A stretch of DNA of 64,000 nucleotides, taken from Deltaproteobacteria bacterium. GTDB lineage: Bacteria; Desulfobacterota; Desulfarculia; Adiutricales; Adiutricaceae. The DNA lies in the NCBI GenBank assembly GCA_031264185.1, contig JAISEL010000006.1, forward strand, positions 1 through 64,000. Direction: 5' to 3'. Position 1 is the stretch's first letter; every line of letters begins with the position of its first letter. The translations under genes and the position numbers were made by a program. Of the stretch, positions 1 to 64,000 are shown in pieces. The notes under the pieces are model-generated. The model was given only the letters and a program-made list of their open reading frames with translations, ran no database searches and was not told the DNA's origin.

Positions 1-93
1 TCTCTTATCCTTTCAAATAATCGGTGGTCTCAATTTTGGAACCATTATATGACACGCGGAGGTATCTGAATATTATGCAAAACGATTTGATTC

Positions 94-1722
94 TTACATT
101 ATTTTAATGACACACCCTACAAATATCTCCCCATTTGGAGCCTCAAGAGCGCAATCAAGAATGCCGCCGCCGATAGATTCCTGCTTTAAAAAATTCTGTT
201 TTGTTAAATTAAATACAAAATAAAATAATGTCATGTAATAAGCTTCATAAGAGAGATGGAGAGAATAGGAAAAAGAGGCCATAAAACTAATAAATTCTTT
301 GGCAGCCTTTGAAGCGTCTTTTTCCAGAATGGCACGTAAAATGAGTTTGGCTTTGCTTTCTAATAAATCCGTAAATGCTGCTATATTAGGCATGCCAGGA
401 TAATTTGAGTGCAAAAGATAAATTATAAGAGACCGTTCGACTTCAAAGTTAGGAATTTTAAGCGAGTAGCCGGTGGGATCTTTAGTGTAATCTGCCTTAT
501 CAACAGTTAAATAGCCGGTCTGGAAGGCTAAAGCCTCAGGGGTAAATTGATGACCAATATCAATGGCATTAGAAATGTCATTGATAGCATTGTTTTTGTC
601 AAAAAAATTAAAACTGACTTTGTTCTCTTTTAATAATTTGATCAAAAAAGTAGGAGAGCCTGATTCATACCAAAGACTTTTTTCTGAAAAAATTCATTAA
701 GGACCATAGACCCGGGTCTCTCCGTCCCATGAGTAACCGTCATAAAAGCGCCTGATTTTATTTAACAAATCAGTTTCAGTGGACACCGGCAGCAATTTAT
801 TTTTTTAAGCAAAGCTTCTAAAGTAGGGGTAAAATAATCCTTAAAATAGAAAACCAGTTCTTCTTCGGTAATGCCACAGATATTAGAGTAATATGAATCA
901 AATGTTATGTCATTCAAATTATTTAGTTCTGAAAAAAGATAATTTTTTGTGAATTTGGACACTCCAGTAATAAAAACGAAGAGCAACAACTTAAATTTTG
1001 TTTTGATAACACCATAAAATGACTTTAATAAAGCACGCATCTTATCTGCCAAATCATTGTTTAAAATATTTTTAACAATCGGAGCATCATATTCATCTAT
1101 AAAAAGTACAATATTTACATTATATTTATCGGAAAGTCCTGAAATTAAACTTTCAAAATATTAACTCGGCTGATAATTATGATAGATCAAATACTCCTTA
1201 TTATTTACAGTTGATCACTGTATAATAATTTTCTAGCCATACTACAAATAGGCTATTGAAATTGCATAAATTTTTGAGTGTGCTAAAGACTGAAGAAACA
1301 AAGGATAAACTCTTTTATCATAATTATCCGCCGGGGTAATAAGAAGAATGGACAGTGTCGGATATTGAAAATCCCTCTTTTTAAGCGATACTTGTCAATT
1401 TAGACATAAGATAAGATTTAAAGGTTTCAAGATCCGGGGCATAAACATCACCAAAACTAATATCAATTACAGGATAAGGCTGCAAATTATAAGAAGTACT
1501 GTCAATCCACAGACACCTTTAAAAAGCTCTCGTTGGCCCTTGAAAAGGCAGTCTAGAGTGTCTGTAAGGAGGGTTTTCCCGAACCGGCGGGGTCTAAAAG
1601 AAAATTCAGAGAACTGGATGTAATCAAATTATGTTATGAATATACTGAGTCTTATCAACATAAATATGATTATTATTGATCAATGTCGTGAAATTTGGAT
1701 TATGATTTGGTAAAAATTTCAT
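94..1722 (-). pseudogene. Broken AAA-ATPase / PD-(D/E)XK (DUF1703) protein
   Basis: This is a decayed member of the 'predicted AAA-ATPase' family (PF09820 with C-terminal DUF1703/PF08011). The start at 1722 reads MKFLPNHNPNF followed by IYVDKTQYI, the usual N-terminus. The Walker A region reads RPRRFGKTLLTDTL (about 1590-1560) and the Walker B-like LFIDEYDAPI lies near 1100-1075. The C-terminal nuclease part (94-645) starts at LLKENKVSFNFF and contains ALAFQTGYLTV and YSLKIPNFEVERSL. The frame is broken by an in-frame TGA after YIHNII, a stop after SKLTSIA, several frameshifts and a 183 bp inserted element at 1159-1341. The function of the family is uncertain; proposals include defence or mobile-element roles. 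The assignment is strong and the gene is clearly non-functional. Confidence 0.85.
1159..1341. repeat. MITE copy 1, 183 bp variant with TA duplication
   Basis: The two ends are inverted repeats of the element family seen at 9736, 12121, 13881, 14260 and 41304: left TATTAACTCGGCTGATAA, right TTATCCGCCGGGGTAATA. The interior is longer than in the other copies and unlike them. The element interrupts the ATPase pseudogene. Deleting it with one TA joins SDTVHSSY directly to FESLISGLSDKYN in one frame, which is what the family shows ahead of the Walker B strand. The left end has drifted, so this copy looks old. Confidence 0.85.
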
Positions 1723-2139
1723 CTTAAAGACCAAAAAAGGAGTTGAAAGTTAGGGATCATGCTAAAAAATATCACTTATAGTATTATTATTTATGATATC
1801 AAAATACCGGTTGACTGTCAAACCCTCCGTGGCCTGTGGCCGGCGGACGATTGCTGCCTGCATTGAAGCCAGAAGTTCCGCTGTAAGGATAGGCTCTTTC
1901 GGGCTACTCGCCTCAGAATGTTTTCCGCCGAAGTCAGGTTCCGGCCCGTCTCTCAAACCTGCCCGTTGATTGTCTTGGTCCCAATCTTTAAGAGGATTGG
2001 CTTTTGAAGCCTCCCGTCACCTGTCTTAACCTGCGGACAATGCAGTAGGCTGGTTACCTGCTTACATGGTCAACCCAGACCTCATAATAAATCATCTGTT
2101 AGCTGAGGTGACTGCAAGGCCGATAAGAGGCACTTTTTG
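1723..2139. other. Gap with an unassigned open stretch
   Basis: An uninterrupted minus-strand reading stretch lies at about 1762-2005, ending NNNTISDIF. It has no good start codon with a ribosome binding site and I do not recognise the protein. It may be the tail of a lost gene. Nothing else is supported here. Confidence 0.3.
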
Positions 2140-3321
2140 TCAGCTGTACAGGAGATATTTCTTAATATCCCGGCGCCATTTTTTAAGTTCCCTGTCCGAA
2201 GCCTCTATAATCTCCCGAGCCGGGCGTCCGTCGGCCAGCTCATTAAAAATACTCTCCCGGCCTAAGATGAGATCTATTGGTCTGCGGGTGTATTCATACT
2301 CATAGGGAGGCTCTTTTAAACGGAAATCCCTGCTCCAGAATTTTAAAATTATCTCCAGGCAGGTCAGAGAAGTCAGATAGGGCTCAAAATTATGGTTCAG
2401 AGGATGGATTTCCAGTCCCCCGCAGTATTGGCCCTCCCATTTGTGAAAAGTGGGCTGAAACCAGACTTCCCGGAAAACTGCCCCCGGAAGTTTACGGCTG
2501 CGCAGTTCTCCGGCTAAAATTTCAGGGTCAATAAACGGGGCTCCAAACATCAGAAAAGGTTTGGCCGTGCCCCGGCCTTCGGAGATATTCGTGCCTTCCC
2601 AGAGGACCTGGCCTGGATAAACCCAGGCTGTTTCAAAAGTTGGCATATTAGGTGACGGCATGACCCATGGCAGACCTGTTCCCGGAAAATATCTGTCTCT
2701 CGTCCAATGGCGGCATGGAATAACAGACAGGGCGGCCGGCTTTTCCAGTTGGCTGTTAAAAAAAACGGCCATTTCGCCCATGGTCAGACCGTGGCGCATG
2801 GGCATAGGATGGCGCCCGACAAAGGACCGGCAGCTTATGTCCAGGAGGTTTCCTTCGAAGGTCAGTCCGCCTAAGGGATTGGGCCGGTCTAAGATAACAA
2901 TTTCCAGATCACTGTCCCCGGCTGCTTCCAGACACAAGGACATGGTCTGGGCAAAGGTGTAGACTCGTGTGCCTATGTCGGTCAGATCGATCAAAAGAAC
3001 ATCTATATCCTGAAGCATGGACGGCTCGGGCTGTCTCAGGTCAGAGTAGAGACTGAAGAGAGGCCGGCCGTCTTTCAGGCGCCCGTGACCGGACTCAACC
3101 ATATTGTCTTGTTTTTCTCCTTTAAAGCCGTGCTGGGGAGAAAACACAGCTTTAATCCGGCCAGGCAAATACTCATCTAAATAGCTCAGAGCGTGACGGT
3201 AGCCAGGTCCGATTGAGGCCTGATTGGCCAGAAGGGCTAAAGAGCGCCCTTTATAGGTCCGGCTGTGTTCGGCTAAAAAGATTTCCAGTCCGGTTTGAAC
3301 AGGGCTTAAATCTGGTTTCAT
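2140..3321 (-). CDS. DUF1343 / NamZ-like exo-beta-N-acetylmuramidase
   Basis: The 393-residue product belongs to the DUF1343 family, whose characterised member NamZ removes terminal N-acetylmuramic acid from peptidoglycan fragments. Family landmarks visible are LALLANQASIG near residue 30, FSPQHGFKGEKQDN near 60, LIDLTDIGTRVYTF near 110, ILDRPNPLGG near 145, the MPMRHGLTMGEMA block near 170 and YPGQVLWEGTNISEGRGT near 235. The length is normal for the family. There is no obvious signal peptide at the annotated start, so it may act on recycled muropeptides in the cytoplasm. It is the last gene of the cbiB-cobD-fpg operon and lies 7 bases after fpg. Family assignment is firm; the exact substrate is inferred. 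Confidence 0.85.
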   Translation of the reverse strand: MKPDLSPVQTGLEIFLAEHSRTYKGRSLALLANQASIGPGYRHALSYLDEYLPGRIKAVFSPQHGFKGEKQDNMVESGHGRLKDGRPLFSLYSDLRQPEPSMLQDIDVLLIDLTDIGTRVYTFAQTMSLCLEAAGDSDLEIVILDRPNPLGGLTFEGNLLDISCRSFVGRHPMPMRHGLTMGEMAVFFNSQLEKPAALSVIPCRHWTRDRYFPGTGLPWVMPSPNMPTFETAWVYPGQVLWEGTNISEGRGTAKPFLMFGAPFIDPEILAGELRSRKLPGAVFREVWFQPTFHKWEGQYCGGLEIHPLNHNFEPYLTSLTCLEIILKFWSRDFRLKEPPYEYEYTRRPIDLILGRESIFNELADGRPAREIIEASDRELKKWRRDIKKYLLYS

Positions 3322-3328
3322 GTAGCAG

Positions 3329-4171
3329 CTACTTCTGGCAAAAGGGACAATAAACTGTGGTCCGGCCGCCGACTCTGGTTTTTAAAAGTTTTTCCCCGCA
3401 AAACGGGCAGGGCTGACCGGCCTGACCGTAGGCCTTATGATGATTCTGAAAAGAGCCGGCTCCTTGGGGAGCCGTATAACTGGACACGGTCGAACCGCGG
3501 CATTCTATGGCCTGGGTTAAGATTCTTTGGGCTTCAGCCTGAAGGGTCCTGGCCTCATTTAATGTTAAGCTCATGGCCGGTCTTAAGGGAGAAAGTTTGG
3601 CCGCCAGCAAAGTTTCGTCTGCATAAATGTTCCCGAAACCGGCCAGAACGCTCTGATTAAGGAGAACAGCTTTGAGTTGTCCTCGGGAGGCGCTCAGGAG
3701 CCGGTGGTAGTCCTCGGGTCCGGCGCTCAAAGCATCCGGGCCCAGATTTAAGCCGGCCAGAAATTCGTCCATCTCTCCAGGGCCGAAAGCCCGGAGGCGC
3801 CCGAACTTCCTGGTATCCTGATAAAAGAGAGTCTCATCTTTCTGGGGGGAGTTTTTTTTGATTTTAAAGGCAGCGTGACAGTGGGGCGGCCAGCTTTCGG
3901 GATTTGAACCGGGCCAGAAGTCGCAAAACTTGAACTGGCCGGTCATTTTCAGGTGAATAAGCAAATTATGGCCTCCGGCCAGATCAAAGACAATCCTTTT
4001 GCCCAGACGGCGGACTTGTAAAACCTTTCGTCCGGTTAAAAGAGAAGAGAAAGATGACAGGTCTGAGGCCACAATGGCCGGGTAACTGACCTGGACCTCG
4101 GCGATTTTATGCCCCAGGGTCTTTTGAGCCAGTTCCCTGGCCATGGTTTCGGCTTCCGGCAGTTCAGGCAT
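3329..4171 (-). CDS. mutM: Formamidopyrimidine-DNA glycosylase
   Basis: The 280-residue product is Fpg/MutM, which excises 8-oxoguanine and other oxidised purines and nicks the abasic site. The mature N-terminus PELPEAET carries catalytic Pro2 and Glu3. The H2TH region includes VLLNQSVLAGFGNIYADE. The C-terminal zinc finger has two Cys-x2-Cys pairs, CPFC and CPFC, separated by a typical linker with TRVGGRTTVYCP. Length and domain order are complete. The start overlaps the end of cobD by 8 bases, so translation is probably coupled. Its place in a cobalamin operon is incidental as far as I can tell. Confidence 0.95.
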   Translation of the reverse strand: MPELPEAETMARELAQKTLGHKIAEVQVSYPAIVASDLSSFSSLLTGRKVLQVRRLGKRIVFDLAGGHNLLIHLKMTGQFKFCDFWPGSNPESWPPHCHAAFKIKKNSPQKDETLFYQDTRKFGRLRAFGPGEMDEFLAGLNLGPDALSAGPEDYHRLLSASRGQLKAVLLNQSVLAGFGNIYADETLLAAKLSPLRPAMSLTLNEARTLQAEAQRILTQAIECRGSTVSSYTAPQGAGSFQNHHKAYGQAGQPCPFCGEKLLKTRVGGRTTVYCPFCQK

Positions 4172-5228
4172 GAAATTCCGCCAATAGTGATTTTAAGATT
4201 TGTATTTCATCTTCCGGCCGGACAGCCAACCGCAGCCAGCCTGGCCCCAGGCCCCGGAAATTTTTGGCATCCCGGACTAAAAGACCGCGAGAGAAGAAAA
4301 ATTCAATCAGCTTTTTCGTTTCCTGGTATTGATACTTGAAAAGAAGAAAATTGGCCTCCGAAGGGAAAGGCTGACCGAATTTCTGGAGGACCCGGGTCAG
4401 CTTGTTTCTCAATGAGGAAATCAATTTAATAAACAGAGCCCGGTTCTTTGGCATTGAGAAAAAATAAAGTCCGGCCGACAGGGCGGTTGAACTTAAAGGC
4501 CAAGGTCCCAGCTGAGTCCAGAGTTTTTTAATCAAAGCCGGGGAAGAGGCCAGATAGGCTATCCTGAGTCCGGGGACGGCCATGATCTTGGTTAATGATT
4601 TTAAAACCACCAGAGATTCATGCTTTAAAATTTCCGGAACCAGAGATGAGGCAGTGGTAAAGTCAATAAATGCTTCATCGACCACCAGATAGATGCGGCG
4701 TTTTTTAGTTTCGGCCAGAAGTTTCTTTAAAATCATCTCGGGCACTAAGCGCCCGGTTGGATTGGCCGGATTGGCCAAGATGACGGTTTTGGGGTTGAGA
4801 GAAAATATCCGCTCCAAAGTCTCTTCGGTAACCAGAAAATCGTCCGTATCTTCGGTCAGGACGTACGCGAAATTACGGCCGGCTGATTTTAAAGCCGCTT
4901 CGTACTCGGCAAAAGCCGGAGCCACAATTACTGATAGCCCCGGGTCCAAGGTTCTGGCTAAAAGAAAAATATGGACTGTGGAGCCGGCGCTGGGCAGAAA
5001 ATGGTCCGGGGAGATTTGGTAGACTTCTCCGACAATTTGAGTTAAAGACTGGGCTTTTTCTTCCGGGTAGTGGAGAGTTCGTTCAAAATCCAGAAAAACA
5101 AATTCTTTAAGCCCTTCCAGTTGACCAAAAGGATTTATGTTGGCCGAGAAGTCGGTAATAGTCTGCCAGGGTCGGTTCAGAGCCTCGGCCGCCTCAAAGA
5201 TCCGGCCCCCGTGAGCTAAGTAATCCAT
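4164..5228 (-). CDS. cobD: Threonine-phosphate decarboxylase (PLP enzyme)
   Basis: A 354-residue fold-type I PLP enzyme of the histidinol-phosphate aminotransferase group. The N-terminal YLAHGGRI and ITDFSANINPFG motifs are typical of CobD, which makes (R)-1-amino-2-propanol phosphate for the nucleotide-loop arm of cobalamin. The Schiff-base lysine is Lys214 in VVLKSLTKIMAVPGLR. ILANPANPTGRL and YLVVDEAFIDF are the other cofactor motifs. It lies 23 bases downstream of cbiB, whose product attaches the same aminopropanol arm, and this context supports CobD over HisC. Confidence 0.9.
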   Translation of the reverse strand: MDYLAHGGRIFEAAEALNRPWQTITDFSANINPFGQLEGLKEFVFLDFERTLHYPEEKAQSLTQIVGEVYQISPDHFLPSAGSTVHIFLLARTLDPGLSVIVAPAFAEYEAALKSAGRNFAYVLTEDTDDFLVTEETLERIFSLNPKTVILANPANPTGRLVPEMILKKLLAETKKRRIYLVVDEAFIDFTTASSLVPEILKHESLVVLKSLTKIMAVPGLRIAYLASSPALIKKLWTQLGPWPLSSTALSAGLYFFSMPKNRALFIKLISSLRNKLTRVLQKFGQPFPSEANFLLFKYQYQETKKLIEFFFSRGLLVRDAKNFRGLGPGWLRLAVRPEDEIQILKSLLAEFHA

Positions 5229-5251
5229 GAAAATCTCTTAATGTGTCAAAA

Positions 5252-6253
5252 CTAAAAGCCCCAGCCCCAAGGCGTTCTGGAGCATGAATGAAAAAGGATA
5301 AGCTCAATTATCATGGCGCTCAACAGCATAAGAAAAGAACCGACCTGAATGAGGCGTTCGGCCTTCCGGACCAGTTCGGCCGAGGCCGGATTTCCGGAGC
5401 TGCCGATGACCGGTTTGTCAACAAACAGGCCGCCGTAATAACCGGGCCCTCCCAACTGAACTCCCAGAGCTCCGGCCATGGCTGCCTCGGTCTGACCGGA
5501 ATTGGGGCTTGAATGGAAACGGCCTTCTTTTCTCCATAAGATCCAGGCGTTTTTATAATCACCGCCGACAGTTCTGGAAGCTGAGATTAAGATTAACGCT
5601 GCCAGCCTGGCCGGGATATAGTTTAACACATCATCTATTCTGGCTGAAAATCGGCCGAAAAATAAATAAGTCGGATTCTTGTAGCCGACCATGGAGTCAA
5701 GGGTGTTTATGGCTTTGTACATCCAGGCCAGAACCGGACCGCCTACGGCCAGGTAAAATAAAGGCGCCACCAGACCGTCAGAGAAGTTTTCAGCTAGAGT
5801 CTCAATTTCGGCCCGTCTGATGTCTGTAATATTTAACTGGGCCGTATCCCGGCCGACAATCCAGGACAGAGCCTGGCGGGCCTGAGGGATATCCCCGCAG
5901 TCCAGAGCTTGTTCCACCCGCTGGGTATGGTCCAAGAGATCCCGGAGACACAGGAGACTGTAAATAAAGTAAAGGCCGATTAAATACCATAGGGTCTGGG
6001 ACATTCTGGCCGAGAAATGGAGAAAAATCCAGACCAGATAACCGGTTATTGAAACAGCGGCCAGAGCCATAAGCGTTCCGGCCCAAAAAAGAGCCCGATC
6101 GGAAGGCGGCCCGGAGCGGCTTATAGTTTTACGGAGTAATTTTTCCAAACGGCTGATTAAGGCCCCGATTACCCTAACCGGGTGAGGCCAGGTCTGGGGG
6201 TCGCCCATCAGCCAGTCGACCACATAGGCCACAGCAGTAATCAGGGCTGGCAT
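5252..6253 (-). CDS. cbiB: Adenosylcobinamide-phosphate synthase
   Basis: A 333-residue integral membrane protein of the CbiB/CobD family, which joins aminopropanol (phosphate) to adenosylcobyric acid. The start MPALITAVAYVVDWLMGD followed by PQTWPHPVRVIGALI is the family signature, and LNITDIRRAEIETLAENF with SDGLVAPLFYLAVGG covers the conserved central region. SPNSGQTEAAMAGALGVQL is the conserved late loop. Several hydrophobic segments span residues 60-110 and 155-180, with another at the C-terminus. It opens the operon cbiB-cobD-fpg-DUF1343. Naming is confusing because Pseudomonas-type nomenclature calls this protein CobD. Confidence 0.92.
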   Translation of the reverse strand: MPALITAVAYVVDWLMGDPQTWPHPVRVIGALISRLEKLLRKTISRSGPPSDRALFWAGTLMALAAVSITGYLVWIFLHFSARMSQTLWYLIGLYFIYSLLCLRDLLDHTQRVEQALDCGDIPQARQALSWIVGRDTAQLNITDIRRAEIETLAENFSDGLVAPLFYLAVGGPVLAWMYKAINTLDSMVGYKNPTYLFFGRFSARIDDVLNYIPARLAALILISASRTVGGDYKNAWILWRKEGRFHSSPNSGQTEAAMAGALGVQLGGPGYYGGLFVDKPVIGSSGNPASAELVRKAERLIQVGSFLMLLSAMIIELILFHSCSRTPWGWGF

Positions 6254-6389
6254 GGAAAATAAACCTTATAATGATCCTAAATCCAAAGGGGTTGGCTTAT
6301 GGGTTTTATATCACAATAGTGGACTGGCTGCCATTGCCACCGGGGGATGGTTTTTTGACAGGAAAAAAGTAGGGCCAGGTCTTTTAAAT

Positions 6390-6436
6390 AAAAAAGCGGC
6401 CTGAAGACAGCCAAGCGGTTCTTCCGTCGCTTTTTT
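6390..6436 (-). terminator. Intrinsic terminator, usable in both directions
   Basis: An AGCGGCCTGAAGA arm pairs with TCTTCCGTCGCT and is flanked by A- and T-tracts. It separates the decayed TonB receptor gene from the cbiB operon. Confidence 0.75.
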
Positions 6437-6493
6437 AGGGCCTCTAAAGGGCCGGACTTAAGACGAGAAATTTTAAATTAAAAAATCAAAGAT

Positions 6494-8605
6494 TCAGCCC
6501 AAAGGCTCAAAGGTCAGAAAAACAGCTGCCGGATTGGCCGGCCAGTAGCCATAGTCGCCCAGAGCGCTGGGGTTATACTGTCTGGGCCGGTCATTTAAGG
6601 CATTGGTTACATACAGACGGACCTTCATCTTTTCGCTGAACCGGCAGTTGACCTGAAGATCCAAAGTGCTGCAATCCTCACCGGAATGGATCGGTAAAGC
6701 TCTGCTGGCTGTGGGATCGCCAGAGGTCATTAAGTCAGCGTTATAGTTAAATGAAGCCCGGCCGCCCCCGGCCTAAGGGAGGCTCGTAGGCGATTTCGGC
6801 GTTAAAAATGTGTCTAGGGGGGTGTTGGCCAGACGCCTTCTTTCCAGAACGGTATTCAGGTTTTTGCGGTATTTGGCCTCCTGATAGGTGTAATCGGAAG
6901 AGACGGTCAGAGACTTTAAGGGGAAAAATTTAACGTACGTCTCCAAGCCTGATCTTCTTGTCTGACCGGCGTTTTCTGTTCTGCGGGTATCCGGGTTCCT
7001 CTGAGCATCATTTTTGGTATTGGCCAGATAAAAAACCGAACCAAATTCCACTAATTCAAAAGGGGACGCCCTGAAATCCAGTTCATACTGCTCCCGCTTG
7101 GTCAGCTGCAAATTGGTCTGAGTGAAAAACAATCCGCTGTTCAGTCCTGGCAGATTGAACCCCTGTCCGTAATTGGCGTAAATTTCCAGAGTATCAGGAG
7201 GGGTAAACAAAAGGCCTGCTTTTGGACTGAAAATACCTTTTTTCAGAGAAGAAAAATGAGCCTGTCCCAAAACTCCGTCCTCATCGGGATCATCATGGAG
7301 CGGTCCGTAATTGGCGCTGCCCCACAGACGGCCGTAACGGCTGCCGAGTCGCAGCTTCAGCCTGTCAGCGAGGTGGTAGTTCCCCTGAGCATAGAAGGAA
7401 AGGGTATTGACAGCATATTCAGAATCATTTAAATGATCAAAATGCCGATTGCCCCAACCCTAATTTAGCTGGTATTTGTCTCTTTTTTGTTTTTCCCACA
7501 GATAATCCGTATCAAGGGTCAAGGAAAAATCACGACCGACTATTGACCGTTTGTAGCTGTAGGACAGGCCTGTTTCGTAGGCTTCCTGCTGGCCGGTCTG
7601 GTCATAGTTTCCGTCCCATTGAACTCCCGGGCGCCAGATCGGCGGTTGTCCGGGATTGACGCTTCGGTAAATTTCGGCCATATTGTTTTTCAAGCTGGTG
7701 GCAAAGAAGTACCAGTTGAACTGGGATTTTCCGTTTAGGAAATAGTTGACCCAGAGCCTGGCATCCAGGCGATCCCGGTGACCGCCGGACATATTGCCTT
7801 TGCCGGATCCGTCATAGGAGCTTTTTTTGGGGTCCTGCCAGTTGAAGGCTTGAAGGGAATTGGCCCATTCGGCCAGAGCGGCCCTGATGTTAAAACTGAC
7901 CTCCAAATTGTCAGATACGTCGTAAGTCCAGCGGACTGAAAGATTCAGCCGCCGTCAATAGGAATTGTCCCGCCAGGTGTCGGATTGTAAATCTGAAAAG
8001 CGTAGACGTGATGAAGCTGTTCTCAAAGTCCTTGGCAATAATTCCATGGACATCGACGGTTTTGTACATTCCCAGTTTAAGCGTCAATCTGTTGAAAGTT
8101 CCGCGTTTTATGCCCTGAAATGAGGTTGTGCCGGCCGCGTTGCCTTTGCCGTATGAAGCCGAAGCCGGTCCTTTGGTTATTTCCACGGATTCGATTTCCA
8201 GAGGGACTAAGATGGATATGTCTGAGTAGTTATCGGCGCGGCCGTTATCGTTTAGGGGTATCCCGTCATAATAGAAACCCACTTCTCCTCCGTGGCCTCC
8301 GTTAAAGCCTCGGATTTGGACTTGCGAGGCCACTCCCTGAAGGTTAAATTCATTGACTCGGACTCCGTGGGCCTGCCTTAGCATGTAAAGCGGCGATATG
8401 TAAGCCAGGTCGGCTATGTCTTTGTTGCCTAGGACTGCGGCGAGGTGCTTTCCAGCTCTTCTCGGCGGACCGTGCTTTTGACCTCAATTCCCCCAGCTCA
8501 ACAGTATCGTCGGTCTGAGCCAGAGCTCCGGATTCCGGATTCCGGAATCAGGACCGCCGCCGCCAGAAGTCAGGCCGATAAGACCGAATTAAAGATTTTG
8601 CCCAC
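6494..8605 (-). pseudogene. Decayed TonB-dependent receptor, paralogue of the two intact ones
   Basis: The remains of a complete outer-membrane receptor are spread over several frames. A GTG at 8605 opens VGKIFNSVLSA, then a stop. VKSTVRREELESTS (about 8480-8445) is the equivalent of GVLRRDELKSTS in the intact paralogue at 15650. The plug reads VQIRGFNGGHGGEVGFYYD, with PLEIESVEITKGPASASYG. The barrel pieces LFTPPDTLEIYANYGQGF and ELDFRASPFELVEFGSVF match the paralogues, and the C-terminal part ends AVFLTFEPLG at 6494. Frameshifts lie near 8500, 8400, 7910, 7460 and 6770-6730. It sits between its own leader RNA (8843-8897) and the cbiB operon, so corrinoid or cobalt uptake is a plausible former role. 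Confidence 0.88.
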
Positions 8606-9196
8606 TTGTTTCTACTTACTGAATCTTCAATAATCAAATGCTTCCTCGAAAAAAAGGAAAACCGATAAATCCCGGTATGCCCTGCCCATTGGCATAATCT
8701 TGAAAATAGCCGTAGATGTTTCAAAAGAAACGCTGAAAACAGAGTAAATATATGTTGCATGCTATAGTCGTAGTATAAAAATATGCAAATATATATGTAA
8801 AGATAAAATAACAAAGAATATTGATACGCACGAATTAAGGACAAAAAAGGCCGCACCCGGCCAGTGGTTTATCTGACAGGAAGCGGCCTTCGTGACCGAA
8901 TATTTTTATGGCTGATTGAGCCCTATAGCCTAAGAGAGCCGGAAACAAAAATTTACGGCACCGTAGGGTGACCGGAATTCCTGGGTGCTAAAATATATTC
9001 AGATTCCCTGAGCATTCAGCCAACTGATCAGGCTAAACTGGTTCGGCTCCTGAAGAAAAATTCGAAACCTGATTGAATTGACCTGATTATTTCAAGGGCC
9101 AGTCAATTTGTTAAGAAAAAAACGCCGAGTCGGCAATTCAGAAACAATCAGTCCGGTGTAAGCAGGTACTGGCGGAGACTATCCGGGCAGAGGCGT
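8606..9196. other. Leader region of the dead receptor gene
   Basis: There is no gene here. The region holds the attenuator-like element at 8843-8897. About 290 bases upstream of its end is a weak minus-strand promoter-like pair, TTGCCG (9136-9131) and TAACAA with 17 bases between. Otherwise it is AT-rich. Confidence 0.4.
8843..8897 (-). promoter_or_regulatory. ACGAA-loop hairpin plus terminator (leader element A)
   Basis: Read on the minus strand, GGTC-ACGAA-GGCC can form a four-pair hairpin with a five-base loop. Its 3' arm GGCC also begins the terminator GGCCGC...GCGGCC followed by six T. The two structures are mutually exclusive, as in an attenuator. It is upstream of the decayed TonB receptor and matches elements at 18111, 18789, 19417 and 23226. 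Confidence 0.7.
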
Positions 9197-9872
9197 TTAA
9201 TCGAACCACTCGTTCTCCAGAGCGGCGTTTACTGAGTCAAGGTCAAATTTTTCAAGATCATATGTTTCGTCTTCGCGGCACCCAACGTATTCTTTCATTC
9301 CCGCGTACGCTTCATGGCTGGGGTCAGTTAATATATCGCAAAATTAAAATAGCCGAATCGGCCGCCAATGTCTTCAGGCGGACAGGCTCTGGCTCCGGCC
9401 AGACAGGCGACGGTATCTTCGTCAAGCACCTTTATGACATCCCTGTCTTTGGAACGGGGCTGATATTGACAGTCTTCCACCGTGATTTTGTGCTTCCAAT
9501 TGTCGCCAAAATCGTAAACGTATTTGAATATAGCCTTTTCGATTTATCAAATCACGCAGGAGGTATTTTTGGGAATCCTGACAGTCAGTCACTGGTCCTG
9601 AGGAGAAAAAGTTACCGTATATTTTAAACCCATAAAGATGATAGTTAGCCCAGTCCATGACAATCTGAATGACTTCATGGAGGCTTTCGAGGGAAATGTC
9701 ATTCGGTACGACAAATCGGCGCCAGATTGCGGACATATTACCCCGGCGGATAATTTTGATACAAACAAATCATCATAAGGTAAAATCAATGAAGAAATAG
9801 ATTATCATAATAATCCGCCGAGGTAATAATACCAATCAGCTGGATTTTTAACCTTAAGTGATGGTGATTCAT
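9197..9872 (-). pseudogene. pRiA4b ORF-3 family gene, copy 1, broken
   Basis: A member of PF07929 (plasmid pRiA4b ORF-3-like; also annotated as IS1096 TnpR-type passenger). The start at 9872 reads MNHHHLRLKIQLIGI. A 93 bp MITE (9736-9828) follows, and the gene then resumes at MSAIWRRFVVPNDISLESLH. Removing the element and one TA gives one continuous frame through IGIMSAIWRR, the family's signature. Two further frameshifts follow, at about 9530 and 9325. Between them ITVEDCQYQ and VACLAGARACPPEDIGG are intact family motifs, and the natural C-terminus VNAALENEWFD ends at 9197. The family's molecular function is unknown. Confidence 0.85.
9736..9828. repeat. MITE copy 2, 93 bp type
   Basis: Terminal inverted repeats are TTACCCCGGCGGATAAT and ATAATCCGCCGAGGTAA, flanked on both sides by TA. 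The interior is nearly identical to the copies at 13881 and 41304. It has no coding capacity of its own. It is inserted near codon 15 of a pRiA4b ORF-3 family gene. Confidence 0.92.
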
Positions 9873-10011
9873 GTCAGTCCTCAAAATTTGGAAGCGCTTA
9901 TCAGGTCCTGATACTGGAAAAAGCTATGCCCGGCGGTTCAAAAGGCGGCAGTAGAAACCGGGGAAGCGCGGGTGATTATGGTCTATTTATGCATATTTAA
10001 ATCATTCACGC

Positions 10012-10626
10012 GTCCAAATCTGGAATTTTCTCAGTTCTTCATTTACTTTGCCTAAATGGAATTGAGAACGGATAGATTTTTTCTTATGGAAATAATTACG
10101 GCCATTGTGCCGTTTTTTAAAGTCATTGTACCGTTTTTTAAAGTTAGAATGCTCTTCATGCCGGGAATTACTGGTAGCCTCACAGAACTCATAACAGCCG
10201 GTTACATCTCCGACATCTTCAGGCGGGCAGCATCCTTCACCGGACAGTCATGTAAAAAAAGTACTCCGCCCATCTCCGGCGTGGAGTCAGCTTCCGGCAG
10301 GTAGCGGCTGTCTTCCACGGTGATCAGGCGGCGTAAATTGTCGCCAAAATCGCACCTATATTCGAAAGTTCGGTTTTTGCTTTGATTACATCCGCCAAGC
10401 TGCATTTTTCAGCATGCAAAAAGCGAAAATCAGGTTCATGGTCTTCCGCGTACTTTTGGCCGCCTATTTTGAACTCATACAGGTGATAATCCAGCCACCC
10501 CATGATGATCTGGATGACATCATGAAGTTTGTGAAGATATATGGAACCGGGGACGAAAAATTGCCGCCAGATGACCGGCTCAATCTCTTTCAACTAAATT
10601 TTTAGCAAAAAGCAACGTTCATCCAT
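10012..10626 (-). pseudogene. pRiA4b ORF-3 family gene, copy 2, broken
   Basis: The start at 10626 reads MDERCFLLKI, then an in-frame TAG, then LKEIEPVIWRQFFVPGSIY and LHKLHDVIQIIMGW. Frameshifts separate FEYRCDFGDNLRRLITVED from the N-terminal part and from the later segment GCCPPEDVGDVTGCYEF. The C-terminus reads FHLGKVNEELRKFQIW and stops at 10012. A 21 bp tandem duplication (10103-10144) adds a repeated N-D-F-K-K-R-H-like stretch in the C-terminal part. It is related to the intact copy at 11437 but too diverged to be a recent duplicate. Confidence 0.82.
10103..10144. repeat. 21 bp tandem duplication inside pseudogene copy 2
   Basis: Two near-identical 21 bp units, differing at one base, follow one another directly (10103-10123 and 10124-10144). 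Because 21 is a multiple of three, the change preserves frame. Confidence 0.85.
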
Positions 10627-10699
10627 TTTAGCTGCCTCAAATAGTCAGATTCCAGGACTATGGGCAAAATAGCATTTTGGTTTATGCTTTTTAGCATAA

Positions 10700-11285
10700 T
10701 TTTAATTCTGCTAGGCAACGAAGACTTTCGCATGATCTTTCCAGGCCACCATAGAGGTGATCGCTGGTGGAATCAAGGTTAAATCTGTGGCCGTCGAAGT
10801 GACGGTGATGTCCTAATTTTTCCGGCTCTCTGAGTCAGGATCATCCTGATGTTCCGCGACATCGGGGTTCATTTGATGATATCTGTGAGCTTAGTATAGC
10901 CAATATGGCCACCAGTGACTTCGGGATGGACGCCGGTCTTCCCTGAGGCTACAGCTTAACTCTGCTGATACTCAGCGGCCTTTTCTCCTGGGTACGGCTG
11001 ACAGTTAGAGTCTTTCACCACATTTTTAGGCCGCTGATAGTCGCGTAATCGCATAAGCAATAAAACTCTTGACCTCTGATGTCGCCCAAATTTCCGAGGC
11101 AGCAGTCTTTGGCCTCCAAGGCCGTTATGCCATGAAAGTCCATACCAGAGGACCGGTGCAGTTTTGAGGGCAGAAATAAATACTGCCTGCAAATGACAAT
11201 TTGACCGCCCCGTGGCCGCCGGAAAGATGGCATGGAGTTTGGCCAGGCTGACTCCGGCTGGCCCAATCACTCATGCCAGCCGGGC
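10700..11285 (-). pseudogene. pRiA4b ORF-3 family gene, copy 3, heavily decayed
   Basis: Only fragments survive, in different frames. VSLAKLHAIFPAATGRSNCH (about 11255-11195) corresponds to the LxKLHxIxQxAMGW motif. ALEAKDCCLGNL with GQEFYCLCDY corresponds to the LEAKEYILEDL and FTYIYDFGD region of the intact copy. VVKDSNCQPYPGEK matches the VEDTDY segment. The C-terminal FDGHRFNLDST lies near 10790. The conserved PPIWRR start region is lost. Confidence 0.65.
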
Positions 11286-11436
11286 GCAGTAATCCGGGTT
11301 AAGGCATTTTAATTCAATAGCTCTGGTCGGCCATTATATTTATTCCGGTTAATCTGAAATAGCCTGATTAACAATAGGCAAGTTTGATGCGGTAAATGGT
11401 TTCAATTTCCGGCTTGACTTGGTTAAGCCTTTTGAT

Positions 11437-12087
11437 TTAGCTATCTTGTCCAAAGGCCCGGAAGTACGGCATTTCTAATATACCCCTAAGGTGCCAATTA
11501 ACTGAGTGCAGTGAAAATTCTTCACTGTCATAGGTTTTGAAATCAGGATCGTTTGGGTCATCGCCTCCATACCACTCCACATAATGTTCGTGATTGGGGT
11601 GATTGAAGTCTTTAATGGCAGCGCAAAAATTGTAATATCCCCAGACTCCGCCAACGTCTTCCGGAGGACAGGCCCGTTTGCCGCTTATACAGACCACAGG
11701 ATAATCGTCCAGATCTTCAATGATCTGTTTTTTCTTCGGGTTTGGAGTATAGTCAGTGTCTTCGATCGTAATTTTGTGCCGCCAATCGTCACCGAAATCG
11801 TAGATATATGTGAAACTTTGGCCTTTAAAGGGGAACAAATCTTCAAGAATGTATTCTTTGGCCTCTAAGTCCCGGCCATACCCAAATCCAGCAGAATCAT
11901 CATTGGAGGAGTATAATTCTTCGGCGATTCTGAAACCATAAAGATGTATTCTTTCCCAACCCATGGCCTTTTGAATGATTTGGTGTAGTTTTTCGAGGTG
12001 AACATCGGCGGGCACAACAATCCGGCGCCAGATGGGTGGCTTGATATGCATGATAGATATTTTAAGGCAGTAGCTACGTTTAGGCAT
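11437..12087 (-). CDS. pRiA4b ORF-3 family protein, the only intact copy
   Basis: A complete 216-residue member of PF07929. It begins MPKRSYCLKISIMHI and carries PPIWRRIVVPADVHLEKL and HQIIQKAMGWERIHLYGF. YIYDFGDDWRHKITIEDTDY is mid-protein, and RACPPEDVGGVWGYYNF lies near residue 140. The C-terminal half is acidic with many aromatic residues. The biochemical function is not established; related proteins occur on plasmids and as passengers in IS1096-type elements. It is flanked by four dead paralogues, and a MITE lies 34 bases upstream of its start codon. That element may carry or disrupt its promoter. Confidence 0.85.
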   Translation of the reverse strand: MPKRSYCLKISIMHIKPPIWRRIVVPADVHLEKLHQIIQKAMGWERIHLYGFRIAEELYSSNDDSAGFGYGRDLEAKEYILEDLFPFKGQSFTYIYDFGDDWRHKITIEDTDYTPNPKKKQIIEDLDDYPVVCISGKRACPPEDVGGVWGYYNFCAAIKDFNHPNHEHYVEWYGGDDPNDPDFKTYDSEEFSLHSVNWHLRGILEMPYFRAFGQDS

Positions 12088-12120
12088 CTTATTCCTGAAA
12101 TGCGAAAAAAGAGGTAAAAG

Positions 12121-12223
12121 TATTACCCCGGCGGATAATTATGAGAATCTATTTTCTTCGGGTTCACCTTGACTTTCGCGTATTTAATTTTATCTATGGT
12201 CAAAATTATCCGCCGGAGTAATA
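12121..12223. repeat. MITE copy 3, 103 bp type, upstream of the intact gene
   Basis: The ends are TTACCCCGGCGGATAAT and ATTATCCGCCGGAGTAA, flanked by TA on each side. The interior matches the copy at 14260 in the opposite orientation. This is the only copy in an intergenic position. Confidence 0.9.
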
Positions 12224-12751
12224 TCAAAAACAACAATTGTTTTAATCTTAATTCTTCAAGACTTCGAACGTTGGGGCTATAATATCAGCCGCCAAAACCG
12301 AGTCACATCAGAGTTTAGCCCTGAGAATATAGGACAATTAGCTCAATCAAATTTTATTGTTTTATTTCTGTATATCAGCATCTCAAAAACCAAGTCACGT
12401 TAAAGTCCAATTGGCGGGGCAGTGTCAATTAGCTTGATCAGGGCCCTAATTTAATACCTATCAGACCTGGCCGGAATGAATACTATAAAACGAACACATG
12501 ACCATATTTTTGGAAACCAGTCAGCGTGATGGCTTCTGTAGTTTTGACTTTTGCTCTTGCAGAAAAGCCCCCAAATTTAATCCGCTCTTAACATGCTGCA
12601 GCATTTTGCAGCCAAATTCCCTATGGCCGAAAATCATCTGTTGTTTATTCTAGTATACGTTCAAGATGGCTGCCATAATCCGCAGCCAATTTGTCAGCGC
12701 AGAAATTGTTTTTTTGTCTGTAGCCATTTCTCGCAACCCTCTCTTCCACGG
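12224..12751. other. Non-coding stretch with a degenerate direct repeat
   Basis: No gene is supported. Two similar segments about 95 bases apart (about 12290-12355 and 12386-12450) share the order AAACCGAGTCAC / AAACCAAGTCAC and then CAATTAGCTCAATCA / CAATTAGCTTGATCA. This may be a worn duplication. Confidence 0.4.
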
Positions 12752-13018
12752 TCATAAGTCCGTATCGCCGCCCTCACCAGCTATTATTTTGAGGATACGA
12801 TATCCCTCTCGAAGCAGCTTCCATGTGTCTGCCCTGTTTCGGGAAACAGTCCTTCGGCTAATGTGAAGAACTCCGGCAGTGGTGTCAGTGTCCAAACCAA
12901 CTTCAGCCCCCAAAATAACAACACAGAGGCTTTTTTAACTTGGTTACCAGACTCATTTCCTTCGCACTGAGCGGACTAATGATAAACCATCCTCACCAGC
13001 ATAATCATGTCTAGCCAT
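12752..13018 (-). pseudogene. Fragment resembling an IS630/Tc1-mariner transposase N-terminus
   Basis: From MARHDYA at 13018, two frames together give LSPLSAKEM, then VVILGAEVGLDTDTTAGVL, HISRRTVSRNRADTWKLL and REGYRIL. The pattern of a small residue-rich helix and a helix-turn-helix with SRRTVSR resembles the N-terminal domain of IS630-type transposases. The catalytic DDE part is absent. The call rests on motif similarity by eye and could be another HTH protein. It matters because the MITEs in this window use TA target sites, the IS630 hallmark. Confidence 0.4.
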
Positions 13019-13280
13019 GGTTCAACCTCAAGGCTATAATTATATATTTTTATCTTTATCAACTCAAGTTTTAATAACACTATCTGAGGCTACTACTGCC
13101 TGAAGTTTTGTCCAAATTTTTTTGGAATAGACCATGAGACAATTGACAAAAAAATAATTGATATATAAATAATTCAATTTATAGAGTGAAAAATAAATTT
13201 ACCTCTTTAGTCTACCAATAGGCAACCTTCATAGCTATGCCGAATAATATTGGGTTTTCTGAGAAATAGGATAATTTATA

Positions 13281-14001
13281 TTAAGGCCAAATGCTTTGGT
13301 ATGTTCTCTCCAGGACCCCCTGGAGATTTTTGTTGGCGGACTCAAGGTTAAAACTGTCGCCGTCAAAGTTCCGATGATATTCCAATTTCTCCCAGATCCC
13401 TGATTCAGGATCTACCTGGTGTTTGGCGGTATTGGAACCTTTGTTGACCTCATTAAGCATGTTATAGCCGATGTGACCGCCGATGTTTTCCGGAGGGCAG
13501 GACCGTCGGCCAGCCAAGCAGGCTACCTGATAATATTGCAGATACTTAGTGGTCTTTTTCTTTGGGTCCGGCTTATAGTCAGTGTCTTCCACCAGAATTT
13601 TGTGGCGCCAATCGTCCCTGAAATCGTAGACATCATAGAACTTCTCGCCTTTGGCGGTGACCAAATCTTTGAGGCAGTAATCTTTGGCATCCAGGGAAGG
13701 ATCATCATCAAAGTCCATACGCAGAGGACTGGTGTAATTTTGGGAACCGATATCAAAATCATACAGATGACAATGTGACCAACCCATGGCCATCTGAACT
13801 ATGTCGTGGAGTTTGGCCAGGGTAACATCGGCGGGTACAACCATCCGCCGCCGGATTGGCGGGACAATCCGCGTTAGAGTTATTACCCCGGCGGATAATT
13901 TTGATACAAACAAATCACCATAAGGTAAAATCAATAAAGAAATAGATTATCATAATAACCCGCCGAGGTAATATTTTAAGACAATAGCAACGATCGGCCA
14001 T
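13281..14001 (-). pseudogene. pRiA4b ORF-3 family gene, copy 5, interrupted by a MITE
   Basis: The original start at 14001 reads MADRCYCLKI. The element at 13881-13973 then introduces a TGA. After it the gene continues TLTRIVPPIRRRMVVPADVT and LAKLHDIVQMAMGW to a normal end at 13281. In silico removal of the element plus one TA gives CLKITLTRIVPPIRRR in one frame. A TTG at 13934 inside the element could restart translation and yield a 217-residue protein with a foreign N-terminus (ILPYGDLFVSKLSAGV). The body of the gene is otherwise intact, so the insertion is recent or the chimaeric product is used. Confidence 0.85.
13881..13973. repeat. MITE copy 4, 93 bp type
   Basis: It has the same ends and interior as copy 2, with flanking TA on both sides. 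It is inserted after codon 10 of pRiA4b copy 5. Its minus-strand reading supplies an open frame running into the host gene. Confidence 0.92.
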
Positions 14002-14259
14002 GACATTACCTGTATTGAACTAAATTAGTCAATAAAACGCAAATTATTTAAAATTAATGATTTCAAGTTCTCGCTTGACCAGCATAAACGGTTACCTAAA
14101 GCTTTACTGGGTCGAGGCGAATTCCAAACATAAGAATTCATCCTTTATTCCCTTGATCCATTTGGCTCCGCCGCTGAGAAATATCGTTTCCTTATATTGA
14201 CCATATACATTCTGTAATGCGCATGCGAAAAGAATTTTTAAATTCTGAGCATTCCTCAA

Positions 14260-14362
14260 TATTACTCCGGCGGATAATTTTGACCATAGATAAAATTAAA
14301 TACGCGAAAGTCAAGGTGAACCCGAAGAAAATAGATTATCATAATTATCCGCCGGGTTAATA
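14260..14362. repeat. MITE copy 5, 103 bp type
   Basis: The ends are TTACTCCGGCGGATAATTT and ATTATCCGCCGGGTTAA, bounded by TA at 14260-14261 and 14361-14362. It lies inside the ISKra4-like transposase remnant. Confidence 0.92.
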
Positions 14363-14843
14363 TAAGAAGTATATTTTCTTTTGGTTATTTTATGATATAT
14401 CTCTCTAAATTTCGGCGGTTAACATAAGAGCGAATGCTATCTGATGAAAATACCAGGCCAAGTTTATTTTCATGCCAGGATTGTCCGGCATCAGTTCTTT
14501 GTCTCGTGTTAAACATAGCTCCATCTGTTTCTATAGATAACACCATCTTTATATTCCTAAAATTATGCTTCATTTTTAAAAACCCATAATATGCCTCCTC
14601 GGCTTTCTCACATTCATTCTTAAAGGCGATTCTGGCAATGATGTTTGTGTAACGACCAAAATTGTGGCCGCACACACATTAGGACAGAAATCATTTCTGA
14701 GAGTTTCTTCTGCCAAGTTTGTAATATGTATTGCTGCGCCCTTACAGGCAGTCAATAGCATGGCTTCAGCCGTCATTTTCGCAGGAAGAGCAGACAAGCC
14801 TAAATATTCATCTTTTGGCGCTATTGCCGTGACACCCCCCAAT

Positions 14844-14893
14844 TTCAAGGAGCCGTTGATAATCATCTTTCAAGGAGCCGTTGATAATCATCT
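14844..14893. repeat. Perfect 25 bp tandem duplication
   Basis: A 25-base unit starting TTCAAGGAGCCG occurs twice with no spacer and no mismatch. It lies in the 5' part of the transposase remnant. Perfect identity in otherwise decayed DNA points to a recent slippage event. Confidence 0.95.
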
Positions 14894-14960
14894 TTGGTTT
14901 TGGGCCTTAAGACAATCTCCAAATCTCAATGTTGCCGTTTATAGTCAATATAGCAATTAA

Positions 14961-15649
14961 ATATTTCCTATTTGTTATTAACAGTATATTTTTTCTTTAT
15001 AGATATTATTATTAATATATATGTTATTATTGTTTTTGACTAGTAATATGTTCTCTGCGACTCTCACTCATCCTGCAAGAGGTCTTCAGTCCATAAAAAT
15101 GGCTCCCAGATTTAGTTGGTTGAAGATCAGTATAGCGCAACTCCAAGATTACATCAATATTTTTAATGCATCAAAAAAGTGAAATTTCTATGGTCATTAT
15201 AAAATAATTATTGGAGGAGGCTTAAAATTCACAAAAAATTATGTTTTATTGGTTTTGAGTTATGATTTGGCGCATATTTTGCTTAATTCGCTGGCTAAGA
15301 GGTCATGTGTCCAGGTTTCCACGTCTCCAGGCGTCCGGTTCGACTGTCAAGACAGGGTTTGGAAATGTTTGGGATTTAAAATTCCATGGATTTATGTTTT
15401 TAAATTTCTCCTAAACTACGAGTCGAGGCCCGGCCAGGAATATCTTCTTCCGGACAGCCGGTTGTGACGCGCAGTTCCCTGGTCTGGGCTAGAATTCTGT
15501 GGTGAGGCCGCAGTGCCGGTCAGGCTGTGTAATTTAAATTGAGGGAAGTTTAAAATTCTCCCCTCTAATGCCAGTGATGAAAAAAACGTGAGAAGCCGAT
15601 TAGAGCCTATCACGCTTCGGTTGAGGCCTAAAAAATAGCCAGTTGCTGG
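14961..15649. other. Non-coding, AT-rich then mixed composition
   Basis: I see no supportable gene, repeat or RNA here. Composition shifts from strongly AT-rich (about 14960-15250) to GC-richer decayed sequence before the receptor gene. Confidence 0.5.
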
Positions 15650-17797
15650 TTATTCCTTAGCATCCCAGTTCATAATGAACGTCACATAGAAAGCCCTTGG
15701 ATTTGTGTAATTAACAGAATAGTCGCCTGTATCCCACTGTTTGCCGTAGGCGTAGCCTTCATATGATTTGCCGACAATGTTTTTGGCGTCAAAAAGTATC
15801 TTGTATTTTTCGTTGAACTTGTAGCTGAACTGTATGTCCAATGAACCCTTGTCCGGGGCCCGGAAGGGCAAATAATCTGCGCTGGCAAGAGGAATTCTGG
15901 TCCCGTCTGTATAGACGAGAGGCGAGTCCTGGTAGAGCATATCGGCTTCCCAGCGGAAATTGATCCTTCCCCCTAAGCCGGTTTGAGGGGCATAGGCCAC
16001 TTCCAGATTGGTAATCTGTCTGGGCACAAAAGGCAGCCTATGATCGGACATATCCATCCGGCCGTTAATAAATTTATCGTACTCAGCCTCTGAATAGGCG
16101 TAATTGGCGGTTACGCGCCAGTCTTTGTAGGGCACAGCCTGAAGGGACAACTCCAGGCCCTGCCGTAGAGTGGTGCCGGCCTGAACAGTGTTGCCGGTTA
16201 TAGGATCGGTTAAGGTGTCATCGTAAGTTTTTAAGCGGTAGGCTGTGGCCTCAAATCCGAGCCAATCCAGAGGAGTGTAGCGGAAACCGAGTTCCATCTG
16301 GTCGCGTTTTTGGAGTTTTAAATTGGCTGCGTCATTAAAAAAGCCGTTATTCCCGCCGTTAAAGCCTCCTGGCATGGAAAACCCCCTACCGAAGTTGGTG
16401 AAAATGTCCAGGCTGTCAATGGGAGAGTAAATGAGCCCGGCTTTGGGACTGAAGAATTTGTATTTGGCAGAAGTCTGTCGGCCGGTATTATTGTCCTTAT
16501 GTTTACCCTGAAGCCAGTCATAGCGGGCTCCTATACGGACGTTCAAGGGATTGAGAATCTGGTAGGAAAACTCAGCCAGAACGGCCGGATTTTCCAGACT
16601 GAAAGTTGTATCGGTGGCCGGTCCGCCTTGCCGAGCCCGGCCCAGGCCCCATGGAATATTCCAGGTCCGTCTGGGCACGTCCATATCTTTGGCATAAGTG
16701 ATTCCGGAGGTAAAAGAGGCTTCTTGGCCGCCCAGTTCGTCCTTCCAGCTGTAAGTTAAACCGGTGCCCCACTGCTGATGCTTGTTATATTGCTCGGTCA
16801 TTTGCGGATAGGCCGACAATGGGGGGTTAGTTAAAATAAAACGCACCAAAGGGTCGCCTCTTTGGTAGCGGGTGAATTCCATGGTCGTACCGTAAAGATA
16901 ATAAGTCAACTGGCTTTGGTCGGTTATGAGATAATTGGCCCAAAGACGGGCGTCATAGCGGTCTCTTTTGCCTCCATTACCGTTGCCTGCGCCTGAACCG
17001 TCATTGACCCAACCGCGTTTAGTATTAAGTTTGGCCGAAACATAACCGGCCGAATCCCACTCCGAATTATAGGCCCTAACATTTAAACTGGCCTGGAAAC
17101 GGTCCGAGAAATTGTACGTCCATCGGCCGGAAACAACTTTTCGATCCCAGTCGGAATTGTCCCGGTAACCGTCTGAATGGAAGATCTCAAAAGCGTAGAC
17201 CTGGGCCAGTTTTTCGTTCTCCCTGGCAATAATTCCCTGGGCATCAATGTCGTTCCAGGAACCGTACCTGAGGTCCAAACGGGTGAAATTGCCGTGTTTG
17301 ATGGACTGGACGGCAATGGTTCCGCCGGAAGACCGGGCTCCGTAGTAAACCGAGGCCGGCCCTTTGATTATCTCAACACTTTCAATTTCAATGGGAATCA
17401 CTACCGTTGAGTCAGTAAAGCCGGCTGCGTGTCCGTTGTCGTGCAGTGGGATGCCGTCCATATACATGGCCATGTCGTTTCTGGAGAAAAACCCCCGCAT
17501 CTGAAATTGCGGCGACATACCGGCCTCGCCATACTGAATAATACTGACACCTGGGCTCATGTTGATCATATCCAGGGTTTGATAAAATACCCGTTCCGTA
17601 ACCATTTCATTGTTTAAAACCGTGGCACTGGTTGATTTCAGCTCATCGCGCCTTAAAACACCCCGGATATCAATAGTTTCCAGGGAAGCCGGCTTGGCCT
17701 CGGCAAAACTTTCCGGAGGTTGGGATTCCTGAGCCCAAATTGGAAAATTCGGGCCAAAAAAAATTAGCAGCGACAAGCAAATGAGTTTTAATCTCAT
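15650..17797 (-). CDS. TonB-dependent outer-membrane receptor
   Basis: A 715-residue receptor. I chose the ATG at 17797 because AGGAGAA lies just upstream and a signal peptide follows (MRLKLICLSLLIFFG ... WAQES). A TonB-box-like LETIDIRG precedes the plug, which contains FQMRGFFSRNDMAMYMDG and PIEIESVEIIKGPASVYYG. Barrel motifs include GNGGKRDRYDARLWANY, FFSPKAGLIYSPIDSLDI and NFGRGFSMPGGFNGG. The C-terminus AFYVTFIMNWDAKE is close to a classic aromatic end. It is very similar throughout to the receptor at 23711. Its placement divergent from a DUF4198/TonB/CbiQO cluster suggests nickel or cobalt (chelate) uptake; this is inferred. Expression is probably controlled by leader element B. Confidence 0.92.
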   Translation of the reverse strand: MRLKLICLSLLIFFGPNFPIWAQESQPPESFAEAKPASLETIDIRGVLRRDELKSTSATVLNNEMVTERVFYQTLDMINMSPGVSIIQYGEAGMSPQFQMRGFFSRNDMAMYMDGIPLHDNGHAAGFTDSTVVIPIEIESVEIIKGPASVYYGARSSGGTIAVQSIKHGNFTRLDLRYGSWNDIDAQGIIARENEKLAQVYAFEIFHSDGYRDNSDWDRKVVSGRWTYNFSDRFQASLNVRAYNSEWDSAGYVSAKLNTKRGWVNDGSGAGNGNGGKRDRYDARLWANYLITDQSQLTYYLYGTTMEFTRYQRGDPLVRFILTNPPLSAYPQMTEQYNKHQQWGTGLTYSWKDELGGQEASFTSGITYAKDMDVPRRTWNIPWGLGRARQGGPATDTTFSLENPAVLAEFSYQILNPLNVRIGARYDWLQGKHKDNNTGRQTSAKYKFFSPKAGLIYSPIDSLDIFTNFGRGFSMPGGFNGGNNGFFNDAANLKLQKRDQMELGFRYTPLDWLGFEATAYRLKTYDDTLTDPITGNTVQAGTTLRQGLELSLQAVPYKDWRVTANYAYSEAEYDKFINGRMDMSDHRLPFVPRQITNLEVAYAPQTGLGGRINFRWEADMLYQDSPLVYTDGTRIPLASADYLPFRAPDKGSLDIQFSYKFNEKYKILFDAKNIVGKSYEGYAYGKQWDTGDYSVNYTNPRAFYVTFIMNWDAKE

Positions 17798-18110
17798 GTT
17801 TTCTCCTGTTAGGAATCGGCTGACATTTACCTTTTGATGAATCCTGTGAATTTGCAGGATGAATTCACAAACAAACGGTAAAAAGACTGAAGAAATAAAG
17901 GCAAAGTCCATAAATATTTAAATAAGCTGCATTAGATGTATATAACAGCAATGTATCATGTGAATCGCTCTATATACATGATTTTATTGTAATGACATGT
18001 AAATACGCATAAATATTTAAGTAACATTTGTTGAGTAATTCACCCATTTAGGTCTGACGGCCGGTCTGTTTTTCGGCCTCAAAAAACCAGATTTTCTGGG
18101 ATTTAAAAAC

Positions 18111-18401
18111 AAAAAAGGCCGCCTGGTGATTTAAGTCATCAGGCGGCCTTCGTGACCTGTTCAAATAGGCAGTATGTAAATTTAACCTAAAAAAATAAAA
18201 CAGAATAGAATTTTCGCATCATGAATATAAAAATTCTTAATGATACCTATAATTAGTCTTAAACAATAAACCTGGATATACAGATATTGTCAATTTTGAG
18301 GTCTTCGTAACCAGAGGAAAGTGTTTAGGAAAAACTCTGAAGAGCCTTCGTGGTAGTCTTGAGGTTAAAGAAATTTAAATCATGGCAATCCGATTTGTCA
18401 A
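18111..18401 (-). promoter_or_regulatory. Leader B: sigma-70 promoter, ACGAA hairpins, terminator
   Basis: The promoter is TTGACA (18401-18396), 17 bases, TTAAAT (18378-18373). The transcript would carry GGTT-ACGAA-GACC (18312-18300) and a weaker CC-ACGAA-GG (around 18350). It ends with GGTC-ACGAA-GGCC (18157-18145) merged into a perfect GGCCGCCTG...CAGGCGGCC stem with six T (18111-18116). The receptor start codon lies 314 bases further on, so read-through of the terminator would be needed. Confidence 0.7.
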
Positions 18402-18537
18402 GTAATTTTTTTGGCGGGGAAAAATTTTAATAATGGCCGTCTTGTTTAGGTCAATTAGTCTGACCGATCAGATCCATATATTATATAGTATTAGAGATAG
18501 GGATCCGGTATAAAAAAGACAAATTTTTAAAAAAATC

Positions 18538-18838
18538 TTGACAACAGAAAAAAATTCGTTTATAAAAACTTCCTGACATTAGGATTAAAATGCTTTAAGC
18601 TGGAATCAAGCGGCCGCCAGGCGTTCGGCACGGCTTTGGGACCAAAGTGGCAGCTGATCAGGAGATTGGGTGCTTGGAATTCCGTTAGCCTGTTTATCCT
18701 TAGATTCTAAGTCTTTTATTACCTACTGGATATATTCGCAGTAATATCTAAGTTTTTTGCCTTTCAAATATTGTTTAATTTTCATAGGGACCATGAAGGT
18801 CATATTTCAGAAATTTAATTCTGGAATATGACCTTTTT
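18538..18838 (+). ncRNA. Orphan leader-like RNA E, promoter to terminator
   Basis: The promoter is TTGACA (18538-18543), 17 bases, TATAAA (18561-18566). About 265 bases later GACC-ATGAA-GGTC (18789-18801) merges into a terminator with a GGTCATATT / AATATGACC stem and five T. Near the 5' end GGAATCAAGC can pair with GCTTGGAATTCC around a multi-branched section (about 18603-18697). No gene follows before the next promoter at 19168, so it may be a free small RNA or an orphaned leader. Promoter-to-terminator distance is 300 bases, versus 299 for leader C. Confidence 0.55.
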
Positions 18839-19167
18839 AGGTTTATAATCCCGAAATAGCTCAGAGCCACTTAGAGGCCTGAGGGAAATGAAATAATCAA
18901 ACCTGAGCGGAACAGACCAAAATCAGTCCCAGTCCGAGGAGGTTAAGATAATCAACGCATATTAGGGTAGAATTTTAGATACTGAGGCTTTAATAATACT
19001 AGCTTTTATTTTTTGGAGGCTATTGACTAATGGCAGTAAAATTTATTAATTTATTTCTTATAGTAATAATTTTATTCTTAATATAAGATACATCATGCTT
19101 TAATCTAAGGAGCCGTCGGTAAGCCTTGAATAATATAAAAATTATTTTGGTCCGGCTCGTTTTAGGC

Positions 19168-19467
19168 TTGACAGTGACGGCGGAAAAAGATATAATCGGA
19201 GCGGACTTCAGAGTTTTTTTGAATCTATAACGTTGAGAAAAGCTATTGAATTTTTACCGTTCATGAAGAACGGTAAAAAAGGTTAATCCGGTCGGTTATA
19301 TGCCTGATATTTAGCTTTAACCGGAGGCGCCGTTTTCCTGGTTGCGTTTTGCCCAACCTGGTTTTCACTGTTTCAGAAACTAACTCCCCATTTTTGTTTC
19401 TGAACTCATAGCTTGAGGTCACGAAGGCCGTTGCTTTTGGTATTTGCCAAAGTAACGGTCTTTTTTT
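19168..19467 (+). promoter_or_regulatory. Leader C of the DUF4198-tonB operon
   Basis: A near-perfect promoter, TTGACA (19168-19173), 17 bases, TATAAT (19191-19196). The RNA then has a TTTTACCGTTC-ATGAA-GAACGGTAAAA hairpin (19252-19278), a GTTTCAGAAAC/GTTTCTGAAC hairpin near 19370-19405, and GGTC-ACGAA-GGCC (19417-19429) sharing its last arm with the terminator that ends in seven T at 19467. The DUF4198 gene begins 244 bases downstream. Confidence 0.72.
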
Positions 19468-19710
19468 GTCTTTTTTTCGGAGGTGCCTATAGGAAAATTT
19501 AACACATTGCTTGAAACTGATGTACCAGATGACGAAAGCGGGTCGGACCTGGCCCGGCTCGCTTTCAAAATAAAGTTGTGCGCAAAAGTCTTTTCAAAAT
19601 AGATAGATATTTTTAATAGGCCAATTCAGTTTTTCCTAAATTTCTGCAATCCTGAGACCCGGGGCCAAGCCCGGTCCGGAGTTAAACTTCAACACACGTG
19701 CGAGGAGACA

Positions 19711-20493
19711 ATGAAAAGTAAATTAAGTGTTCTTTGCCTGAGCGTTTTGGCCATTGGTTTTTCGGCACAGGCTTCGGCCCATGATTTTTGGGCTGAGGCT
19801 GTTAAACCCAAGGCTAACCAGAAACTGTCGGCTCTGATCGGTTACGGTCACAATTATCCGGTCGGCGAGGAAATTCCGGCAGAGGAAATTTCTACTCGGT
19901 TCCTGCCGCCCAAAGTCACAGGAGATGGAGGCGAATTGACTCTGGAACAGGGGAAAGCTCCTCGTGAGTTTTTAACCGCCGACAATTTACCGGTCGGCAA
20001 CTATGTAGTCACTATAGAGACTCCGGGCGGTTTTTCCACCAGAACTTCAGACGGCTGGACTAGAAAGCCAAAAAACGAATCCCCTGGGGCCAAAAGCTGT
20101 TCAAACTATTTCCGCTACGGCAAAGAAGCTATTGTCTTGGGCGGAGCCAAATACAGCGGTTTGGCCGCCAAACCCGTAGGTCAGGAACTGGAATTCGTCC
20201 CCCAGGCCGATCCTTCCAAGATTAAGGCTGGTCAACCTTTCCCTGTCAAAGTTATCTATAAAGGCCAGCCTCTTCGGGGTGGTGAGGTTTCGGCTTATTT
20301 GGCCGGGATGGTCAAAGACAACGCGGCCTTATTCTTCCAGGCCGCTACCGATCAGGACGGTCAGGTCAATATTATTCCTTTAAAGAGCGGCGACTGGCTG
20401 GCCAAGGTTTCTGTTGAAGAGCCTTACCAGAACAAAAGCGTCTGCGATACTATTAACTATACTGCCAGTTATACCTTCAGGGTCGATAACTGA
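19711..20493 (+). CDS. DUF4198 periplasmic protein of a nickel/cobalt uptake locus
   Basis: A 260-residue secreted protein. The signal peptide is MKSKLSVLCLSVLAIGF ... ASAHDFW; mature HDFW is the usual start of DUF4198 proteins. AALFFQAATDQDGQVNIIPL and SGDWLAKVSVEEPYQNKS match the family's C-terminal beta domain. DUF4198 proteins accompany nickel/cobalt transporters (NikK-type components) and TonB receptors. GAGGAGA lies 5-11 bases before the ATG. The tonB-like gene follows after 17 bases, so they form an operon. A periplasmic metal-handling role is inferred from family and context. Confidence 0.85.
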   Translation: MKSKLSVLCLSVLAIGFSAQASAHDFWAEAVKPKANQKLSALIGYGHNYPVGEEIPAEEISTRFLPPKVTGDGGELTLEQGKAPREFLTADNLPVGNYVVTIETPGGFSTRTSDGWTRKPKNESPGAKSCSNYFRYGKEAIVLGGAKYSGLAAKPVGQELEFVPQADPSKIKAGQPFPVKVIYKGQPLRGGEVSAYLAGMVKDNAALFFQAATDQDGQVNIIPLKSGDWLAKVSVEEPYQNKSVCDTINYTASYTFRVDN

Positions 20494-20510
20494 TAAATTA
20501 GGACGTATAC

Positions 20511-21290
20511 GTGAGGGCCGTAAGAGAGCAGGCCGACTGCTTAACCTCGGATACCTTCCGTCAGGCTTTCGCGGTCAGCTTGATATTTCACTGTTTAATC
20601 GCTGTTGGCCTTCTGTCAGGGACCCAGAGTAAACCTATTGAATATATTCCTTTGGCGGTTATGGATTTCAGTGAGTATGATCCTCTAGGCGGACAGGGCG
20701 GTGGCGGCGTGGAGGAGGCTCCGGTTGAGGAACCTCCTCCGCCCGAACCTGTGTCAGAACCAGAACCCGAGCCGGCGGCGGATGAGGAAGTTAAGGTCGT
20801 TGAAAGTACGTCCCAACAGGCGGAAGACGTGATTCCACCTCCGCCGGCCGGAAAAACTAAGCCACGGGAAAGACCTAAACCCCGGCCTAAGCCCAGGGCG
20901 GTCCCCTCTGGAAGTTCTGTCGGCGAATCCGGCTCCAAACCTGGAACCGGCGGCTCTGGACCGGGAGGAACTCCGGGCGGGACCGGCCGAGGAACATCTG
21001 ATGCGGCCCTGGCTTATCGGAACCGAATCAGGCAGCGGTTGGAGAGATCAAAAAAATATCCCCTTGCCTCCCAAAGTCGTCACGAAACGGGGGTGGCTGT
21101 GGTTAGTTTTGTGGTTTTAAGAGACGGGACCGTCACCTCACCCCGTCTTGAGTCCAGTTCTGGGCACAAACGGTTGGATGATGAGGCGGTGGCTTTATTG
21201 AGTCGGGTTTCTCCTTTGCCGCCGTTTCCGCCGGAAGTTTCCGGCCAGTCCATGCCATTGTCGGTGCCCTTGAGATTTTCCATGCGTTAA
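20511..21290 (+). CDS. tonB: TonB family energy transducer
   Basis: A 259-residue protein with a GTG start. The topology is typical of TonB: an N-terminal membrane helix (about residues 20-40, FAVSLIFHCLIAVGLL), a Pro/Glu-rich then Pro/Lys/Arg-rich spacer (residues 60-135), a Gly-rich linker, and a C-terminal domain with VVSFVVLRDGTVTSPRLESS and RLDDEAVALLSRV. It would couple the inner-membrane proton gradient to the receptors at 15650 and 23711. No exbB or exbD is present in the window, so the motor must be encoded elsewhere. Confidence 0.88.
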   Translation: MRAVREQADCLTSDTFRQAFAVSLIFHCLIAVGLLSGTQSKPIEYIPLAVMDFSEYDPLGGQGGGGVEEAPVEEPPPPEPVSEPEPEPAADEEVKVVESTSQQAEDVIPPPPAGKTKPRERPKPRPKPRAVPSGSSVGESGSKPGTGGSGPGGTPGGTGRGTSDAALAYRNRIRQRLERSKKYPLASQSRHETGVAVVSFVVLRDGTVTSPRLESSSGHKRLDDEAVALLSRVSPLPPFPPEVSGQSMPLSVPLRFSMR

Positions 21291-21562
21291 ACTGGCGAAT
21301 AAATAAACTTAATTTTTTTGTTTAAAATATATAAAAGATATAATTTGATGTTGATTTGCCTAGTCAGGGAATTTATCCGGTTCGGTTAGACCAAAAATTA
21401 GGGGAAACTCTGGCTTTCAGCCGGTGGATTTTTGGGCAGAGTTTTTGATATCATCTAAAAGCTCAAAAATTTCACCTACTTTAAGGTCAACCGAAATATG
21501 GACGATAAATCACGGAAATCGGGCCAGAAAATAAAACCCTACTGTTATGACCGGAGGCGACT

Positions 21563-22327
21563 GTGACCTCCAATGGCCTGTTTCCTGATTGGCTGCTCAG
21601 GACTGATCCGCGGCTTAAAGTCATCTTGCTTGTTCTGTGGTCCTTTCATCTGGCTTTCCTGAGTACCGTGATTGCGGCCGCAGTCGGTCTGTCCGGCTCT
21701 TTTTTGATTTATCTTATCTCCGGCCAGCGAAATTGTTTAAAAGGCCTGAAAAGTTTACTGGCCATCAACAGTTTTCTGATTTTTATCTGGCTGCTTTTGC
21801 CTTTTTCTTTTTCCGTGCCCGGGACGGTTATTTACAGCCTCGGACCTTTGGACGTAACCAGGGAGGGAGTTAATCTTTCGGTCATTTTGTCTCTTAAAGC
21901 GCTGGCTATTACTTTAGGGGCTTTGGCCATCACAGGTTCGTCGGGTCCGTATGACCTTCTGGCCGGGGCCAGGAAACTGGGAGTTCCGGAAAAACTTACG
22001 GCTTTGTTTCTGCTGATGACCCGCTATATTTCGGTTATCGGCCAACAATATCACCGCCTTGCCCAAGCTATGCGGGTCAGAGGTTTCAGGCCTGGCTCCG
22101 ATCTTCATACTTTGCGTTCTTACGCCAATTTAGCCGGATTACTCCTGGTTCGAGGCTTTGACCGGGCTGAGAGGATTTACGCAGCCATGCTCTGTCGCGG
22201 CTACCGGGGCCGTTTCTTTATTAGGGCGGATTTTAAATTTAAATGTCTGGACTTAGGGGTAGCATGGCTGTTTGTCTCTTTGGGTCTTCTGGTAGCTGGT
22301 CTGGATGTCATCGGAAACATTAATTAA
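21563..22327 (+). CDS. cbiQ: ECF transporter T component, CbiQ family
   Basis: A 254-residue membrane protein with a GTG start preceded by GGAGG. RTDPRLKVILLVLWSF is the CbiQ N-terminal motif, and four or more hydrophobic segments follow. AQAMRVRGFRPGS and AAMLCRGYRGRFF are the two conserved Ala-Arg-Gly coupling motifs that contact the ATPase. It overlaps cbiO by 23 bases. It belongs to the cobalt/nickel ECF class by sequence and by its DUF4198/TonB neighbours. Confidence 0.9.
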   Translation: MTSNGLFPDWLLRTDPRLKVILLVLWSFHLAFLSTVIAAAVGLSGSFLIYLISGQRNCLKGLKSLLAINSFLIFIWLLLPFSFSVPGTVIYSLGPLDVTREGVNLSVILSLKALAITLGALAITGSSGPYDLLAGARKLGVPEKLTALFLLMTRYISVIGQQYHRLAQAMRVRGFRPGSDLHTLRSYANLAGLLLVRGFDRAERIYAAMLCRGYRGRFFIRADFKFKCLDLGVAWLFVSLGLLVAGLDVIGNIN

Positions 22328-22961
22328 ATTGAGCGGGATAGTTTACGGCTATCCGGGACGTCCTGTGGTGTTGGACAGTCTGGATTTCATTTTAGGTCAG
22401 GAACTGGTTGGTCTGATTGGTCCCAACGGGTGCGGCAAAACTACCCTTTTGGAAATAATTATGGGCCTTATTAAACCTCAGGCCGGAACAGTGGAGATCA
22501 TGGGCCGGGTCTGTTCGGAAGAAAAACATTTCCGTCCCTTAAGGCCTCAAATAGGGTTTGTCTTCCAGGACGCTAATGATCAGCTTTTTTGTCCGACCGT
22601 AGCCGATGACTTAGCCTTTGGACCTTTAAATATGGGAGCCAGCCGACAAGAAGCCGACGAGGTCGTCCGGACGGTATTAACGAATTTGGGTTTAGAGGAC
22701 TTTGGGAGCAGAATTACTTACGATCTCTCGGGCGGAGAGAAAAAATTAGTGGCCTTAGGCACGGCTTTAGCGCTGAATCCTAAGCTTTTGATCTTAGATG
22801 AGCCGACCAATTTTTTAGACGAAAAAGCCGTAACCAGACTGGAAGAAATTATCAGGACCCTTAAGCTGCCTGGTCTGGTGGTCAGTCACGATTTGAATTT
22901 TTTGAATAAAATGGTCTCCCACAGTTTTCGTCTGGAAAACGGCCGCTTGACTGAGGTTTGA
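22305..22961 (+). CDS. cbiO: ECF transporter ATPase, CbiO family
   Basis: A short (218-residue) ABC ATPase. Walker A is GPNGCGKTT (Lys45), the Q-loop region reads IGFVFQDANDQLFCPTV, the signature is LSGGEKK, Walker B is LLILDEPTNFLD, and the switch is VVSHD. NDQLFCPTVADDLAFGP is characteristic of ECF ATPases. Only one ATPase is present, as in CbiMNQO/NikMNQO systems. No CbiM/NikM substrate-binding subunit is encoded nearby. Confidence 0.92.
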   Translation: MSSETLIKLSGIVYGYPGRPVVLDSLDFILGQELVGLIGPNGCGKTTLLEIIMGLIKPQAGTVEIMGRVCSEEKHFRPLRPQIGFVFQDANDQLFCPTVADDLAFGPLNMGASRQEADEVVRTVLTNLGLEDFGSRITYDLSGGEKKLVALGTALALNPKLLILDEPTNFLDEKAVTRLEEIIRTLKLPGLVVSHDLNFLNKMVSHSFRLENGRLTEV

Positions 22962-23225
22962 AACTATAGGACGTTAACCAACAGACAGTTATGGCTGTTA
23001 AGCGGCAAAGCAAAAATGGACTTATTTTTTAATGTTGCCTTGGAAGCAAAAATTTAGACTCTGAGAAAACAGTTACCCATGACTGGCCAGTCTTGGATTA
23101 AGTTACTGGCGAAGTTTTTTGGCTGACAAACTAACTGATTTATCTGTAGGTAAATTAATTTGACATACGTTCAGGGTTTGTCAAAAAACTGACTGTTTTT
23201 TGAGTTAATACATTTTTATTTAGTT

Positions 23226-23276
23226 GGTCATGAAGGCCGTTCTCCCCATATTTGTTTGGGAGGACGGTCTTTTTTT
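23226..23276 (+). promoter_or_regulatory. ATGAA-loop hairpin plus terminator (leader element D)
   Basis: GGTC-ATGAA-GGCC (23226-23238) shares its 3' arm with the terminator GGCCGTTCTCCC...GGGAGGACGGTC and seven T. A TCAAAAAAC/GTTTTTTGA hairpin precedes it, as a comparable hairpin precedes element C. It lies 435 bases upstream of the receptor start. Confidence 0.7.
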
Positions 23277-23543
23277 GTTCGGTGACCTGGGCTGTAGCCT
23301 TGATTGGCTCTTTGGATCTGTGCTTGAACTAAAATATCTTTATTGCAAAAAAAGACTGTTTAGGCGACCTTGTAGGCATTGATTTTCATGAAATTTTAGG
23401 TTTTTTGAGGATTGCTGAGCTCGGGACGGCCTGATTAAAACTTAAAGAAATAGCCATGTGGCGAATAAACATTTGGTTATTTTAACTAAGAAGGAGGTGA
23501 GCAAAACATTAAAATTAACGGGTCACCGAAAGGAGCAAAAAGC

Positions 23544-23603
23544 ATGGCATCAATGAGGCAACAGGGTAAAGGCCGATGCTATGTCAATTGTGACCAGGCC
23601 TGA
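23544..23603 (+). CDS. Possible 19-residue peptide in the receptor leader
   Basis: The ATG at 23544 has AGGAG eight bases upstream and opens MASMRQQGKGRCYVNCDQA then TGA. It has two cysteines three residues apart. It could be a leader peptide linking translation to expression of the receptor. Short length makes chance occurrence likely. Confidence 0.3.
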   Translation: MASMRQQGKGRCYVNCDQA

Positions 23604-23710
23604 TGATTCACAACCAGGCCGATACTGACCCGTTTGATGTGAGTCTAACACTGAAGAGTTTTTTAATTTAATCTAGAGGCATTTTTTATTGCTATCTTAA
23701 GGAAAAACGG

Positions 23711-25831
23711 ATGTTGAAAAATATTTTAGGCCTGATGTTTTTAAGCTTGTTACTTTTTCCCTTTCCTGCTGTTGCCCAGACTGATGAGGAAACTGAGGCT
23801 GCCGAACTGCCGGCAATTGACGTACGCGGTGTAATCCGGCGCGAGGAGCTGAAAACAACCAGCGCAACTGTTCTGGATAATAAGGATGTGTCCAGCCGGG
23901 TTTTCTATGAACCTTTGGATATGATTAAAATGAGTCCCGGTGTGAGTATGACTCATTACGGTGAAAGCGGTGTCGCACCGCCTTTTCAGATCCGGGGTTT
24001 CAAAGCCGGGCACAGCGGGGATGCCGACGTGACCATGTATTTAGACGGTATCCCTCTTCATGATAACGGCCATACCACCGGCTACCTGGATACCGGAATT
24101 ATCATGCCCATCGAAATTGAAAGCATGGAAATCATTAAAGGCCCATCTTCAGTGTATTACGGGGCCCATGCGGCCGGTGGATCAATTCCTATTCAGACTA
24201 TCAAGGGCGGTAACTTGACCCGCCTGAACCTCAGGTACGGCAGCTACAATAATATGGACGCCACCGGTCTTTTGGCCCGGGAAGATGACAAATTCAGCCA
24301 GGTCTACGCCTTTGAGGTTTTTCATACCGACGGTTGGCGGGCCAATTCCGACTGGGACAAAAAGAATTTTTCCGGCCGTTGGTCTTATAAGTTTACCGAC
24401 AAGTTTATGGCCAGCTTAAACGTCAGGGCTTACCAGTCGGAGTGGGATTCGGCCGGCTATATATCGAAGCTTCTGGGTGCACCGCCCTCTTCGGCGGTCG
24501 ATGACGGCAGCGGTCAGGGGAACGGCGGTAAGCGCGATCGCTACGACGCCAGATTATGGGCCAATTACTTCATTAATGACGAAAACGAAATGAGCTTTTA
24601 TATTTACGGAACCACTTTGAAGCATACCCGATGGCAAAAAAGCGGTCCGACTCTGACCCGGCCGATACCTGGCGCGGGTTCGGAGCAATACAATACCCAC
24701 AAATCATGGGGTACGGGCCTGACTTACAGTTTCAAGGGTGAACTGGACGACCGGGAAGCGACTGTGACCGTGGGTGCATCTTACTCTAACGAAAAGGAAG
24801 ATCCCCGCCGAACCTGGTCTTTACCGTGGGGCACCGGTCGGGCCAGAGGGGGCCAGACCTCCGATACCACTTTTGACATAAAAAATCCGGCTGTTATGGC
24901 GGAAGCAACATATCAGGTTTTAAAGCCGCTCAACATCAGACTGGGAGCCCGCTATGACTGGCTTTCGGGAGATTTCGCCAACAACTTGACCGGAACGCAT
25001 TTAAACGGTCCTACCTATAAAAACTTCAGTCCAAAGGCCGGTATCCTCTATACGCCCTTGGAATGGCTGGATGTTTACGCCAATTTCGGCCGGGGCTTTT
25101 CTATGCCTTCTGTAAATGCGGCTCAGTTCTACGATGGTAATGTCTGGGATCTCAAAAGGCGCGATCAGTATGAACTGGGCTATCGAGCCAGAGTTTATGA
25201 CTGGATGAATCTGGAAATGACTGTTTATAGGATTAATACCGTTAATGACACAAGTTTTGACGAACAAACCAACACCAACATGCCTGTAGGCAAAACGACC
25301 AGGCAGGGGGTTGAGGCGGCTGTGGATGTCAGGCCGCATAAAGATTTGCGCTTTCGGGCCAATTACGCTTACACCGATGCCAGATATAAAGATAGGAAGG
25401 AGTTTAACACTTCCCGTGGGGAGATGGTTAACCTTAAAGGTCACAGAATCATCGAAGTCCCCCGCCACATCACCAATCTGGAATTGAGTTATGAACCTCC
25501 CCAGGGTTTTGGGGGACGGGTCAGTTTTCGCTGGGAGGCCGATGCTCTTTTGAGGGATCCCGGCCGGACAACAGTCAACGGAATTCCGATCTTAGACAAT
25601 GGAGTTCAGGTTGGGCCTTACAAACGTCAGGACAACGGCACTTTGGACATGCAGCTTAATTACCGGTTTAACGACAGTTACCGTATAGTTTTGGACGTAT
25701 TGAATGTTCTGGACAAGAAATATTACGGTTCCCAGGGTGCGCCTGACTATGCGACCGGCGACTTTACCTATTCCTATCAGCCGCCCATGACCGTCTATTT
25801 GGGTCTGGAGATGAACTGGGACAAAAATTAA
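23711..25831 (+). CDS. TonB-dependent outer-membrane receptor
   Basis: A 706-residue receptor with signal peptide MLKNILGLMFLSLLLFPFP ... AVAQT, a TonB-box-like LPAIDVRG, and a plug with PPFQIRGFKAGHSGDADVT and PIEIESMEIIKGPSSVYYG. Barrel blocks GNGGKRDRYDARLWANYF, NFSPKAGILYTPLEWLDV and NFGRGFSMPSVN parallel the receptor at 15650. The C-terminus is TVYLGLEMNWDKN. It follows cbiO in the same direction and completes a likely uptake path of receptor, TonB and ECF transporter. The substrate is not visible; nickel or cobalt (complex) is the best guess. Confidence 0.92.
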   Translation: MLKNILGLMFLSLLLFPFPAVAQTDEETEAAELPAIDVRGVIRREELKTTSATVLDNKDVSSRVFYEPLDMIKMSPGVSMTHYGESGVAPPFQIRGFKAGHSGDADVTMYLDGIPLHDNGHTTGYLDTGIIMPIEIESMEIIKGPSSVYYGAHAAGGSIPIQTIKGGNLTRLNLRYGSYNNMDATGLLAREDDKFSQVYAFEVFHTDGWRANSDWDKKNFSGRWSYKFTDKFMASLNVRAYQSEWDSAGYISKLLGAPPSSAVDDGSGQGNGGKRDRYDARLWANYFINDENEMSFYIYGTTLKHTRWQKSGPTLTRPIPGAGSEQYNTHKSWGTGLTYSFKGELDDREATVTVGASYSNEKEDPRRTWSLPWGTGRARGGQTSDTTFDIKNPAVMAEATYQVLKPLNIRLGARYDWLSGDFANNLTGTHLNGPTYKNFSPKAGILYTPLEWLDVYANFGRGFSMPSVNAAQFYDGNVWDLKRRDQYELGYRARVYDWMNLEMTVYRINTVNDTSFDEQTNTNMPVGKTTRQGVEAAVDVRPHKDLRFRANYAYTDARYKDRKEFNTSRGEMVNLKGHRIIEVPRHITNLELSYEPPQGFGGRVSFRWEADALLRDPGRTTVNGIPILDNGVQVGPYKRQDNGTLDMQLNYRFNDSYRIVLDVLNVLDKKYYGSQGAPDYATGDFTYSYQPPMTVYLGLEMNWDKN

Positions 25832-26235
25832 TTTGCTTCTGATTTGGTCCTGGGTCGACAGTTGGTTGCCTTTGGCCCAGGACACCCTGAAATATAACAA
25901 TTGTTCAAACTCTGAAATTCCGGATTTATTTGGCCTGCTTTCAGGCAAGAAATGTAATTAACTTGCCGGTGATGAAGATAAGGATCTTACGGCCGATTAA
26001 ATCCAAAGGAATAGGAAAAAGGCCTTGAGGCCATGGACCAGATGAGGCCGGAAATGATGCCCTGAATTTTTCAGGGCCAGAGCGGTAGAATATCAAATAG
26101 CTTCGCAGTATCCAGTCAGGTCAGCGTTATGAGTTGTTTTTGAGGCGGCGGCGGGAAGTTGGAACTTTGGAGGAAAATACCGGACAACAAAGTTATGCGG
26201 TCAAGAAAGTTTGAACTAAAGAGTTGTAACAAAAT
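25832..26235. other. Intergenic, hairpins only
   Basis: GTCCTGGG pairs with CCCAGGAC after the receptor gene (about 25847-25885), and GCCCTGAA/TTCAGGGC lies at about 26059-26077. Neither has a clear T-tract. No gene is seen. Confidence 0.4.
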
Positions 26236-27507
26236 AACTTTACACAGTTAGGGGAGAAATGTACAGTTCCATTAGCCGTGAAATTTTGCACGCTTTACCT
26301 TAATTTTTTCAATTTCTTCATCGGAAACCTTTATTCCGATTGGGTATTCATTAAGCTCAAAGTCATACTTAACAGCTTGGCCGGAATTGGTTTTCGTCGA
26401 ACCAATCAAACTGACAGCAACTTCGTAACTAATTAGAGGTCTGCCACGCCAACTCATTGTTGTTATATGTGAAAAAAGACGGTGTTCAATTTTATTCTAT
26501 TTAATTGTATTTAGAGGTAAATGGCAAATATTAATATATAAATTAGACTATTTTACAAATTTTGACAGCTCCGCCTTACATAATTATTATTTTTTTTCCC
26601 TATACCCATTACTCCCGCCACAATCAGCAGTAATGAACAGGCGTGCAGCGTTTCGATAAGTTTTTAACCCCATACTTAACCGCCAGTTTCTTATTGATTG
26701 TACCGCAAAAATTGATGTATCACGGTTTGCACCTGCATTCACATATATCCATTACTTTGTGTTAAATCATAAAATCCAAATATAATTATTTTACCAGGAT
26801 TTTTATCCATAAAATCATGATCTTTTACTTTTACTGAGTTGCCTTTAGGTTGATATTCACATCCGTTATTTTTATAATTGCCAATTAATTCAGGTTTCTT
26901 GCAGTCTATAGATATTACAGGCTGGCCAAGTCGTAGAAAAGCTTTTGCTCTCCTGTTTATAAAACCAAACTTAGCGTTCCTGTCCGGGTGATCGGCTCCT
27001 TCAAGAACTTTTTTATTGGCTTGGAGGCTATAGCCTAACTGATCCAGCATTGATGCGACCGTTGAGTGACTAACCCTGAAACCCAAATTTGTAAGCTCAT
27101 CAGCCAAGTTCTTTAGACTTTTGCAAGTCCTCAGCAGCAGAGATTCAGGATCCCCTCCGGCCGTTGATCCGACAAGCCGCTTCAGCGCTTCTAACAGTTC
27201 AGGACTGACTGCCGAAAGTTTTTTCCGTCCGCCGCCAGGCTTTCTGATTCTTATAGAGAATTGCTGCCCGGATAAAGCTCCCTTCTTTGAGTTCAACAAG
27301 TCCTTTGCGGATAGCTTGGAAAGAAACCCCTGTCCCCCTGTTTCTTTCGAAATCTTGCTGCGCAGACCGTATTCACCGCTCAACGCCAGAGAAGCGGCGA
27401 AAAGCCGGCGTGTTTTTTCGTTAATATGAGAGGTCCTAAGGTCTCGAATGCTGCTTTAAGATCTATCATGAATTCATGATGGCACAATTTTAAAACTGTG
27501 TAAATTT
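26236..27507 (-). mobile_element. Dead ISAzo13-type insertion sequence
   Basis: Inverted ends AACTTTACACAGTT (26236-26249) and AACTGTGTAAATTT (27494-27507) bracket a decayed transposase. I could not confirm a target-site duplication. It separates the metal-uptake locus from the metQ leader. Confidence 0.75.
26255..27469 (-). pseudogene. ISAzo13 family transposase, multiply frameshifted
   Basis: The start at 27469 reads MIDLKAAFETLGPLI, then a 2-base shift, then NEKTRRLFAASLALSGEYG and FSIRIRKPGGGRKKL. The long middle part contains RVSHSTVASMLDQLGYSLQA, KAFLRLGQPVISIDCKKPEL and IIIFGFYDLTQSNGY. After a stop, another frame gives RDTSIFAVQSIRNW and RLFITADCGGSNGYR. A deleted section follows, then NKIEHRLFSHITTMSWRG and the C-terminal YPIGIKVSDEEIEKIKVKR. 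The final HGEWNYTI-like end is cut by a stop at HG-stop-WNCT. The order matches ISAzo13 transposases throughout. Confidence 0.88.
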
Positions 27508-27907
27508 ATTTTTTTACAGGCACTAAAGGTTTTTCGGAGAGGGATCTTCAATAACTATATACACCTGCAGTTTAAAAGTTGGGACCGACCTTCTGGTTAC
27601 GGCCAAAGCAATAATAGACTTTGGAATATAAAGAGGCGGATCGAAAGCGGCAGCGGCTGAGAAAGGCTGGTGAAATAAAATATTTTACATCAATTTTCTG
27701 GATAATGCAATATATTATCATTATTTAAGTAATTTATATATAATTATTTAATAAAAATATTTTTTTAATGGTCTTTAGTTTGTCTTAGAGAGGATGTATA
27801 ATTTTTAAATGGCTATCTGAGCCAGCATTGGCTGAAAAGGTCAAGAGCCTCTTAAGAGGAAAAATGAAAAATTTTTTTCTAATGGATAAATGTTTTTAAC
27901 AAATCTC

Positions 27908-28270
27908 TTGACAAGCCCAAAAAATAAATGTACTTTTACGGGATGATTTTTTGGTGACCTTTTTTTGAGGGAAAAATTACTGAACTGGTAATTGGCCCGG
28001 ACATAGTACCGGGTCCTTGAACCCTGGCTGGTAACACGCAGTTAAGCTCTTAATATTAAGAAAGTGCTATAGCCAGTCGGCAAATCCCATTGTCTGGAGT
28101 CCAGACCCAAATTGTCGGACTCAGGCAGGGATCCTCTGAATTATAGTCAGAGGCGGCTTGATTGTTTTGGCAATTCGTGGGGGTAAAAAGCGGACCACTC
28201 CCTCGAATTCGTTTTCCGCAGACCAGATGAACTGGAGGCCGAAGACATTATGTTTTCGGCTATTTTTTTT
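27908..28270 (+). promoter_or_regulatory. Leader F of the metQ-like gene
   Basis: The promoter is TTGACA (27908-27913), 17 bases, TACTTT (27931-27936). The roughly 330-base leader contains CCCGGACATAGTACCGGG and many other pairings. It ends with CCAG-ATGAA-CTGG (28223-28235) and a GCCGAAGAC...GTTTTCGGC terminator with eight T. The start codon follows 11 bases after the T-tract. The ATGAA loop links it to leaders A-E, but here hairpin and terminator do not share an arm. I could not fit a known SAM or cobalamin riboswitch consensus. Confidence 0.6.
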
Positions 28271-28281
28271 CTTAAGACATC

Positions 28282-29097
28282 ATGTCATTTAAAAAATTAA
28301 TTATATCTGGTTTTCTTCTTTTGGGAGCGGTTTTTCTCATTAAAACCGACTTGAAGGCCCAACTCCTGCCGGTTATTAGGGTAGGGGTGGTCAGAGGGCC
28401 GGACCAGACTATTGTGGAAAAAGTTAAAGAGGTGGCGGCCCGGAGTGGCCTGGCTGTGGAGGCCGTTAATTTTTATTCGGCCCGGGAAAGTTTAAACGCT
28501 CTGGCCGTCAGGCAGATAAATTTAAGCGCCTGCCAGCACAAACCTTTGTTGGAAGATTTTGTTCAGGAAAATAATGTCCTGTTAATTCCCATGGGCAATA
28601 CTTATGTGGCCCCTTTGGGCTTTTACTCTCAGAAGTTAAAATCCCTGTCCGAGTTGGAAGACGGGGCCAGACTGGTTATTCACGAAGAGCCGGATAAAAG
28701 ACGGCGGGCTTTATTGCTTCTGCAGCGGTACGGCATGATCACGTTAAAAGATGTCCCCTGGCCGTCCAAGGCGGATGTGGTCAATAACCCCTACCGTCTT
28801 AATATAATTGAAGCTAATTTTATTAAGCCTTTTTTAAATAATGATACAGTCTCGGCCATTGCCTTCACCGGTATGTCTGATGATATTAATGCTCTGGCGC
28901 CTACTCGTTTCAAGTTAAAGCCTATTTGCCTGGAAGAGGCTTCACTGCCGTATGTCAATGTAGTGGCGGCCAGACTGTCGGGTAAAGAAAATCCCCGATA
29001 TTTGGAGTTTGTCAAAGCTTACCAGAGCCTTGAGACAGCCCAATTCATTTTGGATCATTATAAGGGCACCGTTATTCCGGTATATGACTTTAACTGA
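28282..29097 (+). CDS. NlpA/MetQ family substrate-binding protein, orphan
   Basis: A 271-residue periplasmic binding protein of the NlpA/MetQ type, usually serving methionine ABC uptake. An N-terminal hydrophobic segment (residues 6-22) ends in LKAQLLP without a lipobox cysteine, unlike typical MetQ. The family pattern is seen in NLSACQHKPLLEDFVQENN, IPMGNTYVAPLGFYSQKLKS, VNNPYRLNIIEAN and YVNVVAARLSGKENP. No MetN or MetI gene lies nearby. The start codon lies immediately after the leader terminator and has no clear ribosome binding site. Confidence 0.8.
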   Translation: MSFKKLIISGFLLLGAVFLIKTDLKAQLLPVIRVGVVRGPDQTIVEKVKEVAARSGLAVEAVNFYSARESLNALAVRQINLSACQHKPLLEDFVQENNVLLIPMGNTYVAPLGFYSQKLKSLSELEDGARLVIHEEPDKRRRALLLLQRYGMITLKDVPWPSKADVVNNPYRLNIIEANFIKPFLNNDTVSAIAFTGMSDDINALAPTRFKLKPICLEEASLPYVNVVAARLSGKENPRYLEFVKAYQSLETAQFILDHYKGTVIPVYDFN

Positions 29098-29230
29098 GCT
29101 TTTTTCCGGTCAGTAAAAAGATCCTGGAAAAATAGCCCGTTAATTAAATCACTTCTGACGCGACCATTCGGCTTGCGTCACCATAAAGACCCTCCTTGAA
29201 GTCTTCTGATATCCTCTTATGAGACACTCC

Positions 29231-29270
29231 GGCCGACATATGGTCGGCCTGGGGTGCCCCCTCCTTTTTT
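29231..29270 (+). terminator. Terminator after the metQ-like gene
   Basis: A perfect GGCCGACATATGGTCGGCC stem is followed by a C/T-rich stretch and six T. Confidence 0.7.
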
Positions 29271-29549
29271 AATACTTAATTGGACAATAATTATCTGTTT
29301 ATAGAATATTAATGCTCTATTTAATCGATATTAATATTCAATAATAGTCAAAAAATTTTTAATAATATATATTTTAATATCTTTAGATTATAATAAAATT
29401 ATAAAAAAACTAAAAATTATATAAAGTAATTAAAATACTGTATAATACTATTATATAATATAATACAATATATAGTTAAAATTAATATAAATAATTAGTT
29501 TAATTAGGATTAATAATACTTCAGGCAAGTAAGTTTACAGAAAAAATTC

Positions 29550-29578
29550 TTGACAAAAGTTTCGGCTGGTTGTATCAT
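29550..29578 (+). promoter_or_regulatory. Sigma-70 type promoter with no obvious gene
   Basis: TTGACA (29550-29555), 17-base spacer, TATCAT (29573-29578). Confidence 0.6.
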
Positions 29579-29660
29579 CTTCAGTAACTTATTGTTACGT
29601 TTCAAAAATGATTTTTTAATGAATATAAATAAATCAATGGAAAAAAGTTATAAAAAAGGA

Positions 29661-29689
29661 TTGACAACCGATGAATACTCATTTATAAC
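29661..29689 (+). promoter_or_regulatory. Second sigma-70 type promoter in tandem
   Basis: TTGACA (29661-29666), 17-base spacer, TATAAC (29684-29689), 111 bases after the first and in the same direction. Confidence 0.6.
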
Positions 29690-29992
29690 TCTAAAAGCTC
29701 TGTTTCCCCAGGGCAAAAAAATAATTATAAATGTTTTAAAATTTTAAGCTATAAGGTCAAATTGGCCGGGCCATGGTTATGCTTAAATCCCGGCAAAATG
29801 CCATTTTTAGTTTTAACCTGTGAACCTCGGATTGAAGCCGAGGCCGTCTTCTCTCCTGGCGCAACCGTTCGGTGCCCGCCAAAAAGCGCAAAACCCTCCA
29901 TAATAATCTTCGATTCTCCGCTTCTTCGAATCTCCGGTCATTTTGGCCGGAGGTTCTCTCATTTAGGGCTTGAAAATTTCCTTCTGTTTTGG

Positions 29993-30021
29993 AAAAAAAG
30001 GCGGCCAATAATCAGGCCGCC
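29993..30021 (-). terminator. Terminator of the large membrane-protein operon
   Basis: On the minus strand GGCGGCC pairs with GGCCGCC over a short loop and is followed by seven T. It lies about 30 bases after the stop of the 153-codon gene. Confidence 0.85.
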
Positions 30022-30051
30022 AAAATAATTAAATATTTCAGCAAGTTAAGG

Positions 30052-30513
30052 TTAAAGCCCTGGCTCTTTTTTAACCAGAGTCAGTTTGGGGTTGCCATTT
30101 TTTCTTTCCGGGCTGTCTTGAACTGTGATTTCCCGGTTTTGGACCCCCTCCACAAGGGGGAACTGTATTCCGTAGTGTTCGTCGGTCAGAAGATCCATGT
30201 CCAAAGCCCGGACATAGTGCAGGCGTCCGCTTATTGAGAATAGTTCCTGACCGTCCAGATTGTCCTGATTTATTATAATGGACTTAAAGACCAGAGGCAT
30301 GGCCAGAAAGCAGAAACTTACTGTCCACCAGTTCTTGCCGCCAGGAGCCGGTTCGATTCGGACAATTTGGGCAAATTTAGCCGACACTTTTTTCTTCATA
30401 TTTTCCTCCAGAAAAATAACTATGTCCTTGGACTCGGATTTTTTTTTCAAAGGCAGGATAAGTTCCAGCTCTTTGATAAATTCGGCCATGGGCAGATTTA
30501 AGACTCCAGACAT
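30052..30513 (-). CDS. Unknown protein, partner of the 1507-residue membrane protein
   Basis: A 153-residue protein I do not recognise. It has no signal peptide or membrane segment. The N-terminal third contains a Lys/Glu-rich stretch (PLKKKSESKDIVIFLEE), and the centre has WWTVSFCFLAMPLVF. The last 30 residues are charged. It starts 9 bases after the stop of the large gene and is followed by a terminator, so the two form an operon and probably work together. A cytosolic accessory role is a guess. Confidence 0.6.
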   Translation of the reverse strand: MSGVLNLPMAEFIKELELILPLKKKSESKDIVIFLEENMKKKVSAKFAQIVRIEPAPGGKNWWTVSFCFLAMPLVFKSIIINQDNLDGQELFSISGRLHYVRALDMDLLTDEHYGIQFPLVEGVQNREITVQDSPERKNGNPKLTLVKKEPGL

Positions 30514-30522
30514 GGTTACCTC

Positions 30523-33500
30523 TTAGCCGGCTTGAGGTTCAGGCGTTGTTTCGGGAATCTCCTGGTCCGGAAGCGGAGTTTCCTGGTCAGTCTGATTTTG
30601 GCCGGGTTTTTTCAGCATTGGGGGAAGTGTATTTGGCTGCGGCGGCCGGGGCGGACCTTTTTTCCACAAGGTGGTGGATGAAAAACACTTCCAGCCCCAG
30701 ATGAGCCAGCGGATAATGGAGACAGCCAGCCAGACTGCCCAGACCAGCATCAGGTAACTGTAGATCTTGGTGGACAGAGTCAGAATCCAGGCTCCCGGCC
30801 ATGGTCCTTCGGTCCGGTCGGAAAACCAGCGGAGTTGATGTTCCCAGGAACCGTTGCCCTGGACATTCATGACCGGAGCTTCCAAAAGGCCGTGTTTTAA
30901 ACCTTCATAAATTAAGTATAGGGCGATGGCGGTCCAGAAAACCAGACCTATTTGGGCCAGATTAAATACGGACAGTCTTTTTATTGTATTTGACTTGCCC
31001 CTTATTCCCAGGACCAGAAGCCAGCCGGCCACAAAAAAGGCGGAGTATATACTCAGCTGGGCCAGACCTAAAATTAAAATAAACCAGGAAAATGTTTTTA
31101 AAGGAGTCAGTTTCAAGTGCCCGAGGAAAGCCGAGATGATTAACACCGCTCCGGCTATTGACCAGAAAAGAACCGCCGGACCCTGAGTGGGACCGCCAGC
31201 CAAAAGCACCCAGCGGTCTTCGGGCACTGAGACAGTCAAATTAATATTAGCCGTCTGAAAGCCAAGGTCCAGTTCAGGCGTGGCTGCCAGACTGGTCAAA
31301 GGCTCCGAAGTCAGCCAGACGCAGGCAACTTTATGGGTGCCGGGGGTCAAGGGCAAAGTGACTTCCGGCCCCTTTTCAATATCGGCCGAACTTATGGGCA
31401 GAGTTTGATTGTCCACAGACAGGGACTGAATTTCGGAACCTGGCGGGAGCCTGAAGGTGTGATGGCCGCCTAAACTGGAGCGGACTGTGAACTTCAGTTC
31501 CGCCCGTCGGTTCTGGGCACCTAAAATTAAATTAAGGCTGGCTTCGTCGCTGACTAAATAAGTGCCCGGCACCGGCTCGGGCTTGGTGATTTTGACAGTC
31601 AGCTTTTCATTCGGCCAGGGACACCACTGGGGGTGCCAGTAGCCGGACTGGGTGACATTATAGATGGGATTTAAGCCGGTAGCCTCGACCCGCCAGAGGT
31701 TTGAGGGATCTAATATCCATGATTCGGAATAAGGTCCGGGCTTTGCCTCCAGCACTAAGGGAGCCTCGGTCTGCTTTAAGTCGGATTCAAAAGTTATCTG
31801 CTGCCTGTTAGGGGAGAAGTTTAATATAACCGCTCCGTCCCGGACAATCTGATCGCCGATGGGGGTTTCTCCGGGCAGGAGGGGCAGACTTAAGGAGACC
31901 GGATAATTTATCTCGGAATTTAAAGTTACCTGATTTAGGACTTTCCACTCCAGACCCAAAGAAATGGTCCTTTGGACAATATAAAAAGGAGTAATAGCCT
32001 GATTGTCGCTCTGAGTTTCATTACCGGCGCCCGATTCGGCCGAACCTTCGGCCTTGTCAGAGGGCGGCTCTTCGCCGGCGGCGGACTCATTTTCTTTAGG
32101 CGGCTCTTCCGCTTCGGCCTTCTCCCTGGACGGCCGGACTTTAGTCAGCATGACAGCACTGCTCAGAGGGTAATTTTCTTCGTCTAAGCCGCTGACTTCC
32201 CAGCCTTCACCTTTGACGGTAACTTTTTGGGGCTTAAAGTTATTAATTAAACTTATAATCAAACTGCTGGCTGACTTCAGGCGGCCTTCATAAGTAAAGA
32301 CCGACAGGCCCGGGGGCAATAGAACATAAATTTCTTCATTGGATCTCACCAACAGAGGCAAATTCCGGCCTTCGGAAGTGGCTAACCGGCCGGCCCGGAA
32401 GGAATTGCTGTCCAAAATAGGCATCGGAACAGCTATGGCTGCGGCCGCTTCAACCCGGAACGTCAGTTTGATCGTCTCATCCGATATCTCTACGGCCAGT
32501 TCCGGAAAACCTGGAACAATGGCTTCCTCGGGACTGGGTTCCAATAGCCTGGTTTTCAGTTCATTCAAAAGGGCCGGACTGGGAAAGGACTGGGTATTAT
32601 CAGACTGGGCCTCGGCTTTAAAGTTTGAAAATACAACCGAGGCTGCTAGAAGAGCCAAAATTACGGCGCTTTTGACCGGTCCGGAATTGGTCGGTTTGGG
32701 TTTGGGTTCCGGTGATTTATGGGGTCTGGACTTGGGGTTCAGGCCAAAGATGCCCAGGACTAAAGTTATCATGGTCACAATTTGTAAAAATCCGAGGATT
32801 TTTCTCATTAAAGGCGTAATAAGACAGAGCCTGACCTCCTGATTTTTTGCCACCTGTCCGTTAAAATCCAAAGCCACGGTCTGCCATTCCCAGTCCGGAC
32901 GGGCCAGAGAATTCTGGGTTTTAGCCTCAGGGTTTGGCTTGGCCAGAGAAGACTGGAGAACAATTTCCTGCCTGGCTCTGGCCTTAAGTCCGGCTTTTTG
33001 GCTGGGTGCTGCCGGAGGTGGCGGGGCAGCGGCTGAAGAGGGTTGAAACCGGGGAGATTCGGCTAATGAATCCTGGCTGACTACAGCCATTTCTTGGTAA
33101 TCGGTCGTCTCATCATAGGAGGGCTCGTATAGTTCAGTATTTTGGGCCGCACCAAAACTGGGCAGGAACCAGGATTTACTGTAAAAAGCTTCGGACATAG
33201 GATAACCGAACTTGCCGCCTCGGTAGGCGTTGACTTCCTCCAGCTGAGGATACATGGTGATCCGGACCTGGTGAATGAGGAAAAAGACAGAAGTTAAAAG
33301 CAAAAACAGGCAGGCTGTGCCGTACCAGAACCGGACTATACCTCGGGCTCCGCCTTGGGGCGGTAAGACTTTAAGTAAAGCCAAAGCTCCTAAGATATGG
33401 AGAAAAACCAGCCGGGGAGCTAAAAATTCATGGTAAGCCAGGATCATGGTCACTAAGGCCACCAGAGCCAGTCGTCGGCCTTTGATGCGGTAAGTTGCCA

Positions 33501-35046
33501 GAAAGATGGCCAGAACAATGAACATGTCCAGAGTATTCCAGCGATCCTGCCAGGTAATGGGCTGACCTTGAGGCGAGACGGCCCGGGCCCCTTTGACCTG
33601 AAAAAGGCGGTAACCAGGCGGCAGATTCAGTCTTTGGGCGGTGCTGGAAAGGTCATGATCCCAGCCGGAGGCCGGAATGACGCTTTGGAAATTTTCCAGA
33701 CGCAGATCGGCCCGGACCGCCAGACTGCCGTGCCTGAGCTGAAAACCGGGAGCTTTTTCACCCTGGGAATTTATCTGCCAGGTCAGAACCTGATCCTGAC
33801 CGTTGACACTGGCCTGCCCCAGAGTAAATGGCGGATCAACCGACAGTTGCCAGTTTCTCCGCATGAGACCGGTCAGCCGATCATTGCAGGAAAGACCCCG
33901 GCCGGTGTAATCCAGCCAGCACTGCCGCTCCAAAGTTAACTGGTCAGGTCCAGGTTCGGGATCGCCGCGCCTGACTGTCTCAAACTTTAACCAGTTTCCT
34001 GGTTCCAGAGCATAGATCGGATAGTTTTTCCACGGAATATCGACCTGGGAAGCGTCAATCTGTGGGGCGCCGGAGATGTTTACCTGCCTTAAAGCCGGAA
34101 TTAGATGAACAGCCCAGTTCTCCGATCCGTACTCACCAACGGGACCGACCTCTTCCTCCGGTCCTTCCAGCCGGGCATTGATGATCAACTCAAAAGCGCC
34201 GGGCCGGGCCTGTATTCTCAGGCCCCGGCCGGACAGCCTGGCCGAAAGCGGGGTGACAAGTGAGGTAGGCAGGGTTTTGGACAGTAAAATGTTATCTAAA
34301 AATATCTCCCTGTTCTGGCCGGTGACCGTCAAACGGACCCTGGTCGTAATCTGCATTGGCTGCTCGTCAATTAAGAGTCGGTCAATTACAACTTTAACCT
34401 GATTGGGCTCGGCCGGTCCCGGCGAATCAGGGGGGGTGACCAGAGGGACAGAGGGAGCGGCCGGGTCTTTGAGCCAGAAGCGGACAGTCTGACTGGAATA
34501 ATCAATTTCTTGGTGTCCGAATAGTTTTTCCCGACCGTCTACCGTGACTTTATAGATTGGTCCCAGAGGTATGGTCAGGGTTTCCGGGATTTGGGACCAG
34601 GACCACTGACCCTTTAAAACATGGCGTCCGGGCTGAAGAAAAACCTGAGGCCTATTCTGGCTTAGAACCGTCGCCGGAATTGCCGGTCCGTCGGCCAGGG
34701 AGTCGGTTACTTTTTCCGGCCAGGTTCGAGGTCCGCCTGGCAAGTTTACGGCCATTGGCCTGAAAATATCCCACGTGCCTTCAAAAGTGCCCCCGGTCTC
34801 GGTTAAATTCAAATCAAGGGTGCCGGGCCAGGCGCAAACTCTTGCCAGGTTGCCGATGGGTTTGGGACAGAGACGGTTTTCCTGGCCAAATAAAACCCAT
34901 TTCTCCCAGGCGGCCAGCTCGGGAGGAGCGCCGATCTCTTCCATGGTCATTGCCAGAACATTGTCCGGAGGCCAAAGACCGGCTAAAACCAAAACTATTA
35001 AGGAACCTAAGAAAATAAAGCCGCGAGACAGGGGAGTGGATTTCAA
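30523..35046 (-). CDS. 1507-residue multi-domain membrane protein, unknown
   Basis: A very large cell-envelope protein with AGGAGGT upstream of the ATG. The N-terminal signal segment is FIFLGSLIVLVLAGLW, and a Trp-rich extracytoplasmic region (about residues 35-500) rich in beta-type patterns follows. About four membrane helices lie at residues 510-610 (MFIVLAIFLATYRI, LVALVTMILAYHEFLA). A Pro/Ala-rich linker and two more hydrophobic segments follow near 770-830. A second beta-rich region has a Glu-rich insert (EAEEPPKENESAAGEEP). There are several C-terminal helices (residues 1290-1450) and a Pro/Gln-rich cytosolic tail. I do not recognise the family. The two-halved plan (soluble, membrane, soluble, membrane) suggests an internal fusion. 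The operon includes the 153-residue protein. Confidence 0.7.
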   Translation of the reverse strand: MKSTPLSRGFIFLGSLIVLVLAGLWPPDNVLAMTMEEIGAPPELAAWEKWVLFGQENRLCPKPIGNLARVCAWPGTLDLNLTETGGTFEGTWDIFRPMAVNLPGGPRTWPEKVTDSLADGPAIPATVLSQNRPQVFLQPGRHVLKGQWSWSQIPETLTIPLGPIYKVTVDGREKLFGHQEIDYSSQTVRFWLKDPAAPSVPLVTPPDSPGPAEPNQVKVVIDRLLIDEQPMQITTRVRLTVTGQNREIFLDNILLSKTLPTSLVTPLSARLSGRGLRIQARPGAFELIINARLEGPEEEVGPVGEYGSENWAVHLIPALRQVNISGAPQIDASQVDIPWKNYPIYALEPGNWLKFETVRRGDPEPGPDQLTLERQCWLDYTGRGLSCNDRLTGLMRRNWQLSVDPPFTLGQASVNGQDQVLTWQINSQGEKAPGFQLRHGSLAVRADLRLENFQSVIPASGWDHDLSSTAQRLNLPPGYRLFQVKGARAVSPQGQPITWQDRWNTLDMFIVLAIFLATYRIKGRRLALVALVTMILAYHEFLAPRLVFLHILGALALLKVLPPQGGARGIVRFWYGTACLFLLLTSVFFLIHQVRITMYPQLEEVNAYRGGKFGYPMSEAFYSKSWFLPSFGAAQNTELYEPSYDETTDYQEMAVVSQDSLAESPRFQPSSAAAPPPPAAPSQKAGLKARARQEIVLQSSLAKPNPEAKTQNSLARPDWEWQTVALDFNGQVAKNQEVRLCLITPLMRKILGFLQIVTMITLVLGIFGLNPKSRPHKSPEPKPKPTNSGPVKSAVILALLAASVVFSNFKAEAQSDNTQSFPSPALLNELKTRLLEPSPEEAIVPGFPELAVEISDETIKLTFRVEAAAAIAVPMPILDSNSFRAGRLATSEGRNLPLLVRSNEEIYVLLPPGLSVFTYEGRLKSASSLIISLINNFKPQKVTVKGEGWEVSGLDEENYPLSSAVMLTKVRPSREKAEAEEPPKENESAAGEEPPSDKAEGSAESGAGNETQSDNQAITPFYIVQRTISLGLEWKVLNQVTLNSEINYPVSLSLPLLPGETPIGDQIVRDGAVILNFSPNRQQITFESDLKQTEAPLVLEAKPGPYSESWILDPSNLWRVEATGLNPIYNVTQSGYWHPQWCPWPNEKLTVKITKPEPVPGTYLVSDEASLNLILGAQNRRAELKFTVRSSLGGHHTFRLPPGSEIQSLSVDNQTLPISSADIEKGPEVTLPLTPGTHKVACVWLTSEPLTSLAATPELDLGFQTANINLTVSVPEDRWVLLAGGPTQGPAVLFWSIAGAVLIISAFLGHLKLTPLKTFSWFILILGLAQLSIYSAFFVAGWLLVLGIRGKSNTIKRLSVFNLAQIGLVFWTAIALYLIYEGLKHGLLEAPVMNVQGNGSWEHQLRWFSDRTEGPWPGAWILTLSTKIYSYLMLVWAVWLAVSIIRWLIWGWKCFSSTTLWKKGPPRPPQPNTLPPMLKKPGQNQTDQETPLPDQEIPETTPEPQAG

Positions 35047-35306
35047 GGCAGACCTCCTAGTACTGGGGGCGGTCAGGTCAATTACCGGCAGCGGAGTAAC
35101 AGAATAAACCGTTTTTGGCCTCAGTTTTATTGAACCCTAAAAAATTTCAGATATTACTAAACTATTATAGCATAGACAAAAAAACCGAAGAAAGTATTTA
35201 TTTGGGGACGGGTAAAGGAGAGAAGCAGGTGAATTTCAGCGGTTTTAATCAAAAATAGATGATTTAAGACCAGGACTGGCGGATAAACGGCCGGGATTTT
35301 TTGGGA

Positions 35307-35831
35307 CTATTTTTCGGCGTTTTGGAGAATGTTTTTGAAGTAATATTTTAGAAGATCCAAAGGGATGATTTTATTGGTCGTGTCTCCGGAAATCAGGTGA
35401 TTATAAACCTGACGCCAGGGAGTATCGTCGTTTAAGGTTGAATTAATCATGATAATAGGCTCAATTTTGGAAAATTTCTTCCAAAAAGAAATCATAAATT
35501 CCTCTTCTTTAGGGGAGCGAAAAAGAATTTTGGGTATTGAAATCCGGTAAACCCCGTTTTCGACCAAATAGCCGTGGATCAGCCCGGTAACCTCTTCAAG
35601 TTTCTGGCGATTTAATGCCTTAAAGACAGAATTGACGCAGGGGCCGGAGCGCCAGGCTTCAACCGGATCTTCAAAGAGAGGGTAGTCAAAGGTAGCTAAA
35701 AACCAGCCTTGGGCATAGTAGAGGAGCTTTTGAAGTTTCGAAGGTGACAACTCGCTGCGGTCATAGTGGTTTTGCTCTATAAGCCAGTTGGCTACAGCCA
35801 CAGCGGAATTAGTAACAAGTGAATCAGCCAT
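35307..35831 (-). CDS. Panacea (DUF4065/SocA-like) domain protein
   Basis: A 174-residue protein from the ATG at 35831, preceded by TTAGGTG. It carries the Panacea/SocA-like pattern AVANWLIEQNHYDRSELSPS then LQKLLYYAQGWFLA near residue 35, FEDPVEAWRSGPCVNSVF near 58 and DDTPWRQVYNHL near 140. Panacea domains act as antitoxins for many toxin types or as proteolysis adaptors (SocA). No toxin gene lies next to it, which is unusual for this family; the neighbours are the 1507-residue protein and a UPF0016 gene. Confidence 0.8.
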   Translation of the reverse strand: MADSLVTNSAVAVANWLIEQNHYDRSELSPSKLQKLLYYAQGWFLATFDYPLFEDPVEAWRSGPCVNSVFKALNRQKLEEVTGLIHGYLVENGVYRISIPKILFRSPKEEEFMISFWKKFSKIEPIIMINSTLNDDTPWRQVYNHLISGDTTNKIIPLDLLKYYFKNILQNAEK

Positions 35832-36044
35832 TTTTGTCACCTAAATTGGTGTGTTTCTGATATATTGCCACACCCTAGGCCGTAAGTCAAGGTAAAATTT
35901 ATCTCTTTATTTAAAAATCGCTTGAAGCAAATGACTGGCCTGAACAGATTGAAGCCGCCGTCAAAGGGATCGGATTTTTCCCAATTATGCCGGGACGTGT
36001 TAGAATAGCTAGTTTCAGTACTGTCTGTTCTTAGGAGTTTAAAC

Positions 36045-36335
36045 ATGGAATTTAAAGCCATGACACCCATATTTTTAAGTGTTTTACTGGCCGAACTGGG
36101 TGATAAGACCCAGATAGCCGCTTTGTCCTTTACGGTCGGCGGGGCGGCCGGCAAGTGGGAGATTTTTGTGGCCGCCAGCGGGGCTCTGGTCTTTTCCACC
36201 TTAATTGCTGTCCTTGCGGGTGATTTTATCGGCCGATTCATTTCTCCTCATCTCATGAAGCTTTTAGCCGGCCTGGCTTTTTTAATTATGGGCAGCTATT
36301 TCATTTATCAGGCTCTGGGAACGAAAGGGGCCTAG
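36045..36335 (+). CDS. UPF0016/GDT1 family half-transporter
   Basis: A 96-residue membrane protein with three hydrophobic segments and the family signature Glu-Leu-Gly-Asp-Lys-Thr at residues 17-22 (LAELGDKTQIAALSF). UPF0016 proteins export or import Mn2+ (or Ca2+). Most have two such repeats; this single-repeat form must dimerise or pair with another protein. The radical SAM gene starts 1 base after its stop, suggesting a shared transcript. Confidence 0.88.
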   Translation: MEFKAMTPIFLSVLLAELGDKTQIAALSFTVGGAAGKWEIFVAASGALVFSTLIAVLAGDFIGRFISPHLMKLLAGLAFLIMGSYFIYQALGTKGA

Positions 36336-36336
36336 A

Positions 36337-37329
36337 GTGCTGGCCTACCGCCTTGGTCCCCAGAGCGATCCATTTAATTATATATTCAGTTCCGACAGGT
36401 GGCTGAAAGACTACGATCCGGTCGGACCTTTTCCCATGTGGGTTAACTTAGAGCCGACCAATGTCTGTCAGCTGGAATGTTTTTTCTGCTCCAGGCAGTT
36501 ATCGGACCGGCCTCTGGGCTACCTGGATTTGGATCTGGCTAAAAGCCTGTTTTCGGAAACGGCCCGATATCCCGGCGCGGCTGTCCGTCTGACCGGCTGG
36601 GGCGAACCGCTTCTCCATCCCCGGATAGCCGAACTTACGGATATGATTAAAGGCTTTGGCCTGAAACTTAAGATTTACACCAACAGTATGGCCTTAACTC
36701 CCGCTCTGATGGAGCATTTTATTAAAATAGGGGTCGATGACATACAGTTTTCTCTCCAGGGGCTGACTCCAGAGCAGTATGAGTTTAACCGGGTCAAGGC
36801 CAGATACTCCCAGGTCGAAGGGAAAATTATTATGGCCTCAGAGCTTAGGGGAGATAAACAGAGGCCTTTTTTGAGTGTCCTGACCTCGGTTCTGGCCGAC
36901 GAACTGGCCCAGGCTGATCCTGTCGAATTTACCCAAAAGTTATTAAAATATGCCGATAAAGTGGCTATGGATCTGACTAATTTGAATTTTGTGAGCGGAG
37001 AGGCCCGGGTCAAGCCGTTTTTGGGCCGCCAATCCAAAGGTTTGACCAGAGGTCTGTGTGTGGACGTCTTTTTGTCTTTGGAAGTCAAGTACGACGGTTC
37101 AATACAGTTCTGCGGCCAGGATGCCCGGGGGCTGCCGGAACATACCATCGGAAAGGCGCCTGAAATGACTTTACACGAGGCCTGGCTCAGTCCGGCCATG
37201 GAGGCCAAGAGGGAGGCGGTGGGCCGTCATTTGGGGCATGAGAATTATACGGTTTGCCGGGACTGCTACCATAATACCGATAAATACGAGCTTTTTAAGA
37301 ATTTAAGCAGTTCCAAGGTGTTTAAGTGA
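36337..37329 (+). CDS. Radical SAM protein with SPASM-like C-terminus
   Basis: A 330-residue protein with a GTG start. The radical SAM cluster motif is Cys44-x3-Cys48-x2-Cys51 in NVCQLECFFCSRQL. RLTGWGEPLLHP is the following GGE-like motif. Near the C-terminus, QFCGQDARG and YTVCRDCYHN supply further cysteines for an auxiliary cluster, as in SPASM proteins. The substrate is unknown. The stop overlaps the next start (GTGA), so the GNAT protein is translationally coupled and may act on the same product. Confidence 0.85.
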   Translation: MLAYRLGPQSDPFNYIFSSDRWLKDYDPVGPFPMWVNLEPTNVCQLECFFCSRQLSDRPLGYLDLDLAKSLFSETARYPGAAVRLTGWGEPLLHPRIAELTDMIKGFGLKLKIYTNSMALTPALMEHFIKIGVDDIQFSLQGLTPEQYEFNRVKARYSQVEGKIIMASELRGDKQRPFLSVLTSVLADELAQADPVEFTQKLLKYADKVAMDLTNLNFVSGEARVKPFLGRQSKGLTRGLCVDVFLSLEVKYDGSIQFCGQDARGLPEHTIGKAPEMTLHEAWLSPAMEAKREAVGRHLGHENYTVCRDCYHNTDKYELFKNLSSSKVFK

Positions 37330-38288
37330 CTGAGGCCAAACGGCAGGCCAGCGCCCGGATACTGGCCGGGACATTGACCCTTCTGGCCAGGGAGGAAGAG
37401 GGTCTGCCCAGTCCCTTTGCCCTCTGGAACAGTCCGCTGACCCCGGGCTTTATTAAAGAGGCGGCTTTAAAGGTGGCCAGCGGCTTGGCCGGGGCGGTCT
37501 GGGCAGATGACAGCTATCCGGCCAGAGGCTTGTTGCTGCGTCAGGAGCAGGCTTTAGAGACATTGATATTAGGTCAGAAATCGGTCCGTCTGGCCGGTCC
37601 GTGGCTAATGGATCCCGAACCGGCCGACCGCCAGAGAAGAACAGCTCATTTGGCCCGCAAGGCAGCTGATCAGGAGCAGGGACCGGTTTTTATGGCCATT
37701 AAGACTGTCCACGATCCGGCCATTATCCGGGGTTTTGCCGAAGCCGGTTTTCAGGTGGCCGAGATTAGCACCCAGTTGGCCGGAACTTTAAACGGGGATA
37801 TAATTCCTGAGTTCCCTTTTGTCAGACATCCCGGGCTTTTTCTGAAAACCCCCGAACCAGAGGAAGGGGAAAAATGGCTCAGGGCTTTAGGCGAGCTGTT
37901 TTATGACGGCCATTATCTCCACGGACCATATCTGCCTCCTGATTTCTCCTGTAAACTGTGGCAGGCGGTCACTAAAAATCAGCTTTACCAGGGTCAGCCG
38001 GTTTTATTTTTGTGGGAAGAGTCCGGCCAGCGTCCGGTGGCTCTGGCCATGGCTGCGGTCAGCGGCCGGGAAGCCCGCCTTTCGGTTTTGCACGTGACCG
38101 AAGACAGGCGCGGTCAGGGGCTGGGAAAATTATTGCTGCTGGAACTGGTTCGGGTCTTAATTAAGAGGCAAGTTACTTCTCTGGCCTGCGAGACGGCTTC
38201 TTACAATCTGCCGGCTTTGGCTCTTTATCAGGCCATGGGATTTAGGATCATGACGCCTTTGATCACTTTCCATTTTCGGAAACCTTAG
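37326..38288 (+). CDS. GNAT-family acetyltransferase with N-terminal extension
   Basis: A 320-residue protein. The last 110 residues form a GNAT domain with VLHVTEDRRGQGLGKLLLLE (acetyl-CoA P-loop) and ALALYQAMGFRIMTP. The N-terminal 200 residues have no motif I recognise, though they contain FMAIKTVHDPAIIRGFAEAG, reminiscent of a second, degenerate GNAT fold. It is coupled to the radical SAM gene. The acceptor is unknown. Confidence 0.78.
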   Translation: MTEAKRQASARILAGTLTLLAREEEGLPSPFALWNSPLTPGFIKEAALKVASGLAGAVWADDSYPARGLLLRQEQALETLILGQKSVRLAGPWLMDPEPADRQRRTAHLARKAADQEQGPVFMAIKTVHDPAIIRGFAEAGFQVAEISTQLAGTLNGDIIPEFPFVRHPGLFLKTPEPEEGEKWLRALGELFYDGHYLHGPYLPPDFSCKLWQAVTKNQLYQGQPVLFLWEESGQRPVALAMAAVSGREARLSVLHVTEDRRGQGLGKLLLLELVRVLIKRQVTSLACETASYNLPALALYQAMGFRIMTPLITFHFRKP

Positions 38289-38362
38289 ATGAGGTCATAA
38301 AAATTTACAGCGGCCGACTGACCGTTTGATAAAGATTTCAGGCCGCCCCCAGAGAGGATATA

Positions 38363-39229
38363 ATGGAAAATCAGTACTACGAACACCCCGGAAAAATCAA
38401 GGTCTTCACGGTCTTAAAAAGGGCTGCATCGGCGCTGACCGGTAAATTTATGCTCATAGCCGGACTGACTCTGATTGGGTTTCTGCCGGTGGCTCTGAAC
38501 ATGCTGACTCCGTATTTTAAGTTTCTCCTGCTTATCCCGAGCATAATATTAGGTTTTTTGATGCAGGGCTCCGTGGCTATGGTTATGGTCAATGATTATC
38601 AGGAAGAGGAAACGAAAATTCTGGAATGCTTAAAAAACGGCCTGGCCAGAGTCGTGGTGGTGGTTAAAATCATTTTTTTAACCTGGCTGATTATTATAAT
38701 TCCAGCGATTTTGATTGGCGTTGGGGCCGCCATGGCCGCCGCCAGGAGCGGAACCGGCTATATGCTGCCGACGGTGCTGATTTTGGGGGGCTTGTTATTC
38801 ATGGTCTGGTTTTTTCTGGCTTACGGCCAGGCCTACCTGCTCTGTGTGGCCGCTCAGTTGGGAGCGCTGGAATCATTTAGTGTCAGCAAAGTTTTGACTA
38901 AAGGCCACAAGGCGGGCATTTTTTTGACTTTTCTGGCTATGACTATAATCAGCACGGTTGTTTACACTGCAGGCGCAGGCCTTCTGGCGATTGTCTTTGT
39001 GGCCCCTGGAACCGATCTTCAGTATATTGTATCCGTCATAAGCTCCAATTCTAATTTCAATGCTATCATCAAAAATTCTGGCTCAATACCGATCTTTCTT
39101 TTTTTACTGTCTTTGGTCCAGTGTTTAGTCAGGATAGTGTCCACCACAATTATAGGGGCTTTGTATGTGGAACTTTTAATTTGCCAGCAGGATAAAGATT
39201 TGGCTGATAAAAGCGAGGTTTTCGCCTAG
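38363..39229 (+). CDS. Multi-pass membrane protein, paralogue of the next gene
   Basis: A 288-residue inner-membrane protein with about six hydrophobic segments (residues 30-48, 52-75, 95-120, 130-158, 190-215, 245-270). The motif GALESFSVSKVLTKGH recurs in the next gene as GAVESLKASRALTYGN. Proteins of this layout resemble DUF975/YciC-like membrane families, but I cannot name one. The ATG at 38363 follows AGAGAGGATATA. It is 9 bases from its paralogue. Confidence 0.65.
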   Translation: MENQYYEHPGKIKVFTVLKRAASALTGKFMLIAGLTLIGFLPVALNMLTPYFKFLLLIPSIILGFLMQGSVAMVMVNDYQEEETKILECLKNGLARVVVVVKIIFLTWLIIIIPAILIGVGAAMAAARSGTGYMLPTVLILGGLLFMVWFFLAYGQAYLLCVAAQLGALESFSVSKVLTKGHKAGIFLTFLAMTIISTVVYTAGAGLLAIVFVAPGTDLQYIVSVISSNSNFNAIIKNSGSIPIFLFLLSLVQCLVRIVSTTIIGALYVELLICQQDKDLADKSEVFA

Positions 39230-39237
39230 AGGCTTCT

Positions 39238-40101
39238 ATGTCCGAGCTGTTCAAAATACCAGTTGACGGTAAAATTGACCGGGTTCCCCTAATTTGGGCC
39301 TTGAGCCGGGGGTTTAAAGCCCTGATTAACTGTCAGCCGGCCTTAATCCTGATGGGTCTGGTCAGCTTTGCGGCCAGTTTTCTGGGGATGTTTGATTACA
39401 TTCCTGAAATAGTCAGCGGTCTTTTGGTGTTGACCGTAACTAACGCCATGGATGGTTCAGCGGCCTTGGCCATGCTCCAAAAGTACCGGACTGGACTCAT
39501 AAACATTAAGGAATGTTTTTCAAAAGGCTTTTCAGCTTTTGGCCGCATCATATTGCTGAGTATGATATTCGGGCTGATATTTTATACACCTCTGGCCATT
39601 ATCATAGGTGTGGCCTTTTATTCATTCAGTTTTTTTGTCCTTTTAGCCGGGGTTATGGTCATTTTAGGCGTAATATTTCTGTGCTGGTTTCTGTCGATCT
39701 ATGGTCTGGCCTTACAGTTTTGCGTGGGGCACGGCTTGGGAGCGGTGGAGTCTTTGAAGGCCAGCCGCGCTCTGACCTATGGCAATCGGTGGTTCATGGC
39801 CAAAGGCATCTTCTGGGCTTACCTTATTTACGGCTCTATATTTTGCGGTCTGATTGCGGTGGCTATAAGTTCCTGGTTTTCAGGCTTGTCGTACAGAGAA
39901 TTTTTCTCTTCTCTGATGTCCCCGAAGTTCTTATTGGAACTTCTTGACGGCAGCATTTGGTTCTGGGCGTCTTTGGCCTTAAGTTTTGCCCAGTTTGTAG
40001 CCGGAACAGTTCACAGCGCTCTTTTCGGCGGCCTGTACGTTGAACTTTTGATTTCCAGGGAAAAATCGGATATTGACCTAATGGGCCGGGTTTTTGAATA
40101 G
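39238..40101 (+). CDS. Multi-pass membrane protein, tandem paralogue
   Basis: A 287-residue membrane protein with the same plan as its upstream neighbour, including a shared C-terminal pattern (ALFGGLYVELLISREKSD versus IIGALYVELLICQQDKD). The pair probably arose by tandem duplication and may form a hetero-oligomer. An inverted repeat AGCGGAGTT/AACTCCGCT lies just after the stop (40100-40140). Confidence 0.65.
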   Translation: MSELFKIPVDGKIDRVPLIWALSRGFKALINCQPALILMGLVSFAASFLGMFDYIPEIVSGLLVLTVTNAMDGSAALAMLQKYRTGLINIKECFSKGFSAFGRIILLSMIFGLIFYTPLAIIIGVAFYSFSFFVLLAGVMVILGVIFLCWFLSIYGLALQFCVGHGLGAVESLKASRALTYGNRWFMAKGIFWAYLIYGSIFCGLIAVAISSWFSGLSYREFFSSLMSPKFLLELLDGSIWFWASLALSFAQFVAGTVHSALFGGLYVELLISREKSDIDLMGRVFE

Positions 40102-40129
40102 CGGAGTTAAAAAAAGACAGCGAAGATGG

Positions 40130-40615
40130 GAACTCCGCTAAAAAGGGCTGAAATGTCCAGCCTTCCGCCTGGCAAAGTTCCGCTAAATTAAAGCACCTTA
40201 CCTCCAAAGCATTGCAGATTTTTGGTATTTCGGAGGCATCCCGTTTGTTTTCTTCTGCTACGACAGTCAGAGCGTGGAGTTTTCCGAAAGCAATTAAAAC
40301 AGGGTCAGCTGGGTTTGGGTTGTGCCAGGCCTAATAAGGCGCGGGTGCTTTTTCAGCATTTTCTCGGCCAGCTGCATTACTTCATCCGTCGGTTTTTGCG
40401 AAATAATCCCATGATTTTTGAGCCATTCTTCTATTTCCGGATCACCTTTGATCTCCCCAGTAACTTCAATGCAGGTTATAATGTGGCCACAATTAATTAA
40501 TGCATCAATTTTACTCCACAAATTTTGGCGAATGCATCTTCTATAGGCCTGAGCTGATTTTTGCGGCAGAAGAGAAGAGGAATCTATTATATACCTTGCT
40601 TCTTTTGGTTCAGCG
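40130..40615 (-). pseudogene. DUF4411 (PIN-like toxin) pseudogene
   Basis: The N-terminal part reads ARYIIDSSSLLPQ, the family's start, but without a usable initiation codon and with an in-frame stop 14 codons upstream. It continues INCGHIITCIEVTGEI and GDPEIEEWLKNHGI to PRLIRPGTTQTQ. A frameshift follows, and DPVLIAFGKLHALTVVAEEN then KICNALEVRCFNL complete the PIN-like core in the other frame. DUF4411 proteins are putative toxin nucleases normally paired with an upstream ImmA/IrrE-type gene, whose remains lie directly upstream here. Confidence 0.8.
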
Positions 40616-40691
40616 CAGGTTATCGGTTACTGAGTCCAAATAACTATTAATATGGGTAAATTGAATTGAACATTTAAAATCATGCTAATAT

Positions 40692-41530
40692 CTAATTGCT
40701 TAAATTGTCATCGCTATATAGCATAAGAATAGATTTAGACAGATAATTGCTGTTAAAATCATAAATTTCTCCTGGCATATTGCGGGCATAAGAAGTTGGT
40801 TCGGATATATCCTGCTTCTGTTTTTTTGTCTTAAAAAAAGCAGGTAAAGAAAAATAATCGTTTTTGGAAATATAATTTAAATCACACAACCTCCTGGCTG
40901 TAACAGTAGCGCGGACAGACAGCTTTTCCGATAGTTCAGAAATAATTTCGGCATCAAATACAGTGTAATTATTGGAATTCAAATAGTTCACAAAATGATC
41001 TTTAGGAACCAGAACTTCTCCAGCTATTTTGTTGCAAAAGACTTCCTCCTGGGAACCGGGCCTTGCGGTAAAAAGATCGCAGCAAACTGCTGTATTGTTT
41101 TTAAGGATATGAACCAGTTCATGGATCATTGTAAATATTTTAGCTTGAGTCTTGTCTTTGGAGTTGATACCAAATATTAGGTAATATATCGGATCATAGA
41201 TGGCAACGCCTCTGGGACAATTTTCATCTTTAGGAGTCGGGAAACATTGGACAAAAATACCCTTATTTTCAATTTGCTGACTTAGGTATAGATAAAATTT
41301 TCTTATTACCTCGGCGGATTATTATGATAATCTATTTCTTTATTGATTTTACCTTATGGTGATTTGTTTGTATCAAAATTATCCGCCGGGGTAATATATA
41401 GCCGCAATGAATCTGTTTATCCCAATTTAAATTGAAAAAACTAATAATTAATTTATTGAAAGGTTGGTAAGCGTCATCTTTAAATGCTGAATTAAATGGT
41501 TCAATCGCGAGTCTAATTTCCGGGCGTAAT
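40692..41530 (-). pseudogene. ImmA/IrrE-type metallopeptidase gene interrupted by a MITE
   Basis: The open part carries the zinc motif His-Glu-x2-His in FTMIHELVHILKNNT (about 41150-41105), with GIFVQCFPTPKDENCPRGVA before it and EEVFCNKIAGEVLVPKDHF after it. The element at 41304-41396 cuts the gene. Removing it with one TA gives HCGYIRKFYLYLSQQIENK in one frame. The upstream start is unclear. Together with the DUF4411 relic this was a toxin-antitoxin-like pair. Confidence 0.78.
41304..41396. repeat. MITE copy 6, 93 bp type
   Basis: The ends are TTACCTCGGCGGATTAT and ATTATCCGCCGGGGTAA, with TA on both sides. The interior is nearly identical to copies at 9736 and 13881, although it lies 27 kb away. 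Confidence 0.92.
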
Positions 41531-43415
41531 CTAAATAAGGATTCCTAGCGGATATCAAATTGACTAAAGCCAAATGATAAGGCTTTTATCAGTAATATTA
41601 TTGCCACAAATAGTTTTTCAATTAAAATAAGCATGTAAATTAGTGAAATTTTATCTTGTATAATCGGTTAATAGATAGAAAACAGTATAAAAATTCTTAA
41701 TATCATGGCCAAAAATTTAAGCAAAATAGGCATATAATTATAAAATTTGTCAAATTAGTTGATTATTTTACTAATTTTTATTAAATTAGCATTAATTAAA
41801 TTTAAAGAGACTCTGTAGCCTATAAAACTATATTAATATATTTTATTAATATAAATACATATATTATATATCTAATAAATAGTTTTGATTATAAATATAT
41901 TACCTTATTATTTCAAATAAAAAGATCAATTTATCTAAAATTTACTAAAAATTTTCTCATATTTTTATATTGGAATGTAAATACGAAAATAAAGGGTATG
42001 CCCTGTTTTTTAACTTCCAAATTAAGGGTCCGGAATCCCAGAAAGCCTAAGCCATGCGTGCCGACCCCGGGCGGCTGTCAGGTCTGGCGATCAAATTAGG
42101 GCGGCCGACCAAATATTTTGTCCGAATCTCCTTGGTCCGGCAGGTCAAGGCGCCGTCTGAAGAGACAGTTGCTCCCTGAATTTTAAATTTCTGGGCTTTT
42201 TCGTCTGGCAGGCGTCAGAAGGAGGCCAGATCAGGTGCTGCCGGTTACTGCAGCCGGTAAAATTTCCTGTTTAAGGCGAAAGTCAGTTTTGCCATTTTCA
42301 GGCCGACGGAACGCCCTGAGATTTTTTGACCAGGATTATAAAACTTAACCGGTCTTTTCAGAAAAACAATGTTCCTGATTATAAGGTGAGCTATTGGGAG
42401 CCGTTTTAACCCGTTAAAACCGGCTGTTCCGGATTACTGACAGTATATGTGCATCCTTTTATCTTAAGCTGCTGAAAGTACTATATTTTTAGATGACACC
42501 TTTCCGGTATAGGATATGTAATCCGCGTGATTCATCAGCCTGACTGAAGTAATTTTATTATTAGGGATTAACATTATAAATAATGATGTTATAATATGAC
42601 GTTTCTGCCATTTAGGAGGCGCTTTATGGCCGGTGATTCTTTCTCTTCCCTGGGGCAGGCAAGCATTTCTGTCACCGAATCGGTTTCAGATTCGGACAAA
42701 TCATATTCACCGTCGATTTACCTCAAGGCGAGAATTTTCCGGCAGCTGGGGAAGCTATTTTAGTGATTGTGAGCAAAATAGGCTCCTCTCCCGCCAGACA
42801 TTGATCATCTGCGCCGGACAAAAACGGCAGTCAGAAGACGGCCGCAGGCCAGAAACACAAGAGGCGGTCCATTCAACTAAGCAAGATGATGCCTCATGGT
42901 GACATCCAAATAATGAGGCATATTTATCAATCCTAACATGGTGGGAAAAAAGTAGTCCCCTTTGCGGTTAAGGCTCGTATAGTACATAAATCAACAGCCC
43001 GGACGCCAAAATTCGGTCAAGAAATGAGCGGTCGATGAACGAACTTGCTAAGATTTTTGTGTGCCTTAATAATCAGATAAATGAAACGTATTGCAGGCGG
43101 AAAAAACAGCCAGCCGCCCCGACCTGTCAGCAGCGGAGTAACAGAACAGGAGCTGCGTTTAAAACGCTTATCAAGCCACGCATTGCCTGCTCCGGAGTCA
43201 GATAGTCAAAAGATAGGGCCGCAATCCGATTGCTTTTCGTGTACAGTTATTCTTTGAAATAATTCAAGGCATAAATTTTAGGGAAATTCGGCGGTTCAGA
43301 AAAATTTATAGATGACGGACACGATTTTTGTTTCATATGGTCAGTCAAATACCTCACATTGTTAACTCACCGTTTGAATCAGATTAGAACGGCGCTTTAT
43401 TTTTAAAGATGATTT
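41531..43415. other. Gene-poor gap: AT-rich half, then decayed sequence
   Basis: About 41570-42000 is extremely AT-rich. A minus-strand open stretch at 42047-42214 (reading GATVSSDGALTCRTKEIRTK) looks like a coding relic of unknown family. At 42626-42763 an ATG with AGGAGGC upstream opens a 45-codon frame (MAGDSFSSLGQASISV). A better-looking segment, FRFGQIIFTVDLPQGENFP, lies in another frame, so this may be a frameshifted small gene. I see nothing else. Confidence 0.4.
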
Positions 43416-46400
43416 ATGTGCAATTATATTAATAAATTATACGCTCAATCTTTTTGGAATAACCGAATAATTAATATTTTACCCAGAGTTGATAATATCT
43501 CAGATAAATTTTTATTTTGCGAAAAATTAATTAATAAGAATTATCGGATTGATAGCTATAGTGAACAAGATATAATTGACAAAGTTATTTTGCCAATACT
43601 TGATAATATGGGCTGGAACTACTCTTTAGGTGAAACTAAAATTATTTCCGAGGATTCCCAGAAGCTGGAAGCAGTCCTTTTTGCTGATAAAAATAAGCAT
43701 GAAGCCTATCTGAATATAAATAGTATGGATCGCCAATCTGCATGGGCAGGCATAGATATTATTTTAGTGGCCAAAAAGGCCGCGAGCATGTTAAATACCG
43801 GTCAGGTTTCAAAAAAAAATAATCCTTATCTTCAGACATTGGCTTATCTCCAGAGCTCAAAGATAAGGCGGGGTTTTTTGACCAATGGGCGGCAATGGTA
43901 TCTGATTGACAATACGGGCGACTCTTGTAACAAAAAGTATCTGTCCTTTTCTCTGGCCAAGATCCTCCAGGAAGGCGATAAAAGAAACTTTGAGCTTTTT
44001 TGGCGGATTTTCCACGTTAATAGCTTTGTGGCTGCTGATCAGTATAGTTCGCCGTCCATAGATCTTCTGTCTGAAAAGGACCAAAAATGGCGGCAGGAGA
44101 TTGAAGCGGATTTTAAGGCCGCACTCTACTATTCGGGCAGCCAATTTTCTTTGTTTGAGGAGACAGGCCGGGCTATTTTTCAGGCAGTAAAAAAAATGAA
44201 AAATCCGCCCGAACTGGACGAAATTTTCCGCAACAGTCTGTATTTCGTTTACAGGTTGTTTTTTTTAGCCTATCTGGAGGATCATTACCGGAATTTACTG
44301 ACTGATAATCCAGAGTATGGTTATATGTCGCTCTGGAAACTAAGAGCCGAGATTCTGGAAATACCGGACAGTTACTTGGGCTGGGATAGGCTTAATGATC
44401 TATTCAGCATCCTTGACACCGGTAGTGAGACCGCTAACATGCCTCTCTTCGGCGGAGGCCTTTTTGACCGGACCAAAGCTCCCCTTTTGAATCTGAGTCA
44501 GCTATTCAGCGACTATCTTTTGTCCAGGCTGTTAAAATGCCTTTATTTTGATTCCAGGGGATATCTGCGGGATTTCACTGTTTTTGCTCCGTCTCATTTG
44601 GGAACACTTTATGAAGGTCTTCTGGAGTTTCAGTTTCGGGTAGCTGAAGAAGAGCTGTTTTACGCTGCCGCCGTTTTCAAAAATAAAAAAATGGAGGGAT
44701 ATTTCGGAAAATATGAGATAAGTAAATTAAAAAATAATAAATATGCAAGAGACTTTATAATTATTCGGGTTTTAGCCAGAGGGGAGTTGTATCTGGTTAA
44801 TTCCAATAATAACCGGAAATCCAGCGGCAGCTATTATACTCCAGATTCTCTGGCCTTCCCTCTGGTGACAAGAGGCATAGAGTTGCAGTTGACCGGACAG
44901 CTCCGCGACTGCTCAATATTGGATATGCGTATTCTGGACTGTTCTTGCGGGTGCGGTCACTTATTGTTGGCGGCCTTGAATGTTCTGGCCAATAAGGCGC
45001 TGGACAGATTGGAGGAAGACCATAACCTGAGCAAGGCTCTGGCTTCGGAACTCTGGTCCATAAGGGCTGATCTCCAGAGGTATGGAATAAATCCCGGCCT
45101 AATTGAGCTGGATGAGATTTTGGCCTTGAAGAGAATTTTACTGAAAAAGGTCATTTACGGAGTGGACTGGTCTCCCTTTGCGGTGGAGTTGACCCAGCTG
45201 GGATTATGCGTTGATACTTTTATCTTTGGAACTCCAATGTCATTTATTGAACACCGCATCAAATGCGGCAACAGCTTGATTGGGGCAGATATCCAAAGCC
45301 CGGTGACCGAAGAAGCGTCCAATGCTCTTTTTAAAAGCATTTTATTTGAAAAATTAGAGCCTGATCAGAAACAGGCTGCTGCTTTGAGCTTTTTAAATGA
45401 TGCTGATTCCGATGAAATAGGAATAACAAAGAAAAAATATAAGCATGAAATTTTACTGATAACTAAACTTAATAATGAGATATTAGATTATGCAAATTAT
45501 CAGTCTTTCATGGAGCTGGAGGGGAAAAAAGTGCCTGCTCTGGAATCACTTTTAAATCCCAGTAACTGCGATGAATCGGAGCTGGAAGAGCTTAAAGCCT
45601 GTAGGGCTGAAATAGAAAAATACCGGCAGAAGTTTGGGTTTTTCAATTGGGAAAATGAATTTCCCGAGGTCTTCTCGGCGCAAAATTACGGGGGGCCGGG
45701 CTTTCATGTTCTGGTCGGCAATCCGCCCTGGGACAAAACCAGATTTGAGGAGCCTCTGTTCTTCGCCCAGTACAGGTCTGATTACCGGACCCTGCCCAAC
45801 AGCCAAAAGAAGGAAATAGCCTGTGAACTGCTGGAAAAGCCAGCGATTAAAGAAAGATATGAGCGGGAAAAAGAGCTGTTTTTTTTAATTAACGGGTACC
45901 TTAAAAAAAAATACCATTATAGCAGAGGGGCCGGCGACAGCAACCTTTTTCGTTTTTTTGTGGAAAGAGGTCTAGGGTTGCTGGCCGAGGGCGGAAGCCT
46001 CAATTACGTCTTGCCGACGAGTCTTCTCACTGAAGACAGTTCAACTGGCCTCAGAAAATATATTCTGGAAAACTGCAGCCTGAATGTCTTTGACGGTTTT
46101 GAAAACCGGAGACGGATCTTTTCTGATATTGACAGCCGCTATAAATTTGGATTGATTCAGATTCAGAAAGTAAAAAATCCGGATCAGGTGGCTAAAATCA
46201 GGTTTTTGCTGACAGAACCAGCTGAACTGGACGTTCAAAAAAAGAGCTTTCTGTATCCGCTCGCTGATGTTAAATCCACGTCACCCAAGCACTGGTCTTA
46301 TATGGAAGTTGCAGGTGGGGCCGGGGGACTGGCGATTCTGAAACGCCTTTACGCCAAATATCCAGCCTTAAAAGAGAGTTGGCTCGACCTTCGAAGAGAA

Positions 46401-47333
46401 TTGGATGCAACCATTGACAAGAAAATATTCCGGGAAAAAGAAGGTTCAGGCTATCTGCCTCTGTATAAAGGCGAGATGATCTGGCAGTATCAGGCCCTGG
46501 CTTCTAAGCCCGGCTATTGGCTGGATAAGGCTGAATTTGACAGTTATTTGCTCTCTGCCCAGATAAATCGCCTCGTGAGTGACATAAGAAATCAGATCTC
46601 CGGGAGCATAAACAGCCGTAAGCCGGATATCATCCCCGGCAGTGGCAATTTTGGGAAGTGGCTGACGTCTTTTCTGAATGTCTCCTGGAAAGATCTGGCT
46701 GAATTTATTATTCCGGAGAGGCGATTTTTCCGCCTGGGAGTTAGAGGAATTGCCAGGGATACCAATGAAAGAACTTTGGTTGCCGCTATTTTACCTCCTA
46801 ATATAGGAGTTCAGCATTCGCTCTGGATTTCCGTACCCGGCCAATATGTTTTGGATTTAGAACGAAAAATTGTCAATTACCGGAAAATAAGCCTCAATAA
46901 GCTTCTTTTTAGCCAGGCGATATTCAACAGCTTAACGGCGGACTGGCTGTTGAGAGCGTCGGTGACCATGAATGTCAGTAAAACCTATTTATACAGGCTG
47001 CCGATCCCTCAACCTTCCGACCGGGAATTTTCCGATAATCAGAATTTTCAGGCCATTATCCGGGATTCCGCCTTACTCAGTTTATACAATGCTCCGGAAA
47101 TACTGGCGGAAATAAAAACGGCCCTGAAGATCAGAGACTCGGAACTTATCCGGACCACCCAAGCCTTTGAACACAAAAAGGCCGCTTTGGACCTTTCGGT
47201 AGCCAGGCTATATGGGCTGGACAGTCAGGACCTTAAATATATAACCCCCAGTTTCAAGGTCTTGAACCGCAAAAAACCGGAGTATATTCAGAAAGTTTTA
47301 AAAATGGCTGATTTGTCAGTCGCCTTCAGTTAA
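43416..47333 (+). CDS. Eco57I-type adenine methylase with degenerate nuclease domain
   Basis: A 1305-residue protein of the Eco57I/type IIG class. The methylase motifs are in order: motif X SGSYYTPDSLAFPL (about residue 470), motif I ILDCSCGCGHLLLAAL (about 507), motif II YGVDWSPFAVELTQLGL (about 585) and catalytic motif IV VGNPPWDKTRF (about 768). These indicate N6-adenine methylation. The N-terminal 170 residues resemble the nuclease-like domain of such enzymes (VLFADKNKHEAYLN, IDIILVAKKAASMLNTGQ, RGFLTNGRQWYL). The expected Asp and Glu of PD-(D/E)XK appear replaced (LEAVLF, LVAKK). The C-terminal third is probably target recognition (SKTYLYRLPIPQPSDREF). No separate restriction, BREX or DISARM genes are nearby. 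Confidence 0.82.
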   Translation: MCNYINKLYAQSFWNNRIINILPRVDNISDKFLFCEKLINKNYRIDSYSEQDIIDKVILPILDNMGWNYSLGETKIISEDSQKLEAVLFADKNKHEAYLNINSMDRQSAWAGIDIILVAKKAASMLNTGQVSKKNNPYLQTLAYLQSSKIRRGFLTNGRQWYLIDNTGDSCNKKYLSFSLAKILQEGDKRNFELFWRIFHVNSFVAADQYSSPSIDLLSEKDQKWRQEIEADFKAALYYSGSQFSLFEETGRAIFQAVKKMKNPPELDEIFRNSLYFVYRLFFLAYLEDHYRNLLTDNPEYGYMSLWKLRAEILEIPDSYLGWDRLNDLFSILDTGSETANMPLFGGGLFDRTKAPLLNLSQLFSDYLLSRLLKCLYFDSRGYLRDFTVFAPSHLGTLYEGLLEFQFRVAEEELFYAAAVFKNKKMEGYFGKYEISKLKNNKYARDFIIIRVLARGELYLVNSNNNRKSSGSYYTPDSLAFPLVTRGIELQLTGQLRDCSILDMRILDCSCGCGHLLLAALNVLANKALDRLEEDHNLSKALASELWSIRADLQRYGINPGLIELDEILALKRILLKKVIYGVDWSPFAVELTQLGLCVDTFIFGTPMSFIEHRIKCGNSLIGADIQSPVTEEASNALFKSILFEKLEPDQKQAAALSFLNDADSDEIGITKKKYKHEILLITKLNNEILDYANYQSFMELEGKKVPALESLLNPSNCDESELEELKACRAEIEKYRQKFGFFNWENEFPEVFSAQNYGGPGFHVLVGNPPWDKTRFEEPLFFAQYRSDYRTLPNSQKKEIACELLEKPAIKERYEREKELFFLINGYLKKKYHYSRGAGDSNLFRFFVERGLGLLAEGGSLNYVLPTSLLTEDSSTGLRKYILENCSLNVFDGFENRRRIFSDIDSRYKFGLIQIQKVKNPDQVAKIRFLLTEPAELDVQKKSFLYPLADVKSTSPKHWSYMEVAGGAGGLAILKRLYAKYPALKESWLDLRRELDATIDKKIFREKEGSGYLPLYKGEMIWQYQALASKPGYWLDKAEFDSYLLSAQINRLVSDIRNQISGSINSRKPDIIPGSGNFGKWLTSFLNVSWKDLAEFIIPERRFFRLGVRGIARDTNERTLVAAILPPNIGVQHSLWISVPGQYVLDLERKIVNYRKISLNKLLFSQAIFNSLTADWLLRASVTMNVSKTYLYRLPIPQPSDREFSDNQNFQAIIRDSALLSLYNAPEILAEIKTALKIRDSELIRTTQAFEHKKAALDLSVARLYGLDSQDLKYITPSFKVLNRKKPEYIQKVLKMADLSVAFS

Positions 47334-49412
47334 AGCAGATGCTTAATAGTGCCTGAGGTTGATCTGACTAGGCGGCAGCCGATAAACGTCGGCTTCGTTT
47401 CCTGCTGGTTCAGGCCTGCGTGGTTTTTTCCAGGCTCAGGCGATGCTGGAAATACGTTAAATTGATCTATTAACACGATAAATATTCTTTATAATAATAT
47501 TTTTTCTTAATTAGCATATATAGATCACCTTAAAAATATGAAATTTTTAAATTATTCTTAGCCGTATTATATGAATCACAGTTTTTGTGCCGATTAGAGG
47601 TCTGTCTCCCCGATTCTTTGAAATACAGCAGAAAACCCTGTGTTCTGTCTTATTCCGCTTATTCTGAAAGGTTGGACCAACCGACTGTGTCTATGCTAAA
47701 AAATTTAGGTTGAGACGATAGATGTTGCTTTCTCCTTAATCACAGGTCACGAGCCCTTTTTGGCCTTTGGGAAGATTTTATGCCGGCGCTTCCCACCACC
47801 AAAGAAAGGATGCTTTCGGTCGTGGATATAGCAGTGGTCGTAACTGATGCCGGGATTAACAGAGTCTGTGTTGCTGCAGTTTAGGTTTAGATTCAGGCAA
47901 GCGGCTCCGCTTATCAAAAAAACGACCATGGTCAGAAACAGTTCTGACTGGGACGGTTTTCAGAGAATTGCCTAAAAAACGGGCTGAAATGCCACAATAA
48001 AGGCAGAGGCCTGAGTATTCTGATGATGTCAGGCTTTATTCAACCCGATCCTCCATATGAATCGTTCGGCCGTTTTTTTGGTCAGAGCCTTTTTCAGCCT
48101 GGCAATTTCCGCTTTTTCCTCTGCAATAAGAGGACCGGCTGGCTCTTTGAGCAATTCAAAGGCTGACAGACTCATTTCTTCACCTTTAGCGTACAGTTTC
48201 CTAAGTAAATCCGGACAGCAGGCAGCAGAATAAAAAGAACAGGCTGCTTTAAGCTTCGTACTTACCGTATTATCAGGATTAATAGACAGTAATTTATATG
48301 TAATGTATAATTAAGAAAAATATTTCTAATTATTAAATTTTTTTAAATATAAACAACATAAATATGCTTATATAATCATCTATTTTTTCTGTCGTAATAA
48401 ACTTATAGTTTATTGATTTAAGCAATTTTTTTGTATTTAGTTTTGATAAATATAAAAAACCATGATTATAATCTATATAGTTAGTTGTAAGTGTATAGTA
48501 ATATTTTTTGACTCACTGTTTACGCTTGGAAAATATACTATTGCTGAATATAGTTTATTCTTAGGAAAATTAAAATACGATGCAGCTGCATGTTTAGCAT
48601 TGCGGAAAAAAGTGCGATACCTTTTTTCCGCGTCAAATTCAACATGGATTAGAGCGTTGTTTGTGCCTTCAAAAACATAGTCTGAGTTTATCCCGCCAAA
48701 AGACGAAAGATTAATATATGTCTGGACATAACCCCTTAATAATCGGCATCAATATTCCAGTTCAGCACTTTCTTTAAAAAAGAAAATGCTGCAGACACTA
48801 AAACTTCAAAAACAAATTTTTGGTAGCGGTCGAGGACGGCGGTTGGGCTAAGATTAATCAGAAGCCATTTATCAGCCGATAAGTATTCGGCGTCATTTTT
48901 AAGGTCTTGTTTTTGGGCGCTTTCAGGTTTAGCTATAAATTGGTCTCAATGGTCTCTAACTAACTTATACCTCCTTATCCTGATGCAGATTTCAAGGTTC
49001 AGTCAGTTCTGGTTAAAGGACAGGACTTCGCTTTCATCAAGTTTTAATCCTATCATAATTTATGCAGTCAAATCCGGCCAGTTGGCTTGGCCTTCTGGCC
49101 GCAAGACTGAATTGTTATTAGTTGATATGAGGTTACTTTACTGCAGAAATAAAAGTATGTAAATACTGGACTGGAAAAATTTTTTTGTGGCATACCTCTA
49201 AGATGGTATTTAACTGGAGCAGTAATACTTATGAACCAACATTCCTGGCGTGTACTTTTAGACCCGTCGTTGAAATGAAAAAGCGAGCACTGTAAATGAT
49301 ATCTAAATGTAAGAAAATAATTATTAATAAATAGTTATTTTTTAAAATATAACTATCTATATAGTAAAAAAAAACTAATTTTAGGCTTTTGGGGTGGTTC
49401 TTCTTTAGGCCC
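47334..49412. other. Gene-poor 2 kb gap
   Basis: Mostly AT-rich. At 48029-48175 (minus) a 48-codon frame with AAGGTGAAG before the ATG encodes a charged coiled-coil peptide (AEEKAEIARLKKALTKKTAE), resembling the end of an IS3-type OrfA; this is weak. A 60-codon frame at 47747-47929 (minus) begins MVVFLISGAACLN but has no ribosome binding site. No other gene or RNA is supported. Confidence 0.4.
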
Positions 49413-51263
49413 TTACTTTGGCAGACCGTCTATGTAAGCTTTAAGGCCGTCAACCAGGCCGTCAGTCATGGCCTCTAGATATTCCTGCTTGGTCAGCTTT
49501 TCCGCTTCGCCTTTATTGGTGACAAAGCCTATTTCAAGTAAGACCGAAGGCACTTCCACATTGGCCAGAACGATAAAGACCGCTTCTTTGACTCCCAGAT
49601 CTCGGATTTTAAATTTCTTACCCAACCGGGATAAGGCCCCGGTGTGGAGAGATTTGGCTAAAACCCTGGATTCGGCCACTTTAGTGTTTTTGGCGATTTG
49701 CTCTAAGATATTGAACATCTCTGACATGGATTTATCAGAGGCTGCGTTTTCCCTGGCCGCTGTTTCCAGCGCCCTCCGATCATCGGTGAAGTTTAAGATA
49801 TAAGTTTCAAAGCCTTCAACTTTGGCAAGGTTGTTGGCGTTGGCGTGGACTGAGATAAAAAGATCCCCCTGATTTTCCCGAGCCAGGCGGGTCCGGCGGT
49901 CCAGGGTAATAAACCGGTCTGAGTCTCTGGTCAGAATAACGGTCAGACCCAGACGCTTTCTAATTTTTTCGGCCAGAAGACTGGCGGCTTTCAAAACCAC
50001 CTCTTTTTCCCGAACTCCGTTGCCCGAGGCTCCTGTATCCTTGCCGCCGTGGCCTGGATCTATGACCACCCGCCGGATTTTAAGTCCCAGCTGTCTGGCC
50101 AGAGAATTTGAGGGGCCTCGGACCGGCCGGACCGGAGTATTTGCTTCGGGTTTGACTTTAGGTTCTTTAGGCGGAGGCAATGAAGGCGGGGCGTCCGGCT
50201 CCGGTCTGGGTAAGTCAGCCCCGTCTTTGGCCACCTGAATTATCAGTCGGCTGGGATTTTCCAGAAAAAGAGGCCGGTAAGGATAAGCCTGAGCCAGATC
50301 GGCAACCAGACGGACGGTATCGTTATTTAATTGACTGGCTTTAACCAGCTTGATTAAGCCGGTCGTCTTGTTCAGCCGGTCATTCAGCTGAGGATAGAGT
50401 TTGGCGCCTTTAAAATCAGCGTAAACGCGAAATGCACCCCCGGCTCCGGCCGGGGGCAAGAGGTTATAGACATAGGGCGTGACCTGATCGATGTAAGCCA
50501 CCACTTCTTGATAGGCCCCGTAGTCCACTAAGTTTAATGAGTAAACCTGAGGCCGCCCGTCGTTTCTGGCTTTTGGGATTTTAGGATGAACGATTCTGAC
50601 TTCTTTGACAGCCGGAGACTTACTGGCTGCCGGAGGGGCAGGCGGCTTGTCCCGGCCGGGTGATGCGGCAGGCGCCGTGTCCCGGGTTTTGTCCCCGGGA
50701 GGGGTGTCCGCAGCGGTTCTTTCCGGTTCAGGAGGCGGAGTTCCTCCTGGCCTTAAAGAGGCCATGAGGGTTCGGGCTTTAAGCCTTTCGGGACTGCCGG
50801 GAAAATTTAGCTCCACTTTCATCAGTTCCCTGTAAGCCTCATCTGGCTTATTCCCGTATATTAAGGCCTGACCGATGATGACCTGGGAAGCCGGAGCCGG
50901 TTCGCAGCGGGGACAGTTGCGGATAACCCGTCTGGCTAAGGTTCTGGCCCTTTGGACATCGGGTTCCTGACCGAAACGCTCAAAGCTCATGATGGCCAGT
51001 TCGGCGGCAAGATATCTGGCCCTGGCCGCCGGTTCGGCTTTGGGCTGTGCAGCGGCCGCCTCTTCAAACTGGGTAATTAAATTCAGCCAGTCTGAGCGTT
51101 TTTTGCCGGAGATATTCTGGAGAAAAGAAGCTCGGGCGGCCTGGGCTCTGGCCAGTTCCCCGGCCGCTGACAAAGGCGGGCTTAAAGGGCCCAGAAAAAG
51201 GACCAGCCAGGCCAAAACAGATATTAGAGGGAAATAATAATTCTTCAGATGCCTTTTATTCAA
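49413..51263 (-). CDS. amiC: N-acetylmuramoyl-L-alanine amidase with AMIN domain
   Basis: A 616-residue exported amidase that cleaves the stem peptide from MurNAc during cell separation. The start is TTG, overlapping the mutS stop. The signal segment is YYFPLISVLAWLVLFLGP, followed by a helical, TPR-like region (residues 35-165). An AMIN domain (about 215-330) has PQVYSLNLVDYGAYQEV and RLIIQV. The Amidase_3 domain starts VVIDPGHGGKDTGASGNG (about 398) and includes LFISVHANAN and VPSVLLEIGFVTNKGEAE with the zinc ligands. The gene symbol is by domain architecture only. Confidence 0.9.
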   Translation of the reverse strand: MNKRHLKNYYFPLISVLAWLVLFLGPLSPPLSAAGELARAQAARASFLQNISGKKRSDWLNLITQFEEAAAAQPKAEPAARARYLAAELAIMSFERFGQEPDVQRARTLARRVIRNCPRCEPAPASQVIIGQALIYGNKPDEAYRELMKVELNFPGSPERLKARTLMASLRPGGTPPPEPERTAADTPPGDKTRDTAPAASPGRDKPPAPPAASKSPAVKEVRIVHPKIPKARNDGRPQVYSLNLVDYGAYQEVVAYIDQVTPYVYNLLPPAGAGGAFRVYADFKGAKLYPQLNDRLNKTTGLIKLVKASQLNNDTVRLVADLAQAYPYRPLFLENPSRLIIQVAKDGADLPRPEPDAPPSLPPPKEPKVKPEANTPVRPVRGPSNSLARQLGLKIRRVVIDPGHGGKDTGASGNGVREKEVVLKAASLLAEKIRKRLGLTVILTRDSDRFITLDRRTRLARENQGDLFISVHANANNLAKVEGFETYILNFTDDRRALETAARENAASDKSMSEMFNILEQIAKNTKVAESRVLAKSLHTGALSRLGKKFKIRDLGVKEAVFIVLANVEVPSVLLEIGFVTNKGEAEKLTKQEYLEAMTDGLVDGLKAYIDGLPK

Positions 51264-53869
51264 CTTATGGACTCATTGGCCCGGGTCTTCAGCTCAGTTA
51301 AAAGGTTTAAAGCCTCCAGGGGAGTCAGTTCCTCTATTTTGAGGTTGGAAATTTCCCGGACTAAAGCCGTGGCCGGATCGTCATGGAGTCCGGCCTGGGC
51401 CAGGAGATCGCCCTGGAACTTGTCGGGCCTGACCAGCTGTTTGTTGTGCCTGGTCAGATCGGCTAAAACTTCTCCGGAGCGCCTGATTACCCGGTCCGGC
51501 AGGCCGGCTAAAGCGGCCACGGCCAGTCCGTAGCTTTTGCTGGCCCCGCCGGGAGCCAGGCGTCTTAAAAAGACAATATTCTGGCCCCATTTTTTAACCG
51601 TAACATTGTAATTTCTGGTCAACGGCTTAGTCTGGGCCAATTCTACCAGTTCGTGGTAATGGGTGGCAAATAAGGTCGGTACCCCCCGGGTAGCCAGATC
51701 GTGGAGATATTCGGCCACAGCCCAGGCAATGGCCAGACCGTCAAAAGTGGACGTGCCTCGGCCGACCTCATCTAAAATGACTAAGCTCCGGGGCGTGGCT
51801 TTTTTCAGGATCCGGGCCGTTTCGCTCATCTCCACCATAAATGTCGACTGGCCGCGGGCCAAATCGTCCGAGGCTCCGACTCGGGTAAAAACCTGGTCCC
51901 TCATGGAGAGAGCGGCCTGTTCGGCCGGCACGAAAGACCCCATCTGGTTTAAAATGACAATAATGGCTGTTTGTCTTAGAATCGTAGATTTGCCGGCCAT
52001 ATTGGGGCCGGTAATGATTAAAAGTCTCTCCCAGGGAGTTATTTTAAGATCATTGGCCACAAAAGTCTCTCCGGCTGCTAAAGACTGCTCCACGACCGGG
52101 TGGCGGCCGCCTTTGATGTCAATTAAATCGTCTTCGGTTAAAGTCGGCCGGATCCAGTTGTATTTAAGCGCCGCACCGGCCAGTGCGGCCAGAGCGTCAA
52201 TCTGGGCTAAGAGCATGGCCAGTTCTTTTAAAGGTTTGGCCGATTTAGCCGCAGTTTTTTTCAGGTTTTCCAGGATCCTCTCTTCTAAGACGGTCCTGTT
52301 TTCACCGGCCGTGACAATCCTTTCTTCCCATTCCTTAAGTTCCGGAGTCACAAACCTCTCCCCGCCGGAGACAGTCTGCTTTCTTTGCCAGTCGCCAGGG
52401 ACCGAAGCCAGATTTGACTTGGTTACTTCCAGAAAGTAACCGAAAATCTTATTAAAACCAACTTTCAGGTTATTTATGCCGGTTCTGGCTCTCTCTCTGG
52501 CCTCCAAGGCGGCTATGCGCTGTTTGCCGCCGGATTCCAAATCCCTCAGTTCGTCCAAACGGGGGCTTAAACCCGATCTGACCACCGGATCCCCTGGGGC
52601 TGAAGGGGTTTCGGTCAGGGTGCGGCTGAGTTTGGCCAAAAGCTCCGGCAGGGGATTCAGGCTGGCGCCTAATTCCTTAAGCAGTTCCGAAGAACTTAAG
52701 GCTAAAAGATCTTTAATGGGCCCGGCCTGGGATAAAGTGGCCTGAACCGCGACCAGATCCCGGACCGTGCCTCGGCCTAAGGTCAGGCGGCTCAAGGCTC
52801 TTTCCAGGTCAAGGGTCTTTTGCAAATAGTCCAGCAGGTTTTCCCGCCAGAGACTGTCGGCCAGTAAGTTTTCCACCGCTTCGTGCCGTCTTTGGACCTG
52901 AGCGCGGTTGTACAGAGGTCTTGTCAGCCAGTCTCTTAAAAGCCGTCCGCCCATGGGGGTGACATTTAAGGAAATGAGTTTCAGGATGGTACCGTTTATG
53001 CCGCTGTCCCGTAAGGATTTGATGAGTTCTAAATTTCGGATGGCCGCTTCGTCCAGACCTAAGTAAGGACTGGACCACAGTTTTCTTGGTCTGGCCAGGT
53101 GCTCTAAATTAGAGCCAGGGGAAAGGGCCAGGCAGTAACCCAAAACAGCCGAGCCGACAGCCAGGGACAGAGGCTGATCTTCGGGCTCAGGCTCAAAATC
53201 TTCCCCGAAGGCCTTTTTCCAGTGATCTAAAAAGGAACCGTCAAACTGGGAATCGGGCAAGGAAGTGGTATAGACCCCCAGAGCACTGACCAGATCCGAA
53301 ATTTTTTGAGATGCCCCCTGGGCTATAATGATTTCCGAAGGCTCCAAGGCCGACAGTTCCGCCCACAGGCCGTCCTGATTGTTCCATTGACCTAAAATGA
53401 AGTCTCCGGTCGAAAGTTCGACAGCCCCCAAAGCCCAGTTCTCCGAGGCTTCACTGCAGTGGATAGCGGCCACATAGCGGGAGACGGTCTCAGTCTGAGA
53501 GTCCTGAGCCAGAATCGTGCCGGGGGTAACGACCCGGCGGACTACCCTGTCGGCTAAACCGTGTTTGGGCGGTAAGGGTCCGACTTGCTCACAGACAGCA
53601 ATTTTATGGCCCATCTGAGCCAGACGGCTGATGTAGCTTTCACCGGCGCTTAAAGGCACCCCGCACATGGGCACCGGCTGGTTGTCCAGTTTTTGGCGGC
53701 TGGTTAAAGTTAAATCCAGTAAAGGAGCAACTAGGGTGGCGTCTTCGAAGAACAGTTCGTAAAAGTCGCCCATCTGGAAGAATAAAACTGCCTCCGGATG
53801 CTCTTCCTTAACCGAAAACCACTGTCTTAAAGCCGGAGTCAGACCCTGGCCGGCGTTTTTGGCTAACAA
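51260..53869 (-). CDS. mutS: DNA mismatch repair protein MutS
   Basis: A complete 869-residue MutS. The mismatch-reading Phe-x-Glu is in FFQMGDFYELFFEDA (residues 29-43). Walker A is GPNMAGKST (Lys627), Walker B VILDEVGRGTSTFDG, and the following LFATHYHELVELA is intact. The start is probably TTG at 53869 because no ATG occurs before the conserved domain I, and it overlaps the HIT gene stop. The amidase start overlaps its own stop, so all three genes are coupled. Confidence 0.95.
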   Translation of the reverse strand: MLAKNAGQGLTPALRQWFSVKEEHPEAVLFFQMGDFYELFFEDATLVAPLLDLTLTSRQKLDNQPVPMCGVPLSAGESYISRLAQMGHKIAVCEQVGPLPPKHGLADRVVRRVVTPGTILAQDSQTETVSRYVAAIHCSEASENWALGAVELSTGDFILGQWNNQDGLWAELSALEPSEIIIAQGASQKISDLVSALGVYTTSLPDSQFDGSFLDHWKKAFGEDFEPEPEDQPLSLAVGSAVLGYCLALSPGSNLEHLARPRKLWSSPYLGLDEAAIRNLELIKSLRDSGINGTILKLISLNVTPMGGRLLRDWLTRPLYNRAQVQRRHEAVENLLADSLWRENLLDYLQKTLDLERALSRLTLGRGTVRDLVAVQATLSQAGPIKDLLALSSSELLKELGASLNPLPELLAKLSRTLTETPSAPGDPVVRSGLSPRLDELRDLESGGKQRIAALEARERARTGINNLKVGFNKIFGYFLEVTKSNLASVPGDWQRKQTVSGGERFVTPELKEWEERIVTAGENRTVLEERILENLKKTAAKSAKPLKELAMLLAQIDALAALAGAALKYNWIRPTLTEDDLIDIKGGRHPVVEQSLAAGETFVANDLKITPWERLLIITGPNMAGKSTILRQTAIIVILNQMGSFVPAEQAALSMRDQVFTRVGASDDLARGQSTFMVEMSETARILKKATPRSLVILDEVGRGTSTFDGLAIAWAVAEYLHDLATRGVPTLFATHYHELVELAQTKPLTRNYNVTVKKWGQNIVFLRRLAPGGASKSYGLAVAALAGLPDRVIRRSGEVLADLTRHNKQLVRPDKFQGDLLAQAGLHDDPATALVREISNLKIEELTPLEALNLLTELKTRANESIS

Positions 53870-54354
53870 TTAAACAACCCAACCAGTTTGTCGTAAGTAG
53901 CCCGGATATGCTCCGGAATAACCCGTGTTTCCCCCAGAACGGTCATATAGTTGGTGTCGCCCTGGTAGCGGGGAGTAATGTGAAAATGGAGGTGATCGGC
54001 CAGGCCCGCTCCGGCCACCAGACCCTGGTTTATACCTAAGTTAAAGCCGTGCGGCTTCATTGTCTCGTCTAAAATCTCGGTGGCCCAGGCGGCTAAGTTA
54101 ACCACAGCCAGCCTTTCTTCTTCCGTGGCCAGGGCCAGCGTAGCCACATGACGGCGGGGGGCGGTCATTAAGTGGGCATTGTTATAGGGGTACAGATTCA
54201 TGATAATTAAAGCCACTCGGTCACTGTAGAGAACCAACCTTTCCGGCAACGGCCCTAAATGTTCTTTGGGCAAACAGAAAAAACAACTGTCTTTGGTGTC
54301 CTTGGGCCCCAAAATATAATCCATTCGCCATGGTGCCCAGATGGTGTCCGACAA
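53863..54354 (-). CDS. HIT family nucleotide hydrolase/phosphorylase
   Basis: A 163-residue histidine-triad protein. The N-terminal IWAPWRMDYI is typical of the Ap4A phosphorylase-like branch. CFFCLP is a partial zinc motif. The triad is HLHFHITPR at about residue 120. NAHLMTAPRRHVA near 60 is the conserved substrate loop. It heads the HIT-mutS-amidase operon. Confidence 0.9.
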   Translation of the reverse strand: MSDTIWAPWRMDYILGPKDTKDSCFFCLPKEHLGPLPERLVLYSDRVALIIMNLYPYNNAHLMTAPRRHVATLALATEEERLAVVNLAAWATEILDETMKPHGFNLGINQGLVAGAGLADHLHFHITPRYQGDTNYMTVLGETRVIPEHIRATYDKLVGLFNC

Positions 54355-54524
54355 AATCGCACTCCTTCAATAAATTACCTGATGATGACTCAGGCGCCGA
54401 AATCTTTGGTGGGCCGATGAGTATACTTGTACTCATATTATATAGCAAAAACCAGTATATTGTAAAGATAAGAATGTTAATCTACAGGACCGGAGCTTAA
54501 CTGTATAAGTAAATTCCGGCCGCA

Positions 54525-54568
54525 GGCCGCTTGGTAATTTAAGTCATAGCCCCGGCCTCCGTTCGGCG
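54525..54568 (-). promoter_or_regulatory. Degenerate copy (G) of the leader B terminator hairpin
   Basis: On the minus strand GGCCG...TATGACTTAAATTACCA...GCGGCC closely matches the hairpin of leader B (GGCCGCC...TGACTTAAATCACCA...GGCGGCC). The ACGAA part is altered to GAACGG and the T-tract is missing. It lies upstream of the HIT gene and 0.9 kb from a TonB-receptor relic. Confidence 0.5.
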
Positions 54569-54633
54569 GTATAATGATTGGGAAAAATAAAACATTTTTC
54601 CGTCAGCCTGCTTAAACCCTTTTAGGTGTGATC

Positions 54634-55269
54634 ATGGATATTTTACCCAAAAATTTCATTTTAAGTCTATTGGTCGCTTTAATTATAGGACTGACCGCTC
54701 CGGCCTGGGCTTTTGGCCATGATTTTCAGGAAGGGGATCTTCTCTTTCAGTCTTTAAATACTTCCCAGAGTCTGGCCATAAAGATGGCCACCGGCTCGGA
54801 CTACACCCACTGCGGGATAGTTTTTATCTCCGAAGGCCGGGTTTTTGTCTATGAGGCTCTGGCGCAAATGACTATGACCCCGGTGGAAGAGTGGCTGGAA
54901 CGTAGCCCGGAAGTCCTTTGGCTGAGACTGAAAGACCCGAAAGTCTTAACGCCCCAGGTCATTTCACAGATGAAAAAAGCCGGGACAGATTTAAAAGACC
55001 GGACCTATGATACCCTTTTTCAGTGGTCGGATGAGAAGGTTTATTGCTCTGAACTGGTCTACAAAATATATCAGAGAGGGGCCGGTATGGAACTGGTTCC
55101 CTTAAAAACTTTCGGCGACTATAATTTAGGCTCAGAGGCTGTCCTGGATTTGATTGAAAAGCGTTACGGAGGAGAACTGCCTCTGGCCGAAAAAGCTGTG
55201 GCCCCGTCAGATCTTCTTCAAAGCCCGCTTCTGGAGGTCGTGGGCAGAATTCAGGGGCAGGTCCAGTAG
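54634..55269 (+). CDS. YiiX-like permuted papain-fold (NlpC/P60-related) hydrolase
   Basis: A 211-residue exported protein. The signal peptide is FILSLLVALIIGLTAPAWA. FQEGDLLFQSLNTSQSLAI and ATGSDYTHCGIVF are the start of the permuted fold, with the catalytic His in YTHCG. WSDEKVYCSELVYKIYQRG supplies the catalytic Cys. Length and order match YiiX/YebB-type proteins, which are thought to cleave peptide or amide bonds in the envelope. I prefer the ATG at 54634, six bases after AGGTG, over the GTG at 54628. Confidence 0.85.
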   Translation: MDILPKNFILSLLVALIIGLTAPAWAFGHDFQEGDLLFQSLNTSQSLAIKMATGSDYTHCGIVFISEGRVFVYEALAQMTMTPVEEWLERSPEVLWLRLKDPKVLTPQVISQMKKAGTDLKDRTYDTLFQWSDEKVYCSELVYKIYQRGAGMELVPLKTFGDYNLGSEAVLDLIEKRYGGELPLAEKAVAPSDLLQSPLLEVVGRIQGQVQ

Positions 55270-55394
55270 GCTGTTAAATTTTTAAAAAAATACTTTTACT
55301 GAGCAGCGCCTGATTTGTCTGGTATGGACGCCCAGTTTGATCCGTGCCTCTGATTGCTGAAAGCGGCTGTCTGCCGGATCAGTACTTAAAGGGC
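55270..55394. other. Short gap before the receptor relic
   Basis: No feature is seen. Confidence 0.4.
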
Positions 55395-55655
55395 ACAGCT
55401 TTTGATGAACAAGCCAGCCCGGCATGTCCGCCGTAAAACTGCCGGACGGAGATTTAAGGCGTACGTGGATGTCACGCTTCATAAGGATGTGCGCTTTCGG
55501 GCTGATTACGCTTACCCCGGCACAGGAACGGAAAAAGTTTTTCCGCCAACTATTTTGCGATCAGGCTGACAGCAAATGATCTAAGAACTATTGAAGTCCG
55601 CGCCGCATAATAAATTTGGGATTAAGCTATGAACCGCAGGGTCTCGGGCGATCCC
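55395..55655 (+). pseudogene. TonB-dependent receptor fragment
   Basis: Three pieces in different frames match consecutive parts of the receptor at 23711. TAFDEQASPACP corresponds to TSFDEQTNTNMP. YVDVTLHKDVRFRADYAY corresponds to AVDVRPHKDLRFRANYAY. LRTIEVRAA followed by EPQGLG corresponds to RIIEVPRHITNL ... EPPQGFGG. The rest of the receptor is absent. The nucleotide similarity to about 25248-25515 is visible directly. Confidence 0.8.
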
Positions 55656-55883
55656 GAGCAGCCTCGGAGAAGGGCCGTCTCTGCCCAGTTTCTAAAAATC
55701 AGGCCTAATAAAAAATAGATATTGTCTTCTGAGTAAATTGGTGCTATTTTGTTAAGGTAATAGTCTTCTGTCTTTTAGTAGATAGCCTATGGCTGTGGAA
55801 TCGAATCCTGAGATCTCTTTCCCGCTGTTTTGGATTGCTGAACATGGCCGGGATTTTTTGATACAAATAGGGGGATATAACAG

Positions 55884-56276
55884 ATGCTTTGGTCCAAAAG
55901 TCTGGAAACCGGGATTCCCAAGATTGACGATCAGCATAAGGAACTTTTCCGCCAGGCCGATATCCTGGTGGATCAGTCCAAAGCTGACCGGGTTGAGAGT
56001 ACTTTGAACTTCCTTAAGGATTATGTGAACAAGCATTTTGCCGACGAGGAGGTTTACCATCGCTCCAGTCAGTATCCCAAGGCCGATGATCATAAGAGGC
56101 TTCACGTGGAGTTTACGGCCGCTTTAAAGAAACAATTTGAGGAATTCCGGAAGGCCGCTAACAAGTCGGCCATGGTGCTGACCATCAACTCCATTGTCAT
56201 TAACTGGCTCAAGGAGCATATCATGCGCCATGACAAGGAGTTTGCCGCTTACTACATTCAAAAGCAGCAGCACTGA
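55884..56276 (+). CDS. Bacteriohemerythrin
   Basis: A 130-residue single-domain hemerythrin. The di-iron ligand motifs are visible: IDDQHKELF (about residue 15), HFADEEVYH (about 50), DHKRLHVEF (about 68) and HIMRHDKEFAAY (about 112). Such proteins bind O2 and serve oxygen sensing or delivery and detoxification in microaerobes and anaerobes. The ATG gives the normal WSKSLETGIPKID N-terminus. The next gene follows after 5 bases. Confidence 0.93.
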   Translation: MLWSKSLETGIPKIDDQHKELFRQADILVDQSKADRVESTLNFLKDYVNKHFADEEVYHRSSQYPKADDHKRLHVEFTAALKKQFEEFRKAANKSAMVLTINSIVINWLKEHIMRHDKEFAAYYIQKQQH

Positions 56277-56281
56277 GACCC

Positions 56282-56857
56282 ATGGTTCGGTCCAGCCTCC
56301 CCCCAGAGGTTTTATTAACGGCTCCGGTCACGGTTGACACCTTAAAGAATCTGGCCGCCGGACAGGAAGTTATAATTAGCGGCCAGATTTACGCCGCCCG
56401 GGATCAGGCTCACCGTAATCTTCAGGCCCTTATTGAGGCCGGGGAAAAACTGCCTTTTGATTTAGAGGGCCAGATAATCTACTACATGGGCCCTTCGCCG
56501 CCGCCGCCTGGCCGGGTTATCGGGGCAGCCGGACCAACGACCAGCGGCCGGATGGACCATTTAACCGAACCGCTTCTGGCCAGAGGCCTTAAGGTTATGA
56601 TCGGCAAAGGCCGCCGGGGAGCCCAGGTCAGGGCGGATATGCTCAAATACGGGGCAGTCTATTTGGCGGCTGTGGGCGGAGCCGGGGCTTTTTACGGCCA
56701 ATGCGTCAAGGCGGTGGAAACTTTAGCCTGGCCGGAACTGGGACCGGAGGCTCTTTTGCGGCTGACGGTGGAAGATATGCCTTCGGTTGTCATAAATGAT
56801 CTGGCCGGCAGCGATCTTTACGATTCCGGACCGGCCGCCTGGCGTCAGACGGTTTAG
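56282..56857 (+). CDS. Class I fumarase-type Fe-S hydro-lyase, beta subunit
   Basis: A 191-residue protein equal to the C-terminal (beta) half of class I fumarate hydratase or L(+)-tartrate dehydratase. Motifs are VIISGQIYAARDQAHRNL, YYMGPSPPPPGRVIGAAGPT, SGRMDHLTEPLL and VMIGKGRRG. The alpha subunit, which carries the Fe-S cysteines, is not in the window; in most genomes it is adjacent. It is probably cotranscribed with hemerythrin. Confidence 0.9.
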   Translation: MVRSSLPPEVLLTAPVTVDTLKNLAAGQEVIISGQIYAARDQAHRNLQALIEAGEKLPFDLEGQIIYYMGPSPPPPGRVIGAAGPTTSGRMDHLTEPLLARGLKVMIGKGRRGAQVRADMLKYGAVYLAAVGGAGAFYGQCVKAVETLAWPELGPEALLRLTVEDMPSVVINDLAGSDLYDSGPAAWRQTV

Positions 56858-56936
56858 TCCAGGGGCGGTCAGTTTTTAAGGAAGAGAATTCCGGCTGTTT
56901 TTTAAGCTGCTGGCAGTGAACTTAGGGAGTTAATTA

Positions 56937-57251
56937 ATGGCAAAAGCATTGGTTTCCGGCAAAAAGCAGAAAGAGATCATTAATGAACTGACCAGAGTGG
57001 CTAAAAACGTTGGCCTTAAGGTCTCTTCGGGCAAACTTTTTTATGCCGGCCTGAAACTTAAAAGCGGACAGTGCTCTCTGCGCGAGGAGTCGTGGCTGGT
57101 GGTGGACAAGACTCAGCCCTATGAAGATCAGATTGAGCTTTACAAAAGAGCTTTAGCTGACCTGGAATTGCCGGACGATCTGCCGGAGTGTGTCCGGGGC
57201 ATTTTGAATGATAAGGTTTTGCCGCTGGATAATCAAAAGACCGCTTCCTGA
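56937..57251 (+). CDS. Small unknown protein
   Basis: A 104-residue soluble protein that I do not recognise. The N-terminus is basic (AKALVSGKKQKEIINELTR), and the C-terminal half is acidic with a conserved-looking LPDDLPECVRGILND. AGGGAG precedes the ATG. It has the codon use and GC of its neighbours, so it is probably real. There is no context clue beyond the fumarase subunit 79 bases upstream. Confidence 0.6.
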   Translation: MAKALVSGKKQKEIINELTRVAKNVGLKVSSGKLFYAGLKLKSGQCSLREESWLVVDKTQPYEDQIELYKRALADLELPDDLPECVRGILNDKVLPLDNQKTAS

Positions 57252-58009
57252 TAAGGTTTTGTTTTTTGACCCCGGGAGGCTTCATCTTCAGCGCCGTGAA
57301 ATTTCCGTCCGTGAGGCCGGGGAAATAAGGCGTATTCCGGCCGAGGCTGAACCTTCAGGTCAGCCGGCAAAGCGTTTTGGCGGCCGGACAGGCTGCTGTC
57401 ACTGGCTGTTGAGGCTTAGTCCTCAGTCAGCCTGTGAAACGGGAACCCTTTGAGGGGAGACCGGAAACGGCAAGGTTTCTGTCTCTGTGAGAATCCCCTG
57501 GCCTACTTAAGGCGGGGGAGGATGCCGGTATTACTGAACATCTGGGCAGCGGAGGATTTTCTTTCGGTCAGCGGCCTGGTTATGGTATGATGCTCATGGT
57601 TTTATAGTTTTTGTATTTTGGAAGATAATTTTGGGTTTGAGTTGGACATGATCTCGGTTTTGTTTTTTTACACCCGCCGACCTGACCGGACTAAAAATCT
57701 GGGCCTTTTTATCCTGCCACTTCCCAGGCCGTTTTTCCATATTGAAAAGTTCGCTTGCCCTTTATTGCCAGTGAGCGATTTTTTTGGAAATAATTCAGAA
57801 TTGTTAAATAAAGACAACAGTATTTACCATAATTAAAAACTATATAAAAGACCGTTTTCAGAAAGTGCTGAGGCTGTGATATGATGGCCTATAAAAAAAT
57901 CTTTTGGCTGCAGATAGAAGATATTGTCCGGTTAACAAAGGCCAAGAAATTTGAGGCGATAAATTAAAGGTCCTCCAAAGCCAGGGGACCAAGTTGCCAG
58001 GAGTAAAAG
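57252..58009. other. Intergenic region ahead of the signalling operon
   Basis: Non-coding as far as I can see. A probable promoter is TTCAGA (57857-57862), 17 bases, TATGAT (57880-57885), leaving a 120-base leader before 58010. Confidence 0.45.
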
Positions 58010-60520
58010 ATGCCCCCAGACCGGAAGAAAAAGACTGTTTGGCTGGTTACGGCGGCGGTGTTAGCGGCCGTGGCGGCGGTATTTTTTGTTTTGTCCTCTC
58101 CGACCGGGAAAAATTCAGGCGAGCCGCGCAGCATCCCAGGCTCCGGGTCCGAGCCTTCAGCCCCGAACCTGGCCAGAGTTCAGCACGGCCCTCAGACTGC
58201 GGCCGGCGCTCCTTCAGTCGCGATAAACACGGTTGGCCGGGAAGAGGATTTCCATATCGGATTAGTGACCGGTTCCGGTTCTCAGGGGGAAGACGAACTG
58301 AGTTCGGTTAAGCAGGTGGAGAATCTCTACGGTCAGGCCGATCAGGGCGGCCGGATCCGCCATGTGACTTACCCGGATAACTTTTTGGGCAATTTGGAGA
58401 CCACCATCAGCCGCATTGAGGAACTGGCCTCAGATCCTTTGATGCGGGTCATTATTGTGAACGAGGCCGTACCTGGCACGGCCGAGGCTTTCCGGCACAT
58501 CCGGGCCAAAAGACCTGAGATATTCCTTTTAGCCGCCGAGAGCCACGAAGATTACGAACTTATTTCCCAGACCGCTGATCTGGTGGTCAGCACCGATTTT
58601 CTGACCCGGGGCTATCTCATTCCCCACACGGCCCAGAAACTGGGGGCCAAAACCCTGATTCACCTGTCCTTCCCCAGACACATGATCGGCGAAGGCCTGA
58701 GCCGTAAACGGGTCATTATGGAAGAAGCCTGCCGGGATTTGGGGCTTAATTTTGTGTTCATAAACACCCCCGATCCTCTGGGTGAAGCCGGGGTCGAAGG
58801 GTCCCAGGATTTTATTACCGACAATTTCCCGGAATGGATTGAAAAGTACGGACCCCAGACAGCTTTTTTTACAACCAACAATGCCCAGACTACGCCTTTA
58901 ATCCGGCAGATTGTCAAATCCGGCGGCTATTTTATTGAGGCCGAAGAATCGTCGCCTCTTCTGGGTTACCCGGAGGCTCTGGCTTTGGATATCCAGCATC
59001 TGGCCGGGGACTGGACAGCCATACTGGACCGGGTGGAAGAAATCCTGGTCAGGTTCGGGGCGGTCGGACGTCTGGGCTCGTGGCCGTCGTCCATTATATT
59101 CGCCCACACCTCGGGTCTGGTGGAATTCGGCCGGCTCTTAGTCCAGGGGCAGACGAAGAAGGATGATTTTGCCACCTTAATCAAATGCTATGAAAAGTTC
59201 GCCCCTGGCATCAAATGGAGCGGGGGCAGCTATTTTGATCAGGACGGCAACACCTTAGATAATGTCTTTCTTCTTTTCCAGGACACTTATATCTTCGGTC
59301 AGGGCTATCAGGGAAATATTGAGCTGAAAATTCCGGAAAAGTATCAGCACAAAAAAAATAACTATTTCTCCGGTTCGGCTTCGGTATATCACATCGGCGT
59401 GGTGACCGGGACGGCCGACCAGGGCGGGGAAGACCTGATGGGGGCCGTTGAGATGGTCCGGCGTTACGGTCAGGCCGATCAGGGCGGCTTAATCCGGCAT
59501 CTCGTCTACTCAGACGATTATCTTGATAATCCGGAAAAAGTGGCCGTGCTCATTGCCGGTTTGGCCGAAGATCCTTTAATGAAAGCCGTGGTCGTCAATC
59601 AGGCCATTGACGGTACGGCCGAGGGATTCAGGCGCATTAAAGAAGTCCGGCCCGATATATTCTGTCTGGCCTCGGAACCTTTTGAGGAAGCCGAAGTCAT
59701 TACGGCCACGGCCGATCTGGCCATTGCCACCGATTATGTCTCCCGGGGCTACCTGATCCCCTATGCGGCTAAGAATCTGGGGGCTGAGACTTTTGTCCAC
59801 CTGTCCTTTGAGCGCCATATGGATATGGAATCCATAGCTGTCCGCAATGAGGTCATGAAACTGGCCTGCCAGGATCTGGGCCTGAAGTTTGTGCAGGCCG
59901 AAATAATGGATCCCATAGGCCCCCAGGGTCTGGAGGCGGCTAAGAATAATCTGGATACGGTCTTTAATGATCTGTTCAAGCAGTACGGCCCGAAAACGGC
60001 TTTTTTCTGCACCAATGACGCTTTAACCGAACCTCTGATCCGGTCCGTGGCCTCCAAAGGCGGCCTGTTTGTGGAAGCCGACATCCCCTCTCCCATCCTA
60101 GGCTACCCCGGGGCTTTGGAAGTGGATATAGAACCGATTTTGGGCCAGTGGAATGTGGTCATCAAGGAAGTGGAAAAGGCGGTCGAAAAGCACGGGGCCT
60201 CCGGACGTCTGGGCACCTGGGCCTACCCTCTGGGCTTCAGCGAAACAGCCGGGCTGGTGGAATTCGCCAAACTTCTGGCCGAAGGCCGGGCCTCCATTTA
60301 CGACACTCAGGCCTTTCTGGCCTGCCTGGACAATCTTTCTCCCGGGGCCAGATGGAACGGCAGCTACTACAACGACCCCAGAAGCGGCAAACCGTCCAGG
60401 AACTTTTTTCTGGTGTATCAGGACACTTATATTTTCGGTCAGGGTTTTATAGAAACAACCAAGGTCGATGTGCCGGTCAAGTACTACAATCTGAGCTGGC
60501 CTAAGGAAAACGGGTCATGA
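58010..60520 (+). CDS. Membrane-anchored protein with two fused DUF3798 domains
   Basis: An 836-residue protein. The N-terminal helix (about residues 10-29, WLVTAAVLAAVAAVFFVL) anchors it, followed by a low-complexity linker. Two DUF3798 domains follow, at about residues 80-445 and 459-825. Paired landmarks show the duplication: FHIGLVTGSGSQGEDEL / YHIGVVTGTADQGGEDL, LYGQADQGGRIRHVTYPDN / RYGQADQGGLIRHLVYSDD, STDFLTRGYLIPH / ATDYVSRGYLIPY and LFQDTYIFGQGY / VYQDTYIFGQGF. Usual DUF3798 proteins are single-domain, about 380 residues, with a periplasmic-binding-protein-like fold. AGGAG lies 7 bases before the ATG. The stop overlaps the kinase start (ATGA), so it is probably the sensory input for that kinase. 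Confidence 0.85.
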   Translation: MPPDRKKKTVWLVTAAVLAAVAAVFFVLSSPTGKNSGEPRSIPGSGSEPSAPNLARVQHGPQTAAGAPSVAINTVGREEDFHIGLVTGSGSQGEDELSSVKQVENLYGQADQGGRIRHVTYPDNFLGNLETTISRIEELASDPLMRVIIVNEAVPGTAEAFRHIRAKRPEIFLLAAESHEDYELISQTADLVVSTDFLTRGYLIPHTAQKLGAKTLIHLSFPRHMIGEGLSRKRVIMEEACRDLGLNFVFINTPDPLGEAGVEGSQDFITDNFPEWIEKYGPQTAFFTTNNAQTTPLIRQIVKSGGYFIEAEESSPLLGYPEALALDIQHLAGDWTAILDRVEEILVRFGAVGRLGSWPSSIIFAHTSGLVEFGRLLVQGQTKKDDFATLIKCYEKFAPGIKWSGGSYFDQDGNTLDNVFLLFQDTYIFGQGYQGNIELKIPEKYQHKKNNYFSGSASVYHIGVVTGTADQGGEDLMGAVEMVRRYGQADQGGLIRHLVYSDDYLDNPEKVAVLIAGLAEDPLMKAVVVNQAIDGTAEGFRRIKEVRPDIFCLASEPFEEAEVITATADLAIATDYVSRGYLIPYAAKNLGAETFVHLSFERHMDMESIAVRNEVMKLACQDLGLKFVQAEIMDPIGPQGLEAAKNNLDTVFNDLFKQYGPKTAFFCTNDALTEPLIRSVASKGGLFVEADIPSPILGYPGALEVDIEPILGQWNVVIKEVEKAVEKHGASGRLGTWAYPLGFSETAGLVEFAKLLAEGRASIYDTQAFLACLDNLSPGARWNGSYYNDPRSGKPSRNFFLVYQDTYIFGQGFIETTKVDVPVKYYNLSWPKENGS

Positions 60521-63303
60521 ATTTTGGAGAGGCCATAAAGAACGGCTATAAGCTGGTACTTTTTGTCCTGGCGGCCTTTGTTCTGATGGCCTTGGGTTCG
60601 TATTTCTATGTTTCCGGCATAGTTAAGCGCCAGATCGATCATCTGAGCCGCAGTGAGATGCAGGTCTATCAGACTTCTTTAAAGTCCCTCATTCAGGCCC
60701 ACGAATCGGCTTTGCAGCATGCGGCTGCCACATTGGCGCTGTCACTGGACCGCCGTGATTCACCGGCCGAACAGCTGAATATTCTAAGAAAACTGTCCAC
60801 GGTTTACCCCTTGGAGTCTTCCATTAAAGACGTTTTTTTATCCGTTTACGGCTATTTGGACGGAAATTTCATTGACGGTTCGGGGCTGATTCCGGGAGAA
60901 TTCTTTAATCCAAAAACAGCTATCTGGCTTCGGGGGGCTCTTCTGACCAACGGCATTTTTCATACCGAAGCCTATATTGATCCCCGGACCGGTCAGGCCG
61001 TGGCCGCCGTATCGACCGTGGTTTACGATCAAAAAGGCGAAAGCCGGGGGGTGGTGGCCATTGATTATTCCCTAACCCCCATTTTGGATCAGGTCAGCGG
61101 TCAGCGGATGGCCAATTCCGGTTACGGGCTTCTGGCCGACAGCTCTTTCCGGATCCTGACCTATCCCGAAGCTTCTTTTGTCGGTGAGCAGCTGGACGAG
61201 ATTCCCGGTTTTACCGGCCTGCCTGAGGAGCTGAAAAAAATAACCTCCGGGGCTTTAGTTTCCCATTTAAACATCCGGGGCACGGAGTATGTGGGCTTTT
61301 TCTGCCGCTTAGAAAACGGCTGGTATCTGGGCAATATCGCTCCGGTCACGTTTTATTACAGTGAAGTTTTTGACATGATCCCCTTTATCGCGGCCATCAG
61401 TCTGGTTTTGGCCGTTTTGCTGTCCGCCATGCTTTTGCGCCTGAATATAGCTAAAACCAGGTCGGAAGAGGAAAGCCGCTCGAAATCATCGTTTTTGGCC
61501 CGCATGAGCCATGAGATCAGAACGCCCATGAACGCCATCATCGGTCTGAGCGAACTGGCCCAGCGGGATTACGGACGTCCGGAGGGCCTGGGTTACATTA
61601 CGGAAATAAGAAGAGCCGGCAGCAGTCTGCTGGGCATTATTAATGACATCTTGGATTTTTCCAAGATTGAGTCGGGTAAACTGTCCATAACCAACTCCCC
61701 TTACCAGGTTAACCAGCTTTTAACCGACATTCTGGCTCTGGTGGGCATAAGGCTGAGGGATAAGCCTTTAATTTTCTTTACCGACATTGATCGGAATATC
61801 CCCAGGGGGCTTTTGGGCGATGACCGGAGTATCCGGCAGATTTTACTTAATCTTCTGTCCAATGCCGTCAAATACACCCCCTCCGGCTTTGTTAAGCTGG
61901 CCGCCCGGTCCCAGCCCGTCTCCGACCGGGAAGTGCGGATGGTTTTTACGGTTGAAGACAGCGGGGTGGGCATTAAAAAAGAAGATCTGGCCAATCTGTT
62001 CGCGGATTTTGTCCGTCTGGACGCCGGAAGGATTAACCGTTACGTTGAGGGCACCGGCCTGGGCCTTTCCATCGCCCGGAACCTTTGCCAGATGATGGGC
62101 GGCGATATTTCCGTGGAAAGCGAGTTCGGCAAAGGTTCAAAATTTACGGCTTCCTTCATTCAGGTTGTCTCCGATTCCGTACCTTTGGGCGAACTGACCG
62201 ATCTGACTTTAGTCCCCAAGGCGCCGGAGTCAAAAGTCTCTTTCAAGGCTCCCGGCTATCCGGTACTGGTTGTCGATGACATTAAAACCAATCTGGTGGT
62301 GGCCACCGGCTTGCTGGAACCTTATCTGATGAAGGTCACCACTTCCCTGTCCGGAATGGAGGCGGTGGAACTGGCCAGGCAGCAGCCTTTTGAACTGCTG
62401 CTGATAGATCACATGATGCCCGGTCAGGACGGCATTGAAACACTGCGTAAAATTCGGGATTTAAGTGAACATTACCGGAAGGTGCCGGCCATTGCTTTTA
62501 CGGCCAACGCCGTCTCCGGCATGAGGGAGATGCTGCTTTCCCATGGATTTGACGATTACATTTCCAAACCCATTGAGACTGACAAATTGACCGCTCTCTT
62601 AGACAGCTGGATTCCCATGGAGGCCAGGGAAAATATAGAACTGCCTTATCTGTCAGCTCAGACCGATCAGGCTAGACCGGCCGGTGACGGGCCGGTCAGG
62701 CCCAAATCAGAGACGGCCAGAAGCCGGGCCGTTTTGTCGGCCTTAGATTATCCGGGCTGGAACGTTAAACTGGGACTGGAAAGATGCGGCCGCAATCAGC
62801 AGAAATTTATCGGGGTTCTGGATGTATTTTACAAAGATGTCGAAGGCCTGGCCGGCTATCTGACTGTCCCGGCCAAGGATAACCAAAGAGCATTTTCCGA
62901 CCTGGCCATCCGGGTCCATGCCTTAAAAAGCGCTGCAGCCAGCGTGGGGGCCGAACTGCTGTCCGGCCAGGCGGCTGAGCTGGAAAAAGCGGCCAAGGAA
63001 GCTGATATCAGCTATTTAACCAAACACCTGGACAGTTTCCGTCAGGATATGTCCAAATTTTCATTTTATGTCCGGACGAGTCTGAACGGAAACGGTTCGG
63101 ACGGTCCTCAGAGTAAAGGCAGTTTCGGCCTTTTGCGTGAAGCTTTGGAAGCTAAGAATATCCGCCGGGTGGACCGGCTGATTGAGGAAATCGCCGAAAA
63201 GGGCGATGATCAGACCAGACGGACTTTATTAGAAATCTCTGACCAGATTCTGATCTCCGATTTTACCCGGGCTTTGGAACTGGTCAGTGATTTGGAGAAA
63301 TGA
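60517..63303 (+). CDS. Hybrid sensor histidine kinase (Cache, HisKA, HATPase, REC, Hpt)
   Basis: A 928-residue membrane kinase. TM1 covers about residues 12-33 and TM2 about 287-310, with a Cache-like sensor between (GVVAIDYSLTPILDQVSGQ). The phosphoacceptor is His332 in ARMSHEIRTPMNAIIGLSEL. ATP-lid motifs are ILLNLLSNAVKYTPSG, DSGVGIKKEDL and GTGLGLSIARNL. The receiver has VLVVDDIKTNL and Asp631 in LLIDHMMPGQDG. A C-terminal Hpt domain places His801 in VHALKSAAASVGAELL. No HAMP domain is evident. It completes an internal phosphorelay and overlaps both neighbours by 4 bases. Confidence 0.93.
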   Translation: MNFGEAIKNGYKLVLFVLAAFVLMALGSYFYVSGIVKRQIDHLSRSEMQVYQTSLKSLIQAHESALQHAAATLALSLDRRDSPAEQLNILRKLSTVYPLESSIKDVFLSVYGYLDGNFIDGSGLIPGEFFNPKTAIWLRGALLTNGIFHTEAYIDPRTGQAVAAVSTVVYDQKGESRGVVAIDYSLTPILDQVSGQRMANSGYGLLADSSFRILTYPEASFVGEQLDEIPGFTGLPEELKKITSGALVSHLNIRGTEYVGFFCRLENGWYLGNIAPVTFYYSEVFDMIPFIAAISLVLAVLLSAMLLRLNIAKTRSEEESRSKSSFLARMSHEIRTPMNAIIGLSELAQRDYGRPEGLGYITEIRRAGSSLLGIINDILDFSKIESGKLSITNSPYQVNQLLTDILALVGIRLRDKPLIFFTDIDRNIPRGLLGDDRSIRQILLNLLSNAVKYTPSGFVKLAARSQPVSDREVRMVFTVEDSGVGIKKEDLANLFADFVRLDAGRINRYVEGTGLGLSIARNLCQMMGGDISVESEFGKGSKFTASFIQVVSDSVPLGELTDLTLVPKAPESKVSFKAPGYPVLVVDDIKTNLVVATGLLEPYLMKVTTSLSGMEAVELARQQPFELLLIDHMMPGQDGIETLRKIRDLSEHYRKVPAIAFTANAVSGMREMLLSHGFDDYISKPIETDKLTALLDSWIPMEARENIELPYLSAQTDQARPAGDGPVRPKSETARSRAVLSALDYPGWNVKLGLERCGRNQQKFIGVLDVFYKDVEGLAGYLTVPAKDNQRAFSDLAIRVHALKSAAASVGAELLSGQAAELEKAAKEADISYLTKHLDSFRQDMSKFSFYVRTSLNGNGSDGPQSKGSFGLLREALEAKNIRRVDRLIEEIAEKGDDQTRRTLLEISDQILISDFTRALELVSDLEK

Positions 63304-64000
63304 GGCGTATCGTGAACGGGTTTAACCCAGAAGGCACCAAAATCATGGTGGTGGACGATTCCGTGACCACCTTAAAAAGTGCCAAGGTCGCCTTGTCGGA
63401 ATTGGGAGATGTTTTTACTCTGCCTTCAGCCACAAGACTTTTTGAGATACTGGAAACAGTTGACGCATCTTTGATTCTGCTGGATATTTTCATGCCCGGA
63501 ATGAACGGTCTGGAGACTATCAAGCTTTTGAAAGCCGATCCCCGGTACCGAGACATTCCGGTTATTTTCCTGACCGCTATCTCCGGCCAGGATTCGGAGT
63601 TCATGGGCCTTAATTTAGGGGCCGCTGACTACATTACTAAGCCTTTTAACCCGGATCTTCTGAGAAAGAGGGTGGAGATTCAGCTGACTATTTCGGCCCA
63701 GAAAAAGGCCTTGGAGCAGCAGAGCCGCCTTCTGACTATCTATAACGAAGATCTCCAGAAGATGGTCTTAGGGGAAATGGAGAAAGTTAACCGTCTCCAG
63801 AATAAGATCCTGGACACCATGGTCGATATGGTCGAAAGCCGTGACAAGCTCCCCGCCAGCCATATCCGGCAGACCATCAACTGGCTGGGTATTTTAGTCA
63901 ACGGCCTGAAAGAGTCGGGCCTGTATACGGACATCATTGAGCCCTGGGATCTGGCGGTTTTTCTGCAGTCGGCCCGTCTCCATGATGTGGGCAAGATTTC
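63300..64000 (+). CDS. Response regulator, REC plus HD-GYP (cut by window end)
   Basis: The frame opens at ATG 63300 overlapping the kinase stop and runs off the window. REC domain: IMVVDDSVTTLKSAKV, phosphoacceptor Asp in LILLDIFMPGMNGLE, and ADYITKPFNPDLL. A coiled linker follows. Then VESRDKLPASHIRQTINWLG and RLHDVGKI are the opening of an HD-GYP domain, which degrades cyclic di-GMP. At 63840-63870 the usual Thr-Gly before His-Ile is Pro-Ala. The output is probably a change in c-di-GMP level in response to the DUF3798 sensor. Confidence 0.9.
   Translation, partial: MRRIVNGFNPEGTKIMVVDDSVTTLKSAKVALSELGDVFTLPSATRLFEILETVDASLILLDIFMPGMNGLETIKLLKADPRYRDIPVIFLTAISGQDSEFMGLNLGAADYITKPFNPDLLRKRVEIQLTISAQKKALEQQSRLLTIYNEDLQKMVLGEMEKVNRLQNKILDTMVDMVESRDKLPASHIRQTINWLGILVNGLKESGLYTDIIEPWDLAVFLQSARLHDVGKI

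Follow-up and report, generated by a model that had tools for sequence, protein, structure and literature searches.

Introduction

Several families of short bacterial repeats with insertion sequence (IS)-like ends have been described. In Streptococcus pneumoniae, RUP is a 107-bp element with ends like those of IS630-Spn1, a TA target and 108-110 copies; it often adjoins pseudogenes, and insertions into IS genes are reported (PMC2229807, PMC3049150). One of these studies found no support for RUP being associated with IS elements (PMC3049150). The Correia/NEMIS elements of Neisseria are described as having inverted ends of 24-26 bp, terminal TA and size classes (PMC2229807, PMC3049150). In the uncultured Candidatus Thiomargarita nelsonii, MITEs occur on many contigs and interrupt genes, and in the sections dealing with them the authors report that no IS family in ISfinder was a likely parent (PMC4853749). 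Here we describe a family of short repeats in a Desulfarculia bacterium (assembly GCA_031264185.1), starting from a window of 64,000 nucleotides (contig JAISEL010000006.1, positions 1 to 64,000), the whole stretch of DNA that was analysed. These repeats are almost certainly MITEs that derive, as non-autonomous forms, from an IS630-family element of 1209-1210 bp or its close relatives.

Results

A sequence-only reading of the window had listed six copies with common inverted ends, bounded by TA. All six were recovered as pairs with TA borders on both sides (6/6) when we searched for the end pattern with up to three mismatches, using shuffled sequences (n = 100) as the control. The window holds 14 matches to the pattern, against a shuffle mean of 0.46, and 0/100 shuffles reach 14. 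Twelve of the 14 matches belong to the six pairs; the unpaired ones, with three mismatches, lie at 38678 and 58898. A copy of the 183-bp class (179 bp plus a TA on each side; 1159..1341, minus strand) lies within an AAA-ATPase_like gene. Copies of the 93-bp class (89 bp plus two TA) lie within a pRiA4b-type gene (9736..9828, plus strand), near the start of another pRiA4b-type gene (13881..13973, plus strand) and within an ImmA/IrrE-type (Peptidase_M78) gene (41304..41396, minus strand). One copy of the 103-bp class (99 bp plus two TA) lies within an ISKra4-like transposase gene (14260..14362, plus strand), and the other (12121..12223, minus strand) is outside coding sequence, 33 bp upstream of an uninterrupted pRiA4b-type ORF of 216 aa (11437..12087, minus strand, start at 12087). 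The class sizes of 93, 103 and 183 bp include both TAs, and, if only one TA per copy is counted, the net insertions in order along the window come to 181, 91, 101, 91, 101 and 91 bp. None of these is a multiple of 3, which makes a frame test on the window genes non-trivial.

The 17-base end has about 390 matches in the whole genome (201 + 189), against 7 + 10 for a reversed control. Demanding ends that start with TTA and differ from the 17-base end at no more than 4 positions, we parsed 107 distinct copies from this genome. TA is found on both sides in 106 of them, and a single copy lacks one flanking TA; TA makes up 5.7% of the dinucleotides of the window. An earlier parse with the same demands on the ends gave 96 copies (94 TA/TA, one AA/TA and one TA/CA), including five from relatives with the AA/TA copy among them, and we prefer the own-genome parse. 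The three interiors seen in the window recur throughout the genome, and the classes have mainly their end regions in common. There are at least 40 full copies of the 93-bp class (40 of 230 candidates scored), at least 40 full or near-full copies of the 183-bp class (40 of 226 scored) and at least 33 full-length matches of the 103-bp class (40 of 230 scored). Of the 40 copies scored for the 93-bp class, 18 have exactly the query sequence, which suggests recent transposition activity. Some copies sit inside transposase remnants and inside one another. The repeats are thus short, non-coding and multicopy, with IS-like inverted ends and a target duplication, as MITEs are; 12 of the 31 copies of 98-100 bp have a stop-free frame.

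We then investigated the source of the ends. IS630-family elements are typically about 1.0-1.3 kb long and have inverted ends. A full-length IS630-type element with the ends of the MITEs, which the sequence-only reading had proposed to look for, is present in the same genome in TA-flanked copies of 1210 bp (L032), 1209 bp (L036) and 1209 bp (L047). Its length, its inverted ends and the TA target duplicated on insertion are those of the IS630 family. These three copies carry stops or frame changes, and the 54 transposase matches examined include no autonomous copy that is both complete and undamaged. At a further locus (L033) the transposase reading frame is open, but cut by the contig end. The L033 protein matches NF033545 (transpos_IS630) with 192.9 bits (cut-off 100), as expected of an IS630-type DDE transposase, and in a Pfam search PF13358 (DDE_3, 2.8e-33) and HTH_33 (2.9e-17). 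It contains FADESG, VVDN and SPELNPDE, which may bear the catalytic D, D and E, with 36 residues between the last D and the E by hand count.

The 100-bp subtype of the 103-bp class can be derived from this element in one step. If L032 is shortened by a deletion between its TTTTGA repeats at positions 17 and 1127, the 100 bp that remain differ from a real copy at 5 positions. The other two full-length copies each lack one of these repeats, the left one in L047 and the right one in L036. In the 93-bp class, about 31 nt in the middle fail to align with the 1209-1210 bp parent, and most of the 183-bp interior is unaligned with it in a global alignment. These two classes, parent-like mainly at their ends, probably stem from diverged relatives of the 1209-1210 bp element. 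A single transposase is likely to move all three classes. Alternatively, the mover might be a transposase of another IS630 subgroup, or each class might have its own helper. This is conceivable in a genome with 61 DDE_3 matches of several kinds, including an IS630 with different ends (L038), and with MITE classes that share mainly their ends. However, every complete element with these ends among the loci examined is a copy of the 1209-1210 bp element, whose direct deletion product matches the 100-bp subtype, so that we consider a different mover unlikely. L038 is itself nested inside a copy of the 183-bp class.

We next turn to the interrupted genes. The sequence-only reading had held that deletion of each element with one TA restores the frame in five genes and gives the sequence expected of the family. 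The flanks do fall into one frame in 5/5 coding cases, and in three of them the restoration is only local. Long joined frames are obtained only for the second pRiA4b-type gene (13281..14020, upper end approximate, minus strand; 215 aa) and the ImmA/IrrE-type gene (40695..41544, minus strand; 253 aa). Recovery of the whole gene is ruled out for the other three, which have further lesions. The AAA-ATPase_like gene (part tested 816..1441, upper end approximate, minus strand) has another stop codon and a frame change; the ISKra4-like transposase remnant (14107..14600, minus strand) has a further TAA in frame, some 8 codons ahead of the junction; and the first pRiA4b-type gene (9424..9926, ends approximate, minus strand) is a remnant matching only positions 3-86 of 173 of PF07929. 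As for the expected sequence, the joined AAA-ATPase_like, ImmA and ISKra4 sequences agree with relatives or the family across the junction, while for the first and second pRiA4b-type genes PF07929 crosses it by only about 10 and about 5 residues. A PF09820 match passes its junction by only about 3 residues, and the Peptidase_M78 match stops short of the junction in the ImmA gene. Since Pfam is weak as a proof of junctions, relatives were used instead.

Uninterrupted forms, suggested earlier as a check, were found among paralogues and in related genomes. An own-genome paralogue of the AAA-ATPase site (L247) is uninterrupted, 83% identical over 201 nt and ungapped, with a single TA, and in alignments with ImmA-type proteins from three related genomes no gap falls at the junction. 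The uninterrupted paralogue and relatives confirm insertion. A pRiA4b neighbour was considered as an empty site for the 13881 copy and rejected: the ungapped alignment (74% over 121 nt) reaches about 20 nt past the junction, and a second alignment covers another stretch with a one-base gap. When 106 sites were compared with the own-genome loci examined, a paralogous stretch was found for 15. Eleven of these have no gap at the junction, and in 10 of the eleven TA occupies that exact position; the other four have gaps close to it. The paralogues at L085, an empty site with a good match, carry TG instead of TA. Together with the 106/107 copies flanked by TA, the 10 paralogous empty TA sites bear out the termini and the TA target duplication read from the window.

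An open-frame test was also applied genome-wide. In a first run over 92 sites, we counted those spanned by an open frame of 100 codons or more: 30 when one TA was kept, 19 when one base was kept, 20 when nothing was kept and 4 with the element in place; the 92 sites include 4 from relatives (L125, L130, L131, L134) and 5 of IS length, and the counts are the same at the 88 sites without relatives. In a repeat on 99 own MITE copies, the corresponding numbers were 30, 21, 24 and 2 at 100 codons or more, and 18, 9, 8 and 1 at 150 codons or more. The test leans weakly to the TA reading, and its controls are high.

Short repeats within genes may also be coding inserts, translated in frame and tolerated, like Rickettsia palindromic elements (RPE) or the 107-bp Correia element. 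In favour of this, the 100-bp subtype lengthens the sequence by 102 nt, which is divisible by 3, 12/31 copies of 98-100 bp have at least one stop-free frame, and one copy (L115, 1929-2028) lies inside an open frame of 227 codons. Against this, just one of the 31 copies of 98-100 bp is spanned by an open frame that extends 25 codons or more to either side, stop-free frames occur in 0/40 of the 89-bp copies and 0/30 of the copies of 167-179 bp, and the five window genes are frame-shifted by net 91, 101 or 181 nt. Coding inserts are thus very improbable for the family, and for the window copies an RPE-type reading is refuted by the frame shifts. It is scarcely credible that the repeats are taken out at the RNA or translation level, like introns or bypassed hairpins, and leave functional genes: strong hairpins in two folded copies (z -6.5 and -3.5) and the local frame regained on removal of the element with one TA would suit this, but hairpins are expected from inverted ends anyway, three of the five genes have other lesions, copies also lie within transposase remnants and one another, and an IS with matching ends and TA flanks is a prediction of transposition.

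A search of related genomes with the terminal repeats, another earlier proposal, found the 17-base end with at most one mismatch in 8 of 98 genomes, own included. For the 93-bp MITE, searched in 96 genomes (own included) with at most 9 candidates scored per genome, full-length matches were found in the own genome only. In the same search, the match in G005 is confined to the end, G013 has the end plus one 33-nt interior stretch, and G023 shares one 43-nt stretch; for G017, 9 of 82 candidates were scored. Elements in other phyla, with transposases 38-41% identical, have related ends adjoining TA (for example, L138, L140 and L144; 13 of 68 loci inspected closely). Of the 80 copies scored in the 93- and 183-bp classes, eight, on six contigs, are inside a DDE_3 match or at most 250 bp away from one, against a uniform expectation of 0.77, a count that is confounded by AT-rich, already dead and IS-rich DNA and in which two pairs share a contig (C110, C75). 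We tentatively raise the possibility, which we think rather doubtful, that one IS630 clade in this bacterial family repeatedly yields short MITEs by short-repeat slippage (in this genome and separately in G013 and G017), and that the offspring prefer IS630 transposase genes and silence their source.

Discussion

Directly observed are the termini, the duplication of TA, sites that are empty in paralogues, a full-length element sharing those termini, and the match between a deletion product and a real copy; from these a mechanism can be proposed. The parent would be the IS630/Tc1-mariner element present in the same genome as damaged or cut-off copies. Its DDE transposase would recognise the ends of about 24 bp (TTACYCCGGCGGATAATTWTGATA), cut the element out and insert it at a TA, which is duplicated, presumably by a cut-and-paste route. 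The 100-bp subtype would have arisen when the transposase gene was deleted between the TTTTGA repeats, of which one lies in the left end and the other close to the right end, and the 93- and 183-bp classes may be moved by the same transposase.

MITE insertion accounts for five broken genes in the window, and the ends and target of an IS630/MITE family can now be given. A single genome contains the full-length element, the product of a one-step deletion in it, and filled sites with their empty counterparts, and therefore offers a clean natural example of MITE birth. MITEs of this family may inactivate their own helpers. For annotation, gene fragments in this genome can be MITE insertions rather than sequencing errors.

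Among known systems, ISY100 of Synechocystis is likewise an IS630/Tc1-mariner element; its transposition biochemistry has reportedly been demonstrated, whereas transposition here is deduced from sequence. By their description, the Correia/NEMIS elements resemble the Desulfarculia MITEs in being short, with inverted ends, TA termini and size classes. The passages that describe them give no parental IS (PMC2229807, PMC3049150). Ca. Thiomargarita nelsonii, as described, is a further uncultured bacterium with gene-interrupting MITEs; our genome differs in containing a full-length element whose ends match those of its MITEs. Closest by description is RUP with IS630-Spn1: an element of about 100 bp with ends resembling those of an IS630-family element of the same genome and a TA target. 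RUP is described as intergenic and has a different host, whereas many of the MITEs reported here lie inside genes; here, moreover, one subtype can be traced to a deletion, and the genome itself contains empty sites. The Desulfarculia MITEs are a clear case of a known kind of element, working by analogy like RUP with IS630-Spn1.

Six TA-bounded elements in the window

We found 14 matches to the end sequence TTACYCCGGCGGATWAT in the window at up to three mismatches (0.46 expected), and 12 of these pair into six elements with TA at either side of each, bearing out the six TA-bounded copies of the sequence-only reading. Counting both TAs, one MITE is 183 bp long (at 1159), three are 93 bp (9736, 13881 and 41304) and two are 103 bp (12121 and 14260). 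The net insertions left after removing one TA are 181, 91 and 101 bp, so each MITE shifts the frame. Five of the six lie in coding sequence; the sixth, at 12121, is 33 bp upstream of a pRiA4b ORF (11437-12087) that is itself uninterrupted. The region 9424-14020 is a minus-strand cluster of pRiA4b-type (PF07929) genes, three of them confirmed by Pfam, and the ORFs between these three look like further remnants.

The sequence-only reading also held that removing the MITE restores the frame in all five genes. Their coding location stood, and the restoration stood only in part. In the AAA gene, removal leaves a stop 13 codons ahead of the junction, and the frame also changes further up. An in-frame TAA persists in the ISKra4 remnant about 8 codons ahead of its junction, and the match of the first pRiA4b gene covers just half of the family. 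Thus, the window MITEs lie partly in genes that were decaying anyway. Across 99 MITE sites of the genome, open frames of at least 100 codons span the site in 30 cases when one TA is left and in 2 with the element in place, against 21 with one base left and 24 with none, which gives the one-TA reading only moderate support. At another locus (L115, 1929-2028), a 100-bp MITE contributes 34 stop-free codons to a 227-codon open frame, a possible in-frame fusion.

Copies and empty sites across the genome

Across the whole genome (166 contigs, 4.4 Mb), the 17-base end has 201 forward and 189 reverse matches at up to three mismatches, against 7 and 10 for the control, and these counts correspond to roughly 185-195 elements. 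All three interiors noticed in the window proved to be multi-copy. The 93-bp class has at least 40 full copies (40 of 40 scored, from 230 candidates), of which 18 match the query exactly and the other 22 at 98-99%, and the 183-bp class at least 40 full or near-full matches at 87-100% identity (40 scored of 226 candidates). For the 103-bp class, 33 of the 40 scored (of 230 candidates) are full-length, one further match spans 1-97, and six span only 18/19-103, the pattern expected from the right end of the IS630 element (IS) described below. The TA flanks hold beyond the window: in the own-genome loci retrieved, 106 of 107 distinct parsed copies have TA on both sides and one has TA and CA, in a non-random sample drawn from end, class and transposase searches, with TTA demanded at the tips and four occurrences with less than 60 nt of flank left out. 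TA makes up 5.7% of window dinucleotides. Among the scored candidates (at most nine per genome) from 96 genomes, full-length 93-bp copies occur in this genome only. A same-genus relative (G005) bears an isolate code of a kind that may point to a termite-gut origin.

Empty sites, which the sequence-only reading proposed to seek, were found. Among the own-genome loci retrieved, 15 of 106 MITE sites have a paralogous stretch that matches 40 nt or more of either flank; the junction is ungapped in 11, and TA stands exactly at the site in 10 of the 11. One such site is that of the window AAA-ATPase copy, whose paralogue (L247) has 83% identity across 201 nt, no gap and just one TA, and two stop-free protein relatives in the genome (81% and 77%) fully cover the joined query. 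AAA-ATPase_like genes are hugely expanded here (at least 65 matches of 93 candidates), and a family relative (G033) has 171 candidates. ImmA has matches in 12 genomes besides its own, among 60; in alignments to five relatives, the junction is ungapped in three (L236, same genus, 48% identity; L237; L238), and the local alignment starts at the junction in L239 and 30 residues past it in L240. ISKra4 has matches in 28 of 60 genomes, its own included, the best relative being uninterrupted and 46% identical across query positions 15-122, a stretch in which the junction falls near 80; against NF033572 the query scores only 21 bits (cut-off 205). In the pRiA4b genes, the Pfam match extends no more than a few residues past the junction.

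The parent element and the probable origin of the MITE classes

A full-length IS630-type element with the MITE ends, also proposed as a check, is present in the genome, where DDE_3 (PF13358) has 61 matches. Three complete elements share the ends and have TA flanks (L032, 866-2075, 1210 bp; L036, 1130-2338, 1209 bp; L047, 793-2001, 1209 bp), and each of them is damaged by stops or frame changes. At L033 the transposase frame is open, but the contig ends before the element does; seven contigs terminate within this IS, as would happen if the assembly had been broken up by copies that are nearly identical. Profile scores identify the protein of L033 as a transposase of the IS630 family (NF033545, 192.9 bits, cut-off 100; DDE_3, 2.8e-33; HTH_33, 2.9e-17). 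IS630-type elements with transposases 38-41% identical, in Bacteroidetes, Chlorobium-type and Geobacter-type genomes, have related ends beside TA (13/68 loci viewed closely), so these ends mark a wider IS630 subgroup.

The motif TTTTGA occurs at positions 17 and 1127 of the L032 element, and a computed repeat-to-repeat deletion yields 100 bp with five mismatches to a real copy (L277). The left repeat is absent from L047 and the right one from L036. A length of 100 bp is found in 11 of 31 copies of the 98-100 bp class, and the 99-bp window copies (103 bp with their TAs) are close variants of these. In the 93-bp class, 23 bp on the left side (21 identical) and 35 bp on the right side (29 identical) match the L047 element, and the middle does not. 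The 183-bp class is 70-73% identical to the IS left end over roughly 115 columns, and in global alignment clear similarity is confined to the two ends. Both classes probably descend from diverged relatives of the IS. In the relative G013, a 1282-bp element (L125, 236-1517) and a 333-bp element (L131, 1061-1393) with related ends and TA flanks are apparently another parent and its deletion derivative. G017, from another genus of the family, has four 88-89 bp elements (L124, L130, L134) with related ends and different interiors, and three of the four have TA at either end. As a lead from few loci, these two genomes suggest that MITE births were repeated within the bacterial family.

Mechanism and comparison with known systems

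The copies show insertion at TA, TA duplication and ends common to the IS and the MITEs. Most likely, an IS630-type transposase binds these common ends; it would excise the IS or a MITE and then insert it at a TA, which repair would duplicate. Cut-and-paste movement and one enzyme for the IS and MITEs are what the IS630/Tc1-mariner family would predict.

Eight of 80 scored 93- and 183-class copies lie within, or at most 250 bp from, a DDE_3 match, against 0.77 expected. At L048, a 93-bp copy sits inside a copy of the IS or a close relative, the joined flanks being 86% identical to the L033 element, ungapped. This enrichment may reflect only tolerance of insertion in dead DNA. A 183-class MITE at L038 (1245-2661) hosts a nested IS630-type insertion with different ends (TTACCACGGCACGAAACTCTGAG) and TA flanks. 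For the RUP elements of pneumococcus, a review reports that they have inserted into several IS families and raises the question of whether RUP limits transposases (PMC2229807); a later analysis describes the IS association as unsupported and attributes the surplus of RUP close to pseudogenes to tolerance (PMC3049150). The arrangement of MITEs and IS630 element in this genome is the same as that of RUP and IS630-Spn1.
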